DNA of 64,000 nucleotides from Lentinus brumalis (taxonomy: Eukaryota > Basidiomycota > Agaricomycetes > Polyporales > Polyporaceae). The stretch's first letter is position 1. Each line of letters opens with the position of its first letter. The stretch is taken from assembly GCA_001792895.1 (NCBI GenBank), contig MARA01000008.1:1450008-1514007 (forward strand). The letters run 5' to 3'. Below the pieces are notes generated by a model that saw only the letters and a list, made by a program, of their open reading frames with translations, ran no database searches and was not told the DNA's origin. The translations under genes and the position numbers were made by a program. This document shows, piece after piece, positions 1-64,000 of the stretch.

Positions 1-1
1 G

Positions 2-417
2 TTTTTGATGAAACTGAACAATGAGACGGTCACCGTCGAGCTCAAGAACGGCTCGGTGATCCATGGCACGATCACGGGTACGCTTCTCGCATCTCAGTAC
101 TCTAGTCCCTGACAACTCACTGCGTGCATGTGTGGGGTGTAGGTGTTGACATGCAAATGAACACGCATCTAAAGACTGTCAAAATGACCGCACGCAACCG
201 CGAGCCGACGTCCCTCGACACGCTCTCGATCCGCGGGAACAACATCCGCTACTTCGTGCTGCCCGACGCGCTGCCGCTGGACACGCTGCTCGTGGACGAC
301 GCACCGAAACCGAAGAACAGGAAGAAGGACGACGCGCGCGGGAGGGGACGCGGGCGTGGGGGCGGCGACCGTGGCCGGGGTCGTGGACGCGGACGGGGGC
401 GGGGACGGGGCTTCTAG
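2..417 (+). CDS. SMD1: Small nuclear ribonucleoprotein Sm D1 (5' partial)
   Basis: Core spliceosomal Sm protein; SmD1 pairs with SmD2 in the heptameric ring on U1, U2, U4 and U5 snRNAs. Only the gene's 3' part is in the window. Coding exons seen: 2-77 and 143-417, with a 65-bp GT/AG intron (78-142) splitting the glycine codon of the ITG-VD junction. The first exon reads [17 protein letters not shown], the second continues with [10 protein letters not shown] and the hallmark [13 protein letters not shown] of Sm motif 2. The C-terminus is an RG-repeat tail (GRGRGRGRG), normally symmetrically dimethylated in this family. Only the first few residues of the protein are missing to the left. Family assignment is very secure. 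Confidence 0.97.
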
Positions 418-1026
418 GCTGCATGGATGTGTGTATAAGATCTTCTCGTCTTCCCGCTGTTTCTGTCCCCCTACGCACCATCGTTGCTTTGTACTACTAG
501 CTCAGCATCCTCCGCTCGGCGATGAGGCCATCGCAATGAGAGCAGTTTCACCTTCCGTGAGTCGTGCGGCCCGGCGACAACTGACGTTCATGTTCGGACA
601 TGTCTGTGTACTTACCATATAGCTCAGCCTGCAGAGGTTCATGTGCATATCGGAGCCAGGTAGCTGGTCTTGCTGATCATACCATGGGCTGAACAGATGT
701 GAGCATAGTACCCCACTGGTTCCGTGTGACTTCAGCCTAACTCATTATCAGGCTCTGTGTGCCTGTCGATGCCAGCAATGTAAGGTCGTCACGACGCGAG
801 CACTGTTCACTTTCGCAACTTCGCAAGGTAACCGTGGCGGCGGCTAATTCATTGTGAGTCACGCTGCCTAATTGGGACTGTGGGTCACGGTGACTCTGAC
901 GTAACTCGGCCGGTGCCGAAGTCCGCGGAGCTGCCTGCAGGCGTCCTCCTGTCTGCAACCTCTGCCACCATCCCTATCCTCTCCCGTTGCACTCACCACT
1001 ACATCTACCCCTCAGACTACTCAACC
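418..1026. other. Intergenic, SmD1 3' UTR to next gene
   Basis: No coherent coding signal; short open frames here have no recognisable composition. It should hold the SmD1 3' UTR and terminator and the promoter of the gene starting at 1027. No TATA-like or other distinctive site stands out. Confidence 0.5.
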
Positions 1027-3604
1027 ATGGCACCTAAATACTCCAAGAAGAAGGCCAAGTTCACATACGCCGAACGTAAGCATTGCATCCACTATTCGCA
1101 GCGACCATGCCGTCCATGCTCATCGCGACCGACGCCGTCGATCCAGGCGTTCTCGGTGCTCTTTCTGAAATCCAGAAAGATCATCGCAAGCATGCAGTGC
1201 ATATGGCAACACTACGGGCACAAAGTGAGTCCGAACAGTCTCGGTCGCCCGGTGGTTTGGGCGCTGACTCCTCGAATCGCAGTCCGAAAGACAGCCGATG
1301 CACGTAAGGATCGTCTCGGTCCGCAATGGTCGACCTGGGTATCTCGGACTGTACAAAGACTGGTCAGTGCTCGTGTACCTGGTACTCGTTTCTACTAACT
1401 ACGGTATAGGCCGACGATGGTATCCTTGACACTTCTGACCCTCATGGCAACGTCACCTTCACCCCCGACGCGAAGAAAACGTATGTTCTTTGTCGTCGGC
1501 TCCAGTGTCGTTGGTTTCACCTCTCATGCTCATGTTCACCCCAGTATCACTACAGTCCGTCGCGAGTCGCTTGCCCAGGCACGAGTCCAGCTATGGAGCA
1601 CAAGATCTGGAAAGACGTCACTAGACGTCTCTCCACCGTTGGTGTCAAGCGCCCCAGAAGGTCATCGGGTATGGGTGTACTTGATGACGAAGCTCGGCCC
1701 AGGAAGAGACAAGCTCGCAAGTCCCTTTCAGGTCTGACTAAGGCAGAGGTACGTCTTGCGCATCGTAGCCCGTCGGCTGAGTGATGCTGACAAGAATTGC
1801 TCAGCTGGAAGCGGAACTCAAGGCAGCCCTACAGAGGCTCGACGAGGCAGAAGAGCGGCAGGCCAGTGACGCGCAAGACGACCTTGAAGAGCTCCGCGAT
1901 GAGCTGAAGAGGCGGGAAGAGGAGTTGGAGCAGTTGCGCGATGAACTAGACCGCCTGAAGGACAACGACCAGACTGCTCGACGTGAAACGATCGGAACGG
2001 TCGCTCGTTTCCTTACTCCACCTCCGTTGGTATCAGCTCCTTGTTCTTCCAGTGTGGCACTGACTTTGGACATTGCGACAGGACCCACGCGTCGGAATTA
2101 TCCACTCCAAGCACTAGTCGCACACCAGCCGCTGCTCGCCGACACGTTTCCGCATATGGCGTCACACGTACTTTATCTGGATCTCTCATCTCTAACCTTA
2201 CGAAGAGACCAACTCCGGAGCCGAGCGAGTCTGGCTCCCACGATGCCGGAATTGAGGATATGATTGTTGACGATGCTTATGAACGACCGTCGTCTCCGCA
2301 CTACCCACTGGAAGACGGTCATGACACTACTTTCAACCGCAGCCTGGAGACTCCGCAAAGCTCGCCTGTGCACGCCAACCTCGGCGAGCTTGACGTTGAT
2401 GCGGACACCCGGCACGAACATGACGACAGGAATGCTGAGGTTCGTCTCCAAGCTTATTTCCGAGGCATCACCGATTGACTTTTGGTGGCGCAGATCGTTT
2501 CTTTGAAGAACGAGATCGAAGCACAAGCTTCGCAACTCCAGCAGCTGCGCGATGACCAGGCACGCTTGCTCGTGGAGCGCGACGAGCTGCGCGTATCGAA
2601 CGGTGATTTCGAACGCACCATCGCCCAACTGCAGGACACTGTCGCAGCCGTTCGCAAGGAGCTCTCCCATGCCAAGGACGAGATAGCGTCGAAGTCTGCT
2701 GAGCTGCAGCAGGCCCTGGACACCGTTAACGTCCTTCGTACGTCACACGCACAGGCTGTCTCCGAAGCCTCAGAATACGCGCGAGAGGCGGCGGCCTTGA
2801 AGTCCAGTTTCACAGAGCTCCAATTGACTCAGGACCAACTGCGCTCCCAACTCGAGGACGCGGCGGCCGATGCTGCGGACTTGCGCGCACGAGTGGTTAC
2901 GGAGGAGGCTTCCCGTCGGAGTGCGGAGTCCCTGCTCGTGGCGACGACGGAGGAGCGGGACAGGCTGCTTGCCGACGTTGCCGACAAGACCGCGCTGCTC
3001 GCGACAACCACGGGCGAGCTGCAGCAGGCGCGACAGGCTACCGATGACGCTCGTCGTCAGATTGGCAGGCTGGAGGCCCTGCGGGAGAGTGACGTTGCTG
3101 CTCACCTCGCGGAGAGGTCGGCCTTGGAGAGTCGCTTGGAAACTTCGCAGAACGAGGCTGCTCGACTCCAGACGGAGGTTGAGGGACTTAGCTCCGAGCT
3201 CTCGACCCTCTCGGAGAAACTATCGTCGGTCGTCTCCGAGCGGAACCAGCTGATGAAGGTCGTGGAGGAACAGACTGCGCGTGCATCTCGGTTGGAGGAA
3301 GAGCTGTCAGTGGCGTTGGACGATGTCCGGGACGCCGAGGAGGAGATTGAGGAGCTCAGGCAAGCGAAGACGGCGGACGAAGCTAGCATCCAGAGTCTGA
3401 AGGAGGTGCTGGTGCGTCTGCGGCAGGTGCAGTTGGCTGCGGTGGAGGAGGTTAACAACAAGGTGCGTGAGAGTTCGGCAGCGTCTGGTGACCGGAAGAA
3501 GCTCACGACGTCCATTGACTTCGCAGATGATTGTAACGCAGACCGCTCCCACTCCTGACCATCGCCGCCGGAGCAGCATCGCGCCTCGTCAGAGTATCAT
3601 GTAA
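1027..3604 (+). CDS. Predicted winged-helix and coiled-coil protein
   Basis: Family not recognised. Phase-consistent GT/AG splicing gives exons 1027-1075, 1147-1224, 1283-1362, 1410-1480, 1556-1748, 1805-1999, 2053-2439, 2494-3462 and 3527-3604. Start: MAPKYSKKK, a basic N-terminus. Residues about 15-90 are helical with a winged-helix look: a VLGALSEIQKDHRKH helix, a GPQWSTWVSRTVQRLADDG helix pair, then a short GNVTFTPDAKK hairpin. A basic segment (KRPRR, RPRKRQARK) suggests a nuclear localisation signal. Heptad coiled coils follow: about 60 residues in exon 6 (LEELRDELKRREEELEQL) and almost all of exon 8. The last exon adds a short basic tail ending RQSIM. Likely a nuclear structural, DNA-associated protein; that role is inference. 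Exon 1 to exon 2 is the least certain junction. Confidence 0.75.
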
Positions 3605-3994
3605 AGGTATCTACTTATTGTTGCGGATGGGAATGACGGCACACACGGTATTGTACCTGCGGCAGATCTAGTGTATCATATGTTCTACGTTGCTCTGTTA
3701 TTTTCGCATGCTCTGACATTTAGGCGCATCTATTCGCTCACGGACATAAGATGGCTGCACAGCAGGCACGAAATATAGTTCTATCACATTCAAGGCTCGG
3801 TGACCTGGAGATGGTGTCATTGGGACGAGCGCTGCGATAAAGGTACTTGCCACGAGGTCGAGCCCGCGATCTCGCGTGGTCGGATTCCGAACGAGTGAGT
3901 GGATTAGTACAGGCAGGGTACGTTGCCTTGACAAATTGTCACCTTGGACTATCTCTCTCACAGCGGCGTTCACGAACTCTCGACATCAACCTCG
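3605..3994. other. Intergenic
   Basis: Between two same-strand genes. Short open frames only, with no recognisable protein. Possible promoter of the following gene. Confidence 0.4.
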
Positions 3995-5297
3995 ATGACC
4001 ACCCAGGTTCGTATCGGCGCTGGTTCGCCTGAACGTCCCCTGGTAACATAGCTTGACCGCGATCCCCGACATCGCCATGACCGTGACTGGGTATGTTCCT
4101 GGTCCTCGGCGATAACGGTTTGTCATAACCTGCTGCATCGTGTCGCGTTCCGTTCGGTGCGCCTCAGGTCATGGTGGGGAGCATGCCACTTGCCATGACA
4201 ATGCGGGTGTGGATCTAGATGCCCGGCGGTCATGGAAATACTCGCTTGTTCCGTCAAGACGACGAGCTCACCCAGTTCACAGATGTAACGTGCCCCAAGC
4301 GCACACAGACCCAGTTTCTTCCCAAGTGGCACTTCTCTGCGGCCTCAGTTGGGTCGGGATGCTGGAGCTTACCGGTCATTTAAGAAGCCACAAGGAGTGA
4401 GGAGTTCTTCCGCACATTCAGAGCTCCCAGCTGCGTCCGACCGTTCGATGTTCCGTTTGCCTACACATCTCGAGTCCTTGGTTCCGCCCCCCGGGACCAG
4501 GTCCCGCAGTCTTCCCCCTGGCGGGGCTCGATCGTCCTGCCGGCGTCATCCCCCCATCCCGCTGCCAGGCCGCGCGAGATCCGAGTCACTGCCGCGGAAA
4601 TAGAGAATGATAAGTAGGTTCTATCTCGGATCTATCCCTGCGCTCCCGAGTGTGTTTACTTACTGCGCGCCCGACGCACAAGTAGCCAGCAGGAAAACTG
4701 GCCAAAACACTTCCAGCTGCATGTCATCCGGCGCAGAGGCGTGCTCCGCGAGGTGCAGGCCTGGCTTGCTCAAGTCCAGCGAGGACAGCTTGCGCGCTGC
4801 ATGCTCATGCCCGATCGACTCCCCGAACAAGCTGCGTCGCGGGAGAACCAGGCACTCTTCGAGTCCTTTGCGGCCCAACTGCTCGAAGAGGAAATCGTGA
4901 GTACTCAGACATGGTCTGTTGCCCCGAGAACACTCACACATAAGTGTCTATCTTTCAGGTCGCGCTCGCCCCATGGAGCGTGCCCGAACAGCTCCCCGGA
5001 GGTATTATCCTCTATCCTACGTCGACAACCCGTGCGCTTCTCGTCGGTGTAGTCCTCTTGAACAGCGGCTTCCCTGAATTCCTTCTGGGTTCGGCTTCGC
5101 CAAACGCGCTAATGGGCGTGTCCCCCCACAACCCCTCGGGTCAGGCGCAGAACATGGCCATGTTCAACAGAACCCAGCCGTTCCAGCCAAGCCCCTTCGA
5201 CCCCGCGCCGCCGAACATCGCCTCATCTTCGCGTTATCCCGCCACCGGCAGTGGGTATGACGCTTCGCGGAGCAGGTCTGGCCGAAGCAGCGGTTAA
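3995..5297 (+). CDS. Beta-barrel protein, possibly Mediator subunit 25-like
   Basis: Exons consistent in phase: 4219-4352, 4395-4613, 4686-4896 and 4959-5297. Upstream mini-exons 3995-4006 and 4052-4090 would add an N-terminus (MTTQ then LDRDPRHRHDRDW), so the start is either ATG 3995 or ATG 4219. The central 180 residues alternate strands and helices: WRGSI, REIRVTAAEIEND, WPKHFQLHVIRRR, then an amphipathic helix, then PGGIILYPTSTTRALLVGVV and LLNSGFPEFL. This order resembles the ACID/SPOC-type barrel at the C-terminus of Mediator subunit 25, but I rely on fold-like pattern only. The tail is low-complexity Pro/Ser/Asn (QPFQPSPFDPAPP) ending in RSRSGRSSG. Function is therefore tentative. Confidence 0.5.
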
Positions 5298-5816
5298 TCT
5301 CCGCGGAAGTCGCTGAGGCTCCAAGTCTCTGTACGTGGGCAGGAGCACGTTATGCGAAGTGTCCTGAACCTTCTCTGTCCTCTTTCTCGCTTCTCGCTTT
5401 ACGTGCCGTTATTTCTGTCCGTTCCCATAGATCGTCGAGCCTTAATTCTGACCTTCCTGCTCTGTAGCCATTTCCGTACTTCCGCCCTTACTCCGTTGTA
5501 TCGATACCGGCCTTCCTCACCCGCAGACGCACCTCGTCAGTTACCCACAGCGGACTCCTTCGAACCTTGCGTTCCTCCCCTTGTATCACTAGCACCAGTT
5601 TTGTTCTCTTCGCGCTCGTGTTTTCGGCTGATCCAGAGCTTCGTAGCCTATGCATATACCACTGTTGTGAAAGAACCCTGGAATACATACAATGACAACA
5701 TGGAAGGACTCGGAGAGATAGCGTAGCTGACGGGCGTCGATGAAACGGGAAAAGGTGAGGGAGAATAGCGGATACGCCGATGCCTACATTCATCACCCAC
5801 ACAACTCGCAGGACGT
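5298..5816. other. Convergent intergenic spacer
   Basis: Lies between the 3' ends of the plus-strand gene ending at 5297 and the kinesin ending at 5817. Open frames here are hydrophobic and pyrimidine-driven, without family features. Expected to hold both 3' UTRs. Confidence 0.5.
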
Positions 5817-8660
5817 CTATTCCTCGGCTTTGGCCACCCGCCGCTTCTTCGGAGGCGTCGCAGTCTCCTCATCCTCGGACTTCATCCGCCGCTTCCCAGG
5901 ACTCCTGCGCACCTCCGCGTTCTCTTTGCCTGAGGCGTCGTCCTCTCCTTCCTCTGGAACAGCGTCGCACTCCGAAGTCGCCTTGTGCTTGCGCCTCCCA
6001 CCGTTCTTCGTGCGCTCGCGCTTCGACTGCGAGCCAGAGCGACGCGGCTTCTTGGGGGAGGTCTTCCATGGGCGGTTGTTTCTGACGGCCCATTCCAGCT
6101 CGATAATCCTGTTGAGTGCGACCCGATGCCAGAAGCGTTCGTGCGATCCCGGAGCACCCATGGCCGTGCATCACCGCAAGGAGACGGGTGGACACGCGGA
6201 CAGGGAGGTGGAGGATGCGAGGGAACGTGGCATTGGACGCAGACGGACATGGTGAGATACCGTACATATCAGACACCAGGAGCAAAGAATATCCACCTGT
6301 CTTTGAGCTTGACGTTGTCCGGGACGTACGACTCTGCCTTGCGGTACAGGTCAAGGGCGACCTCAAGGTTGTTCCTGAGAGGGAGAGTGAGTGCCAAGAA
6401 TGTGTGAGCAAGCCATTCCCCGTACCGAAACAGAGAAGACGCACTTGTTAGACTGCGAACGCGCGAGCGCAACGTACGCGCGTCCGGTCTTCTTCCGGGA
6501 GACGGGCGAGAGGGCATCGGCGAGGTGTACGGCGGTCTTGTTCGCGCGTTCGCTATGCATAAGCACTCGTCAGTCGGTACGCCGGCTCGCCGGACTGCAG
6601 AACAGATCGCACAATCTGGCCTCGAGCTCGTCCAGCCGGCGCTTGAGCTCGTCATCGTGGCTGTCGCGGGACGACTTGAGCAAGGGCGTGAGCAGCCCAG
6701 ACGGGAGCGACTGCAGGCTGGAGTCTTGCGAACGCGATTCTTCTTGCATGCTTGCGCTGCGCGACGCTTCTGCCGCGGCTTCCTCCTCTTCGCGCCGCTG
6801 TCGCTCGCGTGCACGTTCTTCCTCGAGACGGCGGGCGACTTCCAGTTCGACTGCTTTCGCGATCTGGAAGACGGGTGAACATGTGAGCAATATAGATCTG
6901 CGCGGGAGACGTACTCTCATGTTGATCTCTTCTTCCGTCAGATGTACCGGCAACGGAGGCGCTTGATGCTTGACCATTGTTGCGGGTGGTAGGAGACTGC
7001 GGGCATCAACGATCTCGACGGCGGACGGCCGAGGAGCTCGAGACGGACGCGGACCGGGCAAGCGCGAGGGGCCAGGAATCGCATTGGGCAGGAGAGATTG
7101 CCTGCCAGAGGGAGCTGGAAGGGGGATAGTTGATCTTGAAGGACCTGGTACGGGGATGGTGGCTTGTTGATTGACAACAGGCTTGTTCTGGATGTTCTTC
7201 GACCGGACAGCAAAACTGCGATATGTAAGCCAAGAGCAACACCGCAAGTATGACGATATCGCTTACTTCAACGTATTAAGGGTATCTTGCCGGAACTTGG
7301 TGCCGGGTGCGAGGTTGCAGATGAGGAGACCCTCGGAACTACCTCCGAGGGCGTCTTGGAGTATGCGAGTCAGTTTGGAGTTGCGGTAGGGTATACGACT
7401 CTGGAAAGATATTGGTGATTAAGCAGACGCAGCCAAACGGGCAGACGTACCGCGCCAGAGTTAAGAGCATGGACGACTTGACCAAGGACGCTGAGGGATT
7501 TGTTGATTGCAGCGGATTCGGCCATACGCGCTGCATCGTTGCCAGTGTGCTGTGGGGACTGTGAGCGACTATCAAGACCATTTGTGTGGCATTGGTGGCT
7601 ACCTTGTTGTTCTCGGACCCTGCAAGATCCACGAGATTGAGTTTGCCGGAGAGAGCTATGTGTGAGCGTTAGTGACCTGACACCACAACCTCAACAGTCG
7701 GAACGCTGCGGGTAGCGAAGTCCCGCGAATGCACTCACTCATGTTGTGTACGGGATCGACGACGGAGACATGCAGGGTGAGGATGGCATGCGAGCGGGAA
7801 GACACGGAGTTGAGGTTGGTTGAGCTGACGGATCGTTGCTTGTTGGCGCTTCTACAGAAGAGTATGGGGTGAGCGAGAGGAAAGGAGAAGCAAGGAGAAC
7901 GCACTGACGTGAACAACTTATCGAAGTCTTGAAGTGTGTTGACTGGGACGATGGAGAGGTTGGCCACGAAGACTTGACCGAACTCGTTCTCTCGGACGGG
8001 AAGTTTGGCAGCCTTGACGAACGCTGGTATCACAGTACGACTAATGGAGGAGATCTTAGCTCACCGTGTCCCTGTCGACCAACAGATCGTACACCTCGTC
8101 CTTGTAGATCTCCATGTACGAGACTTGAATAGACGATTGGTAACGCAAGGAAGCCGTCCGCGTGAATATGTCCTTGCGTGATCATGAGGAAAGAGGGGCA
8201 TGCGCGAGTGCTGCGACTCACTTGGACTGCTCGAGGGATGATGCCGGGTTGATCTTTGTTGCCCTGCATTGTGTGGGTTTTCCCTGAGGATGTGACACCA
8301 TATGCGAAGACGGTAACCGTCTGCAGCACAGTCAACGCAAGCGCAGGTAGAGAGGGATGCTGGCGTACTATGCCGGAGAATGCGAGTTCAATGAGCGGTT
8401 GAACGTCACGCTCGAAGATCTCCTCTTGCGTTGAAAACTCGTCGTAGCAAGACGAAAAGCTGCTGCCGGCGTAGGTCATAATTCTTGTAAAAAGTACAAA
8501 TCACGTACGGATACTTGAAGGTTTGGGAGGGGTCGCGAGGGTTGTCTACGCAGATTGCAGAGCCGGCGTCGGTGCGGACGAGACGGATAGCCTTGTCATG
8601 TTGCTCTCCGGGGATGGCGGGACGGAGGCGGGCGGCGATGCGTACCCTGGAGTAAGACAT
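5817..8660 (-). CDS. Kinesin motor protein with basic C-terminus
   Basis: Microtubule plus-end-type motor with an N-terminal motor domain. ATG at 8658-8660 (MSYSRVRIAARLRP). The exon 1/2 junction joins FKYP to SFSSCYDEF in phase. Motor motifs in order: P-loop VFAYGVTSSGKTHTMQG (about 8265-8312; a Val-Thr-Ser variant of the usual GQTGSGKT), switch I NLNSVSSRSHAI (about 7780-7820), switch II LVDLAGSE (about 7610-7635), then INKSLSVLGQVVHAL and IPYRNSKLTRILQDALGG. After the motor come a Pro-rich linker, an Arg/Glu-rich helix (RRLEEERARERQRREEE), a helical segment with LALTLPLRNNLEVALDLYRKAESYVPDN that looks TPR-like, and a basic tail with KKPRRSGSQSKRER and PPKKRRV, probable nuclear signals. Many introns; stop TAG at 5817-5819. 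A nuclear/mitotic kinesin, perhaps kinesin-10-like, is a reasonable but unproven subfamily. Confidence 0.88.
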
Positions 8661-8896
8661 CGAGCGGAGACAAAACCCGACAACGACGCGGTCAGTATCA
8701 GCGGCGGGCGGGGGCGGACGGAGGGGCAGCGGGCGGGCGTCGACGTACTGGGATCTGAAACCACCGCGTACCAACCGTGGGTACATACCCACGTGATCGC
8801 GTAATCGGCGCCTGTCTCGGCAGCTCGTGCCCCGGCCGTCTGCTCCGTCCTCAAGCCCGCCACCTCAAGCCGACGTCAAGACCCCGTTCAACGACC
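8661..8896. promoter_or_regulatory. Divergent promoter, kinesin and eL8
   Basis: 236 bp separate the divergent start codons of the kinesin (8660, minus) and eL8 (8897, plus). The half next to eL8 is C-rich (CCCGCCACCTCAAGCC), as is common upstream of fungal ribosomal protein genes. No specific factor site is claimed. Confidence 0.4.
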
Positions 8897-10275
8897 ATGG
8901 TAAGCACATCCACGGCGTCGACGCACGTCGTCGTGCATTCGGAGCTGCGGAGAGTCCTGTCTCAGCGAGGGAAATAGGATGGATGGTGCGTACTGTCCTC
9001 GGATGAAGTCCCCCTGCAGTCTAACCTTGGCATGTTCCCTCAGACAGGACACTCTTGCAATAGCAATCATCACTCTGCTGAGCCGATTTCCTCGTGAGAT
9101 CGGCGACGATGCATGATTATGCTGGGCTCATATCTGCTGTCTTCTCGGACGGCGGATGTGAGCGTTAGAGCTCCGAGTGCACAGCGACGGCCGCGGCTTT
9201 CATGTTGCATAGTGCCATGCTTACAGCCTCGTCTCAATGACCAGCCCAAGGCCACCAAAGGTTCCGGCAAGAAGCCCGCCCCCGCCCCTTACGGCGCCAG
9301 CAAGGGCTCCTCGAAGGTCCAGAAGAACCCCCTCTTCGAGTCGCGGCCGAAGAACTTTGGTATCGGTGAGTCACGTTCCCCGCCCAGCGTAGCTGCTAGA
9401 ATCCCGACGCGTGTGTCCATTCTCCAGGCCAGGACATCCAGCCGAAGCAGGACCTCACCCGCTTCGTCAAGTGGCCGGAATACGTTCGCCTTCAGCGCCA
9501 GAAGGTAATCCTCAGCCAGCGCCTCAAGGTTCCCCCCGCCATCGCGCAGTTCTCGCACACCCTCGACAAAAACACCGCTACCCAGCTGTTCAAGCTGCTG
9601 AACAAGTACGTTGGAATCAATCTAGATCCGCATACCGCATGCTCATCATATCCAGGTACCGTCCCGAGACGAAGCAGGAGAAGAAGGCTCGTCTTGACGC
9701 TCTCGCCAAGGCGACCGCCGAGGACAAGGAGGCCCAGGCCAAGGTAAGCTTTATGCGAATCGTCTTCCCCGCGTGTCTGACAGTGCGCGTCAAGGACTCG
9801 AAGAAGCCCCTCTTTGTCAAGTACGGCCTCAACCACACCGTCGCCCTCATTGAGGCCAAGAAGGCATCTCTCGTCGTCATTGCCCACGATGTCGATCCCA
9901 TTGAGCTCGTCGTCTTCCTCCCCGCCCTCTGCCGCAAGATGGGTGTCCCTTACGTCATCGTGAAGGGCAAGGCCCGTCTCGGTACGGTCGTTCACAAGAA
10001 GACCGCCGCCGTCCTCTGCGTCCAGGATGTGAAGAGCGAGGACCAGCGTGAGCTCGCCACTCTCATCAGTGCGGCGAAGGCCAACTTGTACGTGTCTTCA
10101 CTAGTTTATCAGGCCACCGTAAGACTGACAAGGGGATTGTAGCACCGACAAGTACGAGGAGCAGCGCCGCCAGTGGGGTGGAGGTCTGCGTGGCGCGAAG
10201 TCGACCCAGATGCTTCGCAAGCGGGCCAAGGCCGCTGGCCAGACTCTGTCCGTCGCGAACGCGTCCAAGCTCTGA
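8897..10275 (+). CDS. RPL8: 60S ribosomal protein eL8 (L7a/L8)
   Basis: Large-subunit ribosomal protein. Exons: 8897-8899 (the ATG alone), 9245-9365, 9428-9605, 9656-9743, 9795-10087 and 10143-10275, giving 271 residues, close to the usual 256-266. The start exon is a lone ATG followed by a 345-bp first intron, the longest in this host segment. Diagnostic stretches: [58 protein letters not shown], then the L7Ae-type RNA-binding core [20 protein letters not shown] and [19 protein letters not shown], and the end [14 protein letters not shown]. All junctions keep phase. The gene appears intact. Confidence 0.97.
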
Positions 10276-11757
10276 GTGGCTTTTACGGTTCGGCGTGTAG
10301 GTCTGACACGGAGAGCGCGACAGAGGACACAGCAGATAGGGTGTACATACTCACGGCCACCTGTGTTACATTTGTATGCCCGTGCGATCTCATAGCATCA
10401 CAGCAGGCCCGGAAAGTAATGAGACGTCAGAGTGTTCTTTCGACACCTGTCAATCTTCCGGGTCAATAATTTGATTGTAGTCCATGCTTCAAGCGTTCAA
10501 CCCCGACAAAACCTCGGGCGACTCGAGCGATTATTGTGGTTTGTATCTGTATCGTTTCGTCCATTTCCGTACGCACCGGGCGGATACGACCTGCCTGGTC
10601 ACTTATACGAGCTAGGCCGTATCCCGTCGGATATTTTAGACGGATAAAAACACCAACAGACAACAAAGCTCGGAAGAATGAGCATCTAAGAGATATGGCA
10701 CGGATTCAGCAACCTTGGGACCCACTATACACAGATACGAGGAAAAACAATTTATTACTGCTAGCTAGTACAGGTACATAGACTACACCACCGGATGAAG
10801 CCAGAGGTTGACACAGGGTGTGAAGCGGCACATACTGTAAACATATTCAAATAGATCTTGCGCGGCGGCGCGTATCAATCCAACATGTAATAAGTATTGG
10901 TCCTTAACCTCGCCCTCGTATCGTTTCAACTCGGAGTGTACACTGCACCATGTCCTTGATCTGAACTCCTCATGGCAATGTCTGTCCAGCCCAGAAACCA
11001 TATGCATACCACCTTCATTGCTTTTCTGTCCTCCCTCCCGCTGCAGAGTCCTCGACCACCTGCCCTAAATATGTCACATGATGGAATGCTCAGCTGGCAC
11101 TTTAACTTAGCAGTTTTTTGTCATCGTCGTCTCTGCCTCCTCCTCCTCAGCCTCCTCCTCGTTGCCGTTGTTGTACCGCCAACTAGCCGGGACTTCCGAT
11201 ACATCAAGCAAGCCATGGCAAGACAATCTCTCTCTGTCACACTGCTGGGTTGGACCTTCTCGGGCTCATCTTGCTCACCTGCCCGCCTCTCTCTCACCTG
11301 CTCACTCGCCGGCCTCTAGTTTGGTCCCTCTCTGTCTCTTTTGCCATGTGGTTCACCTCGTCTTTGTCTTCCTCGTACATCACACTGTCTTCCGCTACAT
11401 CATCTCTATCCACCTCTGTCAACCACACCATCTTCATCTCTGTAAAGCACAGACGGTCGTCTCACACCTAAGGCTAGAGTCGTTCAAGACCTATAGATTA
11501 GGTGAACATATACTAGCGGTAGGGCGGTGAGAAGATGCCCTTCTCACTGCACCTCAAGCAGGATATACAATAGGAACTGTACAGTAGGTGCAGCCACTAT
11601 CTTGTACAGTAGTAGATCGTGATTATGCAAGCAGTCAGCGTCTATCTAATCGCGGGCGCTCCAAACTGATGTACATCCGTTACATCCTCCCCCTCTAGGC
11701 CGAGCCCCGGCCGTATGCAGAGCTCCAACATGTCGAGGATGTCGACGTGTTGAGGGA
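10276..11757. other. Gene-poor stretch after eL8
   Basis: About 1.5 kb with no coding signal I can support. The first part should contain the eL8 3' UTR. 11100-11440 is strongly pyrimidine-rich (CTCCTCCTCAGCCTCCTCC and similar). This stretch marks the change from the compact host segment to the transposon-rich one. Confidence 0.45.
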
Positions 11758-12470
11758 CTAAGCATCGGGAGAGGTCGTCGATGGGCCAGCTGCTCCTCCG
11801 GATCCCTGAGACTCGTCCATCTCCACGTTGTGCATGGCGGTGTAGTCCTTCTCGGGGATGGCAAGCACACGGTCGTCACGGGGAATGCGAGTGGCGTACG
11901 ACTCGCGCTTGATGTCGTCGAGGTTGCGGGGGATGGTGCGGAAGAAGGTGACCCCGACGGGCAGCCCCTCGAGATGCGCACGCGTGTTCTGGGCGTAGGT
12001 GTACAGCACCGGGTGGAGCTTGCGGAACAACGAGTGCACGTGCGAGGTGACCCAGGCAGCGATGTGGTCGTAGCAGAGTTCGCGGCAATCATGAGGGTAT
12101 GGTGCCGGCTCCTCCAAGAGGAGACGGTGGTATCCGCGGACCGAGATGATCCACACGAGGGTGCCGTCGATCGAGAGGAGCTCGACGAGACCGCGGAAGA
12201 AGGCTGACTCGCCAAAGTGTTCCACCTTGCCATCAGGGATAACGGGGAGGATCATGGCTGTTACGACTGATCATCGAGGGAGATCAGGGAGGACTCACGA
12301 GACGAGCAGGGGCGTCGACGAGCACTTGTGCAGTGAGAGCGGAGCAATGCTCGACGATCAGGGCTGGGGACAAGATGTATTGAGAGAGGTATCTACAGAG
12401 CGAAGTACAGCTTGGCTTACCTGGGGACAAGAGGTCGAAACTGAGGGTCCCCAGGTAGCGCTGGTGGTCT
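11758..12470 (-). CDS. Hypothetical protein
   Basis: Not recognised. The best-supported exon is 11758-12255, reading from VIPDGKVEHFGESAFFRGL through VWIISVRGYHRLLLEEPAP, a Cys/His pair (HDCRELCYDH), VTSHVHSLFRKLHPVLYTY and FFRTIPRNLDDIKRESYATR to an acidic Ser/Gly tail ending STTSPDA. Upstream minus-strand sequence to about 12470 (VEHCSALTAQVLVDAPARL) is open and probably forms one or two more exons, but I could not fix their borders. The composition is that of a real soluble protein. It lies beside the DIRS-like element and could be a host gene or old cargo. Confidence 0.45.
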
Positions 12471-12484
12471 TATATACATGAGGG

Positions 12485-12558
12485 AACAATAGCGTCAGAA
12501 GACAATAGCGTGAGAGACATCATGGATGGAGACAATAGCGTGAGAGGGACCATGGGAA
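12485..12558. repeat. Short tandem repeat, ACAATAGCGTGAGAG
   Basis: Three imperfect copies of a 15-16 bp word (AACAATAGCGTCAGA, GACAATAGCGTGAGAG twice) with unequal spacing, at the 3' side of the reverse-transcriptase remnant. Confidence 0.6.
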
Positions 12559-13332
12559 TCATGGTGATCGAACAACAGGATGACTGGGAAAGGAAATGAA
12601 TAGTACCGGGGAGGCTGTTCGTAACAATGGCGATGAAGCTCTCCACGACGATGTCGGTGGCGTTGGGAAGGGAGCGGACAGTTGTTGCACTCGGGAGGGT
12701 ATTCGCCTTCGTCTGCATGCCGACGGGCCACTCGGTTGTGTCAATGTTGGTGAAGTGCTCGCGTCTGCCATCTGGAAGTAGATCCCCACCAAACCAAATT
12801 TGGCCGCCATCATGATGAGCCCCGCCGTGCCGCACCACCTGGGCCCTCCACTCCTGCCTTCGAAGGTTGTAGTCTGCCCGGTGAACCTTGAGGATTTGCA
12901 GGAAGACATTGTCATCGACCCATTTGGTGACCAGGCCCATCCTGCAAAACCATACAATGTCTGTGAATGCATCGCCAATCAGCCCATACATGCCTGCGTG
13001 AGAGCTGACCCTGAAAGTGGTGTTTGTGTCCACTGCAAACTCATCAGTGTTAGACAAGCGCATGACTGCGCCGGGCCATTGCGACGTGGCCAGAGGAATC
13101 GTGTGATACGCTTCGGAGACATTGCAGACAGCGCCCTGAGATCCCGGCGGTAACTTCCAGCACATGAGTGAGAACACGTCAAAAGTGCCCCAAGTACACG
13201 GATAATTGCTGGAGTCAATGTGATAGTTAATCGAGGACATAAGGTCCGAGGGAGTATGAGGGAAGGAGAAGTTTTGCACAAGCCAATAAACGTTCAGCTT
13301 GTGTGGTTTTGGAACAAGCGAAAGGGGAGAAG

Positions 13333-14077
13333 TGTTAAGACCGTGCACGCCGGGACGAAGTCCGGTGGAAGTCTGGACGGAGTTAGGGAGTTACGAAGTC
13401 CGGAACGAGACGTGCTGAGGGTGAAGACTTCGGCGAAGCTATTGATCAATGCCTTGAGGATCCACGAAGGTCTTCAATTTGGGACAGACGAGAGAACCGG
13501 GGTGTATACCGGAGCAAGCAATGAGTAAGAAGATAAGCAAGAGATAATACCAAGCAAGGGAGAAGTCAAGCCAGAGATAAAAAGTCAAGCACAGAGTCGG
13601 AGGTTGGAGGTCGGAGGTCAGAAGTCCGGTCAGAAGGATCGGACGTTGAGAGAGAGCGAACAGAATAGATTGAGCTCAGAGTCGTAATGGGGAGTGTAAC
13701 GAGATATCAGAACTTAAGTCTAAGCGTGGCTACCAGGAGGCTTATATAGTAAAGTCTGAAAGTCCGGAGAGGAGTAGCCAAGACATAAGTAAAGGAGGTA
13801 CAGAACCGGGGTCAGGCGGAAGCAGATGATCAGCCAGTACAATGCATAGTAAGATCCAATGAAGGGCGGATACAATCGATCAAATAACAGAGGCAGACAG
13901 AGTCTGATCATGGAGGCGGATGCAAGCGGAATCAGATGGTCTGGAGTCCGGGTCAAGTAAGAAGACGATAAGGGTGAAGTGATCGAGGATAGTAACACAT
14001 GTAAGAACAAACCCGAGTTGCGGAGTCCGAAGTGGGTCCGGACCGGAGTTGGTGACTTGTGGGCATGGAATGTAACA
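13333..14077. mobile_element. Solo LTR (copy 1), 745 bp, with AGAAG target duplication
   Basis: Begins TGTTAAGACC and ends ATGTAACA, so its termini are TGTTA...TAACA. It is flanked on both sides by the same five bases, AGAAG (13328-13332 and 14078-14082). The sequence it interrupts reads as one reverse-transcriptase frame when the LTR and one duplicate are skipped. Two relatives occur at 20437 and 23378. It has no coding capacity. Confidence 0.9.
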
Positions 14078-14354
14078 AGAAGTCTGGAAAGGGCCGATAA
14101 GAGATTCGAGTTCAAGATAAGTAAAAGGACCAATGTAACGCTGCAAAGAAAATTTGTGCCTGACGATGCACTCAAATTCGTCGCAATACTCGAGGAGGGA
14201 GGGGCTATTGAAGGGGATGTAGGTAGAATGAATGGAGGGGATGCCAGTGTTGAAACCGTTTCAAATAGATGACACTAACATAGGATAACACACCGAGAGG
14301 CCTGCGTGGGACAACCAATGCTCCCAAGTGTCTGCATCCAACGGAGTCAGAGGC

Positions 14355-16067
14355 TTAAGCCTTCTGAGCTCGAGGGCATGCGTGAGCGCTGTGATCCTTG
14401 TGACCGCAGCCGGAGCACTCGTGTCGCTCCCCGTGGCGCGACGAGGAGCAGCCCCTGTCGCGCTGCCAGTCTGTGCACAAGACGCGGCCATCCTCGGTCT
14501 GAATGTGACCGCTGACGCGGTGGCACCTTGTAGACTGCCCGTCCCAGGTGTGGTGCGCGTTGCAGCGTGCAACTTTGCTTGGTGAATGGCATCCGAGGCA
14601 GATCATGCAGACCGGGAGCTGCTGATGTTGAAAGCCATACGGTCCTTGAAAGGGCTGGTGCTGGCGGGTGTCCCGAGTCTGCTGTCTGACATAACGGGGC
14701 ATGTATGAGGAAGAAGGGCTGGATGCGGGGCACATGCGCTTGAATGGAGAGCTTGGAGAAGGGCTCCGAACCTGCTTCCGGAGCTTCAGGAGCGCAGGAA
14801 CCGACGCAGACATGAAATGTGCATGGGACACAGCCGCAGAAAGGTGCAAAAACACGAAAAATGCGACACAAAAAACACAACAACGCAAAATGCGGGATGC
14901 AGAACGCAGGACACAGAAACGCAGGACACAGAAACGCAGGACACAGAAACGCAGGACACAGAAACGCAGGACACAGAAACACAGGACACAGAGTGCAGAA
15001 CACAGAACACAAGGTGCAAAATGACATAAAAACAGGATGTAGATGGTGGTGTGACAAGGAAAAGCAGAGTGAAAAGGCAACGTCAGCAAAGGGATAAACA
15101 CCCGCGTGCACAGGGGAACATGTACCTGTCCCAAGCACTCATTGAACTCCGCTTTCATCAAGTCCTGCACAATGTGCTCGAGGATCCTGTCATTGATGAT
15201 GGAAAGATCGAAAGGAGAGGGGCCGTCGAGAGACTGATGCCAGAGCCGGTGCATGCGGGCTTGGTACACCACACAAGCACGGTCGCTGCCCTCCTTTGCA
15301 TGCAGAGGGTGGATGTTGAGGTTGAACCAGAACCTTGCCAGCATGTTGGTGTGGTCCTCCGGCCAGCAGTACGTGTTGGCCCAGGTGAGGAAGGTGGAGC
15401 AGACGAGCGACACTTGATTCCAGGTGAGGTATTCATCGTCGACGGCCTTCTTCGAGCTTGAATTTGTCGACAACACTAGGGCAGAATCCTCGCGCTCGAG
15501 AGTGACCGCTTCCTCACGACCGGAGCAGAGCGTCAACATTGCTTCTTGAATGCCTTCGGGCATGAAGTACCACAGTTGCACATACTGACCAGCCTTCAGT
15601 GTGTTCTGGGCATGCTGGGAAGGCAAAGCGTCAAGCAACTTGTAAGGTGGAACCCCTACGGCGGCCGGGGCAAAAACAGGGCCCTTGGGGACTGCGGCGC
15701 ATGGCACAGGCTGAACGCGCCCATCTCCAGGCTCGACAACTGCAGGGGATGGGGCACGAGGCTGAGGGTGTGGCTCCTCGTTCTGGGGATGGTCTCTGTC
15801 CCACGCTTCCTTCTCCTGCGCATTCCGTTCCTTTTAGCATGCAACCAAATGCTTTACCGTGGCCTTCTCGCTGGCCACCGTGCCGTCGTTGACGAGAGCC
15901 CGCCAATGTTCGTCGAAAATGGCGTCCCAGAAGTCGGGACAGACCACATTGTGTGGGTCTCGAAGAGGGTGCGCAGGAGGTTGAGGCTTGGGGGCTTGCT
16001 GAGGATGCCCCCCTCCTCCAGGTGGGGCCGACTTCTGATGCAGCAGAGGTTCGCCTTGACCAGACAT
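14355..16067 (-). pseudogene. DIRS-like element ORF1 (gag-like, zinc-binding C-terminus)
   Basis: Starts MSGQGEPLLHQKSAPPGGGG at 16067. An in-frame TAA occurs around 15836 (after VKHLVAC). The frame then continues with PSQHAQNTLKAGQYVQLWYF, LTWNQVSLVCSTFLTWANTY and MLARFWFNLNIHPLH, typical of the nucleocapsid-like ORF1 next to this RT in basidiomycetes. An intron or degraded stretch (about 14800-15125) containing a 15-bp tandem repeat separates this from the C-terminal part, which is rich in Cys/His: CMICLGCHSP, CTDWQRDRGC and CSGCGHKDHSAHACP. The stop codon makes it a pseudogene unless the base is an error. Confidence 0.7.
14901..15011. repeat. 15-bp tandem repeat (AACGCAGGACACAGA)
   Basis: Six to seven near-identical 15-bp units, last ones degenerate. 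Because 15 is a multiple of three, all frames stay open and give false Cys-Val-Leu repeat proteins. It lies in the interruption within ORF1 of the DIRS-like element. Confidence 0.85.
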
Positions 16068-18037
16068 TTTGAGACTTGAGAGATTGAAGAAAAGTTGATA
16101 TAAGAGAGAATATAGAGTGAATAAGCTAGTTTTAAGCTGAGTACGGCAGAGTAAAGTAGGAAGTGCAGAGCCCGAGCCAGCAGAGGGCGACGGTGCAAGA
16201 CAAAATGTCAAGGCACCCATTGTCCCTTGCAAGTAGATTTACCACTCAGAGGTGCTTGTACCTCGCACCGTCTGAGCGTATGGAGTAATGCCAGTCAAGT
16301 CCACTGCACACATCACTCACCTTCGTGAATACCTGTCTCTCCAATGTCAAGCTGTCCCCAGCATACTCCCATTCCTCGGTTGCAGCACCAGCCTTCATAC
16401 AGATGTACTGCTGAATGTCATTGAGGGCACATAGCTGACCAGCAAATACATCACTGCACCACCGGACTGCAACTCAATGAACTGGACCATTGTGACTGCA
16501 TTCTCCCTTCTGTCAACCATGCAGTGAGTAACAGATGGAATGCAGGATACGATATGCCCTCACCCATTCCAGTTTCCCAGCAGCCCAAGAGGATGCTTCC
16601 CCAAAAACCCTTGAACAACTAGCGTTACCACACAACACTCTTCTGCATTGGACCCATCGATGATCGAGCATCCCAAGACTATACACCAAGAATCTGCGGT
16701 CATGCCTCCCACCCCTCAATTCATCGTTGTCATTCTTGACCATAGCCCAATTGCACATTTTGTTGAACATCTTGGAAACATAGCCCCAGTGAGCTTTCAC
16801 TTGCAAATCAAAGCCACTTGTCTCTGGACACCCCAGACCTTCAGGCCACAGGGCAGGCACTATAGCATAGTTCACTGCATATATGCTGTCAGTGTTCTGG
16901 ACATCTGTATGTCCCTCCGGCTGCTGCACACCAGTGATGATGGACATGGCAAAGTGATTGACAGAGCATGCTCAGAATTACAATGCTGCTACGCCCTGCA
17001 GTGTATGGATAGACATTACCCTGCTTTTGCACCCCAACTCATGGACATTCCAACATCATAGCTCATCACAATTGCACACACCTTGCATAATGATCCGATC
17101 ATAGGTCTGTCATCTGCTGATCTGACAAAGACACTTGGCTACCATCGTGGATAAACTCCAGCACCCCCGACGTATGTTATGACCTGTGTCTCACAGGCTC
17201 TCAGCCTGAATGTGCTTCACCACTCCAGAGGTAAGTACTACATTGAGGATCAACTCTTTCTGCACAGTCATCACCAATTTACCACACCAAGCTAACCCTT
17301 TTTGTGATATGTCTACATTTTGCAATACCACCCATGCTACCAGCCACTCAGACTCACTTCATCTGATGTCCAACAGCATTGCCATGTTGTCCTCTGCCTC
17401 AGTGCTGGTCCACCTGCCAATCTCTACCTCCAATTGCCTGCCTTGAGCAACTTGGTTCATAAAGTATGTCTGCGTTGCCCTGCTCACTGCTCAGGGCACA
17501 TGTCTAAACCCTCACCTACAGCAACACATGTTGTTCACCATGTGGTTCATGGCCGATGATCCCACACATGTCTCCATCCAGACCAATTGGCTGATGGCCC
17601 ACCCACATGCCCATGAGGACACCAAACCAGATACCTCCACCGCTTTCTCCCACTGCCAAGGCATGAAGGGTATCCCCAGCAGGTTGTGTAGGAGGAATAC
17701 CATCTTCATTGTCATAGAACACAAAGACGAGCACACACACAGTATGTGTGTGTACTGTGCTTTTCAAGTAGTCTGTTTTGAATGTACATGACTTTGCAGT
17801 TCCGTGTGGTCGTCACCATCTCCATTACAGAGTGGTGTCCTGGCTTTCTGGAGATGGACACTGTGGTACGACTCATTTCCCACCGTAACTATGTTTCACC
17901 TGTTCGACTTCCGTCACCTCCCTCTCCTCCAACCAAACAAAGCACACCAGAGAGGGTTCCCAGCAGTGCTCAGGGTACCATAGCAGACAGCATTTTCATA
18001 GCTTATTAGTCAAATGACTGTCATGCAATTGCACATA
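16068..18037. other. CpG-depleted, unrecognised old sequence
   Basis: About 2 kb with almost no CpG from 16300 on. One minus-strand frame at 16513-16947 (containing LWPEGLGCPETSGFDLQVKA) has protein-like composition but no family I know; it may be a transposase fragment. No repeat termini found. Confidence 0.35.
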
Positions 18038-18667
18038 GTGTTGCAGGGTCCGGTCCCAGGACCGGTCCAGGACTGCACCAGGACCAGGACCGGACTGATT
18101 TAGGACTGATATTGGTCCGGTCCTGGCTACCTCGGGCAATGTTCAGGACCACCCTGGACCGGTCCTGGACCGCCATTATATCAGGTATTTCCCCCCTTAT
18201 TTTTCGCTATTTTTCACAATTTATTTGAAGGTGTTGTGAATTGTTTGACCATTTCATGAGCTTATCATGACTTATGTTGACCCAGATTACACATGTTTGA
18301 TTGCACTTATCTCATCTTATCTTATCTCAGTCAGAAGCCAATACATTCTGCTTGTATTCAGTGCATGTAAAGGCATTATGGCCCAGTTGGTAGAGTGCTT
18401 GTGTATTTCCAGCCATTTTGGTGAATGCCCGAGTTCAATACTGGTTGGTGCTGTAAAATTCTGGTACTGAGACCGGTCTGGACTAGTCCAAGACCGGTTT
18501 GGACTGCACACTGGTCCTGGACCAGTCTGGACCGGGACTGGACTGCAGTCTTAGTCTGGTCCTAGTAGGTGCTTGGTCCGGTCCTGGTCCTGAAAAATTG
18601 GATTGGTCTGGTTCCGATCCTGACCACAAAGGGTCAAAACACTGGACTGGACCAGACCCTGCATCAC
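18038..18667. mobile_element. GGTCC-rich non-autonomous DNA element flanked by TA
   Basis: The left end GTGTTGCAGGGTCCGGTCC and the reverse complement of the right end, GTGATGCAGGGTCTGGTCC, match at 17 of 19 positions and are each flanked by TA (18036-18037, 18668-18669), as for Tc1/mariner-like insertion. Both ends (about 18045-18175 and 18470-18665) are filled with GGTCC/GGACC words in both orientations. The middle is AT-rich and includes a tRNA-like stretch. No coding capacity. Confidence 0.65.
18377..18460 (+). other. tRNA-derived (SINE-like) remnant
   Basis: TGGCCCAGTTGGTAGAG is a good A-box and D-arm, and GAGTTCAATACTGG, about 50 bp further on, is a degraded B-box and T-arm. The anticodon and acceptor stems do not pair convincingly, so it is not called as a tRNA gene. 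It sits inside the GGTCC-rich element. Confidence 0.35.
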
Positions 18668-18669
18668 TA

Positions 18670-20160
18670 GGACTCAATGATCCCCCTCCCAGCCAGCACG
18701 AAGCCAGCCCGCTACTTTGGTGATAAATTTTGCCTTGCCAGAACTTTCAAGTATCTTTTCAGTGCTGCTTCAACCACAGCCGCTGCTGCTTTGCCTGACC
18801 TGATGGGCACCATATGCTGGTTGTGGAGGAGCCGCCACTGCTCCCCTCACACCATCCGGGTCCCTAGCATTCAAAAGTGAGTGCATTACATTTTGTCTGC
18901 ATTTCAGGTGATGACACACTCCATAATCAGGAACTGACGTCGTTTGGGGCTCTCAGTGGAATGTGATTGCGATCAAATGATCAAGCCCCGCAATATTGTA
19001 CTTGTATTGAATATGTGCTTGCAGTACATATGACATCCCCATCTTCCTGCTCAAGTTCATCATGCCCCGTGTCCAGCTGCATAAAGATACCATTGTCAAT
19101 GTGCAGATCATCAGAGTCAGTGTGCACTATCCTGCCTATAAGATTCAGTTCATCCCCAGCTTTCTCCCACTTTCTCATTGATCCATCCTTAACCACTGCA
19201 CTTGTTGCTTTTCTGCAGGCACATGCATGGCACACAGTGCAGGCTCAGGCGCAATGCCAGTGCCCATCCTGCAGACTCTGATGTGGAACACCGGTGATTG
19301 CTTGGTGCGTCAACTGACCACAGCATTGAAAGCCTTGCCAGACACGTGTGGCAAGTCTGTCTTGTGTCTGTACTGAATATTGGAGCCATTACACACCTCC
19401 ATTGCCTTTGAGGGTAAGTTCTCTGACCTCAAGGAGCACAGCTTATATAAGAAACATTACCATATGCAGAATTTAGCTACCCATGTCACGTGCTGCAGCG
19501 GGCGCCAAACCTTGAACTTTGCCAGTTTGTAACCAATCAAGAGTTTCTTTACAGGAATTTTTCCTACACTCATTCTTAAGATATCTGACAAAATCTGAGG
19601 TGCCTGTATATGCTTGGAAAAATGGTGGCCTTTAGTTGAACTGCACCATACATGGATGGTAAATATTACCCTGAGGAAGCCTTAGAGCCAGATGCAGTAC
19701 CTGCAGTCACCAGAAGCATTTTATGGGGTACTTCTTCTGAGTCACTCCTTCTGGTGTTCTCCACACCTTGACTTGACCTCAAAGAGGGAGTTTCTGGCAC
19801 AAGCACAACTGGACAACAGGGCAGCAATAAATCTCAGACTCTTACTGAGTACCAAAAATTCTCAGCTGTGTACAAAAGCTTGGACTTTCTACCCCTGCTT
19901 GCCAGAATGAGCTGTTTTTGACATAGTAAAGATACCTACTGATCCTGTAATCTGTTGTCAAACACATTTCCCAGGCTGTAGGTGCTCAAGGTGACACCTG
20001 TCAACCTTTGAAGCCCTAACCTTACAGATACTTTCACAGGCAGATTTGTTCCCCAAAATTGTGGAGGTTGATCCCCAACAAACCCTCAGGCAATTATATC
20101 TGTTTATGGTTGTGCAGAACTAGGGGAATCTGGGAGTTGGACGTGGATAGTGGTTGAAGT
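18670..20160. other. CpG-depleted, no recognisable gene
   Basis: No family match, no inverted ends. Short frames only. Sequence texture (few CpG, many TG/CA) is like the flanking relics. Confidence 0.4.
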
Positions 20161-20164
20161 CGTA

Positions 20165-20436
20165 TCTAGATTTGCAATGACCTGGACCTGTTGACCTGTG
20201 ACCTACAGGTCAGGTACCTGTATGACCTGCACATAAGAGAATTTTTGATGGTGCAAACAGCAAGAATCATCACTTGGAAGTAAAATATTTTTGGCACAGG
20301 TCATCTCTGACCTGAAATTTTGTCTCAAGACCCTGACCTAGAGCTGTACAGGTCATGACCTGTATGATTTGTGACCTGTTTGACCTGGATTTGTAGGTCA
20401 CAGATCTAGGTAGTTTCAGGTTGACCTATGGCTGGC
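20165..20436. repeat. Cluster of GACCTG/CAGGTC words
   Basis: Roughly twenty GACCTG or CAGGTC words in about 270 bp, in both orientations, some forming short palindromes (CCTGTGACCTACAGGTCAGG). The texture matches the GGTCC-rich element at 18 kb and is probably another degraded non-autonomous element. It ends exactly where solo LTR copy 2 starts. Confidence 0.5.
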
Positions 20437-21477
20437 TGTTAAAATTGTGCGTGCTGGGACAAAGTCCAGGTGAAGTCCAGAGTTACGGAGTTCCAGAGTT
20501 ACAGAGTTCAGAAGGATGTGCATGGAGGAAGAAGACTTTGCCAAAGCTATGAGTCAATGCCTTGGAGAAACACAAGGGTCTTCAATTGAGGACAGACAAG
20601 AGATCCAGAGTATATACCGGAGCAAGTAATGAGTAAGAAGATAAGCAAGAGATCATACCAAGCAGAAGGGAAGTCAAGCCAGAGGAGAGGAGTCAAGCAG
20701 AAGTCAGAGTTGGAGGTCAGAGGTTAGAGGTCAGAGGTCCGATTGGAGGGATTAGACTGTGAGAGAAGAGCAAACTAAATAGATTGAGCTCAGAGTCATA
20801 ACAGGGGGTGTAACAGAACTGAGGTCTAAGTGTGGCTACATGGAGGCTTATATAGTAAAGTCCAAAAGCCTGGAGAGAAGTAGCCAAGACATAAGTAAAG
20901 GAGGTCAGGAACCGCAGTCTGGCAGAAGCTAGTGATCGGCCAATACAAAGTACAGTAACTGCAGACTGGAGGTGGATACAATTGAGTATACTGTAGAGAT
21001 CAGACCGTAGCGGCGGGGGTCCGGGGTGTGACACCCGCCGATAGGGTCTGACATAGCGGCGGTGGGCCCGACGAGGTGTGACATCGCCGCCGTAGGCGGC
21101 GAAAATTACCGCATTTGGGTCTCTAAACGCCCGAAAACGGGCCACTTGAGGCTGTCACACGCGGCGGCGGGCCCGGTGACCTGTGACCGAGGGACAAATA
21201 GCGGCGCGGCGACGGGCCTTGTGACGTGTGACGCGCCGCTACGGTCTGATCTCTACAGTAGAATGGAGATGGATACAAGTGGAGTCAGAGTCAGGCAGAA
21301 ACAGATAGCCGAGGCAGATACAAGTAGAAGCAGATAAAACCGGAGTCCAGGACAAAGTAAGTAAGTAGAATGGAGAAAGGTGATCAGCAATAGGAACACA
21401 TGTAAGATGAACCAGAGTTGCAGAGTTTGGAGCAGGTCCGGAGCGGAGTTGGTGCCTTGTGGGCATGAGATATAACA
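20437..21477. mobile_element. Solo LTR (copy 2) containing a MITE
   Basis: Same family and orientation as copy 1: starts TGTTAAAATTGTGCG, ends GATATAACA, with co-linear landmarks (GAGTAAGAAGATAAGCAAGAG, GGCTTATATAGTAAAGTC, GGAACACATGTAAGA). It carries the 268-bp MITE at 20991-21258. Flanks CTGGC and CAACA do not match, so no target duplication survives. Confidence 0.85.
20991..21258. mobile_element. MITE with perfect 27-bp inverted ends at a TA site
   Basis: 20989-21015 (TACTGTAGAGATCAGACCGT and onward to AGCGGCG) is the exact reverse complement of 21234-21260. Counting the TA as target duplication leaves a 268-bp element. The interior is GC- and CpG-rich (GGCGGCGGGCCCGG, CGCCGCCGTAGGCGGCG) unlike the surrounding LTR. 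The insertion explains the break in alignment with LTR copy 1. Typical of Tc1/mariner-related MITEs. Confidence 0.9.
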
Positions 21478-22109
21478 CAACATAGTTTTCTGCCATTTCT
21501 TGGCATTAGGGTGGTCCGTATTTTGAGCACCTTTGGCTACTTTGGTAAATTTGCTTTGGGTGTTGCATCTATGAACATTGGATAGGTTGATATCTTTTCA
21601 ACTTCTTTGATATCATCCTCTTTCCAAAGATCATAAGCCAGGCATGCATTGCAGCTAGATTGATGTATATGGTCAAATTTGGATGGCTTGGGCAGTCTCC
21701 CTGTAGAAGGTACATATAGAGGATTTAGTTTTCAGTTTGTCTATCTCCGCACCCACAGCCTTCATGGTCCCTGTGCTAAACTCACCTTGATGTATGCTTT
21801 CTAATTCTTGTCGCAAGTTGGACTTTGGATCCATGATACAATCTTGAGAATTTTCCATCCATAAAAGCAGATGTAAATGCAAGGTCAATCTACCTTGTTG
21901 CTCAATTGTACCATAATAGGCCTGAATGGTCCAGCCCTACCCCAGAACCTGGGTTATAATTCGTCAAAATCTGGCACCTGCCACAGGGTTATTGGTAATC
22001 AGTTTGTGTTTATCTTGATCCCTAAACTTGGGTACAAAAGATTGATCAGTATCTGCATAGTACAAAGCCGCTGGGTGCTTGATATTAGCAGGTGCAAATG
22101 TAACAAACC
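21478..22109. other. Unrecognised, between LTR copy 2 and Helitron relic
   Basis: AT-rich, no confident feature. May include more of the Helitron relic. Confidence 0.35.
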
Positions 22110-23358
22110 TTAATGATATGCCACCAATGACCAGCCCTCATTACGCATATATTTCTTGCAAGTAATTGATTCCTGGACCTTGTAAGCCACATGATCAAGG
22201 TCATTGGGCATCTTGAAGTGTGCCTTTTCATCGTCAGTATTTGGTCTGACTGGGCTCGTCTTCAACTTCTGAATAATATCAGTGAGAGTTTCAGCTTTGA
22301 TATTCAGCAACCAGTTGGCTGTGTCTTTGAATTTGCTCTTGTCAGCCAAGATATACCAGCCTGTGGTGAACTTTTTTGATCTGGCCATAGTTCAGTGCTA
22401 ACACTAGAAATAATAGGGTTAGCTGAAAACACTTATCATGGTACCTTCATAGGCGTTGTTTGTATCACCCTTGAGATACTGGTTATAAGCCATGAATGTT
22501 TTTCAACCCTCCTAGTCCATATGGAAACAACCAAGGGAACATTTTGGGATATAGCGAAGGATTGTGGTAGATACTTTTATGTTGCTCTGCCTGCATCGTA
22601 ACTTTCCCACATCAATCCAGATAGATCCAGATGGGTTTTTCATCCGGATGCACTTTCTATCTCGTTACAGAGAGTATTACGACCGTTCTTCATGGCTTAA
22701 TATATTGCTGTAGGACTGCCTGGACCGCTCTGTATCCTTTTCTTGCTGCAACATGGAGTCCCAAGGTCACAAAGGTGGGCACAAGATGGGCGCTTAAGGG
22801 CGCTTCATCCGGATGCACGTGGGAAAGTTGGGACATGCCCAATACCCAGTACCTGACGCCTGCTCTTAAAATATGCCACCACTCTGGCTGTAATCTCATA
22901 ACCTATACCCACAATGCAGTAAGTGCATGAACCACAAACGAACAGCCATTCTCATCATTGACTGTGATAGATCCAAGATTCTTGTTGCTGCCCATGCTTT
23001 GTGAAAATATCCCAACCACAGGAGGCTCATCTGGATATTTACTCAGGTGTTTGTATGAGATCTTCAGGCCTGCATAATACGCATGGTTGAGCTGAAGCCA
23101 CTCCGGGGCCTTGGCTACTTTGTTTCTCTGGACCAGCAAGGGTGTTTGCTGGAATTCTTTTCGGGTTGGTACATTTGGTCTAATATACATGAATGCCAGC
23201 ACTTCATCTAGCTTATCTTTTCTAGCTAAAGGTGAAGCTTGATAGATCTTAGCCATTGGTAGTGAATGGCCGACAACATTAGCTTTCATTTTTTTTGCCA
23301 TACCTGACACATGAACCTTTACAATACAATCGTTGTGCCACACTCTAGATATCAACAT
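22110..23358 (-). pseudogene. Helitron-like protein, N-terminal relic
   Basis: Two separated minus-strand pieces. 22903-23358 reads MAKKMKANVVGHSLPMAKIY, then LLVQRNKVAKAPEWLQLNHA, the block that in fungal Helitron proteins precedes the helitron-like N domain (DUF6570 type), and ends with NDENGCSFVVHALT. 22110-22388 (FKDTANWLLNIKAETLTDII, CKKYMRNEGWSLVAYH) matches the later part of the same region. The segment between is broken; Rep and helicase are absent. Assignment is from memory of the family pattern. Confidence 0.6.
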
Positions 23359-23377
23359 TGTCTCTGTCCAACTTTGG

Positions 23378-23734
23378 TGTTAAGACTGTGCATGAAGGAA
23401 CAAAGTCCGAATGAAGCCCAAGATCTGGAGTTACAGAGTCCGGATAAATGAACATGCAGGAAGAAGACTTTGGCAAAGCTATGGATCAATGCTTTGAGGA
23501 TATATAAGTGTCTTCAATAACAAAGCAAGCAACGAGTAAGAAGATAAGCAAGAGATAATACTTGGAAGAAGAGGAATCAAGCCAGAGAAGAAAAGTCAAG
23601 CAGAAGTCAGAGTCAAAGGTCAGAGGTCAAAGGTTTGGTCAGAAAAATCAGAGTGAGAGGGAAAAGTGAACAGAACAGATTGGGCTCAGAGTTGTAATGG
23701 GGGTGCAACAAGATATCAGAACTGACGTCTAAGC
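23378..23734. mobile_element. Solo LTR (copy 3), truncated
   Basis: Starts TGTTAAGACTGTGCATG and follows copies 1 and 2 through GAGTAAGAAGATAAGCAAGAG and TGGGCTCAGAGTTGTAATGGG up to GACGTCTAAG, where the copia LTR begins. The remaining half is not found in the window. Confidence 0.8.
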
Positions 23735-23988
23735 TGTTGAAGTCAAATGAAGTGGAGAGAGACAAGATGTGAGATGATGATTGCAGGAGCATGGATACAT
23801 ATACTAGTGTGAGAGAAAGCATATCAGTAATAGCAATGGTAGAGTCCGATAGTTACCATTGTAGCTGAGACTGAACTCAGTACTAGCAGTGTAAGTGGAG
23901 AATTAATACAAAAATAACAATCATAAGTGAAAAAATATAGCCAGAGTCTGTTGCTGGGAAATGGTCCTGCCTTAATATATCTCCAACA
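23735..23988 (-). mobile_element. Ty1/copia 3' LTR
   Basis: 254 bp with TGTTG...CAACA termini, immediately beside a purine tract on the minus strand (23989-24003, AGAGTTGAGGGTGAG) and the end of a copia RNase H domain at 23996-24273. The order RNase H, purine tract, LTR on the minus strand identifies it as the 3' LTR. Confidence 0.75.
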
Positions 23989-23995
23989 CTCACCC

Positions 23996-24273
23996 TCAAC
24001 TCTGCAGCAGTAAGATGCTGAGTTGTGTCCTCAATTCCTGAAAACAGTCACATGGGAGGATCTTGATGAAGATGTCAGCAGAGTTGACCTTGGTAGGGCA
24101 GTATATGAGGCCAATTGTTGCTCTCCTTGGTAAGAAACTCCCTCTACATAGCAACCCCAAAGTGGTGTTACAGACTGACAGCTTGAAGCTCTGCATAGAA
24201 AGGTTGAATAATGGTCCCCAAACCATGTTGCAGCAACTACAAGGTCAGATTCACTTGAGTCAAGATCACACAC
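23996..24273 (-). pseudogene. Ty1/copia RNase H C-terminus
   Basis: The reading IGLIYCPTKVNSADIFIKIL followed by FQELRTQL is the conserved copia ending (normally ...YCPTEENLADIFTKPL...F..LR..LG). Upstream the frame shifts (AATWFGDHYSTF). Only this end is visible. Confidence 0.7.
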
Positions 24274-27200
24274 AACACTTGTCAGTATTCATCTTGATGC
24301 ACATCTCCTATGAACTGATGAATGCTGCCCAAGATGTGTTGCTGATTGTCCTGACCTCTGGCAAGGATGAGGCATTTTAGGAGCCTTCAGAGCATATTGT
24401 GCTCAACATCTGGGACCCAAAGTTGTGTATGAGGTACATTGAGTTCTTCCTGTTTGTCAGCAGGGCTGATTTTCATTTCAATGCAGAGCAAAGGCCACAG
24501 CACTTTCTCACTTGATAACTTTGGTATTTGCAGGTGCTGGGCAGTATGTCTTTACCTTCATAGACAATGTTGAGCATGCTCAGTCCATGGAACTGTGCTT
24601 CATCACCGGAGTCCAAGCACATGATGTTGGAATACACACACAAAATCAAGAAATGCAACCATGGCATGGTAGCTGTGCAGAAAGAGGCTCTTGCTGCCAT
24701 GACAGCATGCCCCCTGCCTATGTTGCATAGCGCCCATTATGCCGGTATTGCAGCTTCTGAGTATTGCACAAGCATAATGGATATTATGTGTTTTGCAAAG
24801 TCTTTCTTGCATGCAATGTTAGCGCCAGTTGTCTTGCCATGGTCTTTGTATTCCTGAATTGGTGGTGTGACTCTCATCAGCATGTTTCAATTATAAACAA
24901 GTGAAGCCTCAGAGACAATTGTTCTCAATGCCCGAATCCAGGCTGAAGGGTCGACTTTACAAAGTCCATGCAATTTGTGTCTGTGAGTTTGTGGCTACTA
25001 GTGTTGCTCTTGAGAATGCTTGCAGGAGGGTTAGACTATGCTCGGAGAGAGTTAAGCTAGAGTCCTTGGCTTTTTGGAGTGGGCAGTTGTTATGATCTTC
25101 ACCTGGCTTCTTTCCAACTGCCATCTCGATGTATCCCAAGCTACACAGGAAATAATGTGCCATCAATGAGGATGGGGTCAGCCATAACCACCAGGCAGAT
25201 CATAATTATATCAGCGCAAACCCACTCATCCTACACCAGGCCAACAATGGATGGCATAAAGAATATGGTGATGAGCTCCGTGCTCGTCTGTGCTCGTATT
25301 TAGTTTTTGCATTTCAGGCTTATCTTTTACTTACTATTTACTGTACATAGCTTAGCTTTTCAGCAGTTTCCGGACTTAGTTACCATGCCTGTATCATCGT
25401 CAGGCTCCTCAGCTTTTTGACCACCGCTGTCTACTGCTCACACCTGCGACCCGAGACCCACGACCTGAGACCCAAGACCCGTGATCCTGAGACAAGACAA
25501 GAACTACTGAAGTTCAGAAGATCAGAAGTCAGTCAGACACAGCTCCGTGCACGTCCCTCCGTGATACTGCCATATTCGAGGCTTCACCGAAGAAGCCTCT
25601 CCCATCCATTTGTCCCGAGATTTGACCCGCTCGCTCCTCCATCCCTTGTCTCCCACCGTACCGAGTTACAATTCCGTTCGCTCTGCCGTTTGTCAGCTAT
25701 TGAGCGTACGATACGCCGCCCTCCCTGAGTCCCCTCATCATGAATCTCCTCGTCTGTCTCCCCCTTTTATTTAGTATTCTTCAGGCCCTGGCCTGTGTTT
25801 TGGTAGCAGAGACACCACCTCGCACATACATCTTCTCTTGAGTCTCTGGTTGTTTGGTGCGGCCTTAGATCTCGCTGAGTCGTATCAACGGTCAACAGGC
25901 TGATAATTGTTTGTGGTCTTCCAGGGAAGTCAGAAAGATGTGAGTACACTGACAACTGTAGATCAAGTGCATACTATCTGATAGTCACTTTTTCTGAGGA
26001 GTTTTATAATCAGACCCAGACTAGGGTGTGTACATCTGCACACTGTCCTGAGATCCCACCTGAGACTCCAGCAGGTGCAGATGACAAGCTTTCATTGACA
26101 ATGCATCCCCATCCCGCAGCTTATAATAGCCCCCTAGCATATTTGCTACTCAAGGATGCAGTGCAGATGGATGAGTCCATCCCCAAGTTACGGGCCCCAG
26201 ATGAGGTGAGTTTGTGTTGGATGCAGCCTAGGGAGCTGCTATCTTCCTAGGCTGGCCTTCTGGCTATTTGCCCAATGCTCTCACTCATGGTTCACAGTCT
26301 GCCATAGGATGCATGTATTCACTATTGTACCAATAACAGCCCATGTTGTCAACATGTTCTATTCCCTGGCTACTGCAACTGTCAGAGATGGACATTCAGA
26401 CGGCCCAGCTGCCATCAAACAAATATCTAGGCAGCACGCTGCATACCTTGCTGTGTACTGCTTGGTATGCAGCACAATGTCATGTATGCAATGGGTGGCT
26501 AAGCTTTCAATACTTTGCACATAGCATGGTGTCACTATGCCAGCAATGCAGGATACCTAGCACAGGTTGCATAAGGTCACTAGTGGCTGGTTCTAGCACA
26601 ACAAGATACATGGAGGTATGACACAGTATGTGCAGGTACAACACAGTATATGCAGGTACAGTAGCAGGCCGACAAGCAGACCATGATCCATCAAATTGCA
26701 CACAGGCAGGATTTAGTAGAGGGACAGGCACAGTGCATGATAGACAGAGCAGGATATGCAAGATGACACAGTGGCAAGATAGAATTCATAGATAGCAGGA
26801 GATTGATAGGTCTCAGGGGTGCAAGAAAACAATGCAATTTGGGAGGCAAGATGGGGTATATGGATAGGAGAAGCAGGCAGGGAGGGTGTCCAAAAACAAA
26901 CCCTGGATACACACAACTCAGAACAAATTTCCCTTAGTGGATGTTCCATCTACAGAGGAGGGGGTGCAGTGTTGTAATTGCTGTGGAAGAGCTGTGCCAG
27001 CAGGCAGTGCGGCCCTCCTGCCAGTTTCTAAGATGAGGTTAGTTCCTGCTATACATGTGCAGATCAATAAGACTCACAGTCAAGGCCACCACAAGCTTGC
27101 TCTGGCGTGGCTGGGAGCAGTCATTAAGAAGGAGCGTCTCCTGGGGCTGCCTGCAGTGGTGATCTTGCTTTCCTCCTGGAGCTCACTGGGGACAAGGGAG

Positions 27201-27680
27201 TTGGCAGAGCTTTGCTGAGTTCTGACCTGCATCCAGGCAAAGCTTGGCCTGCAGCAAACAGTGCAGCGACTTAGTACACATTGATGATACTCTCTCTCCC
27301 AGGCCTGTGAAGGGAATTCCAAGGATGAGTCTCAATGTGCCTTGAGTCATGACATGCCCCCAGCTAAACTGGGGGTGAAACTAGTGACTTGGAGCACAGG
27401 CGGGCTTGCTGCACCCCACTGGGAGTGCAGTTTATCAGCATGCAACTGGGATGTGGAATTGACCAGCAAGTCTTTGTCCTGGAAAATAGTGAGTATGTGG
27501 AGTGCACCCCACCACTCTGTGTCCTATGCTATGTAGATCTAGGTGATCAAGGCCCCACCATCAACAACCAAGTAGAAAGTTGAGGATGGGACAGTCAAGG
27601 TCCAAGTAGACAGTCCACATCCCTGAACTTGCCTCAGAGTGGGCCATTACTGGCAAAAGAGGATTGAGGGGGGGCTTTGT
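24274..27680. other. CpG-depleted relic region
   Basis: 3.4 kb in which I see no intact gene. Frames of 60-110 codons occur on both strands without family features. 25417-25760 is less CpG-poor and contains GACCCACGACCTGAGACCC-like short words. Probably old, mutated transposon DNA. Confidence 0.4.
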
Positions 27681-27950
27681 ACACAGTACAACTGTACCAC
27701 ATCCCAAAGCCTGTAATAAGTCATAATCATTCAGGCAGTATCATAGACCACTAAATGAAGTTTGCAGTCTTGTACAAGCTGGACACTCACACATCTTTCA
27801 TCCAGGATGTAGAATACACAGTACAACTGTACCACATCCCAAAGCCTGTAATAAGTCATAATCATTCAGGTAGTATCATGGACCACCAAATGAAGTTTGC
27901 AGTCTTGTACAAGCTGGACACTTGCACATCTTTCATCCAGGATGTAGAAT
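27681..27950. repeat. Tandem duplication, two 135-bp units
   Basis: 27681-27815 and 27816-27950 start ACACAGTACAACTG and end GATGTAGAAT, differing at only a handful of positions, mostly transitions. Non-coding. Confidence 0.95.
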
Positions 27951-27977
27951 TGTAAGTTACAATGTATTATATACATA

Positions 27978-28496
27978 CAGTGGTGCTCGAAAGTCTTGCA
28001 TGAGCGCCCATATTACACGTTTCCATGGAATGATTCAGTTATAGCTCTTCATTGAGCTCCCCTCCCAGGCCCGGCTTTTGTTAGGCAATAGTGTAGTATA
28101 ATCTCTTAACGTATGCCAAGTTACACCCCAATCAGAGCAAAACTGGACGCAGAGCAGCAGGACGAAATGCTGGAATGGTTGTTTGTACATGTTTACTGTG
28201 GAGCACCCAATGATGTAATCTGTGTTGAATTCACCCGTCTTGCTCTCATTCCACCACCATCCCTGCACACATCACCCTACAACTTTGCGCACACCTTCTC
28301 TGCCTTTTATTATGCCTGGTCAATATCTTACACCCACCAAGAGGCCCGCATCTACGACCACATGAAGGCTGGAGACTCCGCCGCAGCCATCGCCAAAGAT
28401 CTGGGCTGTCATCCCACCACCGTTTGCCTTAACTTCACCATACTCAAGGATAACCCCGACTTCTACCATGTGACCCCCAAGCCTGGCTGTCCTCGC
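27978..28496 (+). pseudogene. Tc1/mariner transposase, 5' fragment
   Basis: The left end CAGTGGTGCTCGAAAGTCTTG follows a TA and resembles Tc1-type inverted repeats. A helix-turn-helix N-terminus lies at about 28335-28496: EARIYDHMKAGDSAAAIAKD, LGCHPTTVCLNFTILKDN, ending KPGCPR where the family reads GRPRKL. A probable start (MPGQYLTPT at 28311) is in a different frame, so there is a frameshift. The DDE domain is missing because the hAT element enters at 28497. Confidence 0.7.
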
Positions 28497-30580
28497 TAGG
28501 GGTAGACAATTACAATTACTTATGCCAATTGCCGAGTAAGAAATGATACATATCATTATACGTGTCCGCTCGACAGGTATGTAACAGTATAGTAATGGTA
28601 GTGTATTGTATGGCAATATAACCGTAAGTAATTGTATCTACTTATGAATTGAGACACCGGTCAAATACTCTACATTGTCCCCCCATCCCCGCTTCATCCA
28701 TTCCTTTGTGATGACGGTCAACGATGCAGACTCAGCTGTGAGAGACGAGTGGGAGTCTGTGAGTGTGTGCCGGCACGATGAGAAGAGTCGCTCAACACCA
28801 ATGCTTACTCCGGGAACTGCAAGAACATCTCGTGCTGCGCGCCCGATGACTGGAAGGTTGGAAACATACGTCTAGCTCAGCACATCAGTAAATAGGTCAA
28901 ATCATTGCACCACAAATGACCGACATACCTTCCACCAGCTCAGGGCGCCATTCTCATCAATGCACGGCTACGCATTGCTGCAATACACCTCCACTTCGGA
29001 GGGAGGTGCGGGTTCCAATGATTATCATTGTGACGAAGTACCGTCTCCTGGCACCTTTGTTGCAGAACTTATAGTGGTGGCAAATATGGACGGGCGGGAG
29101 GTCTTCGGGGAGGTCTGTTGCTGGGCGGGGGCCGAGTTTGTGGCGCTTGATGACTCCGCATATTCGGCATACACATCCTCGAGGAGCTGCCGTGCACGGA
29201 CGGCGACCTCAGGCACCCAGAGATCAGTGTTCTCGAAGTACTTGACACGAATCGCAGGGTGAAGGACTATGAGGAGACATGTGAGCAATTGAATCCGGGC
29301 GCGTGCCGTGAAGTTAAGGCCAAGTCGAGACGTACCAGCACTGAGGAGTGGAAGCTTTAATTTAAGTGCGATATTGAGATGCTTATTCAACTTGCTGAGC
29401 GCTGCATCACACGCTGCATGCAGCGGGGCTTGATGGGCACGCGTGAATCCCTTCTTCGCAGCAATCAGATGCTGCTGTAGGTGCTTGTAAAGAGGGAGGA
29501 TCATGGGGAGCGTCGGCACAGAAGCCCGGGACAGATGTTCAGTGACATCATTGGGTACCTGAGCGCAATTCGGGCGAATGAGTGCTGTGACTCGTGCATA
29601 ATATGGGAGTGAGTACCTTGAGAACCTCATGTACGGACTCGAGCATCTCCCAGTCTTGCAGGGTGAGCGTGAGCTTGTCCTTCTTGCGTGTAGCAGCAGC
29701 CTTCTTCTTGCCTGACAAGCCCTTGTCAAGCTGTCCAACCCATGCATCAATGGCCTGTCAAGGAACCTTATAAGTTCAGGTCTAATGAGATCCATCGAGA
29801 GAACACTCACCGGTCGAAGCTTCAGTGATCGATCGATCTCAGCAAATGACGTGTTCCACCGGACTGGCATGCTGCGCACGGGCACAAGATGGTAATATTG
29901 TCTGTCGCAGAGTGCACGCATAAGGCAACCCATGATCTTGTGTCGCTTCTCGGAACGGAGAATGTCGACCACAATAGTATGAAGCTGCAAGGAATGGAGG
30001 TCCTTAATATCAGTGACAGTCGACAATTGCAAGCTTGCGGTGCAAACCTTATCAACCACTGTGAACGCTTTCTTGCGCTTCGTGGCCTTGGCCTTGGCCG
30101 CCACCGCCGCATCATCACGGGAAAGTAGCTCCTCATTCGTGTCCTCCTCGGGGTCCTCATCCTCCTCCTCATCCACCTCCTCGTCATCGGACATGACAGA
30201 CTCACCATCTGCCTTGTCTGACTCCCCAGCAGCAGCCTTTGCGAGCTCTTCCTGCGCCTCTCTGGTGTGCTCGGCGACGTATGGATCCTTCTCAGGATCA
30301 TAATGCAGTGGGAAGTTCTGCGCCTCCGCATAGCAGTCTTTCTCGTCAGGGTCGGGTGCACACCCTATCCCATATAGGAAAGCCCTGCCATCAATGATCA
30401 GTTAATCTGCGCGCTGGGCATGCTGAGGTATGGTACTTACTGTCCAGTTAGATGGGTGACATGCCCTGCACATCCCACTTGGAGATCCTCAGCACTGAGG
30501 ACGACATGCTCTTTGATGGCCAGAAGACGCGTGAGTGCACGGTTCATGGTGCCATTGCTCACTGCATTGTCACGGCAGGC
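28497..30580 (-). mobile_element. hAT element, 3' part, inserted in the Tc1 fragment
   Basis: The terminus TAGGGGTAGACAATTAC at 28497 fits hAT-type inverted ends, and the terminal TAG supplies the stop codon of the disrupted Tc1 frame. The transposase gene lies on the minus strand. The other end is lost at about 30580, where a GGCC-rich repeat begins. Confidence 0.65.
28638..30578 (-). pseudogene. hAT transposase, N-terminally truncated
   Basis: DNA transposase. Minus-strand exons with conserved phase: CRDNAVSNGTMNRALTRLL (the hAT CDNA/N motif of the RNase H fold), VGCAGHVTHLTGQ, AFLYGIGCAPDPDEKDC, an acidic run (DDEEVDEEEDEDPEED), IMGCLMRALCDRQYYHLVPV, MPVRWNTSFAEIDRSLKL, then PAIRVKYFENTDLWVPE, GALSWWK and the C-terminal dimerisation domain RAARDVLAVPGVSIGVERLF followed by SSCRHTLTDSHSSL. 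Stop at 28638-28640. The C-terminal half looks intact when GT/AG introns are removed; the N-terminal BED finger and first catalytic part are missing. Confidence 0.82.
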
Positions 30581-31065
30581 ATATCCGCTTTTCGGTCGGG
30601 CTGAAATTGGCCGGCAAACGGCGTCCCGCGGTTTCCTTGGCGCCCGAGTTTCTGGCCGATTTTGGCCGGGACAAAAGGTTACCTTGCAGCTCGACTTCTG
30701 ACCCCCTTTCGGCCCGTCCGAGATGATAGACTGTGAAGCCGCTTTTGGCCGATTGAATAAGCGTCATTGTGCGGTCTGTAAAGCTACCTTTCGGCCCGGA
30801 GGATAAGCGACCGCGGGGGCATCCTTGAACACGCCTTACGGCCGATCTAAAACGTGGCCGACAGGTTACCGTTTTGGCTCATTTTGGCCCGTCCGAAGGG
30901 AATCCCTTCGGCCCGTCATCTTGCTTACCTGAGCAGACCGTCCGAAATAGGCCTGAAAGTGAGACCGCGCCTTTCGGACCGTCCGAAAACCGTCCAAAAG
31001 GCGTCCAAAAGGCGGCCGAAACCGGCCAGAAATCAGGCCACGTGGATACCTCCTCGGTCCAAACA
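30580..31065. mobile_element. GGCC/TTTCGG-rich repeat inserted in hAT
   Basis: About 480 bp packed with TTTTGGCC, TTTCGGCC and GTCCGAAA words in both orientations. The edges are weakly inverted (left GGTCGGGCTGAAATTGGCCGG, right end in reverse complement GGCCTGATTTCTGGCCGG). It interrupts the hAT reading frame at the CRDNA motif and is CpG-rich, so probably younger than its surroundings. Non-coding. Confidence 0.5.
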
Positions 31066-31867
31066 TTTGCCGCCGAGACCACTCAGACAAACAAGCCAAA
31101 GCCGAATATGTATCTGAGTATCGTTGGATTAGCAAAGATCGGAGGAGGGAAGCCGCCCAAGCAAGTTGGGCGGGCGGGAGCGAAAGTGAGCTGCAGAGCG
31201 ATAAGCAGAGCGCGCGCACAATAACCAAGTAGCACGTTGAAGTACAGGCAAAGCCTGCTAAAGGAATACATAGCGAAACAGAGCATATGGAGATGCATAC
31301 GGGTACATTGCTTGTTAGAGTGTCCTGGAGCGGACATGAGTGACTGGGCCCACTTGTGAGCGTATGGAAGCGAAGCCAAGGAGCGGGACAAACAGCGAGA
31401 GCGCGCGACAACAGCCTATCCGAGCAAAGACAAGGCTCACCTGTACTTGAGTGTTACAGAGCGACACAGATCGGACGAGAGTGGACACAACACATACCGG
31501 AGTGTCCAGGCGCAAAGCGGGTCGCTCCAGAGTCAGATCGAGCCTGTAAGAGCAGACGTGAGTATACATGCAGGCCACAGAGTAGCTCTAAGGAGTTCAA
31601 AGTGTGCCGAGTTTGATCCAGTAAAAGGAACATGGGTGTCCGTGACGGGGGGAGCAAAGCGGAGCGTATCGAACGTTGTCACCAGGGAATGGGAGTGCTG
31701 AGAAGCGGACGCCGTGGGTGTAGAAGAGAGGAATGCAAGTGTTTCCGCGCAGATTGGAGTTCTGTGTGCGAGAAGGGAGAACGGCAGTGAAATGGGGGAG
31801 CATGAGGTACTAGATTGATAGGGTAAGCATATGCGTGATACAAGTACAAATCTCGAGAGCGCTATAC
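31066..31867. other. Intergenic, no gene seen
   Basis: Contains many AGCG/GAGC words (GCGAGAGCGCGCGACAACAG) but no frame with family features. Presumably 3' flank of the gene ending at 31868. Confidence 0.4.
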
Positions 31868-34800
31868 TCAGAGAGAGAAATCGTAGTCCTCGTCCATGAT
31901 CTCCAGCTCGTCGACAATGTAGGCCGGTTGCCTCGCAAGCCAATCCTTGTCATAACAATTCTTCCAAAGACCAGCGGGCGCACGGCCGTCTTCTGTCCGG
32001 CATTCGCGGCCTACGTGCTCTCGCGGGGGATTGCCACCCGTGCGGCGCCGGGCCCAATCTTCCCGGTACATGCGATCGAGAGCCCACAGGAAGTCACGCA
32101 GCTCTCGGCTCTGCCAAAGAGAGATGACGATGCGCCATCGGGGAGGATGAGTCTTCTCCGGGCCGTCGGTCTCGTCCCCGCTCATATTCGCCGCATCCAG
32201 AAGCCGGAAAAGTGCACGATGTAGATCGTACTTCCTTCTGACAAGAGTGACCTCTCTGGATTCGAATAGCTGAACATATCATGGCGTCAGCGGTTGCACC
32301 ATAGGCGTCGTCATTATCAATGTTACTCACCGTGAACTTCCGCGAATTAGCAGCGACGCGCCGGGCTATCTCTCTTAGCTGCTCGGGTGTGAGCGGCTTG
32401 TTCGCCTTGCGCCAACGATCTCTGAGATACTTCATCTGCCCATCCAGGATCTTCCCGATATGATCCTCGGTCAGGAGACACGGCGGAGTTGGCTTCTTGA
32501 AGTACGCGCCGCCGGCGATACGAGAGAGGTAACGGTTGATGAAGACCGCCCGAGCTTCCTTGTTGAACGGAAACTTCTTCCAGCCGTGTCCAGGGGAGAA
32601 GTCGAACCGCATTCTCGATGCAGTGGGGACTATAGCAGGGTCTCTGGCGATGTATGCGGTCATCTCATCCTCAGTGAGAGCGGGATGTTGCGCGTGGAAG
32701 GTCTTCCAGTCTACAACCTGCAGAATATCGTCCAAAGCCCGCCGTATCCTCCCCTGTACATAATTAGAAACCCGATATTGATACAGAAGGGCATACAACC
32801 AACCTTCAGTAGGAGCATATGCTCGTTCTTGACCTTGGGATCCATATCCTGCTCTTCCTGGCTCCGTTCCTGGTCGTCGTCTCCCGATTCGTCATCGGCT
32901 TCATCGCCTGGGACATCCCGCCGTCCTCGCTGACGTCGAGCTTTCTCTTGCACGCGTTGCTCGCGCAGCTGCCCCCGAGTGGTGGTCCCGTTCATCTTCT
33001 GCTCGCGAGCCGACTTTCGCGTGGTGCCAGACGGCTGTGGCTGTGCGGTGGCAGCCGGACGGCTAAGCAAGGCTTCCCGGATCTCCTCCCGCAGCTGTCT
33101 AGTTTCAGTTGCATGGTCCTGCATCGCGCTTGTGAAGTCTTGCATCTGACCGACGAGCATGACCGCGATGTCTCCCCCGAGCGGGCTCGGGGGAGGCTGG
33201 CCTTGGCCAGTGGTCTCGGTCGGCTACAGTTCAGGTCAGCACAGGAAGAGCTACAGGAACCCCGGCCACGAACCCTTGCATTCAAAGCGACCCCGGGCAG
33301 TGGATCGTACGGTGGGATCGGGCGATAGCTGGCAGGACCGTCCGCACGACCTTTGCCTTTGTCGGCGCGGGGAGTAGCCTCCGACTCGAAACTCTGCTGC
33401 TGAGAGAAAGTTAGTTTACTACCCGTTATTCAATCTGGAACATCGAACGCACCGTTCCAAAGGGGAGGTGTTCGTATGATAGGTCCATAGTATCGCCCAG
33501 AGACGTCTGCGAGTGGGTGCGGGACGTGGCAGTGGAGCTACGTCCTGACCGCCTGCGTGGAGTGGCAGTCGCTGTCCGCATGCGCGCAGGTGTTGGGGTT
33601 GGAGGTTGCGATAGCGTGCTACTCTCGGAGCGGTCAGGCGCAGCCGCTCCGGACCAACCGTGCGGGGTAACATAGGGAGGTTGCGGCTGCGGCTGAACGA
33701 GCGTGTGCTGGGCAGTCGCGTCAGACTCTGGGGGTCCAGCTTGTCTTGCAGAAGAAGAGGCTTGTTCTGCTGTGTTGGAGTGGCGGGCTTCAAACTGTGC
33801 CATGGCCGCGTTGTAGTAGTTCACTACCCGCTGCCTCATGTCTACGTTCCACGACAGCCACATCTGTGCGGCAGCCTCGTCGGTCTAGGGGCTGAGTCAG
33901 AATAGTAAGTGGCATATGTTGAACGAGAACGCACCAGAGGTGTCGCCTCATTACCCTCGTGAAGGCGATGCACCACTTGAACCACTGTGCGCACTGCGGG
34001 AGGCACGACGAATGGAAGCGGCTGTCCCGCAGCAGCTTGCCCAGAGGCTGATGCTGGTCGTGAAGCGTATGGAGGGCGAGGCGGAGTCTGATCGTGGACT
34101 TGAGAAGGCTGCGTCGCTGGGCCTAGAGGGGCCATAGGGACTTCAGCCGACGGATGCGGCATGGCGGAAGACGCTCGCGTAGGAGGTCGGTATGGATTTG
34201 GTGGCACGGGACTATATTGAGGGTGAACACGAGATTGCGGTCGCGAAGAAGGGATAGGTGGAGGCGGCATGACTGAACTGGGCCGTGGTGGAATTGGCGG
34301 AGGGGGCATCGTCGAAGGAACACGCGGCGGCCGTGCCTGCGCTGTCTGGGCGGGGATGTACGAAGGCGAGCGTGAAGCACCAGGTGGAGGCACCATACCG
34401 GGAACATGTCTCGGGGCTTGCACCGACGGTGTGGGCGGAAGTGGTCGGTGTGATGACTGTGAAGCTGGTCGGGACTGTGTGGGGGTCCAGTGCTCTGCCG
34501 TCCCTGGGATACGTGCCTCTTCTTGTTGCGCCGCTCCGACGCACTGCGGATACTGAGCTCTTTCGACTTGCTCGCGCTGGGCCTGCTCGCGCTGAGCCTG
34601 CTGCCGCTGGGCCTGCTGCCGCTGGGCCTGCTGCCGCTGGGCCTGTTCGCGTTGGGCCTGCTCCCGCTGGGCCTGCTCCCGCTGGGCCTGCTCCCGCTGG
34701 GCCTGCTCGCGCTGGGCCTGCTCCCGCTGGGCCTGCTCGCGCTGGGCCTGCTCGCGCTGGGCCTGTTCGCGCTGAGCCTGCTCCCGCTGAGCCTGCTCCC

Positions 34801-36207
34801 GCTGAGCCTGCTCCCGCTGAGCCTGCTCGCGCTGAGCCTGCTCGCGCTGGGCCTGCTCGCGCTGAGCCTGCTCGCGCTGGGCCTGCTCGCGCTGGGCCTG
34901 TTCGCGCTGGGCCTGCTGCCGCTGGGCCTGTTCGCATTGGGCCTGTTCGCGCTGAGTCTGCTGCCGCTGAGCCTGTTCGCGCTGAGCCTGTTCGCGCTGA
35001 GCCTGCTGCCGCTGAGCCTGTTCGCGCTGAGCCTGTTCGCGCTGAGCCTGTTCGCGCTGAGCCTGTTCGCGCTGCGCCTGCTCCCACTGCTCCTGCGCCG
35101 CTCGAGTCTGCGCCTCCTGCTCTTGCAGCTGCGCCTCCCACTGAGTCTGTTCCCGCTGAGCGTACTCGCGCTGGGCCTGCTCGCGCTGAGCCTGCTCGCG
35201 CTGAGCCTGCTCGCGCTGAGCCTGCTCGCGCCGAGCCTGCTCCCACTGAGCCTGCTCGCGCCGAGCCTGCTCCCACTGCTCCTGCGCCGCTGTAGTCCGC
35301 GCATCTTGCTCTTGCAGCTGCGCTCGCGGTTCGCCTCCGCTCGGCAGTTGCTCTGCCTGCATGTCAATGTCCTCCTCTTGGACCGATTGGAATTGTGCGG
35401 AGGGTCGAGCTGCGAGCGACCACGGAGGGATCGCATCTATGGGCGGGAAATGGATGTTCAACGACGAAACCTGTGAACGAGGCTGTCAGGCAAACTCAAA
35501 GCAAGGCAGCAGACGACGTGGATGAAACTGACCGAAGCCGGGAACGCGCTTGACGGACGAGCGGGTATTGGACTGGCTGGTCCTTGCGAGCCCGACGCAG
35601 GCCCTGTGGATGCCGGACGTCCCTGATAAGGAAGGAACTGCATTAGCTAGCGACTTATGATAAAGTCCAGATAACTACCGCTGAGAGTCCTCTCGATAGC
35701 CACCGCGCTCTTTTACGGTCGTTATCCTATGTAACGATGAGCAGACTGAGGTGAGAACACAACAGTAGTACGTACGAGGTACGCCTGAGTGAGCCGCAGA
35801 GCCGGCGGGTTTTCCTGTGAAGTGTGAGATTACGGCCTGTCCCAGGCAAAAAATGGGAGGCTTACCATCAGTCTACTCAATCTAGGTGATTTTCCATTCT
35901 CCAAGGTATGGGCATTCGGGGCGCTGAGCTCGCGCTTACCGCCGATAACCTGCTCGGTTGAGAACCGCCCTTCTAGAGAGTCCATAGTCAAGTCTTCTGG
36001 TGATCTGACGCGCTGCGGCAGAGCAATCCGAGTCCCAAAGACATGTGGTTGCTTTCTGACAGTTGAGGATGGACCGGCGGGCGGAACGGGCGGAGGAGCG
36101 GGAGGAGGAGCGGGAGGAGGAGCGGGAGGAGGAGCGGGCGGCGGAGCGCCACCTGCATTGTTGGGGGCGGGGGAGGTGGACATGGAAGGGAAAGTGTTTG
36201 CCTGCAT
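31868..36207 (-). CDS. Large Gln/Arg-repeat protein with conserved basidiomycete C-terminus
   Basis: Not assigned to a known function. Minus-strand exons run from MQANTFPSMSTSPAP (36207) through a poly-Pro/Ala repeat, PRPSSAFPASV, an N-terminal PPIDAIPPWSLAARPSAQF, then about 240 residues of (REQAQ)n, a Pro/Ser-rich linker (PPPIPPRPSSVMPPPPIP), a helix (DMRQRVVNYYNAAMAQFEA), an Arg-rich acidic coil (ATETRQLREEIREALL), and a folded C-terminal domain: EARAVFINRYLSR, KYLRDRWRKANKPLTPEQL, MSGDETDGPEKTH, ALDRMYREDWARRR, ending EIMDEDYDFSL. The MSGDETD-containing C-terminal domain occurs in large lineage-expanded basidiomycete families; the Q-rich repeat is unusual. Introns are many and only roughly placed. 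Confidence 0.65.
34570..35290. repeat. 15-bp coding minisatellite (REQAQ repeat)
   Basis: About 45 units of CGCTGGGCCTGCTCG-type 15-mers, encoding REQAQ on the minus strand. Unit variants are mostly CGC/CCG/TCG and TGGG/TGAG changes. The array is interrupted twice by CACTGCTCCTGCGCCGC blocks encoding AAQEQWEQ, indicating block duplication. Confidence 0.9.
36074..36160. repeat. 12-bp coding repeat (PPPA)
   Basis: Seven to eight GGAGGAGCGGGA-type units; on the minus strand they encode PPPAPPPAPPPA near the N-terminus of the same gene. Confidence 0.85.
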
Positions 36208-36441
36208 CTCCTGCCGCTGGCATTATATGTTGAATATGTGAATCATCATTCTAGCCTTTGCTACGCTTACAGAAACTGAGAAAGGCGTCAACGGAGCTAT
36301 GCTAGTTCTTTCGGCAGCCTTTGAAGGAAACACTCAGCAAAGCTCGATGTGGTTTGTAGCCGCGCCTCACCTAAGAGCACAAAGAGTACAAACTCCTTTA
36401 TAGCCGCCAGTCTAACCGCAGCGTGATGAGCGCTCAGGGCG

Positions 36442-37446
36442 CTACGCCGGGTCAAGACGGGGCTCTCCGTGGATACGTACGCGGTACAGACAAGTCGACC
36501 TGCCACCCCAGTTCCCGGCAATGTCCAAGACCACAACGCCGGTGTATAGACCGGCATCCACGAACTCCTGCGCCACTCTGAACGTCTGCACATGAGACGA
36601 GCCGCGGATGTCGTATTCGAATGCGACGAGAGGAACGTAGGTGAAGTTGCATGTGACAAGAGGCTCGGAGCGACCGTATAAAGTAGGAATAGAGGAGTTG
36701 GCCGTGAAGTTGTGCAGTTGAGCTTCGTTCGATGAGCCGTCTACGGCGCCCCAAAGCACCATGGCGCGCGGCGCCTGCCCGATGTCTGCGGCTATCTCGG
36801 TTGGGATGTGGTCGATGGAGATATGGGTGGGATGCATCAACTCCGATAGACGCAGGCCGAGTTGAGCCCTGCTTGTCGGTATGGACCAGCATCGGCCGAT
36901 ACGAATATCATCCGTAATAGCAAGCTCAGCGGCGTTACTGGAGGTGAAGTCAAGTATCCCTTCGCCCGAGTTGGAGACGACCCAAGTGAGATCGGGAATG
37001 ACACGGCCGCCGTTGGCGTAAAGTGCGAAGTCGCGGCGGCCAACTGGATCTTTCAGAACGCGCGAGACTGCGCGATCGATGTAGGCCTTAACGGCAGGAC
37101 TGACTTCGTCCGACGTCACCATCCGCGACGAGCGTACGAACCGACCGAAGGCGGCTCCGAATAGTATCGCTATGAGGACGCCACAGAGCATCCCTTGCAA
37201 ACCGGGTCCGTTTCCGGGCTTTGAGTTTGTGGAGTTCTCGTTCGGTACTGCGACTCTCTGATAGGACTCCGCCGAGTTGTGGTTGAGGTGCTGAGATGCT
37301 TGTCCTTGGAAATGGACACGTTTGGCCGCACCTGACAAGAAGTTGTGAGCCAAAGTAGAGGCTACACGCGTGAACAGCGAACCTCCATCCTTCGCAGTGC
37401 CCTGCTTTCGCGCCGCATTCTCGCTGTAGGGTCGTTGATGCATCAT
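36442..37446 (-). CDS. SUN-domain nuclear envelope protein
   Basis: Inner nuclear membrane protein of the LINC complex type. Single exon, 334 residues; start at the ATG pair 37441-37446, chosen because a divergent gene begins on the other side. A transmembrane helix LCGVLIAILFGAAFG (about residues 107-121) is followed by a SUN domain: DFALYANGGRVIPDLT, AITDDIRIGRCWSIP, AQLGLRLSELMHPTHISIDH, AQLHNFTANSS, then VVVLDIAGNWGGRSTCLYRV near the end, matching the NWG...TCLYRVRVHG signature. Serine-rich basic N-terminus is nucleoplasmic. The lumenal coiled coil is very short. Complete and likely functional. Head-to-head with the WD40 gene, sharing about 210 bp of promoter. Confidence 0.9.
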   Translation of the reverse strand: MMHQRPYSENAARKQGTAKDGGSLFTRVASTLAHNFLSGAAKRVHFQGQASQHLNHNSAESYQRVAVPNENSTNSKPGNGPGLQGMLCGVLIAILFGAAFGRFVRSSRMVTSDEVSPAVKAYIDRAVSRVLKDPVGRRDFALYANGGRVIPDLTWVVSNSGEGILDFTSSNAAELAITDDIRIGRCWSIPTSRAQLGLRLSELMHPTHISIDHIPTEIAADIGQAPRAMVLWGAVDGSSNEAQLHNFTANSSIPTLYGRSEPLVTCNFTYVPLVAFEYDIRGSSHVQTFRVAQEFVDAGLYTGVVVLDIAGNWGGRSTCLYRVRIHGEPRLDPA

Positions 37447-37656
37447 AAGCAGAGGCACGGAGGTGAGTCCTCTTGTTCGGCGGGCCGAGTTGGACGGTTG
37501 CGGATGAGAAGGAAGGACAGCGGAGCACTCGTGCCACTTTGTCCCACGTGCCTTCGGTGTTCTTTGTTCTCCTCCCCGACCACAACGCCGTCGTCCTATG
37601 TCACAACATTGCTGAGCCTCCTCCTGTATTCCGTGGTCTCTCTTCTCCCTACACGC

Positions 37657-38903
37657 ATGCGGTACGTCAAAGCGGGTGATATCGGCGATGCCACGCAAGG
37701 CCACATGGATGGTGTCGCCGCCCTGGCGTTCAATCGCAACGGGAACTGTCTCGCATCCGCCGGTTTGGATGCTAAAGTGTGTATTTGGAACGTCAACGAT
37801 GGCCGGCTCCTGCATGTCTTTATTGCGGCCAGCTCTGTTTTATCCCTCGCGTGGTTTGGGGATGGCAACCTGCTCTGCGGGACGACGGATGGGAGCATAT
37901 CGGTGATCACAGTTTCCGCAGTACGTGCCTTCAACATTCCCTACGTGTCGCAACTGACAATATCTCAAGGGCAAGCTGCATGCCACAACATTTCCTCGCA
38001 GTCATAGTTTCCCTGTGGAGCATCTGGGCGTACAGGAGGACAGACTTGTCTCAGGTGCTCACGAAGAAGTCGCAGTGTGGTCGAGGGCTCCGCACGGTAC
38101 CTTCGCCGTCACCTTCCCAGCCATTGGAGCTCACTGCAATGCCTTTGCAGGAATCTGGGAGCACGATCACGATCTTCCGCCTCCGCCGGCGAACTCCAAT
38201 AATCAAGATCGGGACGTTCTGGTCAGTAGCGTGTGTTGGATTCGACCGTCGAGGTTACTCGTGACGTATATGTATCACGGATACATGTAGGTAATGCTTC
38301 CTGCTCCGGGAGCCTGCATCACTCATCGACCGTGCAGAATATATGACGCCAAAGGCTGGCGCCGCGTCCTCACCATTCCATTGAATGGTCTTATGTGAGT
38401 TTGTCGCACCGTGATGCCCATCCCGCCAGCTCATATTTCTCGCCCATCAGCGCACATGCTAGCGTGTCACCAGACGGTAAAAGGTTAGTAGTGTCAAACA
38501 TGACATCTGGCTTCGACATGTACGAAACCGACACGGGCGCGTCGGCTGGAACAATACAACATCCTATCGGGGAGCTGCTGGCCGTCCCGGTCGTATTCGC
38601 TCACGGAGGCAATGTCATCCTCGGAGGGAGTGCGGTGGGCGAAGCTCATTTATGGGATACCACCACGACCGACGTCGTTCAAAGTCTGCCTGTCAAAGGT
38701 ATGACTCCGATGTCGCTCGCGCATCTGTGAGGTACTTACACGAGACAGACTCCCATAGACTTCTTGCGATTGCGGCTTATCAGAAGCCGGCTGGCAAGCG
38801 GTTCCTTATTGCGACCGGGGTCAGCGACCCCGGCGTTCGAGGGGCTATCACGCTATGGTATGCCGAGGAGGATGCTCGAGGGAAGTCGATATATCCCACA
38901 TAG
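37657..38903 (+). CDS. WD40-repeat protein, 3' end cut by the KDZ element
   Basis: Exons 37657-37920, 37970-38286, 38338-38394, about 38438 (or 38453)-38699, and 38750-38903, all phase-compatible. WD40-type blades: GHMDGVAALAFNRNGNCLAS then GLDAKVCIWNVNDGRLL; SVLSLAWFGDGNLLCGTTDG; RLVSGAHEEVAVWSR; HASVSPDGKRLVVSNMTSG; VILGGSAVGEAHLWDTTTTD; RFLIATGVSDPGVRGAITLW. The stop codon TAG (38901-38903) lies inside the mobile element, whose shared sequence starts at 38896, so the last codons and stop are element-derived. Family members usually extend further. The start ATG is the first in frame with the repeats; an upstream exon is possible. Confidence 0.75.
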
Positions 38904-39255
38904 CTCAGTAGATGTGTCCCACCCTAGTGACCCATACAAACTGACAATCGGGCATTGAGGTGGTATGATCGGACCTGATCATATGATGTGTTCTGGCATA
39001 TACATGGGCTGTTCAGGGTCATATTCCAGGTCAATCCGACAGCATTGCTGGGTGGTTTGGCATTCCTTTGGCATGCATTGTGGGTCAGTATACCTGCTGC
39101 TGGTACTGTTCAAGGGGTCAGTGGTAACCTGCACGCATGCCATCCAGGGATAAAGCTGGTGTAACGATCAGGGCTGGTGATCTGGTATGTACAAGCATGT
39201 ATGTGGGGTGATCAAGATGGTCTCACAGGAGGCTCTGACTTGGTGCACACATGGA
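38896..39255. other. Left terminal segment of copy A
   Basis: Non-coding, nearly identical to 60640-60999. The first 20 bases (CACATAGCTCAGTAGATGTG from 38898) form an imperfect palindrome. Contains GTTCTGG/GTTCAGG words. Confidence 0.7.
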
Positions 39256-40795
39256 CGTGGGGTGTTCAGGAGAGTGTTCCGGGGATGTCCCAGCACCATT
39301 CGGACATGGATGTGGGGTGTTCGGGAGAGTGTTCCGGGGATGTCCCAGCACCATTCGGACATGGACGTGGGGTGTTCGGGACAGCATTTCGGGGACGTTC
39401 CAGCACCGTTCGGACACGGACGTGGGGTGTTCGGGACAGCATTTCGGGGACGTTCCAGCACCGTTCGGACACGGACGTGGGGTGTTCGGGACAGCATTTC
39501 GGGGACGTTCCAGCACCGTTCGGACACGGACGTGGGGTGTTCGGGACAGCATTTCGGGGACGTTCCAGCACCGTTCGGACACGGACGTGGGGTGTTCGGG
39601 ACAGCATTTCGGGGACGTTCCAGCACCGTTCGGACACGGACGTGGGGTGTTCGGGACAGCATTTCGGGGACGTTCCAGCACCGTTCGGACACGGACGTGG
39701 GGTGTTCGGGACAGCATTTCGGGGACGTTCCAGCACCGTTCGGACACGGACGTGGGGTGTTCGGGACAGCATTTCGGGGACGTTCCAGCACCGTTCGGAC
39801 ACGGACGTGGGGTGTTCGGGACAGCATTTCGGGGACGTTCCAGCACCGTTCGGACACGGACGTGGGGTGTTCGGGACAGCATTTCGGGGACGTTCCAGCA
39901 CCGTTCGGACACGGACGTGGGGTGTTCGGGACAGCATTTCGGGGACGTTCCAGCACCGTTCGGACACGGACGTGGGGTGTTCGGGACAGCATTTCGGGGA
40001 CGTTCCAGCACCGTTCGGACACGGACGTGGGGTGTTCGGGACAGCATTTCGGGGACGTTCCAGCACCGTTCGGACACGGACGTGGGGTGTTCGGGACAGC
40101 ATTTCGGGGACGTTCCAGCACCGTTCGGACACGGACGTGGGGTGTTCGGGACAGCATTTCGGGGACGTTCCAGCACCATTCGGACATGGACGTGGGGTGT
40201 TCGGGACAGCATTTCGGGGACGTTCCAGCACCGTTCGGACACGGACGTGGGGTGTTCGGGACAGCATTTCGGGGATGTTCCAGCACCGTTCGGACACGGA
40301 CGTGGGGTGTTCGGGACAGCATTTCGGGGACGTTCCAGCACCGTTCGGACACGGACGTGGGGTGTTCGGGACAGCATTTCGGGGACGTTCCAGCACCGTT
40401 CGGACACGGACGTGGGGTGTTCGGGACAGCATTTCGGGGACGTTCCAGCACCGTTCGGACACGGACGTGGGGTGTTCGGGACAGCATTTCGGGGACGTTC
40501 CAGCACCATTCGGACATGGACGTGGGGTGTTCGGGACAGCATTTCGGGGACGTTCCAGCACCGTTCGGACACGGACGTGGGGTGTTCGGGACAGCATTTC
40601 AGGGATGTTCCAGCACCATTCGGACATGGACGTGGGGTGTTCGGGACAGCATTTCGGGGACGTTCCAGCACCGTTCGGACACGGACGTGGGGTGTTCGGG
40701 ACAGCATTTCGGGGACGTTCCAGCACCGTTCGGACATGGACGTGGGGCGTTCGGGACAGCATTTCGGGGACGTTCCAGCACCGTTCGGACATGGA
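39256..40795. repeat. 55-bp satellite, 28 units
   Basis: Unit starts CGTGGGGTGTTCGGGACAGC and continues ATTTCGGGGACGTTCCAGCA then CCGTTCGGACACGGA. Starts fall at 39256 plus multiples of 55 up to 40741. Inner units are identical; the first three and scattered later ones vary at CpG sites. 55 is not divisible by three and the unit has no stop in any frame, so six long false frames of 450-550 codons run through it; they are not genes. Confidence 0.98.
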
Positions 40796-41181
40796 CACTC
40801 GGAAGTGAAGGCCTTGTGTAACATATGCACACATGTCAGGAAACCTGTTTCCCACTATCCCTGCTGTGTGATGCTAGGTGAAGCCATAGAGTGGTAGTGA
40901 TCCTTGAGAGTGATAGAGATCCCCACATCAAACAGAGCTGCCTGTCTCCAGCCTGAACAGCGCTACAGCAGTCCGTGTTGTAATGGTAGGTACAGAACAT
41001 AGTATGAGCAGAGGATGCATGCTCCATGACAAGCTAGAGTGAGGGACATTGTCACCAAGTCATCACTGGCATTGGTTTAGCAAACAGACACATATTGCAA
41101 CATCACATGAGGGATTTTTCAGCCACTACATACACTGGATACAGAAGTGCAGCTACTAGTGCATAATGAAGGCCTTCCACT
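40796..41181. other. Spacer between satellite and first gene
   Basis: Unique sequence shared with copy B (61604-61989). No coding signal. Confidence 0.5.
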
Positions 41182-42227
41182 TCAGGCAGCATCGGGATTC
41201 CAACCCTCTGCAACCCTTTCCAATTGATCATTGTAGATACACCACTTAGCCCAGTCAATTGTCGCGCAATGCATCCTATACCCCTGAGCTGCTTCTAAAG
41301 CCGTCTTCAACGCTCCTCGTTCAACCTGCAGGTATGCCAAGTGACGCGAGCTGTACTGATTCAACAGCGCAGCGCTTTCCAGCACATGAGCCTGCATCGC
41401 TTCTCTATAAGCCGATGAAGATGAATCGGGCTCGGAGGCACGGGGACGAGGGGAGATGAACGATCCGGTGCCACTGGCAGGTGCTGCGGGAGTAATCCAG
41501 CGCCCGGACGTATTGTAGGTGGGGGCTGGGTTGCGAGGGCTGGTGAGCTGGGAGTCAGCGTGCGGTGGGAGCACCTGGGACGAACGGGGGAATGCGGGCG
41601 AATGCGCCTGATCGGGCGATCGGGCCTCGTCGGGCGAACGGGCTTGATCGGGCGAACGGGCTTGATCGGGCGAATGTGCGTGGTCGGGCGAATGTGCGTG
41701 GTCATGCGGAGCTCGTGGCGTCGGGGTGCTACCAGATACCAGCCGTGGGCTTTCAGCAAGCGGGCGAGCTTCGTTCATCGGGCTGATTGTCCCTCCACGG
41801 ATGGGAGAGAGAGGCGACGGGGAGCTGGGGACGTCCTCCTCCATTGAGATAGGGTGCCACAGAGGTGAAATATCGGGGCGGGGAGGAGTTGCCACAGTAG
41901 TAATGGGAGAAAGCGGCCCCTCGTCGGAAATCAACATTTGACCCATAATAGGCGATATTGCCATGCGGTCGTCCCCAGACCCATCCGCATCTGGCGAGCC
42001 AAGCGTGAACGGACTGGGACAGGACCGTGCTGCAGCAAGAAGCTGTTCAGAACATTCCATGAATTCAGGTACAGGGTATACTCACCCGAAGATTCCTCCT
42101 GCGCGTCGATGCTTGCCATACGAGCATCACCCGATTCGTCCAGGGCGAGACCGAGTGGTGAAAGAGAACGGGTTTCTGCAGAGGGGCGTGCACGAGACAG
42201 CCTCGGCTTTTTCGATCGTCTGGCCAT
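41182..42227 (-). CDS. Ser-Pro-rich element protein
   Basis: Unknown function. Starts MARRSKKPRLSRARPSAETR (basic, nuclear-like), followed by a Ser/Pro-rich region with SPDQ/SPDH/SPDE repeats (ARSPDQARSPDEARSPDQAH) and a C-terminal helical part (HVLESAALLNQYSSRHLAYL, then HCATIDWAKWCIYNDQLERV). One intron is expected near 42048-42098: in copy B the donor is TCG|GTGAGT, phase 0, and joins cleanly to CAG|CTTCTTGCT, whereas copy A has one extra C that puts the join out of frame. So the A copy may be frameshifted here, or misassembled. First gene inside the element, transcribed toward the satellite. Confidence 0.65.
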
Positions 42228-42639
42228 GCGCCCGGTGTGCCGCTAATAGGATTGATGTGAGTATTCAGGACGGCACTGGTGTGCTCACTCGCAGGAACTT
42301 ACCGGGGATCAATGGGCTCCCAGTTCTCCAACTTGGGGATGAGAACACAGCGACTGTGGAAGAGCTATGTCGCAACTAGCAGAGCTGGGTACGAGGCCGG
42401 CGGAGATGTGAGACAATACCGGGAGCCGTGTGGAGACGAGTCGATCGTGGTCGACGAGTGAGGATGCAGTGGGTACAACCCACCCGAACACAGGACCACG
42501 TGATGGTGAACTCAGACGTCGGGCGACATGCGCTGGCGCCCGAGCGGCTTGACTTGCTCATTCCTTGTTCGCTCATCGCTCTCTCGACTCTTGAGAACTC
42601 TCTGCCGTCTGACTAGCTTTATTATTGCTTCGCTTTGAT

Positions 42640-45399
42640 ATGTCAACGCCGCCAACCATGGACATCAAGACCCTCCTCACCAAAATCCGGGAAGCAACGG
42701 ATCTAATTCAGTCGGGCTGGCTGGCTCGACCTCCCATAGGGCACCCCCGTCGTTTGACGTGGCAGCGCTGCTGCCGCGAAGAGATTCGGAAGCTCAAGGA
42801 GCTTATGCGCGCCGTCAAGGAACCTCTCCCCGTCCCACCCCTCGTCCTTGCCCTGCTCGTGGAGCACGCTCGGGCGGTCTCGGCCAACGAAAAGGACTAC
42901 AACTACGAGGCCCTGAACCCGGACAACTCGATTGACAAGGCGGGCGCGTACTTTACGAGGGATGACACGTACAAGGTTCGGGTGAAGAAAAGCGGATGGT
43001 GGACGGACTTAGGTGCGTGGAACACAGCTGTGCTACCGATTCCGTCGCTAACCACGGATCCTCTACTCATGAAGGAGGAAACCCGAAGCCGTGTGCAGCT
43101 GCTACGGATGGGCGTCGGGCGAATGAAGAAGACCCGTCCGCCGTCCGCAAGGACAATCATGCGCCCGGATCCCGCAAAGCCGCCCCCAGCGAGCGCGAAG
43201 CCGGTTCGGCTGCCTCAGAGCGCAAGCCAGTACTCTCCGCCAACCAAACGGACAGTCGCAGGACAACCCGGGCGCGGGCTCGCGCTCAAGCAGAACCAGA
43301 AGCCGCCCTCCCGCCCGACATGCACGCGCCACCTGCAGCTCAGCGACCTACCCCCAAACCTGCTCCTCGTACCCAATCCAAGGCACCTCCAGAGAGCTCT
43401 GCCGCTGGCTCGAGGGATGTCTCGCTCACCCCCTCACCTGCGGCGCAAGACGAGGGGGTCTGGGACCCTGCGTCCAAGCAGATTGCTGACGCGTGGTTGA
43501 TCTCGGTGCGTCAACATAATTTTGGTTGTGTATGCTAATGCTCACGCAACTTTATGAAGCCCAAGAAGTGCAAGAAATGCCATGCGGCAGGTCATACGTG
43601 CCGCGTGAACCTGGTCCATGGCGTCGCATGCAACCGATGCACAAACTCGAGCGTCGGTTGCAGCTTTGCCGCCAAGCAGCCCCCGAGCGGCCCCAAGTGG
43701 ACGTATGATCAGCGACGCTGGATCCTGGTTCATTGGGCCCGGAACGCGCAGGCTAATACGTCCTACCCATCGGAGGTGCCTGCAAAGTTCCCTCTTGACT
43801 TCGCACCACCAGCTTGGTTCGTCGATGAGCTGCAGGCAGCCCGTGGCAAGGACACAGAGACCACGAAGAAGCGAAGCAAACGCCCTCGAGCTGATTCTCC
43901 CGTTGGGCAGAAGCGTCGCCCCGTCGTCGCGCCGACCACGGACTCGGGCGAAGACAGTTCGAGCGTGAAGGCGGCCACCCCGGTCAGGCGCAAGCGGTCG
44001 AAGCGGTCAAAGAGCAAATCAATCAACGTCCACCTCGACAGCGATGATGGAGATGTTGAGGACCGCGGCAGCGACGATGACAGGGTGGAAGGCCTGGCTG
44101 ACCTTCGCCCGATAAAGCGTGCTCGGACCGACTCTCGGGCGAGCAGTGCAGTGCCGCATTCGCGGGGTGAGTCCGATCCATTCGAGGAGATGTAGGATAT
44201 TGACTGACTGACTAGTACGATGGAAACAATTACGCAACATAGAGCACATGCTGCGCGACGGCCCGGCTACCTCGGCGGCATCCATCACACGGCACATCAC
44301 TACAGGGCTCTCGAGTGCCGCCGAAGAGTATGCACCCGACTTCGACCACCTGCTGGAGCCCATGGTTGGGCATCACCCGCACTCCTTCGTCCCTCCCTTG
44401 GCCCGCCCCACCCCATCGTTTGCGGCCATCAGTCCAACCAGCGCTGGTCCTCAATTGGTCAACAGAATCAACGTGAACAACGCAGCGTTTGAGTCTGGGC
44501 TGGCGGCTCTGTGGGAGGCGGTTCGTCGCCAGCAGTTTGCGCATGCCAGCTTCCAGGAGGAGGCCCGCCGGGAGCTTATGGAGCTGAAGAGTTCGCTTTC
44601 CGCGGCTTCCTTGGCTTCGGTTTCAGTCGCTCATGAGCGCGACACCCTTCGTCAAGAATCGGACGAGAAGGCGGCCGAGATCAAACGGCTCCGATCCCAA
44701 GTCCTAGCCCTGCAGGCCCGCCTGGACGCTGCAAATGTTCCCGGCCCCACTCCTTTTGCCATGGCGGACGTGGCACATGCGGGGGCCGCGCAGCTTGTCC
44801 CGGTGGATGCCCCCAAGCCTACTGCCCTCGCACTCGCGCCACTGCTGCTGGCCAGGGATTACCCGGATCTCCACGGCGCGAAATGCAGCGCGGATGCAGC
44901 GCCATACGACCATGTGGTCGTCCCCGTATCTCATCCCTCCCAGGCCGTGGATGACCCCGCCGCTACACTGCTCATGGAGGATGAGGATCAAGCAGGCTGT
45001 CCGCCCAGCAGAGCGGCGTCCCATGGAGATCAGTCACCGTCGGGCGATCAAGACGAGCCGATGCCCGACAGCGAGGAGAATCCACCGGCAGTCGAATCGA
45101 CCACGGTGTTGTACGGGGCCTCGGGCGCATCTCGGTCCCGGGATGCCATGCGTAATACCAGCTCACCTCCGATATCCTCCAGGCCATCGTCGCCGTGCCT
45201 TCTGCCCGCGCAATGTGACGGGTTCCGTGAGCTCTCGGCATACGCGTCGTCGACCGAGAGCACGAAGTCAGTGCGTGGCTTACGCGCACTGTCGCGAGAG
45301 CCGCACAGCGACACCGCCGCGGGCGAAGAGCCGATTGCATTGATGGAGACGACGGGCGAACAGCCAGCCACTGAGGAGGGCGAGTTGGTGGAGACATAG
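42640..45399 (+). CDS. Cysteine-cluster and coiled-coil element protein
   Basis: 864 residues from exons 42640-43012, 43075-43505, 43560-44166 and 44216-45399, all in phase. N-terminal helical domain (IKTLLTKIREATDLIQSGWL, WQRCCREEIRKLKELMRAV) with KSGWWTDL. Exon 3 begins with CKKCHAAGHTCRVN..., a CX2CX6CX9CX2CX6C cluster, the spacing of fungal Zn2Cys6 DNA-binding domains, though it lies mid-protein. Basic segments follow (KKRSKRPR, RRKRSKRSKSKS) with an acidic stretch (DSDDGDVEDRGSDDD). The C-terminal part has a coiled coil (EARRELMELKSS, EIKRLRSQVLALQARLDAA) and Ser/Pro-rich tail. Probably a DNA-binding nuclear protein carried by the element; role is inferred. Alternative start at 42658. 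Confidence 0.75.
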
Positions 45400-45934
45400 A
45401 GAGCCGGCAGTAGCACACGGACTCCGGGTTGTGTCCCCGCATATAGTGTATATGTTGTGTACCGCAATAGCATTCATTGGTGACGGCTTGCGTCGTAAAA
45501 TGCTGCATCTGTGTCAGGTCCGCCCGCCAGTGCTTCGCCCGCCAATGCTTCGCCCGAAGGCCATTCTCCCGAACGTCCTCCGCCCGATGGACACCCGCCC
45601 GATAGACACCCGCCCGAGAGGCACGACCGCCCGAAAAGCACACATCGGACGTATTCTGTTCCAACCGCTTCCCGCAGGTGCCATTCAGACCAATCAATAG
45701 TCATTCAGGTCAGGGAAATACACAGAGACTAAGGACAGGATGCGAGAGGGAGGGCTGCGGATACAGGGCAAGGAACATAGTAATCATAGGTAGTAGAGGC
45801 GGCCGCATGCTGCGACCAGGAGCTGCTTAGTTCGTATGCGGATCGGGCGAATATCATAACTAGACTGTGTGACGACCGTACAGCGGGGTATATCGACGTA
45901 AGAGGTCGGCACACATACCTCGGGCCTTCCGCGC
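45400..45934. other. Spacer between convergent genes, rich in CGCCCGA
   Basis: Non-coding gap between the plus gene ending at 45399 and the minus gene ending at 45935. 45520-45640 holds about eight CGCCCGA/TCGCCCG words with irregular spacing, so the motif is not limited to coding DNA. Confidence 0.6.
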
Positions 45935-48900
45935 CTACTTCTTACGTGACGACCTTCGCAGCACCCGGGCGGGCGGGGAATCAATGACTTGGGGTACGGC
46001 CTCCGCCTCCTCCTCGTCTTCATGCTCTGGTTGGGGTGGCCGACCTGACCGGCGGCCTCGGGGTGTCTGCGCGGGGGTGGAATTGCGTGTGGAAGGGACG
46101 GGGAGCTCGACGTAACACCGGGGGAGCGCATGAGAGGGGTTGCGAGCGGAGGCCTGGGTGCGAGTTGACCCGACGTTCCCCGTCACCGCCATCTCTACCT
46201 CGTCGCGGAGGTTGTTGCGCGAGCAGCCAGGGCCTTGCCTTTCCCTGGGTTCCGCCCCCCGAACTTGCCCGCTCGAATGCCCGGCGGAGCGCCTCGCTTC
46301 CCCATGATGCGAGCCTCCTTACGGCTGAGAGGCACTGTTGACGCAGACCCGTGAGCAACGCGTGGGCCGGTGGACTTCGCTGCGGACCCGGCTGGGATCC
46401 CAGGGTGCTGGGAGGTGCTGCAGAGAGGAAGAATTAGCTCGGCTGCGTCGCGCAGGAGCGACTGCGAGGCGCGTAGGTATTCTGGTCCCCCGCCTGGGAT
46501 ATCGTCGTGGCTGTCCGGTTCGATGTCGTTCGCGGTATAGATGTCCCGCAATGCCAGCCCGACGATCAGGGTCCACTGCTGGACGTCCGAGGCTGACGAC
46601 GTAGGCGTAGGTGCATTGTCGGAGACCCACTCCATGACCGAGCCCCAACGCTCCCTCGTTGCGTGGAAATGGCTGGGAATTCCCCAACAATCAGAGTCCC
46701 AATTCGCCCAGCGGCTGACCTTCGGGTCGCGCAGGTGCGAACGACGACGAAGCTACACGCTATGAATGAGCATCACATATCAAAAAAAAAAAGGGGGTTA
46801 GCTCACCATGTGTCGCCAGGACGTCAAGTAGTCCCGGTACGATGCTTCGCCGGAGAGTGACCACAGGTAAGGAATTATCCGTTCCGGGTCACTCTCGACC
46901 CAGCTGGGAGGATTCCCGGTAGCAGAGACCAGGATCACTTGCCGAGGAGGGATACGACCGGTCCCAAGGCCATGACGCCCGACCGGGGCATCATCCCAGG
47001 GGCCGGGGATGTGAGGCAGGGGATCAGGTCCGGGCGTGTCCTCGGGCATTGGCTCGGGCGAGTGGTCGGGCAGAGACCCGGGCGGATTGCCACCGGCCGC
47101 TTTCTTCACGGGCCTCGGCTTCGGCTTGGGCTTCTTCGGGCCAACGGTCGGCTTCGGCTTGCTTGGGCCAGCGGTCGGCTTGCCGTGGGCATCGAGCCCG
47201 TTGTTGGGTGCGGTAGGAGACACGTCAGGGTCAGAGACGTTGAGGTCGAAGGTCTCCTCATCGGGGCTGTCAGGCGATTGGTTGCGCAGCTTCTCGTCGA
47301 TGTCCTCGCCCGCTTCGGACCCCGCTCCTGAAGACTTCGCAGACGCCGAGTCATCAGCTGCCTTCGCCCTGCCCTTCCCCTTGTCCTTGGGAGCCGCGTT
47401 GTCCTTGACATTGCTGGGATCTTGCTGGCGGGCGTGTCTCCCCTTGGACTTGGTCCTCTTCTTCTTCCGACCCTGCGCCTTGGCCGCCCCGTCGTCCTCC
47501 GCGGTCGAACCCCCCTCGTCGGTGCCGGTGCCGTCCTCACTGCGCTTGTTCAGACCGAACGCGCCGGGAGGTGGGGCGCGCTTCGTCCGTGCGGCGTGAC
47601 CCTTGCGCTTCGCCTCAGCGATATGCTTCGGGCGCGGAGGCTTCCCGTACGCAGCCTTGAGTCGTTCGCCCGCATCCTCGCCCTTCCCAACTCGCTTCCA
47701 CCAGTGCGTCCAATGGAACCGCTCATCGGAGGTCTCCGCCGACGTCTGCAGGTCGAGAATGTGCTGCCACAGCTCCTTGACGCAGCCGACCGCCATGCGC
47801 ATCGGGTTCTGGAAAACGAGTTCTTCCGGTAAGGCGTCGGGCGGAAGATAACGGGCGGTGTCCTTGGCCACAGCCTTCCAGGCGACAGGTTCGTCCTTGA
47901 TACCGGACGCAGCTTCTGCTGTGAGGGTCAGACGGTATACGCACAGGTAGCAATATCGGGACGCACCCCAATGCAACGAGAAGTAAGTGTGCAGGACGAC
48001 ACTCAGCACCTTGCCGTACCGGAATAGGTCCATCGAAGGCAGGACGGGCGTACCGTCCGGAAAGAATGTGAACTCGTGGGGAGGGAGTGTTGGTCGTGGG
48101 GCGTCCGGGTCGTTGTCGTGCTCGTCAGGGTGGAAGCACGCATGGCAGTACTCCTGCCAAGTGCGTTTCGGGTTCTTGACTCGCCACTGCTCGAACGTCG
48201 GGACCTGTCGGTTCCCAGCGTGCCAGATCATGCTCACATCGTGTCTGAAAGAGCCGTAGTGTCAGCTCGAGCGAGTACGTGGTACGGCATAGTGAACACG
48301 CACACCCCGTGGACCATGTCCTCCTTCTTGTCGAGGACGCAGAACTCGATCCGCGCCATGGCTCCGCACTGGTCGTTGACCCAGAGAACGATGGCCTGAA
48401 TCCAGTCGGCCAGTCGTTTCTCGGCGATTCTAGACGAGCGATGAGGTCAGATATAAGGCGGTTGAGCATAGGCAGCAACTCACAGGGCGCGCAGCTCGGG
48501 GTCGGGCCCGTTCTCAATCCACTGCTCGGCCTTTTCATCGTACGCCGCCTGGTCGTCGTCGCTCAGTTCGTTCCAGAGCTCGGATCGGGCGATGTTCAGG
48601 GCGGCGATTGGAACCTTGCCCGCCTCGACGAGCTCTGCCTTGCGGAGAAGGATTGCCTGGTCCTCCTCGAGGTTGAAGACGTCCCGTCCTGTCCAGAGAC
48701 ACTTGAGTGCCTTCGGGAGGCGAGAGTCCTTGTTGCCGGAATGGTTGGAGAGCCACAGGGTGAGTTTCTGAAGAGTGTGGGTGAGCGTTGTTGCTCGCGC
48801 GTAGTTGCAATGTACGTTGAACTCAGCACTTACGCCTCTCAGATATCCGCGAGCCCAGGGGTTTTTCGGAGGCAGCTGGCGGCCCTCGAGGAACTCGGTG

Positions 48901-49049
48901 ATGAGCGACTCCTTCAGGGCCGACTTCTCCTTTTTCGACTTCTTGGGCCAGGTCTCGGTGACACCACGGAGTCGGTCTATCTCGCGCGGATGGAGGGCGA
49001 TTTCTGAGTCGTCGGTACCGTCGAAGTCGGGAGGAATAGGAACAGCCAT
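45935..49049 (-). CDS. Large HMG-like element protein
   Basis: Start MAVPIPPDFDGTDDSEIAL at 49047-49049; stop at 45935. Phase-consistent early junctions join YLRG to KLTLWLSNHSGNKDS, ELRAL to IAEKRLADWIQ, and DMVHGV to HDVSMIWHAGN. The segment ALNIARSELWNELSDDDQAA followed by YDEKAEQW resembles an HMG box C-terminal helix. A folded middle part (YGKVLSVVLHTYFSLHW, ELWQHILDLQ, FHWTHWWKRVGKGEDAGERL) precedes a long Lys/Pro/Ser-rich disordered region (KPTVGPKKPKPKPRPVKKA), WVESDPERIIPYLWSL, and a basic C-terminus ending RRSSRKK. Probably nuclear and DNA-binding. Genes encoding HMG-type proteins are known companions of fungal KDZ transposons. Exons after 46800 are only roughly placed. Confidence 0.65.
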
Positions 49050-49517
49050 GTGTGGCGAGGAGCGATGTGATAACACTTTGAGTTGAGTAGTAGCACTGAG
49101 TAGTACACGATGTGGACTAAGCGGGGACAAAGCTCGCGGCGCAGACGTGTATATATAGCATCGATGCCAGAATCAATTATTGTGACAATCTATGTAGTCG
49201 TCCATGTCGAGGATATTGACATCAATGCGTCGCAGTGTAGCCGGGATAACCTCGCGGTGTCCTCGAGCGTTCGTGATCGCCTTTGGACCTCCTTTGGAGC
49301 AGCACGGAAATCTACGAGGGCGCAAACCTTCGACAGTAAGTTTAATCACCACATAGTTCGGGGAGAGCACTTACGCTGTAGGAATGACCAGAACGGAACA
49401 GCATGTACTTGGCATGAGGAGGCCACGAGGTGCGCGCTATGCAGCATGCGGCGCGCCTGCGATTTGTACGTCTTCGAACCTCCTTCGTAACTTGTTCCCT
49501 GCGATCTGCGTCTCTCC
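49050..49517. promoter_or_regulatory. Divergent promoter of HMG-like and TET/JBP genes
   Basis: 468 bp between divergent starts. TATATATAG at 49150-49158 is a possible TATA element, about 100 bp upstream of the minus-strand start. Shared regulation is inferred from the geometry only. Confidence 0.4.
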
Positions 49518-50823
49518 ATGGCGCCAGACCCGCTGCACTCGACCTCGTCACACTGGGACTTCGTTGACGAGGTCTCAGAACGCTTGGTCCTGCTCTTCCA
49601 TTCTGTGCGTGCTGGCGAGAAGGCATGGATGGCTTCCCAGCGTCTGTCAAATGGCCGCCAGAATGCGTGGTCTGCGCAGCTGGACCAGGACCTCATACGA
49701 GCTGCAAAGGTGCTAGCTTCTGCATGGAGCTTTAGAGGTAAGTACGTTTTCTAATTACCCACTGCACAACACCCACCAGAATCAGTCCCATTGGACTGGG
49801 ATGCAGACGCCTTGTGCGCATTCATGTCGAAGAAGCCGCGAGGGCTCAATATGGAATACGAAGACTCCCTTCTTGAGAGTTTTCCGCCCTTTTGCGGCGT
49901 GGAGAGCGTCCTGTCCAACGACATCCCCATTCTCATGCGACCTGGGATTATCATCGATAATACTGGCAAGGTACTCGCCTGGGCCCTTCCACAGATTCTT
50001 TCTGAGACTCGGCAGGTGTGTGTTAATACGTATACCATGCAACAATTAAGCTTACATTGATGTGCAGCACGATATACTCAAAGCGACAACCTGCCTGAAG
50101 CATGAGCTACACACCGTAGGGAATCTTCCCGAGGCAGGCGCGAACCCCCTACTCCGGTGGCGTGTGGCCCCAACGTTCTATCACCCAGGTCAGCAGTGGC
50201 CGCCGGAAACTGGCTAGCTACTCCTGGAGGGTATGCGCTCGGACACAAGGTTGGTACACCCCGGCATCTGCACGATCGTCGACCCACTGAATGGCGTATA
50301 GAGCTCACGCTTCGCGCCTTGTCCAAGTCGCACTCTCCGATCCCCTGCGGGCCAGGAATGGGGTCGAAGGATGAAAGAATCCGGCGCCCTTCTAAGTGCG
50401 ATTCTTCGGGTCGTCCACCCGGCGATGTACGATGCAGGAAAGATGTCGCTGTCCCGTATCTCCGCCGACCCTTCCATCGCCGCAGCCCTGGATACGTGGC
50501 CTACCGTCTTCAATCACGTTCAGATCATCAGCAATCGTGCAACACCATTTCATCGTGACACCAGCGGCGCACCGCCGTGGTATGACATGCTCATGACGCT
50601 TGGGGCGTACCGTCGCGCTGAGCTCGTCTTGAGGAACCTTGGCATCCAGATAGGGTACAAGCCGGGCACGATCTCGCCCATATGCAGCCTCATCCTTCAT
50701 CATGGGGTAGGCAAGGTTCGCGGGGACAGACTTTGCTACTCATGGTACATGTCTGAAGCCGTACATCGCAACTTCGACATCCCTGATATATCCTACATGC
50801 GCGCTGACTACTACCCAAACTAG
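49518..50823 (+). CDS. TET/JBP-family 2OG-Fe(II) dioxygenase
   Basis: Predicted 5-methylcytosine oxidase. Exons 49518-49737, 49780-50015, 50069 to about 50190, a short piece to 50250, and 50302-50823. N-terminal part: DWDADALCAFMSKKPRGLN, ILMRPGIIIDNTGKVLAWAL, PQILSETRQ, the family's pre-core region. Catalytic core: SGALLSAILRVVHPAMYDAG, WPTVFNHVQIISNRATPF, then HRD (50551-50559; the Fe-binding HxD), WYDMLMTLGAYR, IQIGYKPGTISP, LHHGV (distal His about 50698-50703) and GDRLCYSWYM with the 2-oxoglutarate-binding Arg (50728-50730). All expected metal and cosubstrate residues are present. Between about 50190 and 50230 the frame changes (YHPG... to ...NWLATPGGYALGHK); this needs a 29-bp intron or one missing base. 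Lies between the HMG-like and KDZ genes of the same element. Confidence 0.88.
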
Positions 50824-51023
50824 AGCACACAATGTAAATGGGAATGGAATCATACCTATTGCATATACGTTTACCTCTCGCTACCGGCCGACGGCGCGTT
50901 TCCTCGATGCACGGACGTGAACCAGTGAGTGCCGGGTGCCTCTCTATGCGGTACATAAGGACTCTGCGGCGATGGGCTACAGTGCACTCGATCATCAAGG
51001 CTCCGGCCGCCAGGGTACAGCAA

Positions 51024-54000
51024 TGACTGGCTCGCGTATTCGTCTATCCACCTACAGCTCAGCGGCAGAGAGAGAAATTGTCACGGTGAAAACCCGCCGG
51101 GGCCCTCGGGCGATCCTACGACCGGCACGACCGCGCAAAACCCACCCGAGCGATGCCGCCCCGCCCCGCATCCAGCCCGTAGGTTTCAATAGACCCAACG
51201 GCTCAACGCTCCCGATGGACGACCTTGCTGGCACCCAGTTCACATTCACGGCTGGAACTCCGGTGAAAGCGCGCATGGTGAGTGTTCCAGCATGATGTCG
51301 CCGTCGCTCCTATCCCTCAGCATCGGGGTGCCTCGCAGCGACCCAACGATTATCAGCGTGAGTGGATGCGCAGCCAGCGGGATGTCTATCTCCGCGAGCT
51401 GTACGACATGGAGGCGGGCGCCGACAAGGCAATATGTCGGTGTGGCAAGGCTGCCTTATGGCGATGCCTTGGGTGCATCGGAAGTTTGCCAATATGTGCT
51501 CAGTGTCTCCGCGATTCTCATCGCTTACTCCCCTTCCATCGGGTTGAGTTCTGGGCGGGGACGTTCTGGAGAGCAGCATGGCTGCGTACCGTCGACGTGC
51601 AGGTCCATTTGGGTCATGGTGGCGCTCCTTGTTCATATCTCAGAGACGTCTCCAGCCACCCGCCCGGGAGCGAACGCACCACTACAACCGCGGCGACATC
51701 GACAAACACCGACCCCATACCCCAACGTTTTGCGGACCCCGGACGACCCATCATTCCCCTCCCGACCCACCTCCCACTTCCTCGTGTATCCCTTCAAACA
51801 AGGCCACGACTCCGTCGGACACAGAGCGCCCCGCAGCTGTCTCCATGGTTCTCGAATCAGACATGGGTAAGAGCTGTGGCTAGACCAAGGGAACTACCAT
51901 TCACACTGTGTTCTAGCCGCAAGCCTCTACCACGAGCACACAAGGGGACACCGACCGCCCGAAGCGGGCGAAGCAGTCGCCCGAAGGCAATCCGCCCGAC
52001 GGTCTGCGCCCGCTCGCACCGCGCGTTCGCCCGGAGGGAACCCCGGCCGAACTCGCAAGCGCACGAGTACCGCACTCGGGCACTCCTCGCCCGTTCAAGC
52101 GCACGGCAGCCGAGGCGGACCTAGACCAATTGGAGCAAGAAGAGAGCGCACACGAGCCATCGCCAGACCTGAGAACAGCAGACGATGAAGAGGAAGAAGT
52201 CGACGAAGTCGCGGAAGACGAAGACGACATTGTCGAACCCACCCGATTTGACGTTGAGGCTGATGACGCATCTGACATGCCGCGGGTAGGGGAGGAGGTG
52301 CTCGAGCCCTTCCAGACGCGGAGCGCACCGGAGTATCGCAAGCCCCGGCATGGATCGACCCTGATGATGGTAATAGTTGATACGAGCGGTGTTCATGAGC
52401 TTCCAGTTGTGTTCTGCGGCTGCCCCAATGCGCCCACCCGCGACATTCAGCTGCTGCGCATGGGACTCTACCCTGCGACGTCGCGCCGCCCACAGACAGC
52501 ATTCACATTCCGGCTCCTCGACGACCACCTGCTCACGAATAAAGAATGCAAGATTCCTGCACTCTCGTATTACAGCCGGCTTCGGCGGATAACCAGCGAG
52601 ACCTTCCCCACATGGTGCCGGTGAGTTCCATTCAGGTTAGTGCAACCACCCGACACCACTTACGTTCGACGCCCTCAGGATCGTTACCGCGATCTTCTAC
52701 GTGTCTCAAGACAGTGGAGGAATCTGCGAGCCCGTAGGCAGGCGGGAATTGGGTACCCCGGAGTCCCTGCACCTGGCCCAGGCACATTTGCTATCAGATG
52801 CCCGGCATGCCCGTGGCCGGGCATCAACATGCGTCCAGGATGGGAGACTGACGCCGACAGGTGATATCCGGGCGGACACCAACGAACTAGCAGAGCGGTA
52901 TTGATGGCTGCTTTTACAGGTGGGCTCACGCGGCATCGATAATCATGGACGGTAACTTCGGGGCTCAACACATGAAGATGAAGAACCCCGAGGACGATGT
53001 TCGCTTTGCAGATGGGCACGGATACATGGTTACTGACGACCCGTACAAGGAGCACCTTACGACTGCCTGCAAGCCGAAGCGGCAGGTAATGTATTCCAGC
53101 ATTGATACTCAAGGATCCTCACTGACGTGCATCCCTGCAGAAACTCGAATGCAACGAGCACCGTGCGGTCATCGGTGCGGCATCCGGGCGAGCACCGCTC
53201 GAGGCCACCGGCATTGGTGCTGCCTGCTGCAGTCGGCACGGGTTCTTCTATCCCCACTGTGTCGTCGACTTTCAGAAGGGTGAACAGTGAGTCAGGGAGC
53301 AAGGCACCCAATCTCACCCGACTGACGCACGCTCTTGCAGGCAGAAGAACATGGACTACTGTCTATATCAAGTAACCGTCTTCTTGCACGGTATTCTGCT
53401 CCTTCTGGTCCTATACGATGTCTGGTGCTACTATTACAAACATCTCCTCTGGCGATTCGACCAAAGCCCGGCACTCTCGCTCCCTCCTAATCTCACAATC
53501 ACTGGGGGCATCGGCCAGTTCCATGTCCATGCCCATCGCGCGGAGTGTTACCCTAGATTCTCACCCGTCTTTATCCCGGGTGCAGGGCAGCTGTTGATTG
53601 AGTTCATTGAGCCCTTGTGGATAGAGACCAACGAGGTCGCCGGGAGCACGCGCGGGATGTCCACGGCCCATCGTCAAGAGTTTCTGGACGACCACATGAA
53701 CGACTCTAATTGGTATAAGATGACACGCCTCGGTCAGTATGGCGATATATGATTTACACGCCCGCCTCTGAACCCTCGTTTAGCTGTGGCGCTCTCCCGA
53801 AAGTGGGTCACGGCATGCACCAAGGTTGGACCCGCTATAGACGCCTTCGACGACCTCACCAAGAATACACCGCAGGACAAGGTCACTGTATGGACGCAGG
53901 CCGCTGAAAGTGCTGCCCTTGAACGGCACAACGACTACGACGTCATGGCTATCTATGACGTGCAGAGCGCGAAACGTATGTCGCACAATTTCATCCACCC

Positions 54001-55315
54001 GAACCATCTCTGATGCGGTTACTTGCTTGACCGACCGCAGTTCCAACGCTGCAGCAAATACAGCTGGAGCTCGTCCAAGCGGAGAACACACGGCACGGGG
54101 CGCAAATGGGCGTTGCTGCGTGGATTGTGTCCGGCCTCAAGCTCGAGGAGTCGAAGTAAGTGGTTCAGACTAGTGCGAGGCGTTATCCGGCGTTGACGGA
54201 ACCCCAGGCTCGGACTTGCTGCAAAGGCCCGGTCAGTGCTACCCTCGAGCCCCGTAGCCGACAGGCTCGCGCTAGAGCAAATGCGGAGCAAGCTGTTCAA
54301 GGATATCGAACGGTTCCACAAGCAGTCTCGGGCGTTTCTGACCGCAAACGCCCTGAGCGCATTCTTCAACATCACCAGGGACGCATCAACGCTCGGCTCT
54401 GAGTGGGATGAGCATATACTACCTCGCGAGGACAACCCAGATGGCGACGATGTTCCAGTCGTGCCGGAGCGAGCGAGACTCTTCCTCCCATCCACCCTTG
54501 GCGCTCGGGCCTGTCGGACCTCTGGGATAAGCAAGCTGCTCGAAGCTGAGCGGCAGTTGCGCGTCGGGCAGATGAACGATGCTCTACATGCCGTTCGGGT
54601 CGGTATCGGCTACAAGTCCTTTCTCTACCGGACGTCTGTGCGTACCGCCAACTCCCAGACGAAGAAACTCCGCAGCTTTGATGACGTCCAGACCGCTGAT
54701 GCTGGAATTCTTTCGAACGCGCGGGTGTACGAGACGGCGCGCGCCTCGCTCCTGCAACTCTACGATCTGTCCGACCCCGAAGACGCTGAGGAGCTAGAGC
54801 GTACGACCGGCCGGTTTCGCCCGTTGCTACGTAGCGATTTAACGGTCAACACAGCGATCATCGAAAGTACCACTCGTGGCCTCAGCAATCTGCACCTGCC
54901 GTGGTTTTGGTACCTAGATGGTGGGTCAACTGCTACCGACGGATCTTGGACCGACGAAAGTAAGAATGAGTTGTCGTTGTCTCGTGGGGCTTTCATATTT
55001 GACCTTACTGCTGCAGTGTACAGGGTGGTATGGCTTCGAGGATACGCAAGAAAACTGCGATGGGAAGAGGAGGTGGTCCTCGTCTATCTAGAAATGCTCC
55101 GGATGGAAGAGGCTCTGGAGCGCACTACACAGGTCTGGGAGAACCGAGGAAGGGGCGATGTAGACGCAGGGTATGCGTCGTGGGCTGAACGGCAGGCGCA
55201 CCTCTGGAGGTCTTTGCGCTCGCACGCAGCCGGACTATTCAAGCGCATGCGGGCTTCGCATCACCCTCAATGCACATCTGCCATCATATCCCGCAACATC
55301 CCCGAGTTGTCTTAA
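51024..55315 (+). CDS. KDZ-family transposase with CxC2-type cysteine cluster
   Basis: DNA transposase of the Kyakuja-Dileera-Zisupton class. Exons: 51024-51277, 51339-51865, 51917 to about 52614, 52679-52860, 52920-53085, 53141-53286, 53341-53732, 53784-53970 and 54042-55315 (last ones approximate). N-terminal cluster: CRCGKAALWRCLGC, CAQC, LLPFHRVEFW, LGHGGAPC, the CxC2 arrangement. Then FCGCPNAPTRDIQLLRMGLY, ALSYYSRLRRITSETF, DRYRDLLRVSRQWRNL; the catalytic fold with MDGNFGAQHMKMKNPEDDVR, FADGHGYMV, LEATGIGAACCSRHG, YDVWCYYYKHLLWRF, GIGQFHVHAHRAECY, IEPLWIETNEVAGSTRGMS, HMNDSNWYKM; and C-terminal AAVYRVVWLRGYARKLRWEE. The E-box, usually QDGEII, reads QLLIEFIEPLW here. At about 52605 one more C in CCCC would restore the usual TFPHMVP and a phase-0 splice, so a frame break is present. 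Confidence 0.9.
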
Positions 55316-55575
55316 GCACGCATACCCACCCGCTTTAAAGGGGTACAATATGTAACATATGCCACCCAATATCACGCAGACCGTTTCGCTCTGTCGACAG
55401 AAAGCAGAGAACTGGCCGCGCGGCGTTGGCATCGGGCGAGCCAAGATTCGCCCGACTGGGCGGTACGGTCGGCCGAGATCGTCGCTGCCCGATGCATGTC
55501 AGCTGATATGGGCCGCTGCCGGAGGCCGCGCGTCACTTGAGCCTTCCGCTCTCTCTGTTTGCCTATTCCCAGATC

Positions 55576-56782
55576 ATGCACAAACCCGCTGCATTGGAAC
55601 TGCGCTACACCGCCCACCGGATTGCAGAGGCTCTCCGGCACTACCCCGAAGATGCGGACGAGACGATGCAGGCTCGATGGGAGCATGGACTGGCGCGGGA
55701 GATGGTGAGTTACTCCCCCTACCCAACGGCTTCTGCGCCGACGATTGATCTATATACTAGTGGACCGTGACGGGTGCCATGGGAATAATGGTCGTGCATT
55801 CCCTCAGCAGGCCGGATGAGGCCTCAACCGATGACATCCCGTCCCTTTTCCACCGCCTTCTCCCGCAGATCGAATGGGATGGCATGAAGATCAACATCGA
55901 TATGTCGACGCTCGACCGCGCTGCCATCATTGCCGCTTCAGACACATCGTATGAGTTCTCCGAAGGCTCCGAAGGGTGTTTCACTGGCTTTGAGTGGTGG
56001 ACGTGGCCCTCCCTTTCCGGCGACACCCACGACTTTCCATACTGGTGGAGGTCGCCCACACGTTGCGTGGTGAGTCACAATTTACTTCAGGCGTTTTGCT
56101 GCGTTCTCGCTTGACATCAGCAACGGTGCTCCAGCGGCGGCCCATGCAAGTCTATGGCATGGATGCAATCCCAGCGTGTACGCACGCTGAAGAGATAGCC
56201 GCCATCTGCCGCAACCAAATCGACTTCACGAACGACGAAATTGATCGAGAGAGAGTGACTCGGGCCCATCTTGAGCAGGTCCTCGGTCACGGGCTGAACA
56301 CGATCATGCAGGATGCAGGCACTCAGGACACCGGGTCACATATCACGGAGAAGTCCGTGCGCTTTGCGTCAATGCCAGAGGGCGACGAGAGTGTCAGGGG
56401 TGTCCGGACCCAGCCGGACGTCCAGCCGCAACGTTCAGGTGGTAGCTCAGTGGACGCGGATGATCATCGGTCATCAGGCGGATCTTCGGGCGAACAGTCG
56501 GACGAGCGGTCGGGCAAGGAGCAGTCAAGCAACACGAGGTCGGGCGGACGGTCGGGCGGACGGACGGGCGGACGGACGGGCGGACGGGCGGGCGGACGGG
56601 CGGGCGGACGGCGGGCGGACGGGCGGGCGGACGGTCGGGCGAGACATTGGGCGAGACATCGGGCGGCGGACGTTCGGGTCATGCCCCGGGAGAGGAGGGG
56701 CCCAGGGGCGGCGTGGCAAGCGCAAAGTTACGGGGCAGCCCTGAAACCGTTCTTCTGTGCTGTACGTAGTATCAGTCAGTGA
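55576..56782 (+). CDS. Element-borne hypothetical protein with RSGG tail
   Basis: Not recognised. Exons 55576-55704, 55761-56069 and 56135-56782 fit in phase. Reads MHKPAALELRYTAHRIAEAL, DADETMQARWEHGLAREM, then MGIMVVHSLSRPDEASTDDI and FTGFEWWTWPSLSGD, followed by VYGMDAIPACTHAEEIAAIC and a helical segment (DEIDRERVTRAHLEQVLGHG). The C-terminus is Ser/Gly-rich and runs into a GGGCGGAC minisatellite encoding GRSGGRTGGRTGG, after which the frame choice is arbitrary. Last gene of the element, downstream of the transposase on the same strand. Confidence 0.6.
56535..56690. repeat. GGGCGGAC minisatellite
   Basis: About 12 units of 8-12 bp (GGTCGGGCGGACGG, GACGGGCGG), GC-rich, within the 3' end of the preceding gene. 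Several units contain TCGGGCG. Confidence 0.85.
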
Positions 56783-56999
56783 GTGTCCTGTTATTCCATA
56801 TCAGATTGTGTTGTTGGACCCATTTGGAGTGAATATCTCTATTATGTGCTCTCATCATGCTCGCCCAACTGTCATAGACATCAGAAATCTGCATGGTCAG
56901 CTCTGAAACCACAATGCTTGGTACAAGGTAGACATAGATATAGCCTACTTGCAGTAGATAGTACCATCAAGGCTCAACTATATGGACCACTGGAGTAGG
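56783..56999. other. Spacer before the right-hand array
   Basis: AT-rich, no feature seen. Confidence 0.4.
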
Positions 57000-59165
57000 T
57001 TATACTAAGTACTCGCAAGTGTGGTCTGAAGAATGTAAGCAATACACTACTCAGGGGACGGTGACATGGACCACCTCTCCATTATATACATAAGCCTGAC
57101 ATGAACAGGGAAACTGTATAGTCATTATTATGAAGGGAACAGGTTCGGCCACAATGTACAGAGCCATGGCATGAACAGGCTATCACCTATGGCTATCAGT
57201 GTGACATGAACGGGATATGTGAGCAGGTCATTATAGTACCTCGAACAAGACATCACTCAGACGCTGTCTTGGTGTGGTGAACGGGGCCCTGATGTCGCCA
57301 AGAGACGTGATGTGAACGGACTATACCATATGCTCATTCTGGAGACAGGAACAAGCGAGGTGGCATGGCTTTTGGAGTGTCACGAACGGGACACACAGCA
57401 TGGTCATTCCAGTGACATGAACAGGAACGGCAATATAGGCATCTGCCCATAATGATAAGTGCATTCCCGCTGCTCACACACACCATTACCTATTGTGGAG
57501 TTGCAACCTAGAGTTGAGCCAGGAAGTACCAACATTGTTGAAATCAGGACTTCCTGCTGATATGAGCCCTGCTACTAAGGGACATGGGGTGCATATATTG
57601 AGAGGGGCCTGTTATTATGCCACCAGCTAGGGAGAAGACGAACATGTACGCATGCAGTTTGTGCTCTGGTTGTGCGAACAAGATATTTATGTAGTCACTG
57701 TGATTAAGGGAACAGAGGCCTCCACATTGCCCACAGACATGGCATGTACGGGCCATGCTCTATAGTCACGAGCATGACTCGAACAGGATATATTGCTTAA
57801 TCATTGAAGTGACTCGAACAGAGCACCACCTAGAGGCAGCATCAGTGAGGGGAACGGTGCATGATATATAGCCATTCTAGTAACCTGAACACAGAGGTAC
57901 CCAATATCTAGTATGGTGGAAGGAACGAGGCACACTGAGTTAGCACAAATGTAATATGATCAAGGCGTGGTATAGCTATTATAGTGAGTTGATCAGAAAG
58001 AGGCTGAATTCCCAGGTGTGTTGCCCGAACGGAGATACATGTGGTGGTCATTCAGGAGGATCGAACGGAGGTCCTACGATCAACACTGCAGTGATATGAA
58101 CAGGAGATCACTTGGATTTTGCTGGAAGCCACCAGAGGCAAACAGTGTTGGTAAGGACATGAGCAGTAAATTCTAGGACTTTACTGAAAGTTGCCATCAT
58201 TGAGATGTCTTCACAAGAGCCGTATGATAAGGACCCAAGCATCACTCATAGATGTGGAGTGAACAGTAGATATAATTCAGGACGACAGTGATCTGAACAA
58301 AGCATACATGATTATCCCATGGTGCTGCTCGGAACAAGAACCTCATTGTTGTCACTGCAGTTATGTGAACAGACCGTCACTTGTGCCATTACACTGATGT
58401 GAACGGAACACATCACATTCATGACAATTGTGATGTGAACAGAGCCCATCGCTGTAATCACTTATGTGCTGTGAACGGAACACATTGCTGTAAACACTAT
58501 TGTAATGCGAACGGGTTTCCCAAGGATGCTCACGGAGGTGGAAGGATCAGCTCCGATCACATTGGGCAGATTGGTGATGTGAACGGGAACACCACCCGGA
58601 GGGGCATCTTTGCAGGATGCCTTCATCGAGAGCACAACATAACTCATAACAAGTGTGATCATCGCTGTAATCACTTATGTGCTGTGAACGGAACACATTG
58701 CTGTAAACACTATTGTAATGCGAACGGGTTTCCCAAGGATGCTCACGGAGGTGGAAGGATCAGCTCCGATCACATTGGGCAGATTGGTGATGTGAACGGG
58801 AACACCACCCGGAGGGGCATCTTTGCAGGATGCCTGCATTGAGAGCACACATAACAGTGGTCATCTCCGGGTACAAACACTAGGAATAGGAACAGATAAC
58901 AGTTTGCACATGCATTACGTTGTGTGTTGCAGTACAGTACTCTGAACACCCCGTATATATGAGCACTACAGTGCTGCGTACACATGACCAGAGGTCATCA
59001 CTGGGGCCATGCGAACAGCTACCAAGAAGGATCCCCTGAATGTGACATGAACAGGTCATGAAATATGAGAACTACACTGATATGATCATCTACAACATTG
59101 TACCCATACCAGTGAGGTGAACATACACAATGTAGTTCACACTCTGGTGATGTGAACGGCCAAGA
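57000..59165. repeat. 35-bp degenerate array, about 60 units
   Basis: The word GAAC (in GTGAYRTGAACRGR) recurs every 34-36 bp. GAAC starts at 57103, 57137, 57173, 57208, 57243, 57279, 57314, 57349, 57384, 57419, then later 57781, 57816, 57852, 57887, 57923 and again 59013, 59049, 59119, 59154 (59084 reads GATC). The bases between are poorly conserved. Two subtypes dominate, GAACGG and GAACAG. The array has no coding potential. Confidence 0.88.
58447..58852. repeat. 223-bp duplication within the 35-bp array
   Basis: 58447-58669 and 58670-58852 are almost identical (CATCGCTGTAATCACTTATG through TTTGCAGGATGCC). 223 is not a multiple of 35 but each copy carries the same set of GAAC words. A recent local duplication. 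Confidence 0.95.
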
Positions 59166-59464
59166 TACTTACCTATGCCAGCAACAACAAGCAGGCCACA
59201 GCAGATTGAAAATAGCAAACAGCTAAGCCGTTCCAATCCTGAGACGTCCTTGCACCAGCTCACAAAGGCACAAATGATTCGTGTAGCTGTGTGTTGTCTT
59301 GACTGGTCCAGCCTCAATGATAAATACCTCCGAGTTCTATGCTCAAGTTATAAGAGATGATGGTACACCACCCTAGCAGCGGGCTTGTGCATGCTCCTTT
59401 TCATATGGTCGCAGGAGGAGCATTACAAGATAACCAACTCTGATCCGGACTCAGGGCCGGAATC
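59166..59464. other. Unclassified, right part of the element
   Basis: No repeat period and no gene recognised. Confidence 0.35.
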
Positions 59465-59958
59465 ACACAGTGCAGCACTCACCGGCCAAGGCTCGCTATT
59501 CTGGTAGGTGGGAGACTGGCTGGCTATAGGCTGGACAACCGCCAGCAAGCAAGCTCTGCTCGGATGTCTCTCAAGCTGGACACTTACCCCAAGTCCGAAG
59601 GCTGGGGCCAAGCTATTAGGATGACAATATCATTGCACCAACCTATTGGCCATCTAAAGGCTGAGCTCGATGACACTAGGTAGTTGCCGCCTACCACAGG
59701 TGGGCTGACCTACACAGTGCAGCACTCACCGGCCAAGGCTCGCTATTCTGGTAGGTGGGAGACTGGCTGGCTATAGGCTGGACAACTGCCAGCAAGCAAG
59801 CTCTGCTCGGATGTCTCTCAAGCTGGACACTTACCCCAAGTCCGAAGGCTGGGGCCAAGCTATTATGATGACAATATCATTGCACCAACCTATTGGCCAT
59901 CTAAAGGCTGAGCTCGATGACACTAGGTAGTTGCTATCTACCACAGGTAGGCTGACCT
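59465..59958. repeat. Tandem duplication, two 247-bp units
   Basis: 59465-59711 and 59712-59958, both starting ACACAGTGCAGCACTCACCG and ending GGCTGACCT. Few differences, including CAACCGCC versus CAACTGCC (a CpG transition). Confidence 0.95.
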
Positions 59959-60365
59959 ACACTGGTATGATCCAGCTCTGTACAGGCAGGGGAGCGCAAG
60001 ATGAACCTCACTAAAGAGTCCAGGAGGCACTCCCCATAGCCCAGTATATACCATGCTCATAGATGATCCTACATCAGTAGCGCCCCAGGGGTGCCCTGCA
60101 GTCAAGGATCATGGATACCCATGTGTGGGATCTATGCCGTTCATGTCACCACCATATATATAGTAGACTCTGTGTTCAGGCCACTAAGATGCTGTGATGT
60201 GGTATTCTTGTTCACTGTACATTTATGAGAGGATCAGGATGGCTGAACAGGTTTGTTTCAGTCACCTTGGAGGAGATTAGTCAGTCTGTATGGGATACTA
60301 TCATGGGGTAGTATACTGAGTGGGTTGTACGACCTCCTTGGTATGTCACTAAAACACATGTCACA
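59959..60365. other. Probable right terminal region of copy A
   Basis: AT-rich, non-coding. The true end of the element is probably within or just after this stretch; no perfect inverted match to the left terminus was found. Confidence 0.35.
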
Positions 60366-60397
60366 TTGGCACGTTTGGAAAGCGGCGACCCCGGCAG

Positions 60398-60640
60398 TCA
60401 CATCTCCAAAGGCGGTTCCGTCGTTAGGACAGCCTCCTCATCAGGGAACAAGGTGCGAAACCACTCATACTGCTCTTCCACGACAATCGACTCCTCCAAA
60501 GCCAACATCGACTGCAACTCCTCCTCGTTCAACTCGCTAGTCGGAGAGGACGAGCGCGATTGTTCATCCAGGTCGCGGAGGGTTTGCAGATCCCACCCGC
60601 CGATCGGCACCCAGGGCGGCGGGGGACTGTCCGACCGCGC
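60398..60640 (-). pseudogene. 3' fragment of a gene cut by copy B
   Basis: The minus strand reads ARSDSPPPPWVPIGGWDLQT, then an acidic region (NEEELQSMLALEESIVVEEQ) ending TTEPPLEM and a stop at 60398. There is no ATG before the element border at 60640, so the 5' part was separated by the insertion. GC-rich, unlike the AT-rich DNA to its left. Family unknown. Confidence 0.5.
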
Positions 60641-60999
60641 CACATAGCTCAGTAGATGTGTCCCACCCTAGTGACCCATACAAACTGACAATCGGGCATT
60701 GAGGTGGTATGATCGGACCTGATCATATGATGTGTTCTGGCATATACATGGGCTGTTCAGGGTCATATTCCAGGTCAATCCGACAGCATTGCTGGGTGGT
60801 TTGGCATTCCTTTGGCATGCATTGTGGGTCAGTATACCTGCTGCTGGTACTGTTCAAGGGGTCAGTGGTAACCTGCACGCATGCCATCCAGGGATAAAGC
60901 TGGTGTAACGATCAGGGCTGGTGATCTGGTATGTACAAGCATGTATGTGGGGTGATCAAGATGGTCTCACAGGAGGCTCTGACTTGGTGCACACATGGA

Positions 61000-61603
61000 C
61001 GTGGGGTGTTCAGGAGAGTGTTCTGGGGATGTCCCAGCACCATTCGGACACGGACGTGGGGTGTTCGGGACAGCATTTCGGGGACGTTCCAGCACCGTTC
61101 AGACACGGACGTGGGGTGTTCGGACAGCATTTTGGGGACGTTCCAGCACCATTCGGACACGGACGTGGGGTGTTCGGGACAGCATTTCGGGGACGTTCCA
61201 GCACCGTTCGGACATGGACGTGGGGTGTTCGGGACAGCATTTCGGGGACGTTCCAGCACCGTTCGGACACGGACGTGGGGTGTTCGGGACAGCATTTCGG
61301 GGACGTTCCAGCACCGTTCGGACACGGACGTGGGGTGTTCGGGACAGCATTTCGGGGACGTTCCAGCACCGTTCGGACACGGACGTGGGGTGTTCGGGAC
61401 AGCATTTCGGGGACGTTCCAGCACCGTTCGGACACGGACGTGGGGTGTTCGGGACAGCATTTCGGGGACGTTCCAGCACCATTCGGACATGGACGTGGGG
61501 TGTTCGGGACAGCATTTCGGGGACGTTCCAGCACCGTTCGGACACGGATGTGGGGCGTTCGGGACAGCATTTCGGGGACGTTCCAGCACCGTTCGGACAT
61601 GGA
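61000..61603. repeat. 55-bp satellite in copy B, 11 units
   Basis: Same unit as 39256-40795; starts from 61000 to 61549. One unit lacks a G (TGTTCGGACAGC), giving 54 bp. The 936-bp length difference from copy A equals 17 units plus that base. Confidence 0.97.
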
Positions 61604-61989
61604 CACTCGGAAGTGAAGGCCTTGTGTAACATATGCACACATGTCAGGAAACCTGTTTCCCACTATCCCTGCTGTGTGATGCTAGGTGAAGCCATAGAGT
61701 GGTAGTGATCCTTGAGAGTGATAGAGATCCCCACATCAAACAGAGCTGCCTGTCTCCAGCCTGAACAGCGCTACAGCAGTCCGTGTTGTAATGGTAGGTA
61801 CAGAACATAGTATGAGCAGAGGATGCATGCTCCATGACAAGCTAGAGTGAGGGACATTGTCACCAAGTCATCACTGGCATTGGTTTAGCAAACAGACACA
61901 TATTGCAACATCACATGAGGGATTTTTCAGCCACTACATACACTGGATACAGAAGTGCAGCTACTAGTGCATAATGAAGGCCTTCCACT

Positions 61990-63033
61990 TCAGGCAGCAT
62001 CGGGATTCCAACCCTCTGCAACCCTTTCCAATTGATCATTGTAGATACACCACTTAGCCCAGTCAATTGTCGCGCAATGCATCCTATACCCCTGAGCCGC
62101 TTCTAAAGCCGTCTTCAACGCTCCTCGTTCAACCTGCAGGTATGCCAAGTGACGCGAGCTGTACTGATTCAACAGCGCAGCGCTTTCCAGCACATGAGCC
62201 TGCATCGCTTCTCTATAAGCCGATGAAGATGAATCGGGCTCGGAGGCACGGGGACGAGGGGAGATGAACGATCCGGTGCCACTGGCAGGTGCTGCGGGAG
62301 TAATCCAGCGCCCGGACGTATTGTAGGTGGGGGCTGGGTTGCGAGGGCTGGTGAGCTGGGAGTCAGCGTGCGGTGGGAGCACCTGGGACGAACGGGGGAA
62401 TGCGGGCGAATGCGCCTGATCGGGCGATCGGGCTCGTCGGGCGAACGGGCTTGATCGGGCGAACGGGCTTGATCGGGCGAATGTGCGTGGTCGGGCGAAT
62501 GTGCGTGGTCATGCGGAGCTCGTGGCGTCGGGGTGCTACCAGATACCAGCCGTGGGCTTTCAGCAAGCGGGCGAGCTTCGTTCATCGGGCTGATTGTCCC
62601 TCCACGGATGGGAGAGAGAGGCGACGGGGAGCTGGGGACGTCCTCCTCCATTGAGATAGGGTGCCACAGAGGTGAAATATCGGGGCGGGGAGGAGTTGCC
62701 ACAGTAGTAATGGGAGAAAGCGGCCCCTCGTCGGAAATCAACATCTGACCCATAATAGGCGATATTGCCATGCGGTCGTCCCCAGACCCATCCGCATCTG
62801 GCGAGCCAAGCGTGAACGGACTGGGACAGGACCGTGCTGCAGCAAGAAGCTGTTCAGAACATTCCATGAATTCAGATACAGGGTATACTCACCGAAGATT
62901 CCTCCTGCGCGTCGATGCTTGCCATACGAGCATCACCCGATTCGTCCAGGGCGAGACCGAGTGGTGAAAGAGAACGGGTTTCTGCAGAGGGGCGTGCACG
63001 AGACAGCCTCGGCTTTTTCGATCGTCTGGCCAT
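61990..63033 (-). pseudogene. Ser-Pro-rich element protein, copy B
   Basis: Counterpart of 41182-42227. One C is missing at about 62430 (GGGCTCG versus GGGCCTCG), which shifts the frame inside the SPDQ repeats. The intron donor near 62890 is in the proper phase here, unlike copy A. Broken unless the missing base is an error. Confidence 0.7.
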
Positions 63034-63445
63034 GCGCCCGGTGTGCCGCTAATAGGATTGATGTGAGTATTCAGGACGGCACTGGTGTGCTCACTCGCAG
63101 GAACTTACCGGGGATCAATGGGCTCCCAGTTCTCCAACTTGGGGATGAGAACACAGCGACTGTGGAAGAGCTATGTCGCAACTAGCAGAGCTGGGTACGA
63201 GGCCGGCGGAGATGTGAGACAATACCGGGAGCCGTGTGGAGACGAGTCGATCGTGGTCGACGAGTGAGGATGCAGTGGGTACAACCCACCCGAACACAGG
63301 ACCACGTGATGGTGAACTCAGACGTCGGGCGACATGCGCTGGCGCCCGAGCGGCTTGACTTGCTCATTCCTTGTTCGCTCATCGCTCTCTCGACTCTTGA
63401 GAACTCTCTGCCGTCTGACTAGCTTTATTATTGCTTCGCTTTGAT

Positions 63446-64000
63446 ATGTCAACGCCGCCAACCATGGACATCAAGACCCTCCTCACCAAAATCCGGGAAG
63501 CAACGGATCTAATTCAGTCGGGCTGGCTGGCTCGACCTCCCATAGGGCACCCCCGTCGTTTGACGTGGCAGCGCTGCTGCCGCGAAGAGATTCGGAAGCT
63601 CAAGGAGCTTATGCGCGCCGTCAAGGAACCTCTCCCGTCCCACCCCTCGTCCTTGCCCTGCTCGTGGAGCACGCTCGGGCGGTCTCGGCCAACGAAAAGG
63701 ACTACAACTACGAGGCCCTGAACCCGGACAACTCGATTGACAAGGCGGGCGCGTACTTTACGAGGGATGACACGTACAAGGTTCGGGTGAAGAAAAGCGG
63801 ATGGTGGACGGACTTAGGTGCGTGGAACACAGCTGTGCTACCGATTCCGTCGCTAACCACGGATCCTCTACTCATGAAGGAGGAAACCCGAAGCCGTGTG
63901 CAGCTGCTACGGATGGGCGTCGGGCGAATGAAGAAGACCCGTCCGCCGTCCGCAAGGACAATCATGCGCCGGATCCCGCAAAGCCGCCCCAGCGAGCGCG
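63446..64000 (+). pseudogene. Cysteine-cluster protein, copy B, partial
   Basis: Counterpart of 42640-43197. CTCCCGTCCC at about 63630 replaces CTCCCCGTCCC, shifting the frame after VKEPLP; two further C losses lie at about 63969 and 63986. Runs off the window. Confidence 0.7.

Follow-up and report, generated by a model that had tools for sequence, protein, structure and literature searches.

A large TET-bearing DNA transposon, probably of Kyakuja type and recently active, in Lentinus brumalis

Introduction

When a transposon brings its own methyl-cytosine oxidase along, one can ask whether a mobile element is able to undo the silencing imposed by its host. The association of TET with KDZ genes was reportedly first described by Iyer and colleagues in PNAS in 2014, in an abstract that is said to name a divergent HMG protein as well. 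Self-protection by the element's TET enzyme has already been proposed in the literature. In the portion of Kojima (2025, PMC12730594) available to us, the TET-bearing Kyakuja of Agaricomycetes have 7-bp target duplications and CA..TG termini and are without TIRs.

In this study, we have analysed a 64,000-nucleotide stretch of Lentinus brumalis DNA (the window, on contig C115), and we read 21 kb of it, with a probability of about 0.87, as a large cut-and-paste DNA transposon of Kyakuja type (KDZ) that was active recently and carries a TET/JBP gene and several co-inherited accessory genes. Elements of this TET-carrying KDZ kind are already described and ours is a large further example, with exact ends, near-identical copies and a conserved set of extra genes.

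Results

The features discussed below are, by window position:
38,890-38,896, plus strand: TATATCC, the 7-mer at the left, paired as target duplication with the right flank on contig C111
38,897-60,327, plus: whole element, 21,431 bp, with ends common to copies and relatives
38,897-39,248, plus: left terminal 352 bp, CpG observed/expected (o/e) 0.23
39,249-40,796, plus: subterminal 55-bp array, 28.1 copies, matching in period and place in two elements on contig C65
41,182-42,081, minus: gene 1, an open frame (299 aa) rich in proline, homologues only in the window family and the two C65 elements
42,640-45,399, plus: gene 2, in which the N-terminus is conserved and followed up by eye are a Cys cluster and a coiled-coil-like stretch (approximate splice model)
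46,195-49,049, minus: HMG-like gene, divergent from TET, sub-threshold Pfam match (approximate splice model)
49,518-50,823, plus: TET/JBP dioxygenase gene, HRD codons at 50,551-50,559
51,023-55,315, plus: KDZ transposase gene, CxC2 cluster included (approximate splice model)
55,761-56,111, plus: gene 5, a conserved open frame of small size (117 aa)
56,701-60,327, plus: right end region with 213- and 247-bp duplications, CpG o/e 0.30-0.56
60,328-60,640, unstranded: spacer of 313 bp before the next copy, present on C115 and C83 only
60,641-64,000, plus: beginning of a second copy, which the contig end truncates

An earlier note on this DNA had paired a KDZ transposase with a TET/JBP gene, and Pfam profile searches confirm the pairing: the KDZ domain (53,291-53,749) scores 93.8 bits against a cut-off of 26.6, the CxC2 cluster before the transposase core (51,917-52,621) 84.6 against 27, and the Tet_JBP domain (50,302-50,820) 54.3 against 34.9. 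Both genes lie inside the element in the same orientation, Tet_JBP first, and the candidate D, D and E of the transposase align with an intact KDZ protein of the host genome. The HRD, distal His and Arg that the note had read in the TET/JBP core align with solved CcTET of Coprinopsis cinerea (8jkk, E 7e-20; 7vpn, E 8.2e-20), giving the protein the HxD, distal His and Arg of a putative AG-type TET/JBP dioxygenase. It also has Gly and Asp at CcTET positions Gly331 and Asp337, which the available part of PMC12730594 ties to 6mA activity. At an E of 7e-20 the window protein is a distant match to CcTET, and its own activity is putative. Its catalytic residues are kept in five relatives, against which the frame of its third exon is off by one base. 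A DNA comparison with copy C83b finds a single-base indel at this point and, because the element copies differ mostly by such indels, an assembly error is a likely cause.

Splice prediction was run with higher penalties, because it otherwise over-called introns, and its models remain approximate. The N-terminus of gene 2 (predicted structure, mean pLDDT 65.5) has no PDB match at E <= 0.001. For the gene at 46,195-49,049, one of several that the earlier note took to encode nuclear-type proteins, the matches to HMG boxes are sub-threshold (E 0.03 and 0.072), and none of three homologues scanned (P0003, P0004, P0006) has an HMG match. A fold model of the Lentinus homologue (mean pLDDT 33) was left unused. 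The HMG-like frame contains 22 residues that are absent from the homologues and probably represent an unspliced intron.

Across the host genome, 17 of the 29 Tet_JBP matches are followed on their own strand, 2.6-3.2 kb downstream, by a KDZ match; these 17 and two more (19/29) have the divergent HMG-like gene 1.6-2.5 kb upstream, and gene 2 lies upstream at 10 of the 29. The order, spacing and orientation of TET, KDZ, the HMG-like gene and gene 5 are kept from family to family, even where protein identity has fallen to about 27-34%.

The unit of about 21 kb proposed in the earlier note stands, with its edges moved by 1 bp on the left and 38 bp on the right, to 38,897 and 60,327. Its termini, 5'-CACATAG...GAGTGGGTTG-3', start with CA and end with TG. 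Like the TET-bearing Kyakuja in the available portion of PMC12730594, it combines a KDZ transposase with cysteine cluster, a TET/JBP gene, 7-bp duplications and CA..TG ends; its two ends have a weak, imperfect inverted similarity over about the first 50 bp, which may set it apart from the TIR-less elements described there. The near-identical copies are 0-6 substitutions apart outside the array, so that their spread was recent, and a TET exon of 522 bp is identical at five places. Rather than always lacking TET, the near-identical KDZ copies are accompanied by a TET gene in all five cases listed (C115, C111, C83 twice, C53), including C83b, where a 15-kb insert is nested between the two genes.

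That both genes belong to one mobile unit, as the note had supposed, is borne out by two related complete elements on C65 (18.6 and 19.9 kb), which have the gene order and ends of the window element and are both flanked by perfect 7-bp target duplications, CGCCTCT and GGCTCCG. The eighth bases differ, so that the duplications are not the 8 bp of Zisupton. The 7 bp of TET-bearing Kyakuja are seen directly in these relatives, and for the window copy through a matched 7-mer on another contig: TATATCC at its left recurs at the right end on C111. When these left and right flanks are joined, the frame of a WD40 gene resumes (Pfam 45.2 bits); each half of this site is single-copy, and the assembly contains no uninterrupted allele of it. 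In the window family as a whole, one of nine left/right 7-mer pairings matches, and the unmatched flanks comprise 2 of 3 distinct left and 2 of 3 distinct right ones.

The element does not lie between two satellite arrays, as had been thought. The array at 39,249-40,796 is inside it, as are, near the right end, the duplications of 213 bp (58,447-58,855) and 247 bp (59,465-59,962), and the array at 60,993 is part of the second copy. The 55-bp units of the window score 11.5 and 9.5 against those of the two C65 elements (shuffle maxima 11.5 and 15.0), and therefore only period and place are in common; the C65 units are related to each other (32.5 against 12.5). This comparison left out the second window array, which yielded 2 units only in it. 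A composite transposon, the earlier designation, is not supported: each unit has a single transposase and a single pair of ends, with no complete mobile element at each end, as in a single Kyakuja-type DNA transposon.

The gene core, counted with its intergenic promoters, has a CpG o/e of 0.93-1.23, pooled introns have 0.82, and the element ends are depleted, at 0.14-0.56. In both C65 relatives the ends are likewise depleted (0.25-0.36), with 0.84 and 0.96 in the stretch after the arrays. CpG is just as intact in all eight KDZ loci without TET that we examined (domain o/e 0.96-1.26) and in nested retrotransposons (0.95-1.26), and the contrast between core and ends is therefore no evidence for TET activity. 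CpG protection by TET is accordingly not supported, and the earlier suggestion that the cargo edits 5-methylcytosine to control the element finds no sign of protection in CpG content.

Discussion

The second copy at 60,641 is possibly an assembly join. We give an even chance to a misjoin of identical copies, the true right flank of the window unit then being that on C111: the TATATCC match and resumed frame point there, contig breaks fall inside identical copies, and the tandem's own flanks lack a duplication partner. Yet C83 has an identical spacer, with both units at 0 substitutions, whereas the window unit and C111 are 3 substitutions apart, and a genuine tandem, or else a second haplotype, would fit too.

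It is also conceivable, although we consider it unlikely, that the TET gene travels as a passive passenger, moving with the transposon while being useless to it or serving the host. The host genome has many KDZ matches with no TET match nearby, which argues that TET is dispensable for KDZ spread, and the CpG-intact coding DNA of TET-less KDZ loci fits the same idea. Against it stand the gene arrangement kept to such low protein identity and the conserved catalytic residues. That the 21-kb unit is instead a tandem or segmental repeat, never transposed, with the copy at 60,641 as its next array unit, is very improbable: successive units with the 313-bp spacer on C115 and C83 and several copies at contig ends would suit it, but the copies are dispersed with differing flanks and the C65 relatives have perfect duplications.

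Among known systems, Cryptococcus neoformans KDZ1-KDZ3 (PMC12810828, in the part available) are likewise mobile, with a KDZ transposase and cysteine cluster, but differ from the window element in length (about 9-11 kb), TIRs (139-241 bp), cluster type (CxC1) and duplication size (8 bp for KDZ1, or 4-8 bp). A CxC2 cluster also precedes the intact KDZ elements of Pleurotus ostreatus in the accessible text of PMC7641404, which gives neither TET nor duplication data. The 55-bp subterminal arrays, conserved upstream gene 2 and small downstream gene 5 do not appear in the available portion of the TET-bearing Kyakuja account (PMC12730594).

For the Kyakuja-type transposon that we favor, the KDZ transposase would act on the common ends and duplicate 7 bp of target on inserting the element. 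On element DNA the TET enzyme may oxidise 5mC, and perhaps 6mA as well, and could thereby relieve host silencing; the HMG-like and Cys-cluster proteins may be DNA- or chromatin-binding, and the subterminal array could serve as their platform. A bolder proposal, which we regard as a long shot, is that the polypore TET-bearing Kyakuja form conserved units of five to six genes, where the upstream Cys-cluster, HMG-like and small downstream proteins act with TET and transposase on CpG-poor, once-methylated ends and a fast-evolving, fixed-period 55-bp array, end demethylation licensing transposition.

Because this one genome offers near-identical copies whose ends are defined, and TET-less KDZ elements as controls, the silencing question becomes testable, and the co-inherited accessory genes are now named and can be removed singly.

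Anatomy of the element

The element occupies 38,897-60,327 (21,431 bp) of the window, which itself forms the right-hand end of contig C115 in an assembly of 53.4 Mb and 136 contigs. An earlier note had described a composite transposon carrying KDZ and TET/JBP genes here; its boundaries and gene calls were right, and the word composite is wrong.

Parts of the element, from left to right
Left end: 352 bp, CpG-poor
55-bp array: 28.1 copies, directly after the left end
Gene 1 (proline-rich frame): minus strand, after the 55-bp array
Gene 2 (Cys-cluster frame): plus strand, between gene 1 and the HMG-like gene
HMG-like gene: minus strand, between gene 2 and TET/JBP
TET/JBP gene: plus strand, after the HMG-like gene
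KDZ gene with CxC2: plus strand, after TET/JBP
Gene 5 (small frame): plus strand, after KDZ
Right part: 3.6 kb, CpG-poor, containing 213- and 247-bp duplications

In a Pfam profile search of the window, Tet_JBP, KDZ and CxC2 passed their cut-offs. "HMG-like" is a weak label, because the HMG match is sub-threshold (E 0.03) and absent from all three homologs scanned. Aligned to CcTET, the Coprinopsis cinerea TET of solved structure, the TET core has the HRD, the distal His and the Arg, and carries Gly and Asp at CcTET positions 331 and 337 (numbering of the PDB chain), positions that PMC12730594 ties to 6mA activity. In the KDZ core, candidate D, D and E residues align with L009, a KDZ protein that this genome encodes, and would be the catalytic residues of the transposase.

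The named matches that protein searches gave for TET, the HMG-like gene and gene 2 are from Polyporaceae: that for TET is from Polyporus arcularius (47% identity), those for the HMG-like gene are from Lentinus brumalis (62%) and Cerioporus squamosus (52%), and that for gene 2 is from C. squamosus (44%). The two C. squamosus proteins have the same listed longest contig (81,754 bases), which suggests a single locus.

Elsewhere in the window, host genes encode an L7Ae-type ribosomal protein (9393-10139) and a SUN-domain (Sad1_UNC) protein (36442-37836), and a 15-bp repeat (34569-35272, 47 copies) lies within a frame of 547 aa that has many REQAQ repeats.

A conserved gene unit across the genome

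The genome holds 29 Tet_JBP matches, 20 of them over cut-off. In 17 of the 29, KDZ follows in the same orientation, +2.6 to +3.2 kb away, and the HMG-like gene lies divergently at -1.6 to -2.5 kb in 19; it is present with KDZ out of range at C16 (contig end) and at C83b, a window-family copy on contig C83 (15-kb insert). The ten matches with neither gene are C97, at 45.4 bits, and nine that score no more than 34.7 bits. Ten of the 29 have a gene 2 homolog upstream in the same orientation, at -7.8 to -11.1 kb. In the TET family found on C1, C81 and C51 a homolog instead follows TET at about +10 kb, in the opposite orientation, with C1 having an upstream one too. Of 20 TET matches tested, 15 have gene 5 at +4.8 to +7.2 kb; it is displaced in C83b (+20.5 kb) and at C97 (+12.1 kb), and is absent at C115:6084 and C16, both contig ends, and at C79; two of 19 gene 5 matches (C65:3949 and C134) are not downstream of any TET match. 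Gene 1 was found only in the window family and two related elements on contig C65, both of which have the window's six-gene order and orientation. The 159 KDZ pieces listed are mostly without a TET match nearby.

Mobility and recent copies

The C65 elements (7,775-26,398, 18.6 kb; 49,449-29,508, minus strand, 19.9 kb) are 81-83% identical to the window element over their first 139-140 bp, and both are bounded by perfect 7-bp duplications (CGCCTCT and GGCTCCG). In the window family, three different 7-mers were seen on the left (TATATCC, ACCGCGC, GCGCGGT) and three on the right (TATATCC, TACGACC, GACGGGC). Of the nine pairings a single one agrees, TATATCC at the left of C115 with TATATCC at the right of C111, and the other four flanks had no partner 7-mer among these pairings. 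Joining the two TATATCC flanks gives a continuous reading frame of a gene with WD40 repeats; in the assembly the joined site matches its two halves alone, once each, and therefore no empty allele is present. Contigs C115, C111 and C53 each start or stop within element copies, so that chimeric joins are possible.

Five places share an identical 522-bp TET exon, though C83a among them may be a second appearance of the window locus. With the 55-bp array and a short CGGG repeat set aside, substitutions against the window unit over the aligned stretches number 0 (C83a), 3 (C111), 5 (C53) and 6 (C83b). Scattered single-base indels also separate the copies; in the window copy they affect the third exon of TET and the exon with CxC2, and the reading frames of single copies are uncertain. 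Two later insertions interrupt C83b, one in the HMG-like gene and one in KDZ. These are related elements of 12.8 and 15.1 kb, each having long direct repeats (about 1 kb) at its ends and a large frame (gypsy-type pol by eye), which read like gypsy-like LTR retrotransposons.

Nested elements (stretches L028-L031): C83:22753-35561 and 39159-54246, flanked by CCGG and GCGC

A second unit begins at 60,641 behind a 313-bp spacer and extends to the contig end. The spacer is present on C115 and C83 only. C83 is 99.93% identical to the window over 18.1 kb, with no substitutions in 14.4 kb of the first unit or 3.4 kb of the second; as the differences are single-base gaps only, the two contigs probably represent one locus. 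The tandem may be genuine, or it may reflect a second haplotype or a misjoin. On C22, stretch L057 (C22:18968-22265) repeats the right end of the element and the C83 flank at 99.9%; TET, KDZ and HMG-like matches on C22 are absent among the matches listed, and it could be a haplotype, a duplication or a deleted copy.

CpG content and the subterminal arrays

The element ends are depleted in CpG (0.14-0.56), as are those of both C65 relatives, and the gene core is not, including the 468-bp divergent region between the HMG-like and TET genes (1.23). All eight TET-less KDZ loci examined are just as CpG-intact, and so are the nested elements; the contrast is therefore no demonstration of TET action, and age, selection or composition could lie behind it.

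Both C65 elements also carry an array whose period is 55 bp; it lies 331-333 bp in from the left end, compared with 352 bp for the window element. Their units are related to one another, and their similarity to the window unit is not significant. CpG columns make up 14 of the 55 in the window consensus. Among 30 departures from it, 19 are C>T or G>A changes in CpG columns, compared with two in other G or C columns, counts that are not of independent events because the units share history; the pattern fits past CpG methylation.

Separately, an AT-richer block of the window (16000-28500; CpG observed/expected 0.31, TpG 1.42, CpA 1.46), with related repeats nearby (13,333-13,852, 20,437-20,958 and 23,377-23,734), fits CpG decay of old repeats.

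Relation to known elements

The abstract of Iyer et al. 2014 reportedly links TET/JBP with KDZ and places a divergent HMG protein in such elements. TET-positive Kyakuja elements, as described by Kojima 2025 (PMC12730594), have 7-bp duplications and CA..TG ends, and escape from methylation-based silencing has already been proposed for them there. The core of our finding is thus known. The 55-bp arrays, gene 2 and gene 5 went unmentioned in the portions of the literature searched, a scope exclusive of the 2014 paper and supplements, and they may be in print elsewhere. The self-editing function that the earlier note gave to TET is one already proposed in print, and may apply here. The element is a large, recently mobile transposon of an already known kind, for which the anatomical detail is useful.
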